From a virus, in the IMG/VR virus record IMGVR_UViG_3300028364_000058, positions 1-43,896 of that record: a stretch of 43,896 nt of DNA. One strand, written 5' to 3'. Each line of letters starts with the position of its first letter. Positions within the stretch are counted from its first letter, which is position 1. A program made the position numbers and the translations under genes. Under the pieces are notes generated by a model, which was not told the DNA's origin, searched no databases, and worked only from the letters and a program-made list of their open reading frames with translations. Shown here one piece after another: positions 1-43,896 of the stretch.

Positions 1-125
1 GTTACGGATGATGACTTTTTCATGTCACAGTTACGTGCTTATTTAAGGCACGAGTGTTTATTACACTAACCCGTTTATCCTCGTACCCAATACCCTCTAA
101 GTATTGACCGACAACAGAGCATTAG
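1..125. other. Left edge, no gene recognised
   Basis: No convincing coding frame or tRNA is seen. Several short hairpins are present: a CGTGC/GCACG stem near 35-53, and a CAATAC/GTATTG stem with a seven-base loop near 90-115. The stretch may belong to a structured or processed transcript leading out of the tRNA group to its right, but no RNA family is recognised. Confidence 0.3.
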
Positions 126-199
126 CGGTGACGACCAGACTCGAACTGGCGACCTTCGGAGTGACAGTCCGATATTCTAACCAACTGAACTACGCCACC
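126..199 (-). tRNA. tRNA-Asp (GTC)
   Basis: Read on the minus strand, a cloverleaf forms. The acceptor stem is GGTGGCG/CGTCACC with one G-U pair. The D arm contains AGTTGGTTAGA. The anticodon stem TCGGA/TCCGA closes the loop CTGTCAC, giving anticodon GTC. The T arm has loop TTCGAGT, and the discriminator base is G, as usual for tRNA-Asp. CCA is not encoded. It is the first of three minus-strand tRNAs in the first 1.2 kb, all of which show GTC in the anticodon position. Confidence 0.9.
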
Positions 200-238
200 A
201 AATAATTTTCATAAAATTTAATCCTTTTTCTAATTGCA

Positions 239-868
239 TTATAAATTTCTACCCAATCTCCATCCATCTGGTATCTCATCACCATTTAATATTTTTTTAT
301 TTTCGATGTCGTTAGTTACCCAACAAGTCCCGTATTGTGAATTTTTTTGTCCAGTTCTTTCACTTGCTTTTATTGACATTTTCCTTTTAGTTTCTTCCGA
401 ATGATGTTTACCTTCAAAAGTATTATAATTATATTTACCCTTTTCATGATTTTCCTTTCTATGAAAATTCAAATTATTTATTGTTTTTTCTCTAAACTCT
501 GGGTCATTTTTCAATTTTAATAATCTTGCATTACTACCAGCGATAATCCAATTTCTTTGTTTTTCAGGTAATTGTGCACCACCATTACCACCAACCATTA
601 AGTTCATACAATCCTTTTTTGCTACTTCATCCAATGTCACAATTTTCGTTTCAGATTCTTTCAAAGAACTTCGGTCTGAACAAAACTCAACGATTTCTCG
701 TTGATGACAGTCTTTACTATACTTATTAATTGAGTATCTTAATCTTCTACCTGACCCCAAATAACCATCATTAAGGTTATCTGTACTATGCATCCCATAA
801 TAATAACGACCAGTTACGGTATTCGTTGTCTTATAAATGAAGTGATACTTCTTTTCTTTTCTTGCCAT
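239..868 (-). CDS. GIY-YIG homing endonuclease (Seg-like)
   Basis: A 209-residue protein with an N-terminal GIY-YIG nuclease domain: FIYKTTN near residues 10-16, followed by RYYYGMHST and DGYLGSG near 20-40. A helix with E71-type acid residues follows. The C-terminal half has a NUMOD3-like DNA-binding motif (GKHHSEETKRKMS). Free-standing T4 Seg enzymes share this plan and spread by cutting related phage genomes at specific sites. The gene lies among tRNA genes, a common homing target. A late-promoter-like element ends 15 bases before its ATG, so expression late in infection is likely; T4 I-TevI is also made late. No intron is visible around it. The exact target site cannot be inferred. Confidence 0.85.
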   Translation of the reverse strand: MARKEKKYHFIYKTTNTVTGRYYYGMHSTDNLNDGYLGSGRRLRYSINKYSKDCHQREIVEFCSDRSSLKESETKIVTLDEVAKKDCMNLMVGGNGGAQLPEKQRNWIIAGSNARLLKLKNDPEFREKTINNLNFHRKENHEKGKYNYNTFEGKHHSEETKRKMSIKASERTGQKNSQYGTCWVTNDIENKKILNGDEIPDGWRLGRNL

Positions 869-883
869 AATTTGTACTTTCTC

Positions 884-892
884 ATAAATACA
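884..892 (-). promoter_or_regulatory. Late-promoter element (TGTATTTAT)
   Basis: Minus-strand copy of the AGTATTTAT element, 15 bases upstream of the GIY-YIG gene start at 868. It lies between that gene and the next tRNA. Confidence 0.6.
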
Positions 893-917
893 AGAAAGTA
901 CAAAAAACGACCAAGAG

Positions 918-989
918 CCGAACGTGTCGGATTTGAACCGCTTCCTCTCATAGACAGTGAGAGATGTTAGCCATTACACCACACGCTCG
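918..989 (-). tRNA. tRNA-like gene, GTC in anticodon loop
   Basis: On the minus strand, acceptor CGAGCGT pairs with ACGTTCG, a D arm has the GTAATGGCTAACAT core, and a six-base-pair anticodon stem (CTCTCA/TGAGAG) closes the loop CTGTCTA, reading GTC (Asp). The T loop TTCAAAT is clear, but its stem has only three good pairs, and position 37 is T rather than a purine. The gene is therefore probably a tRNA-Asp variant or a decaying copy. An alternative acceptor register shifted by one base is also possible. Confidence 0.6.
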
Positions 990-1064
990 ATATGTGGGGT
1001 ACACCCTATTATGTACCCCTACCGATTTTATTTTAATTCCAATACGTCAATGAACTATTTCAAG

Positions 1065-1148
1065 CAGTCCTGACGGGACTCGAACCCGCATACATCTTTC
1101 GATGATACCACCGTGACAGGGTGGTCGCTTTCCATTCGCTTCAAAACT
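1065..1148 (-). tRNA. Class II-like tRNA with GTC anticodon
   Basis: An 84-base minus-strand cloverleaf. Acceptor AGTTTTG pairs with CAGGACT, with two G-U pairs. Anticodon stem CCACC/GGTGG closes CTGTCAC, reading GTC. The T arm GCGGG-TTCGAGT-CCCGT is perfect. Between the anticodon and T arms there is a long variable arm with a CATC-GAAA-GATG hairpin. Long variable arms normally mark Leu, Ser or Tyr tRNAs, so an Asp anticodon here is odd. The D arm pairs poorly. The isotype charged in the cell cannot be decided from sequence. Confidence 0.65.
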
Positions 1149-1155
1149 ATATAAC

Positions 1156-1189
1156 AACAAAAAAACCCGACTCTTTCGAAGTCGGGTTT
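1156..1189 (-). terminator. Rho-independent terminator
   Basis: A perfect ten-base-pair hairpin (AAACCCGACT/AGTCGGGTTT, seven-base loop) is followed on the minus strand by a run of seven T. It lies between the micro-ORF at 1212-1319 and the tRNA at 1065-1148. Confidence 0.85.
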
Positions 1190-1211
1190 CTGTTTCTTTC
1201 AAGTATATTTG

Positions 1212-1319
1212 TTATCCTATACCAATATCTGCAAACCCGACTGAGCATACCTCATCCGCATCATCTTCCCATAATAGGGCAACGAGTACGAGTGACAATA
1301 TGTTCATCAGGTTTTTCAT
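1212..1319 (-). CDS. Micro-ORF, MKNLMNI-type small protein
   Basis: A 35-codon frame that starts MKNLMNILSLVLVALLW, has a hydrophobic first half, then an acidic stretch EDDADE. It sits between a well-formed Bacteroidota-type promoter (1384-1414) and a strong terminator (1156-1189), so a short transcript is very likely. A second micro-ORF at 5518-5592 begins MKNLVNI and has the same promoter-ORF-terminator-tRNA layout. It could be a small membrane peptide or a leader peptide controlling read-through into the tRNAs. No family is recognised. A still smaller 12-codon frame (MKESLMKDIILD) precedes it. Confidence 0.45.
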   Translation of the reverse strand: MKNLMNILSLVLVALLWEDDADEVCSVGFADIGIG

Positions 1320-1383
1320 CTGTTTTAATTTTTTAATCTAAAATTATGTCTTTCATAAGACTTTCTTTCATGTAAATACGATG

Positions 1384-1414
1384 CAAAGATACAAAAGGTT
1401 ACAATAAATCCAAA
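1384..1414 (-). promoter_or_regulatory. Host-type (Bacteroidota) promoter
   Basis: On the minus strand, TTTG, then 19 bases, then TATCTTTG. This matches the Bacteroidota primary-sigma consensus (TTTG at -33 and TAnnTTTG at -7). It drives leftward transcription into the micro-ORF and possibly the tRNA group. Confidence 0.8.
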
Positions 1415-1439
1415 CTTTTTCACATAAAAAGTGAAATTT

Positions 1440-1742
1440 TTAATTTGATGGTGTATAATCTTTAAGATATTGACGCACTTCTTTTGAGTAATCATCATTA
1501 TTAATTCCACCACCCACGCCTAAACCAAGAATAATACCATTAAAAAAATCGAACGGTGTCATGGTTTCCATATATTTTTTCTTTAAGGCATTAATTTCAT
1601 TAGATAGTTCAAATTTTTTGTTATCGTTATACGTTTCACCTTCTTGTTGATTTGGTTCACGACCGAACACCTCATTCGTTGGCATTCCAGCCACTTTGTG
1701 CATGGCTTCGAAAAGCATTTTCTTTGAATTGTCTTGTCCCAT
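1440..1742 (-). CDS. Small accessory protein, packaging-peptide family
   Basis: A 100-residue protein of unknown function. Its N-terminus (MGQDNSKKMLFEAMHKV, then a T-N-E) resembles the N-termini of the proteins at 10054 (MGQNKERLFEVMGRLDK), 1770 and 37626, which suggests a common capsid-targeting or processing signal. A Gly-rich hydrophobic stretch (FFNGIILGLGVGGG) lies near residues 65-80, and the C-terminal part is charged. It starts 27 bases after the stop of the gene at 1770-2504, so the two are probably co-transcribed from the late element at 2521-2529. No own promoter is seen. Confidence 0.65.
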   Translation of the reverse strand: MGQDNSKKMLFEAMHKVAGMPTNEVFGREPNQQEGETYNDNKKFELSNEINALKKKYMETMTPFDFFNGIILGLGVGGGINNDDYSKEVRQYLKDYTPSN

Positions 1743-1769
1743 TATTATTTTTATTACGTGGTTTTATTT

Positions 1770-2504
1770 TTATCTTCTTATTACCTGATTTAGTGGGATG
1801 TTATAACCATATGGGTCGATAACTGGCTTTCCGCTAACCCATACGATTTCCAACCAATCAGAGGTTTGTGGGTCACCTGAACCAAAGGCATCTCTGACTT
1901 TGGCAGCTTCTCCGTCATCACTTAACATGATTTCATATCCACCTGCATTTGAAAGCACATATACACCATGAGTTTCGAATTCTTCTTCCTGTTCTTCCTC
2001 TAATGCTCTTAAACGCTTTAATCTTTCACCCTCTTTTTCTGGGTCGTAAAAATCTTTACCACTTTTATAATTTTTATTTATCGCATCTGGGTCATAACCC
2101 GCAACATAACCACCAGAATCCGTTACACCACCCATTTGAGGTGTGTTATGAATGTTTTCACTTACTCCACCATATTTATCAACTAAGTCCTGATACATCA
2201 TAGAAGCCAATTCGCTTTCCTCGTCCTCGATGCCCTTGGACATTGGAGACGGTCTGAATTCCGATGTACTCAATGCCGAATACAGATTACTGTTTTGTCC
2301 ACCATGATAATCATTGGCAAACCAATAAATAGCGGATTCGATATCAAAATCGTCTTCAGTATGATATTTAGTTCTAAGAAATTCTTGCATTTCTTCTTTA
2401 CTGGGGTCATCACTAACTCGACTGCCACCCATTTCTTCATTTAATTGGGGTTTAAATGTTTTATCAAGACGTTGCATGACTTCATTAATTCTTTCTATGC
2501 TCAT
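1770..2504 (-). CDS. Accessory virion-like protein with packaging-type N-terminus
   Basis: A 244-residue protein, function unknown. Residues 1-25 contain INEVMQRLDKTFKPQLNEE, a close match to the N-termini at 10054 and 37626, ending in an L-N-E site typical for T4-type prohead protease cleavage. Next comes a conserved-looking segment (SAIYWFANDYHGGQ, then SNLYSALSTSEFRPSP, near residues 55-90), an acidic coiled segment (RALEEEQEEEFE) and a C-terminal part that reads like a small beta domain. It has a late-promoter element 16 bases upstream. I infer a protein packed into the head and possibly injected; this is not proven by the sequence. Confidence 0.7.
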   Translation of the reverse strand: MSIERINEVMQRLDKTFKPQLNEEMGGSRVSDDPSKEEMQEFLRTKYHTEDDFDIESAIYWFANDYHGGQNSNLYSALSTSEFRPSPMSKGIEDEESELASMMYQDLVDKYGGVSENIHNTPQMGGVTDSGGYVAGYDPDAINKNYKSGKDFYDPEKEGERLKRLRALEEEQEEEFETHGVYVLSNAGGYEIMLSDDGEAAKVRDAFGSGDPQTSDWLEIVWVSGKPVIDPYGYNIPLNQVIRR

Positions 2505-2520
2505 AACTGGAATATTTTCT

Positions 2521-2529
2521 ATAAATACG
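2521..2529 (-). promoter_or_regulatory. Late-promoter element (CGTATTTAT)
   Basis: Minus-strand copy, 16 bases before the ATG at 2504. It serves the two-gene unit 2504-1440. Confidence 0.65.
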
Positions 2530-2585
2530 CTGTAATTATAGAAAGTTCTGGCACGTATATTGCTTTTTAATTAAAAACACACATA

Positions 2586-3458
2586 ATGAAAAAAATATTC
2601 ACACTATTATTACTTACGCTTTTCGGTTTGGCTTTGATTGCACAAGACCGAGAACTTAGCGATTATGAAAAATACCACATGCAAAAAGAAGCCGAAATGC
2701 TTGCGGAAACCGATACAACTGATACCGATACGGTTGTGGTTGTTATCAGGGAAGAATCGAAGCCACAAGTCATTAACAACTACTATATCGACAATGAACC
2801 CGATATGCGTTTCAGATTGACATTTGGTTACAGATATCCGTATTACAGTCATTACTACGACCCTTGGTATTACGATTATGGTTATTATAACAGGTATTAT
2901 CCATATTATAGATACTCATATCGTCATAGCTACCACCCCAGATATTATTATGGATACAATCACTATTATCCAAAACATACCCATTACTATCCAAAACACG
3001 ATAGATATACGGCAACAAGCGCATTGAGTTCCAGACGAAATTATTATAAACCGTATACCAGAACCCATAGTAGTGGAACAATTAATAAACCTGTCACGAC
3101 ACGAAAGACCAGATATACTTCAACACATAATAAACCCAGAACACAGACAAGAGAAAGTTATAACAGACCCGTCACCAGTACCAGACCAATAAGTACAACA
3201 ACACGTACTCAATCACGTACAACTAGAAGCACGTATTCACGTCCGTCTACAAGTACTCGTAGTAGTTCTTCATATAGTAAACCAACACAAAGTCGTTCAA
3301 GTAGCTATGTTGCTCCGTCAAGAGCACCGTCAAGAAGTTATAGTGCTCCGTCAAGAAGCACAGCACCCACAAGGTCAAGTAGTGGTTATTCGAGAAGCAG
3401 TTCTTCTTCACGTGGAAGTGCGACCCGAAGCAGTTCCAGTAGCAGAGGCAGGAGATAA
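2586..3458 (+). CDS. Secreted Tyr-rich / Ser-Thr-Arg-rich low-complexity protein
   Basis: A 290-residue protein starting with a clear signal peptide (MKKIFTLLLLTLFGLALIA, predicted cut before QDRE; no lipobox Cys). After an acidic linker (TDTTDTDTVVVV) comes a Tyr/His/Pro-rich block near residues 75-145 (many YY, HYY and YYP units), then about 130 residues made mostly of Ser, Thr, Arg and Tyr with repeated SRSSS, APSR and TRPxS units. It is predicted to leave the cytoplasm of the host. Such architecture resembles secreted Bacteroidota cell-surface proteins more than virion parts. It lacks the late element, so it may be a lysogenic-conversion-style moron or an envelope modifier. No enzymatic motif is visible. 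Confidence 0.75.
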   Translation: MKKIFTLLLLTLFGLALIAQDRELSDYEKYHMQKEAEMLAETDTTDTDTVVVVIREESKPQVINNYYIDNEPDMRFRLTFGYRYPYYSHYYDPWYYDYGYYNRYYPYYRYSYRHSYHPRYYYGYNHYYPKHTHYYPKHDRYTATSALSSRRNYYKPYTRTHSSGTINKPVTTRKTRYTSTHNKPRTQTRESYNRPVTSTRPISTTTRTQSRTTRSTYSRPSTSTRSSSSYSKPTQSRSSSYVAPSRAPSRSYSAPSRSTAPTRSSSGYSRSSSSSRGSATRSSSSSRGRR

Positions 3459-3469
3459 TTGTTCTGCGT

Positions 3470-3706
3470 TCATAGTTGTATGTTATTATCTCTGGCGAAA
3501 TTCTGAACATATTTTTTCAGGTTTTCGATTATTTCTTGTTTTTCGAGTTTCTCATCTACGTTTTGTAGTGATAAATACAGGTCTTGAACAAACTCAAGAA
3601 GCTCGTCTTGTTTATTATAATTTGATTCAAACGTCAGGTCAATGACTTTGCCTTCTAATTCGGCAATCTTATCTTCAAGTTCGGCTATGCGTTCTTGCTC
3701 CGTCAT
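3470..3706 (-). CDS. Small coiled-coil protein
   Basis: A 78-residue, strongly charged protein. Residues 1-28 show clean heptads (IAELEDKIAELEGKVIDL), and the rest is predicted helical (EKLEKQEIIENLKKYVQNFA). No family is recognised. The gene converges on the secreted-protein gene, with 11 bases between stops. A Bacteroidota-type -7 element (TATTTTTG) ends four bases before the ATG, with TTG 20 bases further upstream, so the mRNA may be leaderless and made early. The start region is overlapped by a TTTCACA/TGTGAAA dyad. Function is unknown; it may be a regulator or a multimer-forming adaptor. Confidence 0.65.
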   Translation of the reverse strand: MTEQERIAELEDKIAELEGKVIDLTFESNYNKQDELLEFVQDLYLSLQNVDEKLEKQEIIENLKKYVQNFARDNNIQL

Positions 3707-3710
3707 TTCA

Positions 3711-3741
3711 CAAAAATAATCTAATTATGTGAAATTATCAA
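3711..3741 (-). promoter_or_regulatory. Host-type promoter, possibly leaderless
   Basis: On the minus strand, TTG, 20 bases, TATTTTTG, then TGAA and ATG. The transcription start would fall at or very near the ATG of the gene at 3706. An inverted repeat (TTTCACA at 3706-3712, TGTGAAA at 3728-3734) covers the -7 element and could be an operator. Confidence 0.5.
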
Positions 3742-3749
3742 GTATTTAT
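3741..3749 (+). promoter_or_regulatory. Late-promoter element (AGTATTTAT)
   Basis: Lies 16 bases before the preferred ATG at 3766. Its last T is within an ATG at 3748, so that earlier start would fall inside the promoter element and is not favoured. Confidence 0.65.
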
Positions 3750-3765
3750 GATAAACGAAATTGAT

Positions 3766-4314
3766 ATGAAAAATAAGATACTTATTGCTGATGACAATGC
3801 GATTAATTACCAACTATTGTCAGAAATTCTTAAAGATAAGGATATTGAATTATTGTGGGCGAAAAATGGTGAGGAAGCCGTTACGAAATACAAAGAAAAC
3901 CCCGACATTAAAATAGTGTTAATGGATATAAATATGCCAATAATGAATGGTAATCAGGCAGCGGATAAAATCAAAGAATTAAATAATGATGTTCCGATTA
4001 TCGGCATAACTGGCTGTTATGGAATGTCTATTAGTGGAACATCTCTTGACGAATGTCTATATAAACCAATAAGCGGGGGAGTATTATTGGATGTGATAGA
4101 TTGTCATGTCAAAAATTTATGTGATGAGTTATTGCAACGAGAATCAGAAAAAGAAAGTCTATGGGCAGAATCAGAAAAAGAATTGATACACGTTTTATCA
4201 GGTGTAGCTGAATTACTTAAAATGAGTGACAACATAAATAAAAATCAATTCAAAGAAATTGAGAATAAACTTAATGAGATTAAATCAGTGCTGAACCAAA
4301 AAAGTGGGAAGTAA
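3766..4314 (+). CDS. Response-regulator receiver (REC) protein
   Basis: A 182-residue protein with a full receiver domain: acidic pair D9-D10 (ILIADDN), phospho-acceptor D54 (VLMDINMP), T82 (IGITG) and K100 (LYKP). All residues needed for phosphorylation and switching are present. There is no DNA-binding output domain. Instead, a helical tail (near 120-175) contains W-A-ESEKE, then VLSGVAELL, which closely matches the tail of the membrane-anchored protein at 25855-26274. The start is placed at 3766 because the frame's earlier ATG at 3748 overlaps the late-promoter element and MKNKILIADD is the usual REC beginning. It probably receives phosphate from a host kinase or works as a phosphorylation-dependent adaptor; phage REC proteins are uncommon. 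Confidence 0.85.
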   Translation: MKNKILIADDNAINYQLLSEILKDKDIELLWAKNGEEAVTKYKENPDIKIVLMDINMPIMNGNQAADKIKELNNDVPIIGITGCYGMSISGTSLDECLYKPISGGVLLDVIDCHVKNLCDELLQRESEKESLWAESEKELIHVLSGVAELLKMSDNINKNQFKEIENKLNEIKSVLNQKSGK

Positions 4315-4332
4315 TGATATTGTGAACTTATA

Positions 4333-4341
4333 AGTATTTAT
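4333..4341 (+). promoter_or_regulatory. Late-promoter element (AGTATTTAT)
   Basis: Only four bases separate it from the ATG at 4346, the shortest spacing in the window. If it is a promoter, the message would be leaderless or would use a later start. Confidence 0.5.
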
Positions 4342-4345
4342 TGAT

Positions 4346-5024
4346 ATGAATATCATAGATATAATCAATGAAGAAATCGGTGCTACGCTTTTTGAGAACA
4401 TGGTATGGTTTCACGGCACACCCGATGCCAGAGAAGTGAAACAAACGGGATTCGCTCCCAGAACCAATACCACTGATTATATCATCGACCCCAAGAAATG
4501 GCACGAACTTCAAAGCCAGATGCAAGACGCACAAGCAGGGGTCTAATGAAGACCAGTATTTCCAACTCTTAGACCAAGCTGGTGAACTTAGAAAATCCAT
4601 GACATATAAGAAACCCATATATTTTACCAATAAAAGAGGTGTCGCCAGCACCTATGCCAACCCACATAGGTCATTGGATTATCAGGGTTCGGAGCCACAG
4701 GTCTTACAAGCAGAGATAGATGATAGTGGAAACGTCCTTAAAGTTCCAGCACATGATGAGAGATTTCGTGGAATTCCAGTGGAAACCGTAAGACAAGCAC
4801 TTCAGGGCACAGGTATTGGTGACGAAGAAATTAATAAGTATTTCGCCATGTTTCCCACGGAACTCCGAAAAGACAGAATGTCGGCAGAAACTCTGGCTAT
4901 AATAGCACAATTACTGGGATTTGATATCGTGGATGTGCTTGGAGTGCTGGATAGTTATCACGGGGGCACGGTTCAATCAAATGTCCGAATGGTATTCGAC
5001 CCCCAGAGAATAAAAATGCTTTAG
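4346..5024 (+). pseudogene. ADP-ribosyltransferase-like gene with one-base frameshift
   Basis: Two frames together encode one protein. The first (4346-4546) starts MNIIDIINEEIGATLFEN and runs through WFHGTPDAREVKQTGFAPR. The second frame resumes just after the GGGG run at 4538-4541 with SNEDQYFQLLDQAGELRKS and continues through PIYFTNKRGVASTYANP to the stop at 5022-5024. Removing one G from the run restores a single frame of about 225 residues. The order FHGT, then YFTN with A-x-x-YA, then a late beta strand (VRMVFDP) resembles ADP-ribosyltransferase-fold proteins of phages. The homopolymer makes a sequencing error as likely as a true mutation. The N-terminal peptide with L-F-E could be a capsid-targeting sequence. 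A late element precedes it. Confidence 0.65.
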
Positions 5025-5097
5025 TTGACCCACTAGGACTCGAACCTAGACTCTTCTGGACCAAAACCAGACGTGTTGCCAATTACACCATAGGTCA
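5025..5097 (-). tRNA. tRNA-Gln (TTG)
   Basis: Minus strand: acceptor TGACCTA/TGGGTCA, D arm ATGGTGTAATTGGCAACAC, anticodon stem TCTGG/CCAGA closing TTTTGGT (anticodon TTG), and T arm with loop TTCGAGT and a good five-pair stem CTAGG/CCTAG. The discriminator base is A. CCA is not encoded. The gene abuts the stop codon of the convergent frameshifted gene with no spacer. Confidence 0.9.
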
Positions 5098-5367
5098 ATA
5101 ATATAGAGTGGCGCAGTCTTCTTGTGACTTACTTTCAACGGAGTGTATGCCGTGACCACTCAATTACGGTTAACCAAATAACCACTACTTGAGTTCATCA
5201 AGTGTTTCGTAATCCTATTGTTTTGCAATTATACGAAAATAAATATAAATTGTTACAAAGAACTTTAAAATTGGTTGACCACATTTCATAATCCCAAATT
5301 ATGTATGTTACCTGATTACATCACATCCGCAATATTAAATTCAATATTTCAAAGAACTAAATTTTTG
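5098..5367. other. Non-coding gap between two tRNAs
   Basis: No coding frame is supported. Seen are a GAGTGG/CCACTC pair about 44 bases apart (5106-5162), a short ACTTGA/TCAAGT hairpin near 5190-5207 and a GTTAACC palindrome. These may be processing or spacer structures of a tRNA transcript; no RNA family is recognised. Confidence 0.3.
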
Positions 5368-5439
5368 TCTGGATGGTGCGAATCGAACGCACTACCCGAT
5401 GATTCCAATTCATCGTTGCTACCTTAGTCTCTCACCCAG
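5368..5439 (-). tRNA. tRNA-Pro (TGG)
   Basis: Minus strand: acceptor CTGGGTG/CATCCAG, anticodon stem GATGA/TCATC closing ATTGGAA (anticodon TGG), perfect T arm GTGCG-TTCGATT-CGCAC, discriminator A. The D loop has the expected GG, but the D stem pairs weakly. CCA is not encoded. Confidence 0.85.
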
Positions 5440-5455
5440 CTTTTCAACCACAAAC

Positions 5456-5486
5456 AAAAAAACCCCACTCTTTTCAGAATGGGGTT
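5456..5486 (-). terminator. Rho-independent terminator
   Basis: Seven-base-pair hairpin AACCCCA/TGGGGTT followed by a seven-T run on the minus strand. It lies between the micro-ORF at 5518-5592 and tRNA-Pro, matching the layout at 1156-1189. Confidence 0.8.
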
Positions 5487-5517
5487 CGTGTTTAACCTAA
5501 AACTTCGTTTCGAAAAA

Positions 5518-5592
5518 TTAAGTGTAGCTTCCCCATTCACCATCCTGTGGATGTTGTTGCGGTTGGGGTTGTATGTTCACTAAATTTTTCAT
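5518..5592 (-). CDS. Micro-ORF, MKNLVNI-type small protein
   Basis: A 24-codon frame beginning MKNLVNIQPQPQQ and ending with an acidic/aromatic tail (DGEWGSYT). It is preceded by an excellent Bacteroidota-type promoter (23 bases from the -7 element to ATG) and followed within about 35 bases by a terminator and then a tRNA. The first seven residues nearly equal those of the micro-ORF at 1212-1319, while the rest differs. The parallel design argues that the peptide is real or that the leader has a regulatory role. No known family. Confidence 0.45.
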   Translation of the reverse strand: MKNLVNIQPQPQQHPQDGEWGSYT

Positions 5593-5615
5593 CGTCTATG
5601 AATATTAATACTTTG

Positions 5616-5645
5616 CAAATATAAGCATTAAAATTATAAATACAA
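5616..5645 (-). promoter_or_regulatory. Host-type (Bacteroidota) promoter
   Basis: Minus strand: TTG, exactly 19 bases, TATATTTG. A TGTATTTAT string, similar to the late element, overlaps the -33 side, so the site could respond both early and late. Confidence 0.75.
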
Positions 5646-5959
5646 GGATTTTTCAAAAAAAATATTTAAATGAAAAAAGAGGTAATAGTAGCGAACATTT
5701 ACCCCTTTAACTGGTCGAAACCATAACAGTCCTAAACTGTATATCGTAAAAATGATTGCACCACAAAATGTGGTGCAATCAAATAAAATTAGTCAAGTCT
5801 CAAAATTTTACATAACCACTAACTGGCTTTAAAATTTTGAAAGCCATTCCTGACTTCATCAGACCTAACTTAATAACAATATTAAGCAATGACTTTCAAA
5901 TATAAATACTGAGAAACACAATAAATTTTACTAAACTTTTTAAATAATCAATATTTTTC
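5646..5959. other. Non-coding structured gap
   Basis: About 300 bases with no coding frame that I can support. It holds the strong hairpin at 5754-5780, a TGGCTTT/AAAGCCA hairpin at 5824-5846 and a small ACAG/CTGT stem near 5726-5740. It may be a small RNA or the start of the leftward tRNA transcript. Confidence 0.3.
5748..5780 (-). terminator. Strong hairpin, probable minus-strand terminator
   Basis: Eleven perfect base pairs (GATTGCACCAC/GTGGTGCAATC) around a five-base loop, followed on the minus strand by ATTTTTAC. The T run is short, so it could also be a stabilising stem of a small RNA. Confidence 0.55.
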
Positions 5960-5968
5960 AGTATTTAT
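5960..5968 (+). promoter_or_regulatory. Late-promoter element (AGTATTTAT)
   Basis: Followed by 20 bases and the GTG start at 5989. Confidence 0.65.
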
Positions 5969-5988
5969 AAAAAATAGAATTAGGAAAC

Positions 5989-6606
5989 GTGAAAGAAATC
6001 ATCAAAATCATCGCAGAAGAAGTTAAACAATTTGACTTTCTTGGTAACGATAAAAGACTTAAGGAGCAGGAAATCAACGATTTACTGATGAATGAAGAAC
6101 TACAAAAGCAGTTTATTTGTGACACACTTCTGGAAACAAATGATAAAGTAAAAACGGTAAATGTTGAAGATTCCCATATTACGGGGAACTGGGATGAAAG
6201 GAATACCGAGGATGCTGATAGATTGTCACTAGTATATTCAGTAGATGTTGATTATCACTACGATGGTGAAAAGCCACCCGTTAGATTTAACCTATATTTC
6301 CATGCAGATAAAATCGATATTAGTGTTGATGGTAGGTATGATGCTGGTCGTTGGGGTGGAACTATGGCAGACGCAATTGAACCCAGTGGTGAGTCATGGT
6401 ATGATGGTTTTGATTGGAGTGACATAAGTGTTACTCTATCTAATATGGATGATGATGAAATTGAATTTAAGGCATTTAAAAATGCACCCATTAAAATTCG
6501 AGAACTTTTTATTAAGCATTATGTTCAGAGTTTCATTGAAAGCGAAACTCTGGAATTAAGAACTGATGACCAAAAGGATAGTGTAGATATTACACCATAT
6601 TGTTAA
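5989..6606 (+). CDS. Unknown accessory protein
   Basis: A 205-residue acidic protein, GTG start. No upstream ATG exists in this frame between the late-promoter element and the GTG. The N-terminus MKEIIKIIAEEVKQF is an amphipathic helix similar in style to the starts at 4346 and 7925 (MNxxxEII-type), possibly a packaging signal. The middle alternates short strands rich in Asp, Tyr and Phe (VDVDYHYDGEKPPVRFNLYF, then WGGTMADAIEPSG), suggesting a beta-rich domain. The C-terminal part is helical. No family is recognised. The next gene begins directly after its stop (TAAATG), so the two form an operon. Confidence 0.7.
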   Translation: MKEIIKIIAEEVKQFDFLGNDKRLKEQEINDLLMNEELQKQFICDTLLETNDKVKTVNVEDSHITGNWDERNTEDADRLSLVYSVDVDYHYDGEKPPVRFNLYFHADKIDISVDGRYDAGRWGGTMADAIEPSGESWYDGFDWSDISVTLSNMDDDEIEFKAFKNAPIKIRELFIKHYVQSFIESETLELRTDDQKDSVDITPYC

Positions 6607-7074
6607 ATGGAAACCGAGAAACAAAAAGTATTAAAGAAAATTGATGAGTTAATCATTAAAAGAAAAAATGAAATGCTCAAGGAGTTGCCATCGATTCACG
6701 AAATCGATGACGGTATAGTTATTCGTTTTTTCACTGATTGGGATAATTGCGATGACGACAGTGAAATTAAATTTAAAAAAATCGTTAGTCACGACAACCC
6801 GAATGATAGCGTGGTATTCTTTTTTCTCCCCAAAGATTCGGTTTTTAATTTAAAACAACGATTTTACATCGGAAATCTTATTTGTTTAAACGGTAAAATA
6901 GATGTTACTGTAAATAATCAAACACGACAACTTGACGGTTATTCGAAAATCAGTGTTGATTCTAATGAAGTTCATGGTTCAACAATCGAGAACACGTATT
7001 TAATTACCTCAAGTAATAAACTGGAGTGGTCATCTGAGACATTTAATTATGTGAAACATAGCTACAATATGTAA
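6607..7074 (+). CDS. Cupin-like small protein
   Basis: A 155-residue protein. After a helical N-terminus (residues 1-30), the segment RFYIGNLICLNGKIDVTVNN, followed by a glycine turn, a strand and EVHG, resembles the jelly-roll core of cupins, near residues 85-125. Only one His is obvious in the metal-site region, so metal binding and catalysis are uncertain. It starts at the base after the stop of the preceding gene, and its end lies next to the convergent zinc-ribbon gene. It may bind a small ligand or sugar; this is a fold-level guess. Confidence 0.55.
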   Translation: METEKQKVLKKIDELIIKRKNEMLKELPSIHEIDDGIVIRFFTDWDNCDDDSEIKFKKIVSHDNPNDSVVFFFLPKDSVFNLKQRFYIGNLICLNGKIDVTVNNQTRQLDGYSKISVDSNEVHGSTIENTYLITSSNKLEWSSETFNYVKHSYNM

Positions 7075-7278
7075 TCACCATTTCCCTAATCGACATCTGG
7101 ATTTCGGACTCCTGACTTTCGCTGGCATATAGCATCCACATAATTCACAAAAATTTCTTTTCGTTAATTTGGAGCAATCGATACAAGTAGCTATTCTTCT
7201 CTTGGCTTCTTTTTCAATTCGGTAATTGGGGAAACTAAGATTTTTCCAACCCTCATAGATTTCTTGTGCCTTGCTCAT
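7075..7278 (-). CDS. Small zinc-ribbon protein
   Basis: A 67-residue protein that begins MSKAQEIYEGWKN. Four to six Cys form a zinc ribbon: C-x-x-C in CIDCSKL, then C-x-x-C-G-C in FCELCGCYMPAKV, and a final Cys in KSRCRLGKW. Similar short Cys-ribbon proteins occur in many T4-type phages, but their function is unknown. The start at 7278 is chosen because it lies two bases after the stop of the upstream gene, whereas the longer frame would run into that gene. It is the last gene of the leftward unit 9955-7075. Confidence 0.75.
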   Translation of the reverse strand: MSKAQEIYEGWKNLSFPNYRIEKEAKRRIATCIDCSKLTKRNFCELCGCYMPAKVRSPKSRCRLGKW

Positions 7279-7280
7279 GA

Positions 7281-7925
7281 CTAACCCACATAATATCCCC
7301 ATTCGAAAATATCGTTCCCATCGGTGTAAAGATTTCTGGCTGGAACGGTTTTCGAAACTATTTTATATTTATTTAAATTACCTTCTCCGTGTTCCTTGGC
7401 GTAATCCCTACTAATTGTCACCCAATCACCGCTATTAATACCAATCGGTTTTTGCTGTTGTGTTTGTAGGTCTTCGATTTGTTTTTCGATATCCCGAAGA
7501 ATTAGATTTTGTTGGTCTTCATAACTGTGGTTATTGATATTATATTTATCCTGTAAATCATAGACTATCTGGTTCTTCATTGGAAATCTACCCCATTGAC
7601 TATGATAATTTGCGATATCCAATAGGGGTTTGAGTCTGGTTTTTAACTCGTAATTAATATCGGGAACCGCACGATAGATTTTCACGGGCATATTGGGTTT
7701 ATTCCTTGCGGATTGAATGACACCGATAGCCTGATTATCTCTGTAATCACCGTAGTGACTATACATTCTTGCAGCACCACTACCATAGATATCTTCGGGA
7801 TAGCTATCGGTCAAATCATGCATTGGAGAATCTTCTGAACTCGGTGCTGAGTGTTCACCACGATAATCGTTTTCACTTAAAAACGATTCGACTTCATTCC
7901 TGATGATTTCCTGTAATCTATTCAT
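7281..7925 (-). CDS. ADP-ribosyltransferase-like accessory protein
   Basis: A 214-residue protein. The core matches a phage ART-fold family: KIYRAVP (R85), then GDWVTISRDYAKEHG (S172), then a tail of the VPARNLYTDGNDIFEWGYY type with E208. R, S and E sit where ART enzymes have their NAD-binding and catalytic residues, so transfer of ADP-ribose to a host target is plausible, as for T4 Alt or ModA. The N-terminus (MNRLQEIIRNEVESFLSEN) ends in L-S-E, a possible prohead-protease site, which suggests packaging and injection. It starts just after the stop of the 675-residue appendage gene. A degenerate ATTATTTAT lies upstream; the main promoter is probably at 9974. Confidence 0.65.
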   Translation of the reverse strand: MNRLQEIIRNEVESFLSENDYRGEHSAPSSEDSPMHDLTDSYPEDIYGSGAARMYSHYGDYRDNQAIGVIQSARNKPNMPVKIYRAVPDINYELKTRLKPLLDIANYHSQWGRFPMKNQIVYDLQDKYNINNHSYEDQQNLILRDIEKQIEDLQTQQQKPIGINSGDWVTISRDYAKEHGEGNLNKYKIVSKTVPARNLYTDGNDIFEWGYYVG

Positions 7926-7927
7926 TG

Positions 7928-9955
7928 TTAACGATAAATAATTCTTCCACCTTTACTAACCAGTATATTGGAATTTTTATTTGATTCCATTAATGCATTA
8001 TGTAAAATTTCTGGTGCAGTAAATGCTCTGTCATAGACTCTGAGTTTTTGGATTCCACCCATGAACCCCGAATCAAAATTGGATTCTATTGTTAATCCAG
8101 ATTTTCTATCATCCTGTACAAGTATATCCGAAGCCGTGTATTTGAAATCATTTATATATATTGTACCTCCACTCAGTGATTCTCCTGTGGTTTCAATTAA
8201 CAGACCAAGTTCAACAAATTGTTGTCCCGTATTATCTGGAGTTCTAAAAGTACTTTTCAATGAAACCCATTTATTTTCACCTGAGACATTAATACTTCTA
8301 TATGTGGGACTCTCGCCTTGAGAACCAACGGATAATATTGATTTTCTTGTCACAGGATAACCCGTTTCACCGTAATAAAGTATGCCGTCTACCGACCACT
8401 GATATTCCATTCTATCGGGATATGGGTGCTGACCTTCTCCATCAGGGTCTAGTAATGAAAGTCTTGGTGGATATACGTATTCCACATCATCAAGTACACT
8501 AATATCTACATCATCGCTATACATTAAAATACCAATACTACTTGTGCTGCCTTCGCTAAATATACCATCTACATATAATGACACATCAACAACATAATCC
8601 CTATTAGATAATACCGAAACGGGTTGCATGAATTTCAAGAAATACGTGTTTACAGTTGCACCAGTATAATCCATTCTCATGACTGTTAGTGGTAATTCGG
8701 TATCTGGGTCACATTCCTCGGTATATGTAAATGTTGTGCTATCAGCACTTAAAACAAAACCAGCTTCACTGGTATCCCCCGTAGGTGGGTCGTAACAATT
8801 TGTTGGAATAGGGTCGGGTTGAACCATGAAAGAAGTATCGATATAGGCAGTGTCTTGACCACCATATAATATATATGTCTGGTAATCGTAATGCCATGAT
8901 TCAGCAAGACCAAAACTTCCACCACCCCAACTAATTGAAAACGGTACGGCTTCTTGTTTTTCTTTGTCATTATTAAATGACTTGAAATAGAATTCAGGAA
9001 AACCACGATTAATCCAGACTGCACGACCATTCACATAAAATATGAGCTTACCTGTTCTACGTTCCGCACATTCCAATTCACTGTCCTCAAGATTATCATC
9101 GGGAGTGAAAACAATTGAAATCAACGTAAACCCTGTTTGACTAAGTACCACAGGTGAGGTATTGGTTTGAATCAATCCGTCTCCATCAACATATTTATAT
9201 GCGAGTCTACGGTCTTGTGTGAGTTCGAAGGCAATTGCATTATTTTTAATATTATCAATTGATGGTACTTCATTATATACTGTTCTAGTCATATTATCTT
9301 CTGGAGAAGTAAATGCTTTATTTAGCACTTCTTTGGGTTGTAGTGCATCTAAATAATTATCGAAACTCGTGTTTATGCCAGTAGTGGTTTTTCCTGTCAT
9401 GGTCTCCCCACTAAAATACGGATTATATTTATCTTCAGCACGAGCACCCATCATGTAAAAAATCCCGTGTGAATCAGGATATAGATTCACAAGACTTTCT
9501 ATTGTTATCCCATTACCGTAACGACTCGGTAATAATTTATAATTAAAACCATCTAAATTAAAAAACCCCTGTAGATACCCACCATTTAAATCGAAATAGT
9601 TACCTGACGCACCACTGGTTATTCCCGATATTGGTAGATATTGGGTGTTTATTGTCATACCACTTGTTTCTCCTGTACTGGGATTCTGAACATCATTGTA
9701 TCCAACTCTGTACATCGAAAGCACATTATCTTCAGGGGTTAGTTCGATACCTTCCCACATGACATTCATTCTTCCGTTATCGAAAGCCGTTAACCCGAAA
9801 TCCATTAAATTGATATTATTGGTAACCGCTCCACTCCATTTAGTCAGACTAAATGAGGTCAATCCAGTATTTAAATCCCAAGAATTTAAGTCGGTTAGGT
9901 CTATATGGATAGCCAAATTACTGGTGATTATGTCGTTCAAGCATTCTAAATTCAT
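7928..9955 (-). CDS. Tail or appendage protein with LamG-like domains
   Basis: A 675-residue protein, rich in Thr, Ser, Gly, Asn and aromatic residues, with no signal peptide. A beta-sandwich (concanavalin/LamG-like) is suggested at residues about 150-370, with a strand containing KLIFYVNGRAVW, and a second near the C-terminus ending MGGIQKLRVYDRAFTAPEIL, a common close of LamG-like domains in phage structural proteins. Such domains often bind carbohydrates, so a tail-fibre or receptor-binding role is likely. The gene is on the minus strand opposite the main late block but keeps its own late-promoter element 18 bases upstream. Exact virion location is not known. Confidence 0.7.
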   Translation of the reverse strand: MNLECLNDIITSNLAIHIDLTDLNSWDLNTGLTSFSLTKWSGAVTNNINLMDFGLTAFDNGRMNVMWEGIELTPEDNVLSMYRVGYNDVQNPSTGETSGMTINTQYLPISGITSGASGNYFDLNGGYLQGFFNLDGFNYKLLPSRYGNGITIESLVNLYPDSHGIFYMMGARAEDKYNPYFSGETMTGKTTTGINTSFDNYLDALQPKEVLNKAFTSPEDNMTRTVYNEVPSIDNIKNNAIAFELTQDRRLAYKYVDGDGLIQTNTSPVVLSQTGFTLISIVFTPDDNLEDSELECAERRTGKLIFYVNGRAVWINRGFPEFYFKSFNNDKEKQEAVPFSISWGGGSFGLAESWHYDYQTYILYGGQDTAYIDTSFMVQPDPIPTNCYDPPTGDTSEAGFVLSADSTTFTYTEECDPDTELPLTVMRMDYTGATVNTYFLKFMQPVSVLSNRDYVVDVSLYVDGIFSEGSTSSIGILMYSDDVDISVLDDVEYVYPPRLSLLDPDGEGQHPYPDRMEYQWSVDGILYYGETGYPVTRKSILSVGSQGESPTYRSINVSGENKWVSLKSTFRTPDNTGQQFVELGLLIETTGESLSGGTIYINDFKYTASDILVQDDRKSGLTIESNFDSGFMGGIQKLRVYDRAFTAPEILHNALMESNKNSNILVSKGGRIIYR

Positions 9956-9973
9956 TTTGTACTGGAATTTATC

Positions 9974-9982
9974 ATAAATACT
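9974..9982 (-). promoter_or_regulatory. Late-promoter element (AGTATTTAT)
   Basis: Minus-strand copy, 18 bases before the ATG at 9955. It faces away from the + strand copies at 10004 and 10033, forming a divergent late promoter region. Confidence 0.7.
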
Positions 9983-10003
9983 GAAGTCATTTAAATATCG
10001 CTG

Positions 10004-10041
10004 AGTATTTATGAAAAATGATTAAATAATCACGTATTTAT
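10004..10041 (+). promoter_or_regulatory. Two tandem late-promoter elements
   Basis: AGTATTTAT at 10004-10012 and CGTATTTAT at 10033-10041. The second ends 12 bases before the ATG at 10054. Confidence 0.7.
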
Positions 10042-10053
10042 AAAAACTATATT

Positions 10054-10404
10054 ATGGGACAAAACAAAGAAAGACTTTTTGAAGTAATGGGTAGACTAGA
10101 TAAAACGTTCAAACCCAAAATGAATGAAGAACTCGAAATTGTCGGAACAAACGATGATAGCGAAGTACCTACTGAAATCGGTGGTGAGGAAATGCCTGTT
10201 GAAGAAAAATATGAAGAACTCAAAGAAAAGGTTGGGGAACTCTATGCAATGATTAACGGTGAAGAAGGTGAGGAAGAACTGGAAGCTGAACCTGAAATCG
10301 GTGGTGAAGAAATACCAGTTGATGAACCTGAAATCGGTGGTGAAGAAGGTGAAGATGAAATTGAGTTGGGTGAAAGTAAAAAAATAAGGAGTAAAATCCG
10401 TTAA
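10054..10404 (+). CDS. Acidic repeat protein with packaging-type N-terminus
   Basis: A 116-residue, very acidic protein. The N-terminus (MGQNKERLFEVMGRLDKTFK, then P-K-M-N-E) is the clearest member of the shared peptide family. After it come three repeats built on EIGGEE, each followed by a variable M/I-PV-E or GEDE segment, and a short basic end (KKIRSKIR). Proteins of this kind could be internal head components whose N-terminal peptide is removed at a (M/L)-N-E site. The next gene starts four bases after its stop. Function is inferred only from the shared N-terminus. Confidence 0.7.
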   Translation: MGQNKERLFEVMGRLDKTFKPKMNEELEIVGTNDDSEVPTEIGGEEMPVEEKYEELKEKVGELYAMINGEEGEEELEAEPEIGGEEIPVDEPEIGGEEGEDEIELGESKKIRSKIR

Positions 10405-10408
10405 CACA

Positions 10409-11413
10409 ATGGCTGAATATCAAGGAAAAGATGTGGAGCTTAACCAACCCGTGCGTGGTGATGTTAAGAAGTATAAGGTCTATGTGAAAGACCCCAGTAC
10501 TGATAATGTTAAAAAGGTTAGCTTTGGTGATAAGAATATGGAAATTAAACGTGATAATCCCGAAAGGCGTAAGAATTTTCGTGCTCGTCACAAATGTGAT
10601 ACTGCCAAGGACAAAACCACACCTCGTTACTGGTCATGTAAATTCTGGTCAAAGAAAAATGTTAACGATATCCTTAAAGAAGTTATTGAGCCAGACGCTG
10701 TTGATGTATCCAGCATACAAATGCACGATGAATTAAACCCCCTGATTTGGGACGACATAAAAATTAAATCCGAAGTCAGAAAAACGTTATTAAAAAATGC
10801 TAAGAGATTCATTGAGTTTAGTGATACTGAAAACCTGAAATTCGAAGACATCATATTAACTGGTAGCATGGCAAATTATAACTATAACGAGAACTCTGAC
10901 TTGGATGTACATATTGTATTGGATTTTGACCAGATTTCCGAGAACAATGATTTTGTTGGTGACTTTTTTAAATTAAAAAAACAGCTGTGGGCTGAAAATC
11001 TTCCGATTCAAGTCAAAGGACACGATGTTGAAATGTATTTTCAGGATAGTAAAGAACCACATCACTCAAGCGGGACATATTCACTTGTTAGGGATGAATG
11101 GATAAATAAACCCACAAAAAAAATTGTAAACATTAATAGTGGTGCTGTTCAACTAAAAGCCGCCGATTTAATGAATACCATAGATGACCTCGAAGACAAT
11201 AGAAGTAAAGAGAACTTTCTTCAGCGATACGAAAAGATTAAGAATAAAATAAAAAAAATGAGACAATCGGGTCTCGATACTGGTGGTGAATATTCCGTTG
11301 AAAACCTAGCGTTTAAAATTCTAAGAAATAACGGATATCTTGAAAAACTTATTTCAATGAAAAACGATTATCTCACCAAGGAATTGAGTCTTAATGAATT
11401 TATTGATGATTAA
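10409..11413 (+). CDS. Nucleotidyltransferase-fold protein with Cys/His N-terminal domain
   Basis: A 334-residue protein with two parts. Residues 20-80 form a conserved phage domain (KKYKVYVKDPSTDNVKKVSF, then ERRKNFRARHKC and YWSCKFW), with Cys and His that may bind zinc. Residues 110-250 show the polymerase-beta-type nucleotidyltransferase signature: GS at 152-153 (ILTGSMANYNYNENSDLDVH), D164 and D166, and later VEMYFQDS with a possible third acid. It could transfer a nucleotide to RNA, a small molecule or a protein, but the substrate is unknown. The tail is helical and charged. It sits in the late operon between the acidic protein and a small protein. Confidence 0.75.
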   Translation: MAEYQGKDVELNQPVRGDVKKYKVYVKDPSTDNVKKVSFGDKNMEIKRDNPERRKNFRARHKCDTAKDKTTPRYWSCKFWSKKNVNDILKEVIEPDAVDVSSIQMHDELNPLIWDDIKIKSEVRKTLLKNAKRFIEFSDTENLKFEDIILTGSMANYNYNENSDLDVHIVLDFDQISENNDFVGDFFKLKKQLWAENLPIQVKGHDVEMYFQDSKEPHHSSGTYSLVRDEWINKPTKKIVNINSGAVQLKAADLMNTIDDLEDNRSKENFLQRYEKIKNKIKKMRQSGLDTGGEYSVENLAFKILRNNGYLEKLISMKNDYLTKELSLNEFIDD

Positions 11414-11415
11414 CC

Positions 11416-11664
11416 ATGAGAAAATTTATTGTAACACGAGCGCAATTGAATGAATATATCGAGAATAAGAAAGCCGAAAAGGTGTTCTATGATATTGTTG
11501 CCGATTTACATAATAATCAGAAATTTCTGAATGAGAGCATTTCGAAAGAACGTGTGAACCAATCGGTAATTGATAACTATGTGAGGAAAAATCTCATTAC
11601 TCCGAAAGTAAATGAGATGCTCGTTAAATACGGAATCATTAATGAAAATCATCAAATATTATAA
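11416..11664 (+). CDS. Small protein of unknown function
   Basis: An 82-residue, predicted all-helical protein. It starts two bases after the previous stop, so it is translationally linked. The N-terminus (MRKFIVTRAQLNEYIENKK) contains L-N-E, which could be a protease site, but the match is short. No family recognised. Confidence 0.6.
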   Translation: MRKFIVTRAQLNEYIENKKAEKVFYDIVADLHNNQKFLNESISKERVNQSVIDNYVRKNLITPKVNEMLVKYGIINENHQIL

Positions 11665-11680
11665 TTTTTGGTCTCGCACA

Positions 11681-11689
11681 AGTATTTAT
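11681..11689 (+). promoter_or_regulatory. Late-promoter element (AGTATTTAT)
   Basis: Followed by a 42-base A-rich leader to the ATG at 11732, one of the longest leaders in the window. Confidence 0.65.
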
Positions 11690-11731
11690 AAAAAAATATA
11701 GCAAAATAATACCATATAAAAAGACATTACA

Positions 11732-14257
11732 ATGGCAAAACATAAAAGCGAAGAAGCGTTTAACGCAAGAATGAGACAGTTAGCTAATATTGGCGGGACT
11801 TCATCATTGAAAGAATCTAACTCATTAGGTGAATTAATCGATGTTAAGCGTACTGCTGACGGTGTTGCTTATGGCATCGTGAAAGAAAATCATCAGTATT
11901 ACATAAAAAAAGGTGGGTTGAGAGAAAATCCAAGTGTTGCGGATTTCGCATATATTGGTGGTTTATCAAACATAACCGAACATCAGTACCCATCACTTTC
12001 GACAGCGGATAAAAATAGAAATTTTCTGCTTGCAACCATTAACGAGTCGCTTTCAACTAAGGTAAGTAAGACAGGTAGTAAGAAAGAAGTTCTGAATGAA
12101 GATAATGCTGAAAAAGAAATTGCTGCTGCAAGTAAAAAGGTTGATGATTTGGAAGCAGCTACCGATGCTGCTACCGTTGCCGATGTTCCTTCAGAACCTG
12201 TAGATGATGGTGGTGAGGAAGAAATGGCTGCTGGAATCGAAGACATGCCAACAGATGAACCCGCTCCTGAAGGTGGTGAAGAAGCACCTGCTCCAGAGGT
12301 AGGTATTGATGTAGCACCAGAAGATGGTGAGGAAGCACCCGATGGCGATGAGGTGGATGCTCCAGAAGGTGGTGAAGAAGACATAGACGCTGCACCAGAA
12401 GATGGCGAAGAAGAAGAAAGTACTGGCATTGGTAATTTAAGTGATTCTCTAATGGATAAAATTGGAAGTGCTGCTGATGAAATTAGGAAAGAAAATATTG
12501 ATGCCACTGGAACCGCATGGCTTCTCGGAACTTTTTTATCTGCCTTTAAAGGCAGTGATGACGACCCATCGAATAATAAATTCAGAGAATTGGGTGAAAA
12601 AGAAAGAGAAGAATATGCTGATATGATTCAAAACGTTACCAGTGATGAGGAAAAAGCAAGTGTAGCGGATACAGTCCCACAAGATGGTGATGAAGAAATG
12701 GAAGAGGGTGAAAAATGTAGTGAATGCGGTGGATTTAAAGAATATGCTGAAGCCAGAGGTTATACCTCTGAATCCCTTATGGAATGTGGAGACGAAGAAA
12801 TGGCTAACCTTATGAGTGGATATGCGAATGCACATGGTGAAGGTCAAAATGACGGTGATTTTCAAATAGTTGCGCTTCTCGCCACACCTGAAATTCTTGA
12901 AAAACTCAAATCGGAATACGGGCACGAGGAATTCGCAGGACAAGTCGAACCAATAGCAACTGGAATGGATGACGAAACCAAAGAAGCCGAACTCAATGAA
13001 TTATTTGGTGGTCTTAAAAATTTGGGTAAAGCTGCTGGACAAGGTATTAAACAGGGCGCACAAAATCTTGGACAAAATATTAGTGATAAGGCTGGTCAAG
13101 TTAAACAAGCTGTTGGACAAGCAGCAACTAATGTGAAACAAACATATCACGCAGGTGAACTTGGGGGTGAGGTAAAGAAACTCGAAAAAGCTGCTGCTAA
13201 TTTAGGAGGTCAAGTCGATTCTCTTAATAAGAGAATGCAAAAAGCTGGTGGTCAACCAGTTAATCTTCAAAGTATTTTAACTACCATTAAAAATCAAGTT
13301 GGTGGTGCTAAAGGTGTAGACCTTAGTAAATACGGTAGTGTTCAAGAGGAAGGACCTGAAGTTCCCACGGATAGTCTCGAAGTTCAACCTAATATGGTTG
13401 AGAGTTCTGATGATGTTAAATCGGAAGAAGATTTCAAAGAATATGCTATAACAGTTTTGAAAAAAGCACATGGTGAGGATTACGATACCGATAAAGCTGA
13501 ATACATGATTAAGGGTTTGGTTAATATGACGAAAGCCAGTGATGAAGAAAATTGGGGTGATGCAATCGGTATTCTACAACAATCTCTTGATGAATCACTT
13601 GAAGAGGCTGTTGATATCAAAGTCAGTGAGAAAGAAGGTAAGAAACTCAGTGCCGAGAAAGCACCTGAAGTCGAAATGAAAGAAGGCGAAGAAAAATTTG
13701 AAATCGGTGCAGGTTTTGATTCAATGGGTGGTGCGGTTGTAAAACCAGAAAGTGTTCCTGTTACAGAAGCCGAAATCAAACTCAGAAAATATATTCGTAA
13801 TAGACTCGAAGAAAAAGCTGGTATGAGGAAACCAGTGTTGAATGAAAACAAGAAATCCGAAACCCTTTTGAAACTCGATAGAGTTATTGATAAGCAACTC
13901 GGATTGTTTGAAAATGCAGCGATGAACGAAATAATGGGTTTCAGTGTAAGAGAAAAATTCAATAAAATGAACCCCAACGACCCAAGTCAGGTTGAACAAC
14001 TTTTTAATAAAACGTTCAACGATATTCTCACTAATCCTCAAATGGGTGCAATTGCAAGAGCAGCTAAAACCACACCAACGGAAACCAAATACGAAATACT
14101 GAAACAGTATGTGGATAACAACGGTGGGACTCTAAGACTTGCTGACCGTGATACTATAAGATACGCAACACGGCAAGAAAAAAATACCGCAACACCAAGT
14201 GCTTTCACTCAAGGTGGAACTCAAGGTAGAACCCAATGGGGTGGTACGGCAGGATAA
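11732..14257 (+). CDS. Large acidic virion/core protein (structural, unknown)
   Basis: An 841-residue protein with no recognised enzyme motif. It begins MAKHKSEEAFNARMRQLANI with an S-L-K-E soon after. Residues 130-235 form a very acidic Gly/Pro/Glu repeat (PEGGEEAPAPEV, PEDGEE units). A Cys pair (C-SEC-G) lies near residue 330. A Gly/Gln/Lys-rich helical stretch with GQAATNVKQ follows (residues 430-480). The C-terminus has a K/R/E-rich helical module ending in VLNENKKSE. The position just before the terminase, the acidic low-complexity linkers and several L-x-E sites make an internal head or portal-associated protein plausible. The link to any named T4 protein is not established. Confidence 0.6.
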   Translation: MAKHKSEEAFNARMRQLANIGGTSSLKESNSLGELIDVKRTADGVAYGIVKENHQYYIKKGGLRENPSVADFAYIGGLSNITEHQYPSLSTADKNRNFLLATINESLSTKVSKTGSKKEVLNEDNAEKEIAAASKKVDDLEAATDAATVADVPSEPVDDGGEEEMAAGIEDMPTDEPAPEGGEEAPAPEVGIDVAPEDGEEAPDGDEVDAPEGGEEDIDAAPEDGEEEESTGIGNLSDSLMDKIGSAADEIRKENIDATGTAWLLGTFLSAFKGSDDDPSNNKFRELGEKEREEYADMIQNVTSDEEKASVADTVPQDGDEEMEEGEKCSECGGFKEYAEARGYTSESLMECGDEEMANLMSGYANAHGEGQNDGDFQIVALLATPEILEKLKSEYGHEEFAGQVEPIATGMDDETKEAELNELFGGLKNLGKAAGQGIKQGAQNLGQNISDKAGQVKQAVGQAATNVKQTYHAGELGGEVKKLEKAAANLGGQVDSLNKRMQKAGGQPVNLQSILTTIKNQVGGAKGVDLSKYGSVQEEGPEVPTDSLEVQPNMVESSDDVKSEEDFKEYAITVLKKAHGEDYDTDKAEYMIKGLVNMTKASDEENWGDAIGILQQSLDESLEEAVDIKVSEKEGKKLSAEKAPEVEMKEGEEKFEIGAGFDSMGGAVVKPESVPVTEAEIKLRKYIRNRLEEKAGMRKPVLNENKKSETLLKLDRVIDKQLGLFENAAMNEIMGFSVREKFNKMNPNDPSQVEQLFNKTFNDILTNPQMGAIARAAKTTPTETKYEILKQYVDNNGGTLRLADRDTIRYATRQEKNTATPSAFTQGGTQGRTQWGGTAG

Positions 14258-14294
14258 TATGATTCCATATTATATATTTTAGAATTAAGTTATG

Positions 14295-14320
14295 AAAAAC
14301 CCGAAGAAATTCGGGTTTTT
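14295..14320 (+). terminator. Rho-independent terminator
   Basis: A perfect 11-base-pair hairpin (AAAAACCCGAA/TTCGGGTTTTT) with GAAA loop and a T run, 37 bases after the stop at 14257. It can act in both directions because of the A/T ends. Confidence 0.85.
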
Positions 14321-14356
14321 CTGTAACCTTTTATTATCTATATCGTATAATCTTGC

Positions 14357-14764
14357 ATGATATACAGAAAATTCAATAAATTAAAATTTAAGAGAACCTA
14401 TATCGGTGGTTCTAAAAAGCGTGAACTCGAAATCTTTGCGAGTGTTCAGGGCACAAAAGAAGATAATTCGGAATGCGATTGGTTTGAGTATCGCAGATTG
14501 TTAATGAATTACTGTGATGATATTCTTAACATCATCATTACTTGGAAAACCGTGTCAAATGTCTTGAGACACGCATTTCTTGTGTTAGGTATTTTAATTG
14601 CATTCACGAATCCCACATATGCCATTGTTATAGCAATCATTAGTTTTGTTGCACACATACTTTATCTGTCTCAAACAAATAAAGAAATGAAAACCCTTGC
14701 ACAATATGGATTTGCCTTGGATGTGATTAATCGAGAAACTGGAGTAGAGTTATCGAAAAATTAA
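14357..14764 (+). CDS. Two-transmembrane small membrane protein
   Basis: A 135-residue protein with a charged N-terminal region, then two predicted membrane helices near residues 70-84 (LRHAFLVLGILIAF) and 86-104 (TYAIVIAIISFVAHILYL), separated by a short N-P turn. A charged C-tail follows. Short two-helix hairpins are typical of phage holins, but nearby lysis genes are not clear, so this is only a possibility. The start has no late element directly upstream; it follows a terminator and probably uses an unrecognised promoter or read-through. Confidence 0.55.
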   Translation: MIYRKFNKLKFKRTYIGGSKKRELEIFASVQGTKEDNSECDWFEYRRLLMNYCDDILNIIITWKTVSNVLRHAFLVLGILIAFTNPTYAIVIAIISFVAHILYLSQTNKEMKTLAQYGFALDVINRETGVELSKN

Positions 14765-14783
14765 TCAAGATTTCTTGTGGTTC

Positions 14784-14792
14784 AGTATTTAT
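14784..14792 (+). promoter_or_regulatory. Late-promoter element (AGTATTTAT)
   Basis: Lies 14 bases before the preferred ATG at 14807. The frame's GTG at 14777 would put the promoter inside the coding region and is not used. Confidence 0.65.
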
Positions 14793-14806
14793 ATGAAAAT
14801 CACGAT

Positions 14807-15289
14807 ATGAACCACGATGAAAACCAATTGAAATTAATTTATGTTTTAAAAATCGGTTACAACGCCAAGGATGAAGGACTCTATGAATTTATTTTTTCGT
14901 TAGACCCTACTAATATCGATGTCGAGGGTTGGATGTGGGACATTAGTCCTGCTTGTAATAATGCTGACCCACCAACCGAAGAATATATTGATGAAATTTT
15001 AAATCTGAAGACTTCTTCATTTGATTTATTTTGTCTTCACGAAGCCGTAGACCGTGAATATATGCATGGCTATCATACAATTCATGCGTTGGCGTATGAA
15101 ACCGAGAGGCAGATGGAAACATCTGGATATAGTGATTACGAACAGATGTTCGAAAACGACAGCGATGACACGCCTTTACTTGTGTTTCACTACGGCATGA
15201 CATTGAAAAAAATAAAGTCATTACTGGATTTCAGGAAAATTATTTTAAGAGGAAATGAATTCGTTGAAACATCGTCATTAAAATTTTAA
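14807..15289 (+). CDS. Unknown late protein
   Basis: A 160-residue acidic protein. Early segment (LIYVLKIGYNAKDEGLYEFI), then DVEGWMWDISPACN and a helix with HEAVDREYMHGYHTIHAL. The pattern of aromatic and acidic residues is even, without a known catalytic motif. It is flanked by a late-promoter element and a hairpin terminator, so it is a single-gene late unit. Function is unknown. Confidence 0.65.
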   Translation: MNHDENQLKLIYVLKIGYNAKDEGLYEFIFSLDPTNIDVEGWMWDISPACNNADPPTEEYIDEILNLKTSSFDLFCLHEAVDREYMHGYHTIHALAYETERQMETSGYSDYEQMFENDSDDTPLLVFHYGMTLKKIKSLLDFRKIILRGNEFVETSSLKF

Positions 15290-15321
15290 AGTTCATCGCT
15301 CCATTCGGGTGAGGGAAATCG

Positions 15322-15366
15322 AGGCACGGCAAGTCAAGATACTTGTCGTGCCTTGCTATTTTATTG
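15322..15366 (+). terminator. Probable terminator
   Basis: A 12-base-pair hairpin (GGCACGGCAAGT/ACTTGTCGTGCC, one G-U) followed by a T-rich tail TTGCTATTTTATTG. It is imperfect but sits right after the stop of the preceding gene. Confidence 0.65.
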
Positions 15367-15372
15367 TGCATT

Positions 15373-15381
15373 AGTATTTAT
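15373..15381 (+). promoter_or_regulatory. Late-promoter element (AGTATTTAT)
   Basis: 15 bases before the terminase ATG at 15397. Confidence 0.7.
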
Positions 15382-15396
15382 TATAAAATATTGTAA

Positions 15397-17457
15397 ATGT
15401 GCGCAAAGAAAATCGATGAAGTGAAACCCGATGATTCGATGTTTCCCGAACATATCCCGATAATACCTTTGAGTATTCAAAGAGAAAAGGATAAGGAAGA
15501 AGCCAGAAAACTGGCAAAAAATCTCAGGAAATCAGGGAAACCAGAAGCGGTTGTCGTAACTAAAGCGGGTATCGTAAAAAAATCCAGCGAATTAACTTAT
15601 CAGGAACAAGAAGACGAAATCATTCGTTGCGCTGCGAATCCCGTGTATTACATCGAAACCTATTTAACTGTTTTTGACCAGACTCAAGGTGTTAGTGGGA
15701 TGATTGTACCGTTTAAACTTTTCGATTTCCAAAAAGAATTAATTCAATCATATAAAGAAAATCGATTCGTAATTGCCAATAAATATCGTCAGGCAGGTAT
15801 AAGTACTACTACTTGTGCATATATTTCATGGTATATCATGTTTCAAAGAAACAGACAGGTGGCAATTGTTGCTGACCGTTTGGAAACCGCTCGTGATGAA
15901 ATCATGGGTGATGTTGTTGATTTCATTGAAGGTTGCCCGTCTTGGCTCAGACCTAAAACAGGTAAAGCCAGTAGTAAGAATCTCAAAGACACTCAAAAAC
16001 TTAAGGTTTATGACAACGAATCGAAACTCGGTGCTTTTAGTGCGAAAGGTGGACTTAGGGGTTATACACCAACACTGATTTTCTGGGATGAAACCGCATG
16101 GACGGAAAAAGGAGATAAATTCTGGACAGCAGCTTTTCCCACACTACAAACTGGTGGTCGTGCAATTATGGTAAGTACCCCATCTGGACTCGATGCTGTA
16201 TTCTACAAGACATTTAAGGGTGGTCGTGAAGGTAAGAATCAATTCAAAGCCGTTGAACTCTGGTGGTTTAACGACCCCAGATATAATGAGGGTTTGTATT
16301 GGTATAAAAACAAGAACAAGAAAAACGAAATAAAACAAGAAGATAACGAATGGTCTAAGGAACATAGAATAAGACTTATGGATGATGGTTGGGAAGCCAG
16401 TTGTCCTTGGTTTGAGGAACAGGTGAGGAACGCCAATGGTGATATGCGTAAAATTGCGCAGGAATTACTGTGTTCTTTCTTGGGTTCTGGTGATAACTTT
16501 ATTGCAGAGGAATATCTTAAAAGAATTGAAGACGGGGAAATCGCTGTGCCTATTCGTCAGGCATATGTTGATAATAACATGTGGATTTTTGAAGAGCCTG
16601 AACCAGCAGAGGACTATATATTGGCGTTGGATGCCTCACCGGGGCATGGCGAGGACTACTCTACGCTTAATATGCTAAAAACCCGTGAAATTATTGAGGA
16701 AAAGATTGTTAGGAAAAACGGGAAAGAAAAGAAAGTCAAAATAAAACGACATAAAGTCGAACAGGTTGCGGAATACTATGGTAAACTCACACCCCAAATG
16801 CTTGCCGAAGTAGCGTATCAGTTCGGTAAAACGTATAACGATGCATATGCCGTTGTTGATATTACTGGTGGTTACGGTGTACAAACCGTGGAAAAACTTT
16901 TGGAATATGGGTATGAGAACGTACATTTTGCCGAAGTAACACATAAACCAAGTAGAGACCGTTTACAGGGTTATATTAAAAAAGGTCAGAAGACCATGCC
17001 AGATGGTAGTGTGATTACCGTTGACCTGATACCCGGTTTCTTCATCGGTAACAACCGTCCTTCCGTTCTTCTTGAAATGCAAAGAGCGATTCATCTTGAA
17101 GACGTACTTATTAGGTCACAGAGACTTCTTGATGAACTCAAGACTTTTATTACTGTTAGCGGTAATAGAATTGCTGACCACAAACGAACATTTCATGATG
17201 ACAGTATAATGGGTCTATCAATCGGACTATATGTTCTGAATTACGACATGGCTCGTTACAAGCAAAGTAAAGGTGTGACCGAAAAAATGATAAACGCTAT
17301 ACTGACTAATAACGATATCAGTGAAATCGGAAAAAAAGAAGTCAAGAGAAAAAAACCAATATTCACCGCAGATAATCGTGACCCCTTGAATCCATATGGG
17401 GCAAATTCTTGGTTATTCCAAGGCGTTGAAGATAAATATGGGAAAAAGAAAAGATAG
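15397..17457 (+). CDS. Terminase large subunit (T4 gp17-like)
   Basis: A 686-residue protein with ATPase and nuclease halves. The ATPase has a Walker A-like loop KYRQAGIST at 129-137 and Walker B LIFWDE at 227-232, followed by a coupling motif (MVSTPSG near 258-264). The nuclease half has acidic residues D412 (ILALDASPG), D488 (AVVDITGG) and D601-D602 (FHDDSIMG), typical of RNase-H-like terminase nucleases. It cuts concatemeric DNA and pumps it into the prohead through the portal encoded downstream. Length is somewhat above T4 gp17 because of an N-terminal extension of about 80 residues. A late element lies 15 bases upstream. A small terminase subunit is not recognised nearby. Confidence 0.95.
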   Translation: MCAKKIDEVKPDDSMFPEHIPIIPLSIQREKDKEEARKLAKNLRKSGKPEAVVVTKAGIVKKSSELTYQEQEDEIIRCAANPVYYIETYLTVFDQTQGVSGMIVPFKLFDFQKELIQSYKENRFVIANKYRQAGISTTTCAYISWYIMFQRNRQVAIVADRLETARDEIMGDVVDFIEGCPSWLRPKTGKASSKNLKDTQKLKVYDNESKLGAFSAKGGLRGYTPTLIFWDETAWTEKGDKFWTAAFPTLQTGGRAIMVSTPSGLDAVFYKTFKGGREGKNQFKAVELWWFNDPRYNEGLYWYKNKNKKNEIKQEDNEWSKEHRIRLMDDGWEASCPWFEEQVRNANGDMRKIAQELLCSFLGSGDNFIAEEYLKRIEDGEIAVPIRQAYVDNNMWIFEEPEPAEDYILALDASPGHGEDYSTLNMLKTREIIEEKIVRKNGKEKKVKIKRHKVEQVAEYYGKLTPQMLAEVAYQFGKTYNDAYAVVDITGGYGVQTVEKLLEYGYENVHFAEVTHKPSRDRLQGYIKKGQKTMPDGSVITVDLIPGFFIGNNRPSVLLEMQRAIHLEDVLIRSQRLLDELKTFITVSGNRIADHKRTFHDDSIMGLSIGLYVLNYDMARYKQSKGVTEKMINAILTNNDISEIGKKEVKRKKPIFTADNRDPLNPYGANSWLFQGVEDKYGKKKR

Positions 17458-17459
17458 AT

Positions 17460-17504
17460 TGTATTTATATTTAACTGACTTTTCCGAAATTTCAGAGTAT
17501 TTAT
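17460..17504 (+). promoter_or_regulatory. Two late-promoter elements before portal gene
   Basis: TGTATTTAT at 17460-17468 and AGTATTTAT at 17496-17504. The second is 24 bases before the ATG at 17529. Confidence 0.65.
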
Positions 17505-17528
17505 AAAAAACTATAATAAATTATAAAA

Positions 17529-19517
17529 ATGGCAGGGGAAAAACAAAATAATGGAACGATATACCAACAATTAAATCAGATGTTGAATCTTGATGGTATG
17601 TCTTTTCAAGACGATACATCGGTTGCATCAATTACAAGTCCTCAAAAGGAGAAAATAGTCATTAAGGGTAGAACCCCTGAAGAAATTCATAAAAAGGGAC
17701 TTGAAATTCAACAAAAAAAGGAACTTCAAAACAAGTTCTTCAGAACCACAGACAGAGGTTTTCAAAAAGCACTACAATATGAGGCAGCACGACTTCCAGC
17801 TTACATTGATTATGAGGGAATGGAATACTATCCAATTATTTCTTCAGCATTGGATTTATTCATGGAAGAAGCCACAACCATTGGTTTAAACGGTAAGATG
17901 TTAAATATTTATTCGAGTAAGGAAAGAATTAAAACCCTGTTAGAAGAATTTTTCTATGATACTGTAAATGTAAATGTTAACCTGCCTTTCTGGACGAGAA
18001 ACGTTTGTAAATACGGTGATAATTTTGTCCTGCTTTACGGTGAAAGAAAAAAAGGTATTACGCATGTAAAACAACTTGTTAATTTTGAAATCGAAAGATT
18101 TGAAAGAATTAAAGATGGTAAACCGCTTGTACGATTCAAGGAAAGAATGACAGGTGATGAATTTAATGTGTTCGAAATCGCACATTTTAGATTACTTGGT
18201 GACGATAAGTATCTACCCTATGGTTCATCAATACTTAATAAAATCAGGAGAGTTTTTCGTCAACTTGTTATGGCAGAGGATGCCATGCTAACTTATCGTA
18301 TAGTTCGTGCAGGTGAGAAAAAAGTGTTTAAAATAGATGTTGGTAATATCGATGAAGATGATATTGAGGAATATATTTACAAGGTGGCAACCACTTTCAA
18401 AAAGAGTGCACAGGTTCAACCAAATGATGGGCAAATCGATTACAGATTCAATGTTCTCGGTAATGACGAAGATTACTTCCTTCCCGTTAGAAATGCCAAT
18501 ACTCAGACTGGTATTGAAACACTCCCCGGGGCTCAAAATCTCAATGATATTCATGACATCGAATATCTTCGTGATAATTTATTTGTTGGACTTGGTGTAC
18601 CTAAACCGTTTCTAAGTTTTCAAGATGCTGCTGGTGGTGGAAAAAATCTGGCTCAATACGATATCAGATTCTCTAAGAAAATAAATCGTATCCAGCAATC
18701 TATGGTTCAAGAACTCAATAAAATGGCAATGATTCACCTGTATTTATTGGGTTATACTGGGGAAGACCTTAATAGTTTCACGATAACACTTACGAATCCA
18801 AGCACACAACAGGAACTTCTGAAATCAGAATTGATGCGTGATAAAGCACAAACCTATACCGAACTCACACGTGGTGAAGCAGGTATAGCTGCAATGTCTC
18901 ACACTCAGGCAAAACGCATGATATTTAATATGAGTGATAAGGAAATTGTTGATGACCTTAAGCAACAGAAAATGGAGAAAGTTGTTATGCAGGAACTTCA
19001 GGATTCTCCAGTATCGATAAAAAAATCGGGTCTTTTTACTGATATCGATAAGAGATTTGGTGCTCCCATTGAGGATATGGAAATGACTAGCGGTACTGGT
19101 GAAGAAGGTGGAATGCCACCTGAAGGCGGTGCACCTGCTGCTGGTGGTGCTCCACCTATTGGTGGTGATATGGGTAGTGCTCCACCTATTGGTGGTGCTC
19201 CCGCTGGTGATATGGGTGCTGGTGGAGCACCTATGATGGAAAATCGTGGTCTCACTGAAGAAGAATATAACAACCACATAAATAAACTGGTGTACGGTAA
19301 GAAAAAGAATGATGACGATGATGATGAAAGTTTTGAAAGAGATATAATTCAGGAAAACCATAAGAAAAACAAGCTGTTAAATAAAAACGCTGAAAGAATG
19401 GTCGAGGAAATCGATTCACTTATTGAGAATTCCAAATCCTTGAACAAATCAGATGAAAAAGACGAATTACATGATATTAATATTGACGACATCGAAAATA
19501 TTGAATTTGACGAATAA
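17529..19517 (+). CDS. Portal protein (T4 gp20-like)
   Basis: A 662-residue protein. The core (residues about 50-500) has the T4-type portal order: a wing domain with DYEGMEYYPIISSALDLFM, the FERIKDGKP segment, and a clip/stem region (AEDAMLTYRIVRAGEKKVF), then GVPKPFLSFQDAAGGGK. Twelve copies would form the DNA entry ring of the head and dock the terminase and neck. The C-terminal tail (from about residue 525) is unusual: a Gly/Pro/Ala repeat tract with two near-identical APPIGG units, then an acidic run (DDDDDE) and a helical end. This tail is probably disordered inside or outside the ring. Confidence 0.9.
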   Translation: MAGEKQNNGTIYQQLNQMLNLDGMSFQDDTSVASITSPQKEKIVIKGRTPEEIHKKGLEIQQKKELQNKFFRTTDRGFQKALQYEAARLPAYIDYEGMEYYPIISSALDLFMEEATTIGLNGKMLNIYSSKERIKTLLEEFFYDTVNVNVNLPFWTRNVCKYGDNFVLLYGERKKGITHVKQLVNFEIERFERIKDGKPLVRFKERMTGDEFNVFEIAHFRLLGDDKYLPYGSSILNKIRRVFRQLVMAEDAMLTYRIVRAGEKKVFKIDVGNIDEDDIEEYIYKVATTFKKSAQVQPNDGQIDYRFNVLGNDEDYFLPVRNANTQTGIETLPGAQNLNDIHDIEYLRDNLFVGLGVPKPFLSFQDAAGGGKNLAQYDIRFSKKINRIQQSMVQELNKMAMIHLYLLGYTGEDLNSFTITLTNPSTQQELLKSELMRDKAQTYTELTRGEAGIAAMSHTQAKRMIFNMSDKEIVDDLKQQKMEKVVMQELQDSPVSIKKSGLFTDIDKRFGAPIEDMEMTSGTGEEGGMPPEGGAPAAGGAPPIGGDMGSAPPIGGAPAGDMGAGGAPMMENRGLTEEEYNNHINKLVYGKKKNDDDDDESFERDIIQENHKKNKLLNKNAERMVEEIDSLIENSKSLNKSDEKDELHDINIDDIENIEFDE

Positions 19518-19521
19518 TTCA

Positions 19522-19578
19522 AGTATTTATGTTATGACAAACACATAACAAGCGTTTATAATTAATTAGAGTATTTAT
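19522..19578 (+). promoter_or_regulatory. Two late-promoter elements
   Basis: AGTATTTAT at 19522-19530 and 19570-19578. The second lies 20 bases before the ATG at 19599. Confidence 0.7.
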
Positions 19579-19598
19579 ATTAAATCGAACCATACGAA

Positions 19599-20378
19599 AT
19601 GAAAAACGTCAACATAGGGATTGCTAATTTGATAATTTCCGATAAATTAAGGGAATCGTATTTCAATGATAAGCTAATTGTTGAGTCAAAGAAACTCGCC
19701 AAGGATTTTTTTGATATGGTGAAGAATTCTCCTATCCTTCAATTAGAATTCAAGGTTTTCAATAATATTGAAAACAAACACATAGAAAACGAACAAGCTG
19801 CTACAAGATATATCGATAACAATATCAAGTTATTTGAAATCTATACCGTTGAAGAAATCCAAGAAGAAAGACAGAAATTAAATGGTTTCCTAAATGAAGA
19901 AAATATCCTCGTTGATAACGAAAGAGTCGAATTATATGATGCGATTGATAATTTAATTAGGGAATCTCTTAGTATTAGTGATGAAGTAGATGTGGATAAA
20001 CTATACGAAGCATTTGCAACAATATTAACCCACATACAAAAACCCAAGAAAACCTTAACTGAAAACGTTGATATTGATGAAATTAATGAAAACGTATTGG
20101 AAATCGCAGTTAATAGATTTAATCAGAGATACGCTGGTCTTGACGATAATGACAGAAATCTAGTTAATACTCTGATTAAAGCGAATAGTAACGATAAACA
20201 GCTGTTGCTTGAAACCTATAAAACCGAAACACTCGAAATCTTGAATGAAATCGAGGAAGAAAGCAATAGAGAAAACATTGAAAAAGCCGTGAAGAAAATC
20301 AATGAGATGAGATTTGATAAAGATACTGTGGACGATAGCATTATCGAACTTCATGAATTGAAAAAAGAATTGGTTTAA
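19599..20378 (+). CDS. Probable head/core structural protein
   Basis: A 259-residue, Glu/Asn/Lys-rich, almost fully helical protein with no Cys. It starts MKNVNIGIANLIISDKLRESYF, where L-R-E could be a prohead-protease site. It has long heptad-like stretches at the end (EIEEESNRENIEKAVKKINEM). It lies directly after the portal gene, where T4-like phages carry small prohead-core genes, so a core or portal-assembly role is inferred. It has its own late promoter pair and ends at a strong bidirectional terminator shared with the opposite gene. Confidence 0.6.
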   Translation: MKNVNIGIANLIISDKLRESYFNDKLIVESKKLAKDFFDMVKNSPILQLEFKVFNNIENKHIENEQAATRYIDNNIKLFEIYTVEEIQEERQKLNGFLNEENILVDNERVELYDAIDNLIRESLSISDEVDVDKLYEAFATILTHIQKPKKTLTENVDIDEINENVLEIAVNRFNQRYAGLDDNDRNLVNTLIKANSNDKQLLLETYKTETLEILNEIEEESNRENIEKAVKKINEMRFDKDTVDDSIIELHELKKELV

Positions 20379-20384
20379 AACAAG

Positions 20385-20411
20385 AAAAGGTCGGTTCACA
20401 CCGACCTTTTT
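20385..20411. terminator. Bidirectional terminator
   Basis: Perfect 11-base-pair hairpin (AAAAGGTCGGT/ACCGACCTTTT) with TCAC loop. It has a T run on both strands and sits between two convergent stops (20378 and 20414). Confidence 0.85.
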
Positions 20412-20413
20412 CA

Positions 20414-23400
20414 TTAGTATTTATTGAAAAAAGATTTCCGCATTGCGTTTATATCCACACCACCATTAACCCCAGTTACGTTACCCTGTGAACTGAATTG
20501 CCAGATAGTCCAGTCATTCCATGTCCTAATCGGTGTACTTGGTGAGTCTTTTTCAGGATTAGCATTACCTGTAAGCGTGTAATATCTTGCGAACCACAGA
20601 GGATAATCAAACAGGTAATCGATTTCATAATTCGTTAGGAAAACACCACTATATATCATGACTTCGTAACCCGCATCTTCGATTCTACGAATCCAAGTAT
20701 CAATATATGTTTTAATGTCATCTTTTTTATTACTCCATAAATAATTATTTCTAAACCCATCGTCTTCGATATCAAGAACAATTGGTAAATCTGGTGGACT
20801 CGGCATCAATGCAATGTTATCCAAACAATTATCGGCATCAGCATTAGCATCGTTAACAGGATTACTTGTTCTCCCGAATTCCGCAAAATGATAAACACCT
20901 ATCTTAATACCATTAGCTTTTGCTTCCCTTATGTTTTTAGTGAAATCATATTTATTATAGTTAAACGAATCAATACTACTACCCTGTGTGATTTTCATGT
21001 ATGTGAAATCAATCGGTACACTGTTTTTCTTCATGAGATTCCAATCGATGTTACCGTTCCAATGTGATACATCAATTCCATATACGGAATTAAGTTGTTC
21101 AAGTCTTTCAGGTGTCATCATTGTGGCTTGTGGCGCAGGAGTATTTTCGCTTTCTGCTGCCCTTCTTGCTGCTTCTCCAGCACTAATGTCACTAAATTCA
21201 CGAGATGCAATGGAATCCATTACTCTTGGAACTGGATATTTTAATATCTTTGTTCCTGAGAATGTGGTTCTCATTTTATTAGGACTAATATTGTGTTCAA
21301 CATCTAATATAATGTAAGCACCATTAAACATTGGAATGTTTTCCAATTGGAAATATTGTGTTGGTTGAATCATTGCGTTCCCGAAACCACTGATACTTGC
21401 TTTATATGACCTGTTTTCATACATGTTATAGAGATTCTGTCCTTTCGGTGTTGGTTGACTCTCTTTATTGTCACCCGCAAGTCTTGATAATATCTGAATA
21501 CTTTCGTTGGTGTCATTATATTCTTTACTATCGATTTTGATGTCCTCAAACATCGATTGATTCTGTTCTCCGAATCTAACTCGGAACGCACGTACTTGAC
21601 CCCAAGGGAAATCCTCTTTAGCTTTTACCTGATTCTGATTTTCATTATATTGTTGAGTATCTGCGCTGGAAGAGAACACGGGTAAACTCGGTGCATCGAG
21701 ACTAATAATTCCGTCTTCCTCAAAACCATTGGTTTTGATTGATGGGTAACTTGATGTTCCACCGATATACATCGCCACAAAATATGTTTCCTCTTGATCT
21801 GAAATCGAACCCGTTTGTATTTTAAAGCTGTCTTCCCACGACTTATCGTTTTCAAAACTCAGAAAATTTTGTAACGGGAAAAATACGAAACCATTAGCTG
21901 ATAGTAATGAAGATATCACCGTAAACACACTAGCACTGTCATCATTAACTAAATCAATAAGCATTTCAGCGTTTATCATTGTCTCGCCAATTGGGTTCAT
22001 CGCCCTATCAACAAAAGCAAATCTGTCAATCAATTTAGTGTTATTACCTGAAATCAGGGGGTAATTTCTTTTGGCTTCACCTGTTCCTGATAACCATTTA
22101 TCGTTTATATTTTTGAACGAGTAATACATTTGATTAATAATATCCTTATCACCCCTTATTTTTTTCGCCTTAATATCTTCTTGTCTCAATTCATTTTTAG
22201 TTTCACCGATTGATGATGATAATCTGCTGAATAGAGTTTGAAAATATAAATCGGTCGTGGGTTTGTAATAACTATCACCATAGTCAATATTATTATTGAT
22301 TTCGAATAGCGATACGTAACCGGGTGAAAAATCTGTTAACGGAACTCTTTTAAATGTTTTTTCGGTGTGAATCACAATTGATTTTCTATAGATTAACCTA
22401 CTCATTAAATTGGAAAACTGTCCCTTTTCTCCCCACGCATTAAAATCTTTTTCAGTATCCACATTAGGGTCTAAGAAATATTTATATCTCTTATCTTTCG
22501 TTTTAACATCTCTAATCGCTACGTTATTTGTGAGATTATATAACTTCTTAAAATCTTCCTGAAAAGTATCGAAATTTTCCATGAATTTTCTATATTCATC
22601 AATAAAAACACGCTTATCGTTTTCAGATAGATATTCTCTGACATCATGTAAATCAGCTAAAACATAGTAACCTTTATTAGGTAATTTTATTCCTTGTGAT
22701 ACCGATGTCCCCGTAAAGAAATCCAGAATATCGTCTTCCCAATCTTCTTCAATTGCTTTCAGTAGTGCACCGACATACGCACCAACATACGCAGGTGCTC
22801 CTATGATTGATGGAGTTGCGAAAAAATTGTTATTAATGTTATTCGGAAACCGTACAAAAGGACTTAGAGTATTTCCGAAATTCGAAAGAAACAACACCGA
22901 ACTCAATCTGTTGTTATTGGTTAGATAATGATAGAGTTTTTCATCGTTATCATCTTCTGCCAGTGTTTGTGTCCAAATATCAATAATATTATTCCCCATT
23001 GAAAAAACCGATGTGCCTTTTATGTTAGATGAATCTGTGCCCGAAAATGATGAATGACCCTCATTATATGCAATATTCATGCTATTAGGATAATAAAAAT
23101 CGATACCATCCCAAACATCAAAACCCGTTGACTTATATGTTGTCCCCCCATAGATACCGTAATACGAGTATTCATTAAGAAATCGTGTATATAACCCAGT
23201 ATCACCACCTTCTCTTAGGTTAATTGTTGCCAGACCTTTCTTTTCGTTTCGACTTCCAAAAAAATCTTTATCGTTATATGTATCGGGAAGATAGGGTATG
23301 TTATCAGTGGTGAAGTCATATGTACCACGTCTAATCGCTGCCCTTGACCCAGCAATGTTTGATTTTTTCAGGAACTCATTTAATTTATTGTCTTTATCAT

Positions 23401-25738
23401 CATCACTATTAATAGCAATTGGTTCATCAGTAATGTTTAATCCAACGAAATCAGGATTGTTTTTATCTGTATAAATTCTTGCCGTCCCAATATCTGATGG
23501 AGTAATGGGAAAACTAATGGGTTGATATCTGGTGAAACTATATAAACTACCTACCCTGTCACCTGTACTTGTTTCATAAGTAACAGTAAGATTTTCAATA
23601 TCATCATAAAAATTCTGAATGTTATTAATGTAGCGTCTACACATGACATCAACAGCATCAGCAATTTTTTTAGATATAAGGGTTTCATTGATATTAATGG
23701 CTTCCGCAATACCATACATTTTAACATATGCTTTTGATATTTCGTCTAACTTCTCTTTTTTTCCATCAGTAAATGATGGGTATATTGTATACGGTAATAC
23801 GCCTTGAGAGAATATGTAATAGCGTTGCAGTAATATTTTCAAAATATCGTTTCTCACATTATTACTGAGACCAAAATACGGACTTGTGGGACTTGAACCA
23901 CCAAGAACCGAATCAATGGGTGCTATTGGAATCCAATAATTCAGACCGTCATCACCTTGATTGTTTCTCAGATTATATTGTTCTTCCCATTTTTCCTGAA
24001 GTAAGAAAGTGTTGATAAAATTATCAACTAAACTCAATTCGGGGAATTCAATGATTTTACTTAATTCAATGGGTGCTACTCTTTGCTTAGAATTATCATT
24101 GCCTTCAATTATTAATGGAAAAGGATATATTGTACTGGTGTTACTTTTTTCCCCATACGTACTATCATTTAATATGCGACTTTTATTTTCATCTTCATTG
24201 TGTGAGTGATGGGCGTTGACAGCTGTTTTCTTAAGTATTTCAAAAAACTTATCAACATCATTTAATATGATTTCCATAACATTATATACTGAAGGCAACA
24301 TTCCGAGTTCCAGCATAAGAGCAGCGTTTATTTTATCCGCAACATCTTGTGCAAGTTCTTCTTTTCTTTTAAGCAGTTTACCTTTTTGTTTATATATACC
24401 GTAGTAAAAATCCGTGAGTTCCATGCCATAATACTTGGTTCTGGTTTCCTCTTGTGTTTTTAGATTTGAATTCAGTATGAAATCTTCTGGTGATTTAATG
24501 TCGGCTTCAGTAATTTCTATAGATGATAGGTTTTCACCCAACAGTCTTTCTCTGTATTTATTCAGAGCGTAAAAATACGCTGCCTGATTCGCAGAGGGAA
24601 ATTCCCATATGTCATCAAGAATACTTGTTGAGGCTGTTAATGGTTCAGGAAATGGTGGTATTTCTGGTGCTGGTTTTAAATTGCTTGAGACAGCGTATGC
24701 TATGAATAGTCTTTCTGTTTTCGTATTGCTGTCGTTACTTGATTGTTGTTTCGCAATTTCAGAATTAAATTCTCTAATGTCTCTAATTTCTACGAAATAA
24801 TCATTTTCTCTGTTATCGGTTTTAACTAGTTCAACAAAATTTATTGGTTTTTGTGGTGTTCTTCTTGCAAGATAAGGTGTACCTGCGTTCACTAATGCTT
24901 CGTTTTCTTTATAGCCCTGTATCAACCCATCAACGATATCGATTTTCACCAAATCATTTTCAATTTCTCGTAATTCAATCGTTTCCGCATCAGATTTCAA
25001 CATCTTACCTATCTTAGCGTATACCGATTGTAATTTTAGAATTAATTCATACGTGGTTTGTGGTGGCTCACCTGTTTCTGATGACATGTTACCACCCAAC
25101 TCAATTAGAGGTGTGTTTAGAATATATTTAAATAAAACATCGGTCAGTGGTGCAAATGTCACTCCCACGAACTCAGCATCAATAGTAAAATTACCGTTAC
25201 TCGAACTGAATTCCGATGTGTATTTAACAAGATGAAGCCTATATGTTAATGGTTTTCCGTAATACCCTTTAACGGTGAGTTGGAAAATTGGGGGTGGAAA
25301 ATCAAATAACATCCTATATGGAGAATCTTCTTGATTAAAAAATGCTAGACCCCTTATGTCCACAAACTGAATATTGACTTTAGGGATATATGAAGAATTC
25401 GTTTGCATCTTAATATTGGTTATACCAAAACCCTCATACTGGGTTTTATTACCAACACTTCCATCATAATAGTTTGTCGTGAAATTCAAATAATTTGGGT
25501 TTTCAGCACTATCGTCCTGATTAACACCAATAAAATTAACGGTTCCAAAATCAGTAAATTCGTCACTTACCTTATTATTTATTATAACCGTCCTACCCTT
25601 ACGTGTAGCTTTTAATTCAGCGAAGATATACATGTCCTGATATTGTGGAACAGTATTGGTTTGATTCTCGTTGCCATTCATTATGTTAGGTTCAACCAGA
25701 ATTACACTCCCATTAACCCTTGTCGTGCTGTGTGCCAT
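20414..25738 (-). CDS. Giant virion protein with C-terminal GH25 lysozyme
   Basis: A 1774-residue protein. The start at 25738 (MAHSTTRVNGS) is preferred because the frame's upstream ATG at 25765 lies before the late-promoter element. Residues 1-200 and the large middle are beta-rich structural sequence (for example IKMQTNSSYIPKVNIQFVD and GYYGKPLTYRLHLVKY), resembling baseplate or tail-hub proteins of T4-like phages. Residues 1553-1774 form a complete GH25 muramidase: YGIDVSHWNG, KIGVYHF, VLDIEDD with catalytic D/E near 1656-1659, and an IWQFSSQG close. The fusion would carry peptidoglycan-cutting activity in the tail to open the host wall at infection. It is on the opposite strand to the head genes around it. 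Confidence 0.8.
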   Translation of the reverse strand: MAHSTTRVNGSVILVEPNIMNGNENQTNTVPQYQDMYIFAELKATRKGRTVIINNKVSDEFTDFGTVNFIGVNQDDSAENPNYLNFTTNYYDGSVGNKTQYEGFGITNIKMQTNSSYIPKVNIQFVDIRGLAFFNQEDSPYRMLFDFPPPIFQLTVKGYYGKPLTYRLHLVKYTSEFSSSNGNFTIDAEFVGVTFAPLTDVLFKYILNTPLIELGGNMSSETGEPPQTTYELILKLQSVYAKIGKMLKSDAETIELREIENDLVKIDIVDGLIQGYKENEALVNAGTPYLARRTPQKPINFVELVKTDNRENDYFVEIRDIREFNSEIAKQQSSNDSNTKTERLFIAYAVSSNLKPAPEIPPFPEPLTASTSILDDIWEFPSANQAAYFYALNKYRERLLGENLSSIEITEADIKSPEDFILNSNLKTQEETRTKYYGMELTDFYYGIYKQKGKLLKRKEELAQDVADKINAALMLELGMLPSVYNVMEIILNDVDKFFEILKKTAVNAHHSHNEDENKSRILNDSTYGEKSNTSTIYPFPLIIEGNDNSKQRVAPIELSKIIEFPELSLVDNFINTFLLQEKWEEQYNLRNNQGDDGLNYWIPIAPIDSVLGGSSPTSPYFGLSNNVRNDILKILLQRYYIFSQGVLPYTIYPSFTDGKKEKLDEISKAYVKMYGIAEAININETLISKKIADAVDVMCRRYINNIQNFYDDIENLTVTYETSTGDRVGSLYSFTRYQPISFPITPSDIGTARIYTDKNNPDFVGLNITDEPIAINSDDDKDNKLNEFLKKSNIAGSRAAIRRGTYDFTTDNIPYLPDTYNDKDFFGSRNEKKGLATINLREGGDTGLYTRFLNEYSYYGIYGGTTYKSTGFDVWDGIDFYYPNSMNIAYNEGHSSFSGTDSSNIKGTSVFSMGNNIIDIWTQTLAEDDNDEKLYHYLTNNNRLSSVLFLSNFGNTLSPFVRFPNNINNNFFATPSIIGAPAYVGAYVGALLKAIEEDWEDDILDFFTGTSVSQGIKLPNKGYYVLADLHDVREYLSENDKRVFIDEYRKFMENFDTFQEDFKKLYNLTNNVAIRDVKTKDKRYKYFLDPNVDTEKDFNAWGEKGQFSNLMSRLIYRKSIVIHTEKTFKRVPLTDFSPGYVSLFEINNNIDYGDSYYKPTTDLYFQTLFSRLSSSIGETKNELRQEDIKAKKIRGDKDIINQMYYSFKNINDKWLSGTGEAKRNYPLISGNNTKLIDRFAFVDRAMNPIGETMINAEMLIDLVNDDSASVFTVISSLLSANGFVFFPLQNFLSFENDKSWEDSFKIQTGSISDQEETYFVAMYIGGTSSYPSIKTNGFEEDGIISLDAPSLPVFSSSADTQQYNENQNQVKAKEDFPWGQVRAFRVRFGEQNQSMFEDIKIDSKEYNDTNESIQILSRLAGDNKESQPTPKGQNLYNMYENRSYKASISGFGNAMIQPTQYFQLENIPMFNGAYIILDVEHNISPNKMRTTFSGTKILKYPVPRVMDSIASREFSDISAGEAARRAAESENTPAPQATMMTPERLEQLNSVYGIDVSHWNGNIDWNLMKKNSVPIDFTYMKITQGSSIDSFNYNKYDFTKNIREAKANGIKIGVYHFAEFGRTSNPVNDANADADNCLDNIALMPSPPDLPIVLDIEDDGFRNNYLWSNKKDDIKTYIDTWIRRIEDAGYEVMIYSGVFLTNYEIDYLFDYPLWFARYYTLTGNANPEKDSPSTPIRTWNDWTIWQFSSQGNVTGVNGGVDINAMRKSFFNKY

Positions 25739-25752
25739 GTATGATTTTTCAT

Positions 25753-25761
25753 ATAAATACC
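25753..25761 (-). promoter_or_regulatory. Late-promoter element (GGTATTTAT)
   Basis: Minus strand, 14 bases before the ATG at 25738. It lies within the longer frame that starts at 25765 and so supports the shorter protein. Confidence 0.65.
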
Positions 25762-25808
25762 TCACATTAAAAAATATAAAAATATTCTCTTTTTATTGGA
25801 TACTTTGG

Positions 25809-25817
25809 ACTATTTAT
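25809..25817 (+). promoter_or_regulatory. Late-promoter-like element (ACTATTTAT)
   Basis: One-base variant with 37 bases to the ATG at 25855. It lies divergent to the minus-strand element at 25753. Confidence 0.5.
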
Positions 25818-25854
25818 GTTAAAGAAAAATCACAATACTGAAAACTCGCTATAA

Positions 25855-26274
25855 ATGACATCAATTTGGTTGAATCCGTTTTTCTATTTGTTTCTCGCAG
25901 TAACACTGTTATTACTTGGAGCACTATATCACTGTCTAAGAGACGGTAGCGAAAAAACAGCAGAAATGAAGTTGTTGCAACAACAACATGCAGCAAGAAT
26001 AGATACTCTTAGAAAAGAACATAATGAAACGCTTGAAAAACTGAGGACAGAAATGCTTAAACGTGAAGAAGATAGGAGTCGTCAATGGATGGAAAGCGAG
26101 AAGGAAACACTCCGAGTACTTAATGGTGTATCATCACTACTTAGTTGGAGTGAGAAAATTGGTAGGGTGGAATCTGAAAAAATTATTAATAAACTCGGAA
26201 TCATTCAAAATCAAATAACTAAACTAAAAGAATATCATAATGACAAAGATGGAGGCGCTGAGGGAAGTAAATAA
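25855..26274 (+). CDS. Membrane-anchored coiled-coil protein related to the REC protein tail
   Basis: A 139-residue protein with one N-terminal membrane helix (residues about 5-27, FFYLFLAVTLLLLGALYHCL), then a long charged coiled coil (KLLQQQHAARIDTLRKEHNE). The C-terminal part (W-M-ESEKE, then VLNGVSSLL) matches the tail of the receiver protein at 3766-4314. The pair might therefore interact or share a binding partner, one in the cytosol and one at the membrane. The shape also resembles an inner-membrane spanin, but no outer-membrane partner lipoprotein is visible. It lies just before the protease gene. Confidence 0.65.
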   Translation: MTSIWLNPFFYLFLAVTLLLLGALYHCLRDGSEKTAEMKLLQQQHAARIDTLRKEHNETLEKLRTEMLKREEDRSRQWMESEKETLRVLNGVSSLLSWSEKIGRVESEKIINKLGIIQNQITKLKEYHNDKDGGAEGSK

Positions 26275-26401
26275 AACGCTAACCGAAGTCTTAAATGAAA
26301 TCGAAATATATATGTTTATAGAGAATATCAGTATTTCTGATGATAATAACGATTCCAATAATTATCCTGATATGTTGTTTGAGAATAAAATGGTTGATTA
26401 A
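26240..26401 (+). CDS. Small ORF overlapping the membrane protein end
   Basis: A 53-residue acidic frame beginning MTKMEALREVNKTLTEVLNE, starting 35 bases inside the 3' end of the preceding gene in another frame and ending exactly before the late-promoter element at 26402. The helical first half and asparagine/aspartate-rich second half are not diagnostic. It has no lipobox or signal peptide, so it does not look like an outer-membrane spanin. The compact overlap supports translation, but it could be a chance frame. Confidence 0.4.
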   Translation: MTKMEALREVNKTLTEVLNEIEIYMFIENISISDDNNDSNNYPDMLFENKMVD

Positions 26402-26410
26402 ACTATTTAT
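26402..26410 (+). promoter_or_regulatory. Late-promoter-like element (ACTATTTAT)
   Basis: One-base variant, 17 bases before the protease ATG at 26428. Confidence 0.55.
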
Positions 26411-26427
26411 ATAAAAAGAATTTCAAT

Positions 26428-27132
26428 ATGAGTAAGATATTACATGCGGGAGACACGGGTTTCGGTATTCTCATAGAACATGATGCGGGTTTCGTAACCA
26501 ATGAAACCGATAAAGGTATTCTGAATGAAAATTTTGAATTAAAACCTAATGAACCTGTGCTTATTAATTGTATTCTACAGAAATGGGGCGTAAAAAATAA
26601 AAACGGTCGTATCTACCCCCAAGATGTATTATTACAACAAGTAAATGAATACCAAAACCAAATCCAAAACAACAGTGCGGTTTCAGAAGCCGACCATCCC
26701 GACAGTAGTATCATTTCATTACAGAATATCTCACACATGATAACCAAGATATGGTGGGGAACAGGTGAAAAGGAAAATATTTTATACGGACAATTAAAAC
26801 TCATCGTTTCTCCCGGTTACATCAACATGGGAATAGTGTCGGTTATTGGTGATAAAATAGTATTGTACCTCCAGAATAAAATAAGACTTGGAATTTCCAG
26901 TCGTGGTGTGGGTACATTAAAGGAGATAAACGGTGAAAATCTTGTTCAAGACGATTTCGAATTAATTGGTTTTGACCTCGTTGCGACTCCAAGTACCCCG
27001 GGTGCTTATCTATTCCCTGAACAAAAGGGAGATACATCATTTACTGAGAATTATGTGAAGAAAAACGGAATATATCTTAAAGAGAATGAGGATAATAAGG
27101 TTAATTCGGCATTAAATAGGTTCTTGTTATAA
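26428..27132 (+). CDS. Prohead protease (T4 gp21-like)
   Basis: A 234-residue serine protease of the T4 gp21 / herpesvirus assemblin-type fold. Key features: NKNGRIYP near 58-64, catalytic His in SEADHP (H90), and catalytic Ser in LGISSRG (S157 or S158). The FDLVATPSTPGA motif near 187 closes the fold. The enzyme matures the prohead by cutting capsid, core and packaged proteins after (L/I)-x-E. Its place between the core genes and capsid gene is the usual T4-like order. The N-terminus has I-L-N-E near residue 31, a possible self-cleavage site. Confidence 0.93.
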   Translation: MSKILHAGDTGFGILIEHDAGFVTNETDKGILNENFELKPNEPVLINCILQKWGVKNKNGRIYPQDVLLQQVNEYQNQIQNNSAVSEADHPDSSIISLQNISHMITKIWWGTGEKENILYGQLKLIVSPGYINMGIVSVIGDKIVLYLQNKIRLGISSRGVGTLKEINGENLVQDDFELIGFDLVATPSTPGAYLFPEQKGDTSFTENYVKKNGIYLKENEDNKVNSALNRFLL

Positions 27133-27216
27133 GGCTGGAATATAAGGATAAAATTCTTAATATGCAAGAAAAATTAACTGGAATTTATTAAAAATTATAC
27201 TTTTTCGCAATAGGAA

Positions 27217-27225
27217 TGTATTTAT
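27217..27225 (+). promoter_or_regulatory. Late-promoter element (TGTATTTAT)
   Basis: 41 bases before the ATG at 27267. It follows a 135-base spacer after the protease gene, in which I see no gene. Confidence 0.6.
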
Positions 27226-27266
27226 ATAAAAATTAACAGTATTAGATACGACTTTAAGTTAAAGAT

Positions 27267-28859
27267 ATGACAAAAGAAAAAAAGACATCTGTAATTAAAG
27301 AAGCGGTTGCCGAGTATAAAGAACTCATGGAAGCTGCCAGTGCTAATGCTAAGAAAAAATTAGCTGATGAATTTCCTAATGAATTCAATAAACTATTGAA
27401 AGAGGAAATCGATAATAAAAATAAACCCAAAAAAGAGTCTTATAAAAAAATTGACGAGGGTAAAGAGTCTGACAAAGACGATGTTGGAACAAACAAAGAA
27501 TCTGTTATGAAAAATGAAAAAGAGACCAAGAAGGTCGTAAAAGAAGAAGAAGGTAAAACTAAGAAAGTTAGTAAACCTTTTGAAGAAAAAGCTCCTGAGA
27601 ACGGTCCTGATGTAGTGAAAGAGGAACGTGATAAGGATTTCATGGGAGATATCGAAACCGATACTCCTAATAAAGCGGATGGCAAAACCGAAGACGGTGA
27701 TACATTCGTAGAAGAACCAACTACTAAGAAAGAGAGTCTCGCAAATGATACTCAAATCAAGGAAGAGTTCGACATAACAGAACTTGATGCAAACAGTGTA
27801 GGTATTGCATTAGAAAATGCTGAAGAAGAAGACGAAGTTATCACTATGGATGAAATCGAAAGTGAAATCGCCAACATTGAGGGTCTCGATGAAGACCTTT
27901 CTGCTGGTGCTGATGCCGATAAACCCAAAGCTGGTAAGGACGATGGAATTGCTTACGACAAACTCGTTAACATGAAAAACCAAATCGATGAAATGCTCTC
28001 AGCAATTGGTGAGCAGAAAAATAATGGTGGACAAGGTGCAAACAAAGTAAACATGGGCGGACCGACCACTGCTATGATTGATGAGGAAGAAGATGAGGTT
28101 TACGAGCAAAAAAATCAGGGTGGTAAGCAAAGCATACCGGGTCGTGAAAAGGGTGGTCCTACTCAACAAATGGTTGATGAGGAAGATGAGGAAATCACTC
28201 GTGATGATGTTGAAGCCGTTTTAGGTGGTGAAGTGAATGAGGAAGAGGTTGATGAAAACCTCGAACATACTCAAACACATCACAACGCAAGAAAAACTGG
28301 TTCCCATAACCATACCAATTATGGTAAAGAGAACAGATTGCGTGACGCAATGAAAAACGAAGGCGAAGACAAGAAGATTGGTAGTTTAATTAAAGAAAAC
28401 AAAGAATTAACTAAGAAGTTAAACGAAACCAAGAAATATAAGCAATCCGTAACGACTTTAGTTGAGCAGTACAAAGATGCACTCGGAAAGTATCGCAATC
28501 AATTAAAGGAAATGGCTATTTTCAACAGTAATTTGGCACACGTCAATAACTTACTGGTAAATGAAAGTCTGTCATTAACCCAAAAAGATAAAATTAGTAT
28601 CATCAACGAATTTAAGAAGGTGAATACTATTGCTGAATCACAGGAAAGGTACAAGTCTATCCTCACTGAAATGAAGAAAGACAAAAGGACTTTAACTGAA
28701 AATCTTGAAGATAAGGTGAGTGCTTCCGTTGCACCTTCTTCAAAGAAACTTGACGAAGCAAAAGAAGTTACCGCTTACGAAAACAATGAGCACATCAATA
28801 AAATGAAGAAGCTCATTGAGACTATCGAAGGCAGAGGAAGCAAAAAAATAATTAAGTAA
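27267..28859 (+). CDS. Scaffold / prohead core protein (T4 gp22-like)
   Basis: A 530-residue, extremely charged protein. The N-terminal third is Lys/Glu-rich; the middle is acidic and low in complexity (for example EEEDEVITMDEIESEIAN, and two copies of a GGPT-x-x-MxDEE unit near 270-305). A His-rich HTQTHHNARKTGSHNHTN stretch follows. The C-terminal 150 residues form coiled coils (LIKENKELTKKLNETKK). Position between protease and major capsid gene, size and helical acidic nature fit the T4 gp22-type scaffold, although sequence identity cannot be judged. Several L-x-E sites (LTE, LLKEE) would allow removal by the protease. It is longer than T4 gp22. Confidence 0.75.
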   Translation: MTKEKKTSVIKEAVAEYKELMEAASANAKKKLADEFPNEFNKLLKEEIDNKNKPKKESYKKIDEGKESDKDDVGTNKESVMKNEKETKKVVKEEEGKTKKVSKPFEEKAPENGPDVVKEERDKDFMGDIETDTPNKADGKTEDGDTFVEEPTTKKESLANDTQIKEEFDITELDANSVGIALENAEEEDEVITMDEIESEIANIEGLDEDLSAGADADKPKAGKDDGIAYDKLVNMKNQIDEMLSAIGEQKNNGGQGANKVNMGGPTTAMIDEEEDEVYEQKNQGGKQSIPGREKGGPTQQMVDEEDEEITRDDVEAVLGGEVNEEEVDENLEHTQTHHNARKTGSHNHTNYGKENRLRDAMKNEGEDKKIGSLIKENKELTKKLNETKKYKQSVTTLVEQYKDALGKYRNQLKEMAIFNSNLAHVNNLLVNESLSLTQKDKISIINEFKKVNTIAESQERYKSILTEMKKDKRTLTENLEDKVSASVAPSSKKLDEAKEVTAYENNEHINKMKKLIETIEGRGSKKIIK

Positions 28860-28879
28860 AATCAAAAAACATTAATAAA

Positions 28880-30577
28880 ATGGGATTTTTAACTGAAAGT
28901 GCGGATGTTGGTAATATTGGATTAAAACAACTCCGTGAACAAAGAGAAATAACAACAAACCGTTGGGAAAAAATCGGTCTGTTAGAAGGATTAGATGGAA
29001 ACGTAAAAGAGAATTGCGCACAGCTTTTCGAAAACCAATTGTCACACATGATTAACGAATCTTCGGATTCAACAAACAGTGGACAATTTGAAACCGTTGC
29101 TTTTCCTGTAATCCGTAGAGTATTTGCGAAATTACTCGCAAACGACATCGTGTCTGTACAGGCACTCAACTTACCTATTGGTAAGCTGTATTACATCAAT
29201 CCAAAAGCAAGCGTTAGAGTTGACTCTACTACCCCTAATTGGTCAGAACAAGCTGGTGGTGTTCATACTTCACCTGATGGTGCATATGGAAACGCTGCTG
29301 ATAAAGCTGCTGGCGCAAGAACTCAGTTCGAAGAGCGTTCATTATATGACGCATTCTATGCAACTCAGTACGATGAAGAAGGAACTTCATTATTTGACCG
29401 TTCAAAAGGCGACATCACTGTTGTTACTGGTGCTACTACAGCACAAACTTGGACAAATGGTGTTGATAAATTCATCGAAGTTCATGTAGGTGGAATTTAT
29501 AGCACTTCTGAAGGTAAATTGGTCGGACCAACTGGTGTTCCTATGGATACCGAGTCTTTCCTTGCTGGACTAAAAGTTGTTGCTGACACAGCATTCAACG
29601 CTCCTTCACCTTACACAGAGGAAAGCAAAGCTGCTGGCGAAAATCTTCCTTTCAATGTTAAGGTACAGAAGTACGGACAAGCTATTGTTAATCAAGATGG
29701 AGTTCTTAAAATCTTAGTTGACATACAATATGCTGGTGCTGGTGGATATCAGGCTATGAGTGCTGCTACTAGTGGAGTTACTTTCACTGTTACATACAGA
29801 ACATATTCAGACCTTGAAGAAGATTCAAGAATGGCTGAAGTTACATTCCAATTAGACCAAGTTACTGTTTCTGTTGAAACACGTAAAATGCGTGCTATGT
29901 GGACACCTGAATTGGCACAGGACGTGTCAGCATTCCATAACATTGACGCTGAAGCTGAATTAACTGCTTTATTGTCAGAGCAAATGGCTGCTGAAATCGA
30001 CCGTGAAATTCTTCGTGACCTCCGTAGAGGCGCAGCTTGGACTGCACGTTGGGATTACAACGGACTCCGTAAGCAACCTAGTGGTGGCGCATATTATGGT
30101 GTACAGAAGGACTGGAATCAGACGTTGGTTACTAAAATCAACCAGATTTCAGCACAAATTCACAAGGCAACCCTCCGTGGTGGCGCATCTTGGGTAGTTG
30201 TATCTCCTGAAGTATCTGCTGTATTTGATGACCTCGAATACTTCCACGTAAGTAATGCTGCTCCTGAACAGGATAAGTATAACATGGGTATTGAAAAAAT
30301 CGGTACTCTTAGTGGACGTTACTTGGTATACCGTGACCCTTATGCTCCCGCTAATACAGTATTAGTTGGACACAAAGGAACAAGTATCCTTGAGACCGGT
30401 TACATTTACGCTCCTTACGTACCTATGCAGTTAACTCCTGTAATGTATAATCCATTCGATTTCACTCCGATTCGTGGTATCATGACTCGTTATGCTAAGA
30501 AAATGGTATTGAACCGTTACTATGGTAGAATCTACTGTGATGGTCTTCAGACTTTCGGTATTGGTGACTTACAATAA
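28880..30577 (+). CDS. Major capsid protein (T4 gp23-like)
   Basis: A 565-residue HK97-fold capsid protein. The region FETVAFPVIRRVFAKLLAND near residue 70 and LNLPIGKLYYINPK are typical of gp23 homologs. The N-terminal 60 residues are helical and end in HMINE followed by SSD: the I-N-E site near residue 60 is a good candidate for maturation cleavage, giving a mature protein of about 505 residues. Later segments (ELAQDVSAFHNIDAEAELTA and the C-terminal YGRIYCDGLQTF) also fit the family. No promoter is seen in the 20-base gap from the scaffold gene, so the two are co-transcribed. Codon use looks more optimised than in neighbouring accessory genes. Confidence 0.95.
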   Translation: MGFLTESADVGNIGLKQLREQREITTNRWEKIGLLEGLDGNVKENCAQLFENQLSHMINESSDSTNSGQFETVAFPVIRRVFAKLLANDIVSVQALNLPIGKLYYINPKASVRVDSTTPNWSEQAGGVHTSPDGAYGNAADKAAGARTQFEERSLYDAFYATQYDEEGTSLFDRSKGDITVVTGATTAQTWTNGVDKFIEVHVGGIYSTSEGKLVGPTGVPMDTESFLAGLKVVADTAFNAPSPYTEESKAAGENLPFNVKVQKYGQAIVNQDGVLKILVDIQYAGAGGYQAMSAATSGVTFTVTYRTYSDLEEDSRMAEVTFQLDQVTVSVETRKMRAMWTPELAQDVSAFHNIDAEAELTALLSEQMAAEIDREILRDLRRGAAWTARWDYNGLRKQPSGGAYYGVQKDWNQTLVTKINQISAQIHKATLRGGASWVVVSPEVSAVFDDLEYFHVSNAAPEQDKYNMGIEKIGTLSGRYLVYRDPYAPANTVLVGHKGTSILETGYIYAPYVPMQLTPVMYNPFDFTPIRGIMTRYAKKMVLNRYYGRIYCDGLQTFGIGDLQ

Positions 30578-30596
30578 TCAATAAATAAATGAATAT

Positions 30597-30629
30597 AAAA
30601 AAGGTTGGTATATCCAACCTTTTTTTTTT
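30597..30629 (+). terminator. Strong terminator after capsid gene
   Basis: Twelve-base-pair hairpin (AAAAAAGGTTGG/CCAACCTTTTTT), five-base loop and a nine-T run, 20 bases after the stop of the capsid gene. Confidence 0.9.
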
Positions 30630-30636
30630 ATCTTTG
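30605..30636 (+). promoter_or_regulatory. Host-type promoter before GIY-YIG gene
   Basis: TTG at 30605-30607, 21 bases, then TATCTTTG at 30629-30636, overlapping the terminator. A 38-base leader leads to the ATG at 30675. This would let the endonuclease be expressed independently of the late capsid operon. Confidence 0.6.
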
Positions 30637-30674
30637 TTTTGCATTAATAAATATGGAACATAGAATTTAATAAA

Positions 30675-32171
30675 ATGAAAAAGATAATAATTAATAATAA
30701 CGTCATACTGTTTCTGAACATTTCAGATTTCACCACAATAACGAAAAACGATTTACTTAAAATAAAAAATGAGTACGAAAATGAGTATGATAAATGTTTT
30801 ATATATAATTATTATGATTTAAAAAATAATAAGTTAAAGATTAAAGACCAAATCAATAAAATTAAGCATTATAATCAAACCACTGTTCATGCCAGAAAAT
30901 GTAGAATTAGATTGGTCGATAATAATATAAAAAACGAATTCTTAAACAACCATCACATTCAAGGCACAGATAAATCACAAATATTTTATGGTGCATATTA
31001 CGATGAAACACTAATATCTATAATAACATTTAATACATCAAATAAATTCATTAGTGGTTTAAATGAGAACGATTACGAATTATCACGATTCGCAGTGAAA
31101 TCTAATTTAATAATTAATGGCATTTTCAATAAATTATTAAAACGTTTCATTGATGATTATAAACCATCAAAAATTGTATCGTTCGCTGATTTAAACACAT
31201 CCAACAAAAACAATAATATTTATATAAAATCGGGTTTCAAATTGAATAAAATCATTAGACCTGATTACAAATATTATTCAGAAATTGATGATAAAATATA
31301 TCATAAATTCACATTTGGAACTAAGTATGATAAAAACGTTTCAGTTGGGGATATCCATGAAATGAATAGAAAAAAAAATCTGATTAAAGTATGGAATTGT
31401 GGTAAATTAAAATATGAACTTTTTATTAACGAAAATAATGAAAAAGTTTTCGGTTTCATTTATCAGATTAAGAACGTAATTAATAATAAAAAATATATTG
31501 GACAGACTACTAGAAACATTCAAAAAAGGATTTACGAATATAAATCAGCATTTAATTTAAAAAACCATAATAACCCACATCTATTCAACTCATTCAATAA
31601 ATATGGTTGGGATAATTTTGAATTCTCAGTAATTGATTCTGCCCAAACAATGGAAGAATTAAATTCAAAAGAAATTAAATATATTATAAAATACGATACC
31701 ACTAATAAAAATTTGGGATATAATATTGAATCTGGTGGAAATAATGCAATATCAAATATTGAAACACGTCAAAAAATGTCGGAATCTCATTCAGGTATTA
31801 AGCAAACACAAAACTGGATTAATAAAAGAGTTGCTAAAGCAGGTAGCGATGAAGCAAAAAAATATGGTAGGGCTAAGACAGAAGAGGAAAAACAAGAACT
31901 CAGTTTAAAATCTCCTAAATATTGGGAGGGGAAGACAAGAACCGAAGAAACAAAGAGAAAAATAAGTGAAACTAAGAAACAAAACGGTTTGTCTGATAAA
32001 CAGAAATTAAAATTACAAAAGACAGTATATGCTAAAACATTAGATGGTAATTTTACTAAAACTTATGAATCAACCAAACACGCTTCATTAATTGAAAACG
32101 TTAATCAATCAACAATATCAAGATGGTGTTCTAATAATAAGGTTGTTAATAATTTTATGTGGTCATATTAA
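30675..32171 (+). CDS. GIY-YIG homing endonuclease with N-terminal GNAT-like domain
   Basis: A 498-residue, AT-rich gene product with several parts. Residues 75-215 (FLNNHHIQG, FYGAYYDETLISIITF, YELSRFAV, SKIVSFADLNTSN, YIKSGFKL) resemble an acyltransferase-like domain found at one end of some phage homing endonucleases. Residues 259-345 are a GIY-YIG nuclease (FIYQIKN, KKYIGQTTR, and an E in a later helix). The rest carries NUMOD-type DNA-binding motifs (TRTEETKRKISETKK) and a NUMOD1-like end (STKHASLIENVNQSTISRWC). It sits right after the capsid gene, not inside it, and appears free-standing. Base composition is lower in GC than the neighbours, in keeping with recent arrival. Confidence 0.8.
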   Translation: MKKIIINNNVILFLNISDFTTITKNDLLKIKNEYENEYDKCFIYNYYDLKNNKLKIKDQINKIKHYNQTTVHARKCRIRLVDNNIKNEFLNNHHIQGTDKSQIFYGAYYDETLISIITFNTSNKFISGLNENDYELSRFAVKSNLIINGIFNKLLKRFIDDYKPSKIVSFADLNTSNKNNNIYIKSGFKLNKIIRPDYKYYSEIDDKIYHKFTFGTKYDKNVSVGDIHEMNRKKNLIKVWNCGKLKYELFINENNEKVFGFIYQIKNVINNKKYIGQTTRNIQKRIYEYKSAFNLKNHNNPHLFNSFNKYGWDNFEFSVIDSAQTMEELNSKEIKYIIKYDTTNKNLGYNIESGGNNAISNIETRQKMSESHSGIKQTQNWINKRVAKAGSDEAKKYGRAKTEEEKQELSLKSPKYWEGKTRTEETKRKISETKKQNGLSDKQKLKLQKTVYAKTLDGNFTKTYESTKHASLIENVNQSTISRWCSNNKVVNNFMWSY

Positions 32172-32476
32172 GATTGTTCCTCGAAAGCCACCCATTTAAG
32201 AACAGTAAATCCTTTAGCGAGGTTTTCATATTCTTCAAGTCTTTTTCTCATATCCCTAACAACAATATTCATTTTATCTTGTAATTGTTCTAATGTGATT
32301 TTCATTCTGTGAAAATCTTGACTAAATATTGTCCATTCATTATTTTTTACCTTACATTCACCAAATAAAATAATGTTTTCGAGAAGTGGATTAAAAACTA
32401 TTCTAATTCTTTGTTTTTTTTCTTCTTCTTCATCAATTTCTATCTGTACTATCCATTCTAAATTTGTTCTTTCCAT
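32168..32476 (-). CDS. Unknown 102-residue protein
   Basis: A charged protein that begins MERTNLEWIVQIEIDEEEE, with a strand-rich first half and a helix-rich second half (LEQLQDKMNIVVRDMRKRLE). No family is recognised. Its stop overlaps the stop of the convergent endonuclease gene by three bases. A short piece resembling its start occurs upstream at 32491-32529. It is the last gene of the leftward helicase operon. Confidence 0.55.
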   Translation of the reverse strand: MERTNLEWIVQIEIDEEEEKKQRIRIVFNPLLENIILFGECKVKNNEWTIFSQDFHRMKITLEQLQDKMNIVVRDMRKRLEEYENLAKGFTVLKWVAFEEQS

Positions 32477-32490
32477 AATTATATTGTTTT

Positions 32491-32529
32491 TATTCTTCTT
32501 CGCCTTCTATTTTAACTATCCATTCCATT
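32491..32529 (-). pseudogene. Tiny duplicate of the start of the next gene
   Basis: A 12-codon frame MEWIVKIEGEEE followed by a stop. Its sequence is close to the LEWIVQIEIDEEEE segment near the start of the downstream gene at 32476, and the DNA (GAATGGATAGT) is shared. It looks like a tandem partial duplication, either a remnant or a very short leader peptide. Confidence 0.4.
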
Positions 32530-32532
32530 GTA

Positions 32533-32733
32533 TTATCTTTTACATTTACAAAATTTAATGAACCCTATAGGTTCGTAGGGACTTGCTCTTCTATCAATCT
32601 GTAAACCACACTTTGGACATGGTTGATTAAAACCCATTCCAAGTTGACTTAAATCATAAGGGTTTCCATTGCTTCGATATTTTTTCTTAGCATTCAACAA
32701 CTTACGATATTCAGTTTTATTAACTCTCATCAT
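32533..32733 (-). CDS. Small zinc-ribbon-like protein
   Basis: About 66 residues when started at the double ATG at 32733/32730, which overlaps the end of the helicase gene by a few bases. It has C-P-K-C-G near the middle and F-C-K-C-K at the C-terminus, a likely zinc ribbon, with a basic N-terminal helix (MMRVNKTEYRKLLNAKKKY). Binding to nucleic acid or to the helicase is possible but not shown. A longer frame from 32748 exists, but its first codons lie in the helicase gene. Confidence 0.6.
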   Translation of the reverse strand: MMRVNKTEYRKLLNAKKKYRSNGNPYDLSQLGMGFNQPCPKCGLQIDRRASPYEPIGFIKFCKCKR

Positions 32734-35116
32734 GCCATTCATTATCAAAAATCAAATCAAGTTTGGCTCTGGTGTACGCAACATATTGCAAGTTCTTTTC
32801 CTGCATGGCTTGCCATGCTTTCGGTGTTTGCATTGGTAGTAAATCAGGTCTTATAATGAAAACCCTATCGGCTTCCAATCCCTTGATTTTATGTACAGTA
32901 CTTAAAACAATCCCCTGAATTTCGTCAGTGAATATCATTTTTATTTTATTTTTTAAATCTATCACACTGTCCGATATCTGTGCCAGAAATAAAAGAGTAT
33001 TCACTTTATCTTCGAGTGCTCCATATCCAGTGTGTTCTTTGGGGTCGAGAATTCCCTCTTTTCTTAAATCATTTCTGAACGCAGCTAGTTCGCTTTCCCA
33101 ATATGATATAAGTTTTTCGAGATTATTAATGGTTCCCATTAACTCGATAAGGTTATTACCGATATCGCTGCCTTTAATGACGGCTTTTTTGTGTTGTGTG
33201 ATGAATTGAAAAAACAATCTTACCAATGGCATTGTTGTTCTGCAAAGCACGAAATCCCCGCTTTGTGCTTCTTCCAGAACATTACCGTCTCTAACGCTGC
33301 CTTCTGGTGCATCTGGAAGTGCTTTGATATCGGGCACGATTTCCTGTGCTCTTTCAATAACTTTTTTCGAGCACCTGAAAGAGGTTGTGAGTGGTAATAT
33401 TTTAGTATTTGGGAACTTTTCAAACCACATATATGATTTATCATCGGCAGCATTAAAACCATAAATTGAATTATGTGTTAATATTCCATCAGCAACATAA
33501 TGTTCATGTTTATTTATTTTTAGAGAATGAACGTAACCAGAATATTTTTCGTAATAGAGATTATTTATTTTAGTATATTTGGGTTTAATCACATTTCGAT
33601 AACGATTTCTATTTTTTATCTTAAAAACATTATTTTCATCGAAACTTATCATTTCCATTAAATTTGGAAGTACATTACATGCATGTAACTCAAACATATG
33701 TTTCTTCGAAAAATAATTCCCATTTCCTTTACACCAAAAAGGATAATCGTATTCACGATAAAAATGATTTAGAAGACTAATAGCTGATTTTCTTAAATCA
33801 TTTTTATCAAACCTATCATAAAATGTATCAATAATATTTTGTGATATGTTACCTTTTTGTTGTCTATAGGTAAATATCATTTGGGGGATTTTATATTGTA
33901 AGGAATAATATTGTTCATCAATATAAGCATCAAATTTATTTTCATAAGTATTTAAAATCCAGAAATTATCCGCATTTTCTTGTTTGGTTCTATTTGCACC
34001 GAAATTAATTCCATCCCTACTCCAAATGGGTGCAATACCGATACGAAAAAAACCATTTTTTCCCATTAAATATAATAAAAATTTGTGTTTAGAATTTTCA
34101 TCAATTCTGACAACACATCGATGGTTGGGTGTGTATTTACTTATTTTATTATGGGATTCAATTACGACTAAATTCCCATTAAACATCCTTTTAGATGTCT
34201 CATCAACATTTTGCCCATATTTAGACATTGATTTTCCACCCCATCGATGTTGTTTATAATAACCAGTGAAATACCCTTTATTTGGTCTATCATAACTAAC
34301 AACCTTATCATTAACACATACGTCTTCAATATTTTTTTCAGTACCATCGGACATTAAAATTTTTGAACCATTAGGTTGACATTGGTGTGCATCTCCGAAC
34401 GCAAATAATCTTCCTTGAAGTTTTTTTGTTTTTTTGTCACGCTTTAATATTTTTTCAATTATTTTGATTTGACATTTATTAACGTCTTGTACCTCATCAA
34501 CAAAAACATAGTCTTGTGGAAAAAACCAAATACCGTTATCAATTGCTGGAAGAAATACCATATCAGTATAATCGAAAAACCTTCTATTGGTTGTTGCTTC
34601 GTCTAAGACTTTAAGTACACGCTTTATGTCTTTGGGTTTATTGAGATTAATATCGTATCGGTCTGCAACATATGGAATATATTTTTGATTTAATGTAAGT
34701 GTTAATCGACAAAGATTCACAAGTTTTTTTATGTTTTGTAGATACATGGCTATATCTTCTTCAGCATGAAATTCTTCATCAAGTTTCCAAGATTTAGATT
34801 TTTTAAGGATGATTTTATCCATTTTAAACTCATCAAATTGAATACTATCACCATATTTTCGTTTAAGTGCACCCAACCCTAAACCATAGGTGGTGTAACA
34901 TCTCAGGTGTTCAGGTAACTTGGTTTTAAGTTCTTCCTGAATATGTTTATTGAATGCAAGAAATGTAATGTTCTTTTCTTTGGGTAGTAATTTGGCGCAT
35001 TCAATTGCTGTGGTTGTTTTTCCTGTTCCCGCTCGTGCCTTAATTAAAAGGTTCTCTGGTCTGCGTTTCGTAAATAAAAATATTCTTTCCTGTTCTTTTG
35101 TCGGTTTAAAATTCAT
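32720..35116 (-). CDS. SF1 (UvrD/Rep-like) DNA helicase with intein
   Basis: A 798-residue precursor. Extein helicase motifs: Walker A ARAGTGKTT (residues 28-36), motif II VFVDEVQD (204-211), motif III split by an intein at GDAHQ/SIYGF, motif IV-type LTTSFRCSKKV, and the late YVAYTRAK motif. It is predicted to unwind DNA during replication or repair. The intein removes itself between residues 246 and 549, leaving a helicase of about 494 residues. The ATG overlaps the upstream stop (ATGA). Without splicing the helicase would be broken in its ATPase core, so splicing must work or the gene is dead. The motif pattern does not match the T4 Dda type exactly. Confidence 0.88.
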   Translation of the reverse strand: MNFKPTKEQERIFLFTKRRPENLLIKARAGTGKTTTAIECAKLLPKEKNITFLAFNKHIQEELKTKLPEHLRCYTTYGLGLGALKRKYGDSIQFDEFKMDKIILKKSKSWKLDEEFHAEEDIAMYLQNIKKLVNLCRLTLTLNQKYIPYVADRYDINLNKPKDIKRVLKVLDEATTNRRFFDYTDMVFLPAIDNGIWFFPQDYVFVDEVQDVNKCQIKIIEKILKRDKKTKKLQGRLFAFGDAHQCQPNGSKILMSDGTEKNIEDVCVNDKVVSYDRPNKGYFTGYYKQHRWGGKSMSKYGQNVDETSKRMFNGNLVVIESHNKISKYTPNHRCVVRIDENSKHKFLLYLMGKNGFFRIGIAPIWSRDGINFGANRTKQENADNFWILNTYENKFDAYIDEQYYSLQYKIPQMIFTYRQQKGNISQNIIDTFYDRFDKNDLRKSAISLLNHFYREYDYPFWCKGNGNYFSKKHMFELHACNVLPNLMEMISFDENNVFKIKNRNRYRNVIKPKYTKINNLYYEKYSGYVHSLKINKHEHYVADGILTHNSIYGFNAADDKSYMWFEKFPNTKILPLTTSFRCSKKVIERAQEIVPDIKALPDAPEGSVRDGNVLEEAQSGDFVLCRTTMPLVRLFFQFITQHKKAVIKGSDIGNNLIELMGTINNLEKLISYWESELAAFRNDLRKEGILDPKEHTGYGALEDKVNTLLFLAQISDSVIDLKNKIKMIFTDEIQGIVLSTVHKIKGLEADRVFIIRPDLLPMQTPKAWQAMQEKNLQYVAYTRAKLDLIFDNEWHDES
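33470..34381 (-). mobile_element. Intein in helicase motif III
   Basis: About 304 residues. Splice features: first residue Cys (CQPNGSKILMSDGTEKNIED, block A), block B-like YTPNHRCVVRI, a C-terminal block YVHSLKINKHEHYVADGIL ending T-H-N, and Ser as the first residue of the C-extein. The middle (FLLYLMGKNGFFRIG, NADNFWIL, EQYYSLQYKIPQMIF) looks like the endonuclease-like core seen in other UvrD-type helicase inteins, but no LAGLIDADG motif is clear. The insertion site (Q/S inside GDxxQSIYGF) is a highly conserved helicase motif, a typical intein target. Confidence 0.9.
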
Positions 35117-35364
35117 GCTCGGATTTCAATTTTCGTTTCATTAATACTGTACTCATCATCCCAATTCAAATCAGGATATTGGATTGTTGTGGGGTGGAAT
35201 TTAAATTCTTTGAGTGATACGATTTTCGCAAATTCTTCAAACTGGATACCGTTGGGGTATTTTTCTTTCATTTGTGTTTCAATTACATCCATAATTTCAC
35301 CATAATCCTGTTCCCGAAGGACATTTGTTTCGAAACGAATTTCAAAATTAATTTTATGTATCAT
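35113..35364 (-). CDS. Small unknown protein in helicase operon
   Basis: An 83-residue protein. The start at 35364 (MIHKINFEIRFE) overlaps the upstream stop by ATGA, so it is preferred to the longer frame from 35376. Alternating strands (KINFEIRF, KIEIR) and a helix (YGEIMDVIETQMKEKYP) suggest a small alpha/beta fold. No family recognised. Its stop overlaps the helicase start, so the two are translationally coupled. Confidence 0.6.
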   Translation of the reverse strand: MIHKINFEIRFETNVLREQDYGEIMDVIETQMKEKYPNGIQFEEFAKIVSLKEFKFHPTTIQYPDLNWDDEYSINETKIEIRA

Positions 35365-35852
35365 AACTTTACCCAATGTTCGTTTGTGATTCCGTTTTGT
35401 AATTCAAAATATTCGTGTTTATAATCGGCACTATTATTTTCATCGGTTTCCACCATAACCTTTAATCCCTCAACTCTATCAAATAATTTGCCTTTATAAT
35501 ATATATCTTTTTCAGGCAAGTCATCACGTTCTTCGATACTTTCAACCATGACCTGATAACGACTATCCATCATCATCAAACTCAATTCACCTTGAGTTTT
35601 CATGTTACCGTATTGAATTTCAGCCATTTCATCACCAACCTGACCAAGCAGACTAATGGTTTCACCCATTACCTCAAAGGTGTTTTGGTCATAAATCTGG
35701 TCATCCATTCTGGCATGAACCATTTGTAGGTAATATCTTGCGATTTCGATGGCGAAAAATTTGTCTTCGGGATTTTGGTCATAATCTTCAGGTAGTTCAA
35801 TGCAAGGTCTACCATTCTCATTCAACCCAAAATCATATTTAATTTCAAACAT
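35361..35852 (-). CDS. Unknown protein, first gene of helicase operon
   Basis: A 163-residue acidic protein (MFEIKYDFGLNENGRPCIEL, then a long helix with FAIEIARYYLQMVHARM, and Met-rich SLMMMDSRYQVMVESIEE). No family is recognised. The -7 element TATCTTTG ends four bases before its ATG, so the mRNA may be leaderless; the same spacing occurs at the gene ending at 3706. It probably starts an early operon 35852-32168. Confidence 0.6.
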   Translation of the reverse strand: MFEIKYDFGLNENGRPCIELPEDYDQNPEDKFFAIEIARYYLQMVHARMDDQIYDQNTFEVMGETISLLGQVGDEMAEIQYGNMKTQGELSLMMMDSRYQVMVESIEERDDLPEKDIYYKGKLFDRVEGLKVMVETDENNSADYKHEYFELQNGITNEHWVKL

Positions 35853-35856
35853 AAGA

Positions 35857-35886
35857 CAAAGATATGATAATCTTTTGAAAACTAAA
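35857..35886 (-). promoter_or_regulatory. Host-type promoter, possibly leaderless
   Basis: Minus strand TATCTTTG at 35864-35857, then TCTT, then ATG. The -33 side is imperfect (GTTT near 35884-35887). It is back-to-back with the late element at 35909, so the two transcripts diverge. Confidence 0.55.
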
Positions 35887-35908
35887 CCATTTTTTAAAAA
35901 TTTTTTTC

Positions 35909-35917
35909 AGTATTTAT
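35909..35917 (+). promoter_or_regulatory. Late-promoter element (AGTATTTAT)
   Basis: 12 bases before the ATG at 35930. Confidence 0.7.
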
Positions 35918-35929
35918 TAGAAAACAATC

Positions 35930-37048
35930 ATGGCATTAATTAGCGTAGCGGAAAAAAATAAACTATTTCTTAAAGTCAAACATGAACTAGGTTTCCCTCT
36001 TCGTCCGTTTGAAATCAAGGACGAGATGATGGACTCCTATTTAGAAATGGTTATTGAAGATTATTCGTCACTGGTGAATAACTGGATGATTCATCAGCAA
36101 TGGGTTGGTCTGGAAGGTCTGGGCAAAGAAACAGGAGACTTTCTCGCTGCTTTCACCAATAGGTCTAACACATATATGGAGAAATTCACATATGCATATT
36201 CAAGGCAAGTTGGATTAGGTACTAATGCACCTGCTTCGCCCGGTTGGGAACTCAAACGTGATTACATCGTAACATCCGCACATACTCAACACTATATTAT
36301 TCCTGCTGGTCGTGAAGTGAATGAAGTTCTTTGGGAAACACCACCACCTATTGATGGTGGTCTCGTTGACCCTTTCGCTCTTAATGCTTGGAGTGCTGGT
36401 ATGATGGGTATGTCTTATCTCGGAAGACCTGCATTATATGTTCAACCGACATTCTCAACATTACTTAGTGCTCAAGACAGAAGAATGAAACAAAGAGTGT
36501 TGCAATCCATACTTACTTATCGTATCACGGGTCTGGAAACAGGTGAGAAGATGTTACACCTGTACCCCGCACCAAATGACCGCCATGAAATCGCTGCTTC
36601 ATGGGGTAAGCATTATAGTGGTAGAAAGGTATGGTATTGGTACTATGATACATTAAATGTCGACAGAGAAAAATGTCTTCAGGAAAACGAAGACGTGGTT
36701 AGACTACCCAGTGACCCACCAATAGACATCCTGAAATGGGAAGACGTTAATGACCCCGCACGTCAGCAAATCAGAAATCTTTTAATTGCCAAGGTGAAAA
36801 TGGTAATTGGTGGTATCCGAGGATTTTACAGTGGTGAACTTGGTGTCGCTGAAAAACAGTTGACTATGGATTATCGTCATCTGCTCGATGAAGGCACTAA
36901 ACTAAAAGAAGACACTGAAAAAGTGGTTCTCGACCTACTTGAAAAACTTAGTCAAGACAAGCTCGTTGAAGAACGTGCGAGAATCGCTGAGAACGTTAAT
37001 AGAGAACGTGGTTATCAACCACCTATGTTCCCAATAATTCCGATTTAA
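35930..37048 (+). CDS. Neck / head-completion protein (T4 gp13-like)
   Basis: A 372-residue protein. N-terminus ISVAEKNKLFLKVKHELGFP, then FEIKDEMMDSYLEMVIEDYS, and the later HLYPAPND and YSGELGVAEKQLTMD are reminiscent of T4-type gp13 neck proteins, which close the portal after packaging and join the tail. Trp/Tyr-rich stretches (KVWYWYYDTLN) fit a structural role. The next gene overlaps its stop by one base (TAATG), so the two neck genes are coupled. A late element lies 12 bases upstream. Identification is by overall pattern and position. Confidence 0.75.
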   Translation: MALISVAEKNKLFLKVKHELGFPLRPFEIKDEMMDSYLEMVIEDYSSLVNNWMIHQQWVGLEGLGKETGDFLAAFTNRSNTYMEKFTYAYSRQVGLGTNAPASPGWELKRDYIVTSAHTQHYIIPAGREVNEVLWETPPPIDGGLVDPFALNAWSAGMMGMSYLGRPALYVQPTFSTLLSAQDRRMKQRVLQSILTYRITGLETGEKMLHLYPAPNDRHEIAASWGKHYSGRKVWYWYYDTLNVDREKCLQENEDVVRLPSDPPIDILKWEDVNDPARQQIRNLLIAKVKMVIGGIRGFYSGELGVAEKQLTMDYRHLLDEGTKLKEDTEKVVLDLLEKLSQDKLVEERARIAENVNRERGYQPPMFPIIPI

Positions 37049-37599
37049 TGAAAAAGAAAAAGCAAATAGAGAATATTCAGGATGACAGGATGGGTTTATT
37101 TATGTCGGATAATAGTTTTGATTTAGATGTGATGTACGGCAGAAACTTTCTGCAAACCGATAACGCACAAAAAGTCAAGATACATAAAATCAATATCATC
37201 GACACTAAAACCCATGACTTATATGGTCAGGCAAAAACCAAAGACAAGAAGTTCATGTCACCTGTGGAAATAAGTGTTATGGTGAATATCGAAGCCAGTG
37301 CACAATCGTATTACGGTGATAATGCTGGTGGTATTAGTCGTGACGACACAGGTAATCTGATTTTCGGTGTATACCTTAAAGAGCTTGATGAAAAGCAATT
37401 GGAAGTCGATAGAGGTGATATCGTAGAATATAATATGAGTGGTGAAAAGAAAAGATATTACGAAATAGAAAACGCCAACAATGTCACTGATGAAACTCAG
37501 AAAACCATCGGTGGGTTCAAAAGTTATTGGAAACGAGTTAGTGCTGTTCCAGTTAAAGAAGACGTTGTTCCATTCTTGAGTGAAACAAAAGGATTTTAA
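37048..37599 (+). CDS. Neck protein (T4 gp14-like, tentative)
   Basis: A 183-residue protein directly coupled to the gp13-like gene. Segments RNFLQTDNAQKVKIHKINI, MSPVEISVMVNIEASAQSYY and a C-terminal VVPFLSETKGF resemble gp14-type neck proteins, which form the connector with gp13. The protein is beta-rich and lacks Cys. Assignment rests mainly on context. Confidence 0.6.
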   Translation: MKKKKQIENIQDDRMGLFMSDNSFDLDVMYGRNFLQTDNAQKVKIHKINIIDTKTHDLYGQAKTKDKKFMSPVEISVMVNIEASAQSYYGDNAGGISRDDTGNLIFGVYLKELDEKQLEVDRGDIVEYNMSGEKKRYYEIENANNVTDETQKTIGGFKSYWKRVSAVPVKEDVVPFLSETKGF

Positions 37600-37601
37600 T
37601 G

Positions 37602-37610
37602 AGTATTTAT
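37602..37610 (+). promoter_or_regulatory. Late-promoter element (AGTATTTAT)
   Basis: 15 bases before the ATG at 37626. A longer frame from 37599 would place the element inside the coding sequence and is not preferred. Confidence 0.65.
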
Positions 37611-37625
37611 AATAAATTTAATAAT

Positions 37626-38045
37626 ATGGCAACAGTTAATAGCAAACAAAGACTTTTCGAGGTCATGAGTAAAGTAGATAAGACATTCAAATTAAATGAA
37701 AGTGTTGATAACATGAATGTAAAGCCTCTTGATGAAGCAGGTAGAAATGAGGCTAATAAGAACTACACACATTTTGCGGTTCTAAAAAACATTGCACCTG
37801 AAGTTGATGGTCAAATTGTTAATGGTTGGGACTATAGAGGGTATGACCCTACGGAATTACGTCAATTTAAAAAAGATTATTTCTTTAACGATATGGCAGA
37901 TAATCAAATTAATCCGAAAAATATTAATGTTGTTACATCAAAATATTTACAACGTAGTGGCATAAATCCATTTAGTTTTGATTTCTGGTTTCTACCCCAA
38001 AAACCTGAAAATCAAAAATATGTTGATTTGATTTATACTGTGTAA
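37626..38045 (+). CDS. Accessory protein with packaging-type N-terminus
   Basis: A 139-residue protein. The N-terminus (MATVNSKQRLFEVMSKVDK, then T-F-K-L-N-E-S) is another clear copy of the shared peptide, with an L-N-E site. The rest is Asn/Tyr/Phe-rich (YTHFAVLKNIAPEVDGQIV, then YDPTELRQFKKDYFFND, then a helical Arg/Ser part). No family is recognised. It likely belongs to the packaged-protein group. The start at 37626 avoids the overlapping promoter element. Confidence 0.7.
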   Translation: MATVNSKQRLFEVMSKVDKTFKLNESVDNMNVKPLDEAGRNEANKNYTHFAVLKNIAPEVDGQIVNGWDYRGYDPTELRQFKKDYFFNDMADNQINPKNINVVTSKYLQRSGINPFSFDFWFLPQKPENQKYVDLIYTV

Positions 38046-38060
38046 AAAAATACGGACATT

Positions 38061-38088
38061 AAAGCGGACACCAGATGTCCGCTTTTTT
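38061..38088 (+). terminator. Rho-independent terminator
   Basis: Ten-base-pair hairpin (AAAGCGGACA/TGTCCGCTTT) with a T run on the + strand, closing the late block. It overlaps the stop of the convergent gene at 38087. Confidence 0.85.
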
Positions 38089-38356
38089 ATTCCATCACCA
38101 TATCGTCCACCCAAATCGGAGTCTTTACTCCAACATATGCACCTTCAACATTGAATTCGAAATACTTAATTGCTTCTTCTTCAGTCATACTATCTCGTCT
38201 CATTAATATCATAATGCATTTACATCTGGAATACGCAAGTCTGGTCTCACCAAGACCGTTATCAAAAACAACCCCAAGGATTGCATCATCAAACCCATCA
38301 GCAGAAAGTAATTCAGCATCGGGATAATGTTCTGTTATTAGCTCAAGTTTATTCAT
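38087..38356 (-). CDS. Small conserved-looking phage protein
   Basis: An 89-residue protein (MNKLELITEHYPDAELLSAD, then GFDDAILGVVF, then MTEEEAIKYFEFNVEGAYVG, and TPIWVDD). The pattern is that of a small alpha/beta protein found in many phages, function unknown. It is the last gene of the leftward metabolism block and overlaps the repeat endonuclease by eight bases. Confidence 0.65.
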   Translation of the reverse strand: MNKLELITEHYPDAELLSADGFDDAILGVVFDNGLGETRLAYSRCKCIMILMRRDSMTEEEAIKYFEFNVEGAYVGVKTPIWVDDMVME

Positions 38357-39629
38357 ACTTCAATTTATTTGTTTTTATTTTTTCAATGTCACTTATTATT
38401 GTAGTTATATTTTTCTTAATATCCATTAAAAATTCTTTTTCATTTATTCTAATAATTTTACAATTAAAATTTTCAACTAGAAATTGTTCTCTTTTTAAAT
38501 CTTTTTCAGTTTGTTTCTTAGTGTTATGTTTCGCCTCATCCCATTCGATGCATATATTATATTCTTCAATATAACCATCCACCCAATATCTTATAAATTT
38601 TTTTTCACCACCATTTAACGCATGCTGGATATGTAAATCCAATTTCTCTGAAAGCATGTCTAAATATATAATTGAGTTTGCATTATACGTTGGTGCGTGT
38701 TTTAACCAAATCTCGCCATATCTTTCAATAGTGGTGTTAATTGCTTTATCAATGAATTCTTTATATTGTGTTGGGTTTTCGACTCCATATTTTCTCAACA
38801 TTGTTTGTTTAAATTTAGCAACATTATTATAGTTTTCATTACCATATCTCTCATATTTTGTTTTTTTTATTTTATTAATTGTCGATTTATGTTGTGATGG
38901 ATTTTCAACGCCAAAATGTTTCGTTGAAGTTTTAATTTTCTTTTTTTTAACCTCATTAAGTTGATTAGTACTCTCACAACCGTATTTTTTTAAATTATTT
39001 TCAACTATTTTATTTTTTATTATTGGAGATTGTGATGCATATTCAACACCATAAATTTTCATTGTTGTTCTTTTTATTTTTTCCTTCCCCTCGTCAGTTT
39101 TCAAATATGAGTCAACACCATATTTTTTCATGTTCGTTTCTTTTCTTTTTTTAATTTGTGATTCTAATTTTGAATGATGGTCAACACCATATTTTTTAAT
39201 TGATGTTTTTTTTGTTTTAATTAAATATTCTTTAGTTTGGGTGTATGATTCGACACCATATTTTTTTAAATTGGTTTGTTTTACCTTTTTCTTGACCACA
39301 TCACTTTGTGAAACATATTCGACACCATATTTTTTTAAATTAGTTTGTTTTGATTTTTCAATGTTATTATATCTTTCAACACCGTATCTATCATAACACG
39401 TTTCAGATATTTTATTTTTAACCATTTCAGAATTACTTGCACATTTTACTGAACAAAAAACTCTATACCCGCCCTTTAAACTAATAAACCCACAATCATT
39501 ACCACAATAACATTTATGTATTTCAGTTACTTCATTAATATAATTATAATACATTTGAGTGAAATTATTTAATTGGATGTTTAATGAATAATTAATAATT
39601 TCATTAAACATTTCAGGCTCATTTTTCAT
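38349..39629 (-). CDS. Repeat-containing homing endonuclease, VSR/EDxHD-like
   Basis: A 426-residue protein (start at 39629, with an 11-base overlap to the upstream gene; a frame from 39656 is also possible). A Cys motif (CYCGNDCGF, then FCSVKCA) opens it, then eleven repeats centred on KKYGVE or a close variant (RYGVE, KIYGVE, KHFGVE, RYGNE), each followed by S/T/N-Q, probably DNA-binding helices. The C-terminal domain has YWVDGYIEEYNICIEWDEAK, then H, and KIIRINEKEFL: acids and His ordered as in VSR/EDxHD nucleases. The repeat number suggests a long recognition site. The gene is very A/T-rich compared with the metabolism genes. Confidence 0.8.
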   Translation of the reverse strand: MKNEPEMFNEIINYSLNIQLNNFTQMYYNYINEVTEIHKCYCGNDCGFISLKGGYRVFCSVKCASNSEMVKNKISETCYDRYGVERYNNIEKSKQTNLKKYGVEYVSQSDVVKKKVKQTNLKKYGVESYTQTKEYLIKTKKTSIKKYGVDHHSKLESQIKKRKETNMKKYGVDSYLKTDEGKEKIKRTTMKIYGVEYASQSPIIKNKIVENNLKKYGCESTNQLNEVKKKKIKTSTKHFGVENPSQHKSTINKIKKTKYERYGNENYNNVAKFKQTMLRKYGVENPTQYKEFIDKAINTTIERYGEIWLKHAPTYNANSIIYLDMLSEKLDLHIQHALNGGEKKFIRYWVDGYIEEYNICIEWDEAKHNTKKQTEKDLKREQFLVENFNCKIIRINEKEFLMDIKKNITTIISDIEKIKTNKLKYE

Positions 39630-39879
39630 TATTGATTTTCTTGTTATCCGTATCATTTCTCAATCTATCTTTAAGGTCAATTATTTTACTAATCAATATT
39701 TTCTTTCCATCATTACTTGGGAAAATATCGATTGACTCTCCATATGATAAATACATGTCAATTACAAAAAGAATGAGTTCTATATCATATTTAAGTAATT
39801 TTTTTTTTGATAAAACATATTTTAATAATATAATTATTATTAGCACGAGTAGTATTATCAATATATATAGAATCACCAT
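39619..39879 (-). CDS. Small membrane protein
   Basis: An 86-residue protein with one N-terminal membrane helix (MVILYILIILLVLIIIILLK) and a cytosolic tail of mixed charge. It overlaps the start of the repeat endonuclease. Function is unknown. Confidence 0.55.
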   Translation of the reverse strand: MVILYILIILLVLIIIILLKYVLSKKKLLKYDIELILFVIDMYLSYGESIDIFPSNDGKKILISKIIDLKDRLRNDTDNKKINNEK

Positions 39880-39884
39880 TCAAT

Positions 39885-40157
39885 TTATTTAAGTTTCTTC
39901 GCTCTTACTTTACAGATATGTGTTTCACCAAGTATTTTATCCCAAGGCATAGGTACGCCATTATTTACGAAATCTTCGTAATAGTCTTGCATTTTATAAA
40001 AGAATCTGGTTTCCTGATTCATACCTTTATAAACAAGCCCACGTTCCTTCCAAGTATCACCATAACGTTTTTCGTCTTCCCAGAGTTGAATTTCCAAATC
40101 TTCTGCTGTTTCTCTAATTTCGTCAATTAATTTGACATTTCTTAATCTTTCATCCAT
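39885..40157 (-). CDS. Unknown 90-residue phage protein
   Basis: A highly charged protein: helices MDERLRNVKLIDEIRETAED, the conserved-looking segment RYGDTWKERGLVYKGMNQE, then MPWDKILGETHICKVRAKK. No family is recognised. It lies 17 bases after the thymidylate synthase gene in the same operon. Confidence 0.6.
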   Translation of the reverse strand: MDERLRNVKLIDEIRETAEDLEIQLWEDEKRYGDTWKERGLVYKGMNQETRFFYKMQDYYEDFVNNGVPMPWDKILGETHICKVRAKKLK

Positions 40158-40173
40158 GATTGATAATATTTAA

Positions 40174-41787
40174 TTATTTCTTCTTCAATCCTACCGATAA
40201 TTCAAATTTAATTGTTGGATGTGACTTATAATTAATTAATTCAAAATCATCAATAGTTAGATTCATAATATCCTCAAGAGTATCTAATTCTTTATTGATT
40301 TTCATTTCAGGTAAATCATATGGTTCTCTTTTTAGTTGTTCTTTTACACCATCAAGATGATTAACATATATGTGAGTATCACCACCAATCCAATTTGAAA
40401 TCCCAGCAACCATATTACTGGCTTTAGATATTAACATCAACAATAATGACATTGATGCCAAATTAAATCCTGCACCCAATGCCGTATCAACACTGCGTTG
40501 GTACATGTTAAGGTCGAGATAGAATTTAGGAATATTCCAACCAGTGTCGTCAATAACTTTCATGTATTCAGGTGTTCCTTCCCAACCATGAGCATCAATA
40601 CATAATGGAAGTTTGTTATTATTTGAGGCATATTCTTGTGCTAAATCTCGTCTTTCTTCAAGTGAAAGTGGTCTCACAATAAACTGATATAGTAAATGAC
40701 AAGGAGGGAGCGCACTTATCTTTCTCTGTTGAGGATTCCATCCATCTATGATATGGTAACGACTATATGGGTTTGTTTTCAAACCATCAACAACATCTTT
40801 TATTTGGTCAACACCCACATTATTATCTTGTTTCGATAGTAAAAACCAACCACCAGCAGTTTTCCTCTTACCGTTACATACTCGATTTAAGTTTGTTGGT
40901 TCAACCCCTATTTTTTTAGCAGTTCCTTCAATATTTTCAGTAATAATTTCTTTAATTCCATTTGAAATGGTATAAATAATATTTTTTGTGTGTAATGATG
41001 CATTTTCCTTACTGTTTAACCAAACACAAGTTTCTTTGGAATAATATTTACCACCTAAAAAATCTTTATCGAGTTGATATTCATTAGGATTATTTTCCTT
41101 TAACTCATAATTCAATAATGTCTTCACATCCTCTTTAAATATATCAAAAAATAACCAATCGTCTGAAACATACACACCCCTTCCACCATATTTAATAAAA
41201 CTTGGGTCATTATAATTATAACATCTACTAATCATTGCTGACCATGTTTGGAATAGTTGATGTTTTTTTACACCTTTCATATTACCCTTGTTTCCAAATC
41301 CAAATGTTTTGTGATTGGATACATCAATAGTTGGTTTCTTACCAATATTAAAATAATCAACAAAACCACCAAAATTTCTCCAAGCGTGACCATAAACTGG
41401 ACCTAAATCACCATATTTATAATGAAATTTTTCTTCAAAACGTTCTTCTTTAACTCGTACAATGAATTCTTCCATCGTAATGTCTTCAATATCTGGTAAT
41501 AGCCAAAGTCTTTCTTTAAAAAATCTGTAAGCATCACCATTCCAAATATTGACGTTATTTACCACAAGATACCTAATATTGGTTTCACCCCTGAGAAACC
41601 ACAATAGTTCATGCACAATGCCTTTCCAGTACATTTTCTTAGTTGTAAGCAATGGAAATCCTTTGGATAAGTCCATACTTATATCTGCCTTAGATATGCC
41701 AATGGTGTTGGGCATGTTGGCTCTACCACTTTCTTTCTCGATGCCTTCGTCAAGTATTTTTTGTAATACGTCCAGATATTCTCTCAT
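40174..41787 (-). CDS. Thymidylate synthase with in-frame insertion
   Basis: A 537-residue protein. ThyA blocks are intact: GFPLLTTKKMYWKGIVHELL near 43-62, GDLGPVYGHAWR near 126-137, catalytic Cys in LPPCHLLYQF (C363), NLASMSLLLML near 442 and the THIYVNHLDG end. It makes dTMP from dUMP using methylene-tetrahydrofolate, feeding phage DNA synthesis beside dUTPase. An in-frame segment of about 184 residues (142-325) separates GPVYGHAWRNFGG from VDQIKDVVDGLK, two parts that adjoin in other ThyA proteins. The segment is endonuclease-like. A second extension of about 45 residues lies near 375-420. The ATG overlaps the upstream stop (ATGA). Confidence 0.9.
   Translation of the reverse strand: MREYLDVLQKILDEGIEKESGRANMPNTIGISKADISMDLSKGFPLLTTKKMYWKGIVHELLWFLRGETNIRYLVVNNVNIWNGDAYRFFKERLWLLPDIEDITMEEFIVRVKEERFEEKFHYKYGDLGPVYGHAWRNFGGFVDYFNIGKKPTIDVSNHKTFGFGNKGNMKGVKKHQLFQTWSAMISRCYNYNDPSFIKYGGRGVYVSDDWLFFDIFKEDVKTLLNYELKENNPNEYQLDKDFLGGKYYSKETCVWLNSKENASLHTKNIIYTISNGIKEIITENIEGTAKKIGVEPTNLNRVCNGKRKTAGGWFLLSKQDNNVGVDQIKDVVDGLKTNPYSRYHIIDGWNPQQRKISALPPCHLLYQFIVRPLSLEERRDLAQEYASNNNKLPLCIDAHGWEGTPEYMKVIDDTGWNIPKFYLDLNMYQRSVDTALGAGFNLASMSLLLMLISKASNMVAGISNWIGGDTHIYVNHLDGVKEQLKREPYDLPEMKINKELDTLEDIMNLTIDDFELINYKSHPTIKFELSVGLKKK
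40813..41364 (-). mobile_element. Endonuclease-like insertion inside thyA
   Basis: About 184 codons, no stop in frame. Its core (TWSAMISRCYN, FIKYGGRGVYVSDDWL and the end NRVCNGKRKTAGGWFLLSKQ) resembles phage homing endonucleases with a NUMOD1-like DNA-binding tail. It lacks an intein signature (no starting Cys/Ser, no final His-Asn). It may be a young group I intron whose ORF reads into the exon, or a tolerated protein insertion. Flanking NFGGFVD and NNVGVDQ show weak sequence similarity, perhaps a duplicated target. Confidence 0.7.
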
Positions 41788-42011
41788 TCAATTACTTCTT
41801 TTATTGCTTCAGGAAAAATTGCGAGATAATATCCGTTTTCGGTAATTAGAATATTATCTTTTTCCTCAAAGATTTCAATGTTATTCCTTTTTAAATCATC
41901 TTTAAATTTATTAATGGCATTAATTAAGTTAATATCATTATTTAGTGATTTAAACACATTTTCTTTTTTACTGCTTAGTTCAGCACCGACAATTATCGTT
42001 GTTTTTTCCAT
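41784..42011 (-). CDS. Small unknown protein before thyA
   Basis: A 75-residue protein if started at 42011 (MEKTTIIVGAELSSKKEN); a longer frame from 42044 overlaps the upstream gene. Mixed helices and strands (NILITENGYYLAIFPEAIK). The ATGA overlap with thyA implies coupled translation. Unknown function. Confidence 0.55.
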   Translation of the reverse strand: MEKTTIIVGAELSSKKENVFKSLNNDINLINAINKFKDDLKRNNIEIFEEKDNILITENGYYLAIFPEAIKEVIE

Positions 42012-42030
42012 ATTATTTTTCTTAAAGTGA

Positions 42031-42231
42031 TTATTCATATTCAATATGACTCATTATTTCATCAATAAGTGCAACTGATTCGGCATTATAGTTATTAGTG
42101 CGTATCAATAGATTTAAATCTTTAATTACACTTAAACTAAGATTTATTGTTCCAACAATCTTATCCTCATCATCGAGAATTTGTAATTTCATTGGTTTAA
42201 ATTTTCTACTCATTTTATTCGATTCTTCCAT
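42031..42231 (-). CDS. Small unknown protein
   Basis: A 66-residue protein (MEESNKMSRKFKPMKLQILD, then GTINLSLSVIKDLNLLIRTN and a helical Glu-rich end). A short strand pair followed by a helix is suggested. No known family. Confidence 0.5.
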   Translation of the reverse strand: MEESNKMSRKFKPMKLQILDDEDKIVGTINLSLSVIKDLNLLIRTNNYNAESVALIDEIMSHIEYE

Positions 42232-42235
42232 AATT

Positions 42236-42325
42236 TTATTTGTGTTTTGAATTATTGATGTTGTCGCTTTCTTTTTCTACCTCTTCATCGAGGATTTTCT
42301 GTAAAACTTCTTGATATTCTTTCAT
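42236..42325 (-). pseudogene. Duplicated 5' end of thymidylate synthase
   Basis: A 29-codon frame that reads MKEYQEVLQKILDEEVEKES and then stops. It is very close to the first 20 residues of the thyA product (MREYLDVLQKILDEGIEKES). It lies about 450 bases upstream of thyA and looks like a partial duplication left by recombination. It may still be translated. Confidence 0.6.
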
Positions 42326-42335
42326 TGTATCTGAT

Positions 42336-42488
42336 TTAAAATCTTAAACGACCTTTAAAAATATATGTGAACGGATTACTTATAATATACCATATTCTCA
42401 CATACCATTTTTCTCCTGTTTGAATTATGACTGCGTAATTATTCTTTTTATTGAGAATTATTTTTGCTGACTGTGTTTCATGTTCCAT
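42336..42488 (-). CDS. Small ORF coupled to dUTPase
   Basis: A 50-residue basic frame (MEHETQSAKIILNKKNNYAV, then WYVRIWYIISNPFTYIFKG) whose ATG overlaps the dUTPase stop (TAATG). The short hydrophobic stretch near the end could touch a membrane. No family is recognised; the tight overlap is the main support. Confidence 0.45.
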   Translation of the reverse strand: MEHETQSAKIILNKKNNYAVIIQTGEKWYVRIWYIISNPFTYIFKGRLRF

Positions 42489-42928
42489 TATTTTCCTGAG
42501 TGACCGAAGCCTTGTGCTCCCCTTACTGTATCTGAGAGTTCCTGAACTTCATTTAAAGTTATTTTTTCATATTTAGATATTATCATTTGGGCAACCCTAT
42601 CATTATTTTCCACAGTAAAACTTTCATCACTTAAATTAATTAAACATATCATTATTTCACCACGATAATCACTATCGATTGTGCCCGGTGTGTTAATCAC
42701 TGTAATTCCAGATTTAATAGCCAACCCTGAACGTGGTCTAATTTGTGCCTCATAACCAATAGGGAGTTCGATATATATTCCCGTTGGTATTATTTTTCTT
42801 TTAAGAGTTGGTATTTCTACTGGTTCAACCAAATTAGCACGTAAATCCATTCCAGCAGAGCCTTCAGTAGCGTAAGCAGGTAATTCGTTTTTCGATTTAT
42901 TGATAATTAATACATCACACAAATTCAT
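42488..42928 (-). CDS. dut: dUTPase (Dut)
   Basis: A 146-residue trimeric-type dUTPase with all five motifs: I, GSAGMDLRA (23-31); II, RPRSGLAIKSG (64-74); III, GTIDSDYRGEI (82-92); IV, NDRVAQMI (109-116); V, RGAQGFGHSG (136-145). It hydrolyses dUTP to dUMP and pyrophosphate, lowering uracil in DNA and giving the substrate for ThyA, its neighbour in the operon. The start at 42928 lies 14 bases inside the upstream HNH gene's 3' end, so the endonuclease gene probably arrived beside it. Confidence 0.95.
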   Translation of the reverse strand: MNLCDVLIINKSKNELPAYATEGSAGMDLRANLVEPVEIPTLKRKIIPTGIYIELPIGYEAQIRPRSGLAIKSGITVINTPGTIDSDYRGEIMICLINLSDESFTVENNDRVAQMIISKYEKITLNEVQELSDTVRGAQGFGHSGK

Positions 42929-43541
42929 AGTTATTTTCTTTTTGTTTTATAATATTTAATGTTAAAAGTTTTTCTACTTTTTCAGGATTTTTACACCAAG
43001 AACACACATCTTCTAATGATACTTTATCGTGTAAATATGCCCATAATGTTGCATTTCCAAAATTTTTATGCAACCATCTATGGTCACTCCACGTTAATAA
43101 CACTAAGTTTTCTTCAGAATTATTATCAACCACACAATCTCTATGGTGAACACAATAATTATTTGGAACTTTATCTATTTTCAAATACCCGAAAACTATT
43201 TTATGGTGTAATTTGATTCTTCCAAATTTTGGTAACCTGTCCAACAAATACTTACCATCCCTTTCAGCATTTCTAAAATTAGGGTTGTTAACACCAAGAT
43301 ATGCTTTTTTTCTAAATTCCGCAACACATTTGGTTGAGCAAAAATATCCTTGTGTTCTTTTATATCTTTTTTTTGATGATTCTTTTAAATGAAATGATTT
43401 TCCACATTCAGTACACGTTGTATTATTTTTCCCACGTAATTGAGATGCAGCACATTTTTTTGAACAAAATTTTGCCTTATTTTTTCTACTATCAATGACA
43501 GTGAAAACATTACCACAAGTTAAACAATTTTTTTCTACCAT
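42915..43541 (-). CDS. HNH homing endonuclease with double zinc ribbon
   Basis: A 208-residue protein. Two Cys4 ribbons open it: CLTCGNVF with KFCSKKCA, and CTECGKSF with FCSTKCVAEFR. The HNH nuclease follows: YCVHHRDCVVDNNSEENLVL, then H-R-W-L-H (near 130-160). It probably makes site-specific double-strand cuts that spread the gene into related phages. Its late-promoter element 12 bases upstream is unlike the neighbouring metabolism genes. It lies between the MazG-like and dUTPase genes. Confidence 0.85.
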   Translation of the reverse strand: MVEKNCLTCGNVFTVIDSRKNKAKFCSKKCAASQLRGKNNTTCTECGKSFHLKESSKKRYKRTQGYFCSTKCVAEFRKKAYLGVNNPNFRNAERDGKYLLDRLPKFGRIKLHHKIVFGYLKIDKVPNNYCVHHRDCVVDNNSEENLVLLTWSDHRWLHKNFGNATLWAYLHDKVSLEDVCSWCKNPEKVEKLLTLNIIKQKENNYEFV

Positions 43542-43553
43542 AATATTTTTACG

Positions 43554-43562
43554 ATAAATACT
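43554..43562 (-). promoter_or_regulatory. Late-promoter element (AGTATTTAT)
   Basis: Minus-strand copy, 12 bases before the ATG at 43541. It is the only one in the metabolism block, and it belongs to a mobile gene. Confidence 0.65.
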
Positions 43563-43616
43563 TGGTGTTATTGAAAAATAACAATAAACCCAACAATATT
43601 TTATTAATATTATTCA

Positions 43617-43896
43617 TTATCTATTATCTCCACTTCCATGAATCGTTCCACGGGCATGTCTTCCAATTAATTTTTCAATATTATATGTCGCAACGTCCTC
43701 AAGACCGAATCCCAGATTCTTACACATACTTGCCATATACCAAAGAGTATCTCCAAGTTCAGCTTTAATTGCATCTCGATGTTCATCGGTTATTACACCA
43801 CCTGCATCTCTTATAATCTTTTTGATTTTACCTTGTACCTCACCTGCTTCTCCAAGTCCCAGACCGTCATAGGCAACTGCAAGTAATTCCAAAACA
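43617..43896 (-). CDS. MazG-like nucleotide pyrophosphohydrolase (5' end outside window)
   Basis: Only the C-terminal part (about 93 residues) lies in the window. The visible MazG-type acidic helices GEAGEVQGKIKKIIRD and AELGDTLWYM (E-x-x-E and E-x-x-D) bind metal and the nucleotide. The end RHARGTIHGSGDNR is common in phage MazG-like proteins. It hydrolyses NTPs or dNTPs, or may lower (p)ppGpp-type signals; the substrate is unknown. The gene runs off the right edge, so its start is unseen. Confidence 0.85.
   Translation of the reverse strand, partial: VLELLAVAYDGLGLGEAGEVQGKIKKIIRDAGGVITDEHRDAIKAELGDTLWYMASMCKNLGFGLEDVATYNIEKLIGRHARGTIHGSGDNR

Follow-up and report, generated by a model that had tools for sequence, protein, structure and literature searches.

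A recurrent N-terminal tag on unrelated proteins of uncultured T4-like phages as a probable capsid-targeting propeptide

Why should several otherwise unrelated proteins of one phage begin with the same peptide? The question is raised by the window, by which we mean the whole stretch analyzed here, a 43.9-kb virus record with TerL at 15397 (Table 1). A first-pass annotation had proposed that the proteins starting at 2504, 10054 and 37626, and in weaker form the one at 1742, share an N-terminal address tag for the phage head. Six-frame translation of the window yields the strict motif R-[LI]-[FN]-E-V-M-x-[KR]-[VL]-D-K-T-F-K exactly three times, at 2492(-), 10072(+) and 37650(+), where composition predicts 3e-11 occurrences by chance. 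All three are the N-termini of the ORFs starting at 2504(-), 10054(+) and 37626(+), as annotated. The general tag model gives the 1742(-) peptide a low score. Its form MLFEAMHKVAGMPTNE is nearly identical to a variant that recurs in relatives, for example QMLFEMMHKVAGMPLNE and KQMLFEMMHKVAGMPLNE, and it is therefore taken as a true, diverged member of the set. The bodies of the four proteins show no significant mutual similarity (best BLASTP E = 0.11), which agrees with the claim that only the N-terminus is shared. The tags end in LNE (2504, 37626), MNE (10054) and TNE (1742), such that the proposed fit to the (L/I)-x-E cleavage rule holds for two of the four. Genes 2504 and 1742 are neighbors on one strand and likely form a single operon. 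For the 37626 protein, translation probably does not begin at the upstream ATG (37599), because the promoter-like element GTATTTATA overlaps that region, 23 nt before 37626.

Table 1. Positions of head genes, tags, tagged protein bodies and promoter-like elements in the window
Feature	Coordinates	Strand	Remarks
Prohead (head maturation) protease, T4 gp21-like	26428..27132	+	PHROG 207 E = 4e-39; gp21 structure 5jbl E = 2e-11
Presumed scaffold/prohead core protein	27267..28859	+	21 (L/I/M)xE sites; T4-like gene order protease-scaffold-MCP
Major capsid protein (MCP), T4 gp23-like	28880..30577	+	
Candidate MCP propeptide cleavage site INE/S, residues 58-60	29051..29059	+	
Acidic presumed core protein, 841 aa	11732..14257	+	different N-terminal helix ending LKE; late-like promoter
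Portal protein (head context)	17529..19517	+	
Tag 1 MSIERINEVMQRLDKTFKPQLNE	2436..2504	-	N-terminus of 244-aa protein 1770-2504; model score 44.6 bits
Body of tagged protein 2504	1770..2435	-	GENIHNT/SENIHNT stretch common to a tagged protein of L011/L009
Tag 2, diverged MGQDNSKKMLFEAMHKVAGMPTNE	1671..1742	-	variant as in L113, L135 and L136 tags
Body of tagged protein 1742	1440..1670	-	27-nt gap after 2504, same strand
Tag 3 MGQNKERLFEVMGRLDKTFKPKMNE	10054..10128	+	strict motif; tag model
Acidic body of tagged protein 10054	10129..10404	+	body group 1; relatives have 14 distinct members
Tag 4 MATVNSKQRLFEVMSKVDKTFKLNE	37626..37700	+	AlphaFold2 model: helix 6-17, low-confidence linker 23-36
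Folded body of tagged protein 37626	37701..38045	+	body group 2
GTATTTATA late-promoter-like element	2520..2528	-	24 nt before start of 2504
GTATTTATA late-promoter-like element	10034..10042	+	upstream of 10054
GTATTTATA late-promoter-like element	37603..37611	+	23 nt before 37626

Relatives of the window MCP are found in many IMG/VR records, the largest of 365 kb. A tag profile built from a 22-sequence alignment was searched against 40 whole related T4-like records and matches 33 of them, with a maximum of 11 matches in one 328-kb record. From the records with a window-type MCP, 115 distinct tagged proteins were extracted. Their bodies fall into 37 groups without detectable similarity, a number that is approximate and, if anything, conservative because groups were joined transitively, some members having only one domain in common. 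The tag is strictly N-terminal: in all 271 ORFs scoring at least 20 bits it begins within 12 residues of a Met, and none of these carries it internally. Scanning IMG/VR with the tag yields 79 loci; most of the further contigs tested lack an MCP and are probably fragments. A de novo search for other common N-termini in the tag-less records returned only a diverged form of the tag, ending in LKE, in a record without a profile match (L063). A tblastn search of INPHARED and a search of four related cultured or huge-phage records produced no real match, and a search of bacterial genome contigs no confirmed one. By MCP, the annotated cultured phages closest to the window are the Flavobacterium immuto phages and Microcystis phage Mel-JY01 (~40% identity); none of them carries the tag, and Mel-JY01 has no more than a weak partial match. 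A genome-contig search places window-type MCPs in three contigs of Bacteroidota MAGs. The host is thus probably a member of the Bacteroidota, though given the caveat of binning these contigs are a hint only. We found no earlier description of the tag, and the literal motif appears in no relevant paper, in a literature search whose coverage excluded most subscription journals.

The tag comprises ~25 residues: a helix, a linker variable in sequence and length, and then usually (L/I)NE. Anchored counts give the consensus [SN]-K-[QE]-R-L-F-E-[VM]-M-x-[KR]-[VLI]-[ND]. At 100 degrees the core is amphipathic, with a mean moment of 0.60 versus 0.35 for shuffled sequences. The AlphaFold2 model of the 37626 protein (mean pLDDT 71) predicts a helix, a low-confidence segment and a separate folded body, and the body fold has no match in the PDB. 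Between proteins with unrelated bodies, helix codons have a pN/pS of 0.28, and body codons one of 1.15. Six codons are used for Leu within the tags, and LNE is spelled in ten ways. Synonymous variation of this kind, together with the low pN/pS of the helix, argues that the peptide itself is under selection.

The putative cleavage site is enriched but not universal. In 67 of 115 tagged proteins, (L/I/M)NE is found in the first 15 residues beyond the helix core, compared with 4.2 in shuffles; when each body group is represented by one protein, it is present in 15-18 of 37 compared with about one. In body group 3, which consists of HExxH proteins, (L/I)NE is kept in all 11 members despite wide variation in linker length. 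Members of the 37626 family differ by large insertions from LNE onwards. Conservation of LNE could be due partly to descent. In about one tag in six (18 of 111), the 18 residues downstream of the helix core contain no (L/I/M/V)xE; these site-less tags include those of all five kinases and the ADP-ribosyltransferase. A second LxE sequence, LFE, lies inside the helix in 110 of 111 tags, a count with some circularity, as the tag is defined in part by LFE. Since LFE is nearly invariant and more conserved than LNE, the position of the cut is ambiguous between the two.

The head genes of the window carry related sites. The T4-type prohead protease annotated at 26428 is confirmed by its matches to PHROG 207 and the gp21 structure, and its relatives keep [LI]xE close to both ends. 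Among the MCP relatives listed, M(I/L)NE followed by Ser or Ala occurs near residue 60, with LKE as the one exception, and one relative retains INE despite a two-residue insertion. T4 gp23 has LTE at residues 63-65, followed by Ala, near the position of the site in the window MCP. Retention of these sites at the MCP boundary and the protease ends makes (L/I)NE a plausible cleavage signature of this virus group. The presumed scaffold at 27267 has no PHROG hit and was assigned solely from gene position and sequence character. Its C-terminus, SSKQKLDEVVEK, looks like the tag core, but its best match scores just 2.7 bits and it was discarded as evidence.

Putative expression signals also connect the tag genes with the head genes. 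In related records, GTATTTATA lies upstream of 60 of 63 scaffold genes, 53 of 62 protease genes and 37 of 39 core-like '19599' genes. The element precedes 54 of 115 tag genes, mostly at -21 to -25, versus one of 26 DnaB, RecA and RNR genes in the same records (Fisher p = 1.3e-5, a guide only, because related sequences are not independent). The MCP gene has no copy and lies directly downstream of the scaffold gene. The reverse complement of GTATTTATA contains the T4 late consensus TATAAATA. From these sequence features, GTATTTATA would represent a late-promoter class common to tag, scaffold and protease genes. The roughly half of tag genes without a nearby match are likely operon members.

The tagged proteins themselves are diverse. 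Pfam identifies an ART-PolyVal ADP-ribosyltransferase (PF18760, E = 4e-8), AAA_33 P-loop kinases, Cupin_2, GP88, DUF5661, DUF4313 and DUF3293 domains, and the HExxH proteins have sub-threshold matches to metallopeptidases. ART-PolyVal ADP-ribosyltransferases have been predicted to be packaged and injected (PMC5512222). The cupin and GP88 cargo has no obvious role in early infection. The likeness of the acidic body group that includes the window protein at 10054 to T4 gp67 is confined to size and charge. PADLOC identifies no convincing defence proteins among the cargo.

The closest precedent is T4, in which gp21 cleaves after (L/I)-x-E and the N-terminal peptide of IPI-III is proven to target these proteins to the head (PMC9026906). 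The T4 record served as a positive control: IPI, IPII and IPIII have MKT(Y/F)(Q/K)EF in common, followed by IAE or ITE, and in IPIII the IxE at residues 8-10 (IAE-10) is the cut site. Like the T4 capsid-targeting signal (CTS) of IPI, IPII, IPIII and Alt, the tag is a short N-terminal peptide on unrelated proteins, usually with an (L/I)xE site nearby, and it is accompanied by a gp21-type protease, a T4-like MCP and an ADP-ribosyltransferase among the cargo. The two differ in that the T4 CTS has 10 residues, whereas the tag is a helix and linker of ~25, and by eye the sequences have only a charged start and LxE in common. Unlike in the T4 CTS, P2 is nearly always Asn, and sites are missing after some tags. 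Moreover, the T4 CTS is found on a handful of proteins, whereas the tag, known here from sequence alone, is found on 37 unrelated body groups. We file it as CTS-like in function and not as a member by descent.

Two other systems invite comparison. The propeptides of SPN3US and phiKZ inner-head and ejection proteins are also N-terminal, are cut after Glu by a gp21 homologue and have a proposed targeting role (PMC5694885). They are mostly 111-254 residues long (PMC10052503), follow another cleavage motif, with AxE examples (PMC5694885), and do not amount to a single short tag placed on numerous unrelated proteins. Polyvalent proteins share the ART-PolyVal cargo and are predicted to deliver effectors by packaging and injection, but they combine many effector domains in one polypeptide (PMC5512222), whereas the effectors here would be separate proteins with one address peptide.

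We consider it probable that the tag serves as a capsid-targeting propeptide, equivalent to the T4 CTS in function but unrelated to it in sequence. From the evidence above we infer core binding, cleavage, location in the virion and injection. Late in infection, tagged proteins would be made along with scaffold and protease, and the amphipathic helix (consensus KQRLFE[VM]Mx[KR][VLI][ND]) would bind the prohead core, so that cargo is enclosed while the shell closes. The gp21-type protease would then separate the tag from the cargo, in most cases by a cut at the (L/I)NE that closes the flexible linker, and the helix might also be cut at LFE. The tag would leave, the freed cargo would remain with the DNA, and part of it may be injected. 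As to the annotated address tag, the strictly N-terminal position, the 37 unrelated bodies, selection at the protein level, (L/I)NE enrichment, the promoter class of head genes and the match at the MCP boundary all speak strongly for it. The (L/I)-x-E reading was too simple, in that LNE is not universal and LFE offers a second possible cut, and the tag has no homology to the 10-residue signal of T4.

One alternative overlaps with the explanation above: LFE may be the main cut site and LNE secondary, with targeting as in T4 IPIII. LxE does occur within the helix of 110 of 111 tags, about as far from the Met as in T4, and tags without LNE still have LFE. Conservation extends past LFE to the M, K/R and V/L/I positions, however, so that a cut there would split the binding helix in two and leave Val or Met at P1'; the count is also in part circular, given the role of LFE in defining the tag. 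We regard this variant as unlikely. Somewhat less likely still is that the tag is an uncleaved docking peptide, which would attach to a virion component (the portal, the tail or the interior of the MCP) and never be removed, LNE being incidental. The sixth of tags that lack an LNE-type site and the higher conservation of the helix relative to the variable linker agree with this, but LNE is strongly enriched over unrelated bodies and survives linker changes, and a gp21-type protease and a matching MCP site are both present.

A destination other than the head is improbable. Kinase, cupin and metallopeptidase-like cargo could plausibly act inside the cell, and the tag might direct such proteins to some other late complex or location, such as the transcription or replication machinery, the membrane or the assembly site. 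Against this, tag genes have the promoter class of scaffold and protease and not that of replication genes, an LxE behind the tag would be needless, and head targeting has a direct precedent in T4. We give very little credence to a functionless peptide spread by recombination as part of a mobile 5' module of promoter and gene start. Promoter and tag do travel together in about half of the genes and body swaps occur at the tag end; nevertheless, the pN/pS of 0.28, the many synonymous codons and the retention of LNE across variable linkers indicate a selected peptide, and the promoter is absent from many of the tagged genes. A beta-clamp-binding peptide (QRLF) was rejected for its wrong spacing and implausible cargo.

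The tag itself is real and occurs widely; most likely it represents a new sequence type among capsid-targeting propeptides. We also lean, less firmly, towards a broader view of this uncultured T4-like group, whose members are in many cases jumbo-sized and probably infect Bacteroidota: they may use one universal, exchangeable head-loading tag of 25 residues for at least 37 unrelated families, including enzymes, acidic core proteins and proteins of unknown function, such that the delivered set could be predicted from sequence. If so, the tag would be a second and seemingly independent signal by which phages load proteins into their heads. It would also provide a sequence-readable label for head-carried and probably injected proteins, a class otherwise known only through proteomics of a few cultured phages, and would nominate dozens of uncharacterized proteins of uncultured jumbo phages as candidate early effectors.

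A late-promoter-like element, GTATTTATA, lies in the window at 10034-10042, 2520-2528 and 37603-37611 and recurs in many relatives. Its spacing to the starts of the tag genes is almost constant (-21 to -25) in the window and relatives, and the head genes are likewise preceded by this element. The 1783-aa ORF sits within the head gene cluster in the opposite orientation.

Features of the window and their coordinates (MCP, major capsid protein; L063 and L232, related T4-like viral records)
Feature	Position	Strand	Remark
Large acidic presumed core protein, N-terminal SEEAFNARMRQLANIGGTSSLKE helix + LxE	11732-14257; L063 18050; L232	+ (window)	
1783-aa ORF	20414-25765	-	C-terminal GH25 lysozyme-type domain
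GIY-YIG homing endonuclease gene	30675-32171		immediately 3' of MCP gene
UvrD/SF1 helicase ORF	32720-35116	-	
Homing endonuclease gene	38349-39656		immediately 3' of tagged gene 37626
Thymidylate synthase ORF	40174-41787	-	

What appears to be an intein lies in frame within the helicase ORF, with the junctions GDAHQ/CQPNGSKILMSDGTEK ... VADGILTHN/SIYGF and a weak Hom_end_hint match. The thymidylate synthase ORF is interrupted after HAWRNFGG by an in-frame insertion similar to HNH-endonuclease, at which Rfam identifies no group I intron at the gathering threshold. Five tRNAs are predicted on the minus strand (125-5439); three are tRNA-Asp(gtc), and Rfam scores two of those three low.

The large acidic presumed core protein carries a second N-terminal helix followed by LxE, SEEAFNARMRQLANIGGTSSLKE, which is possibly a head signal of another kind.
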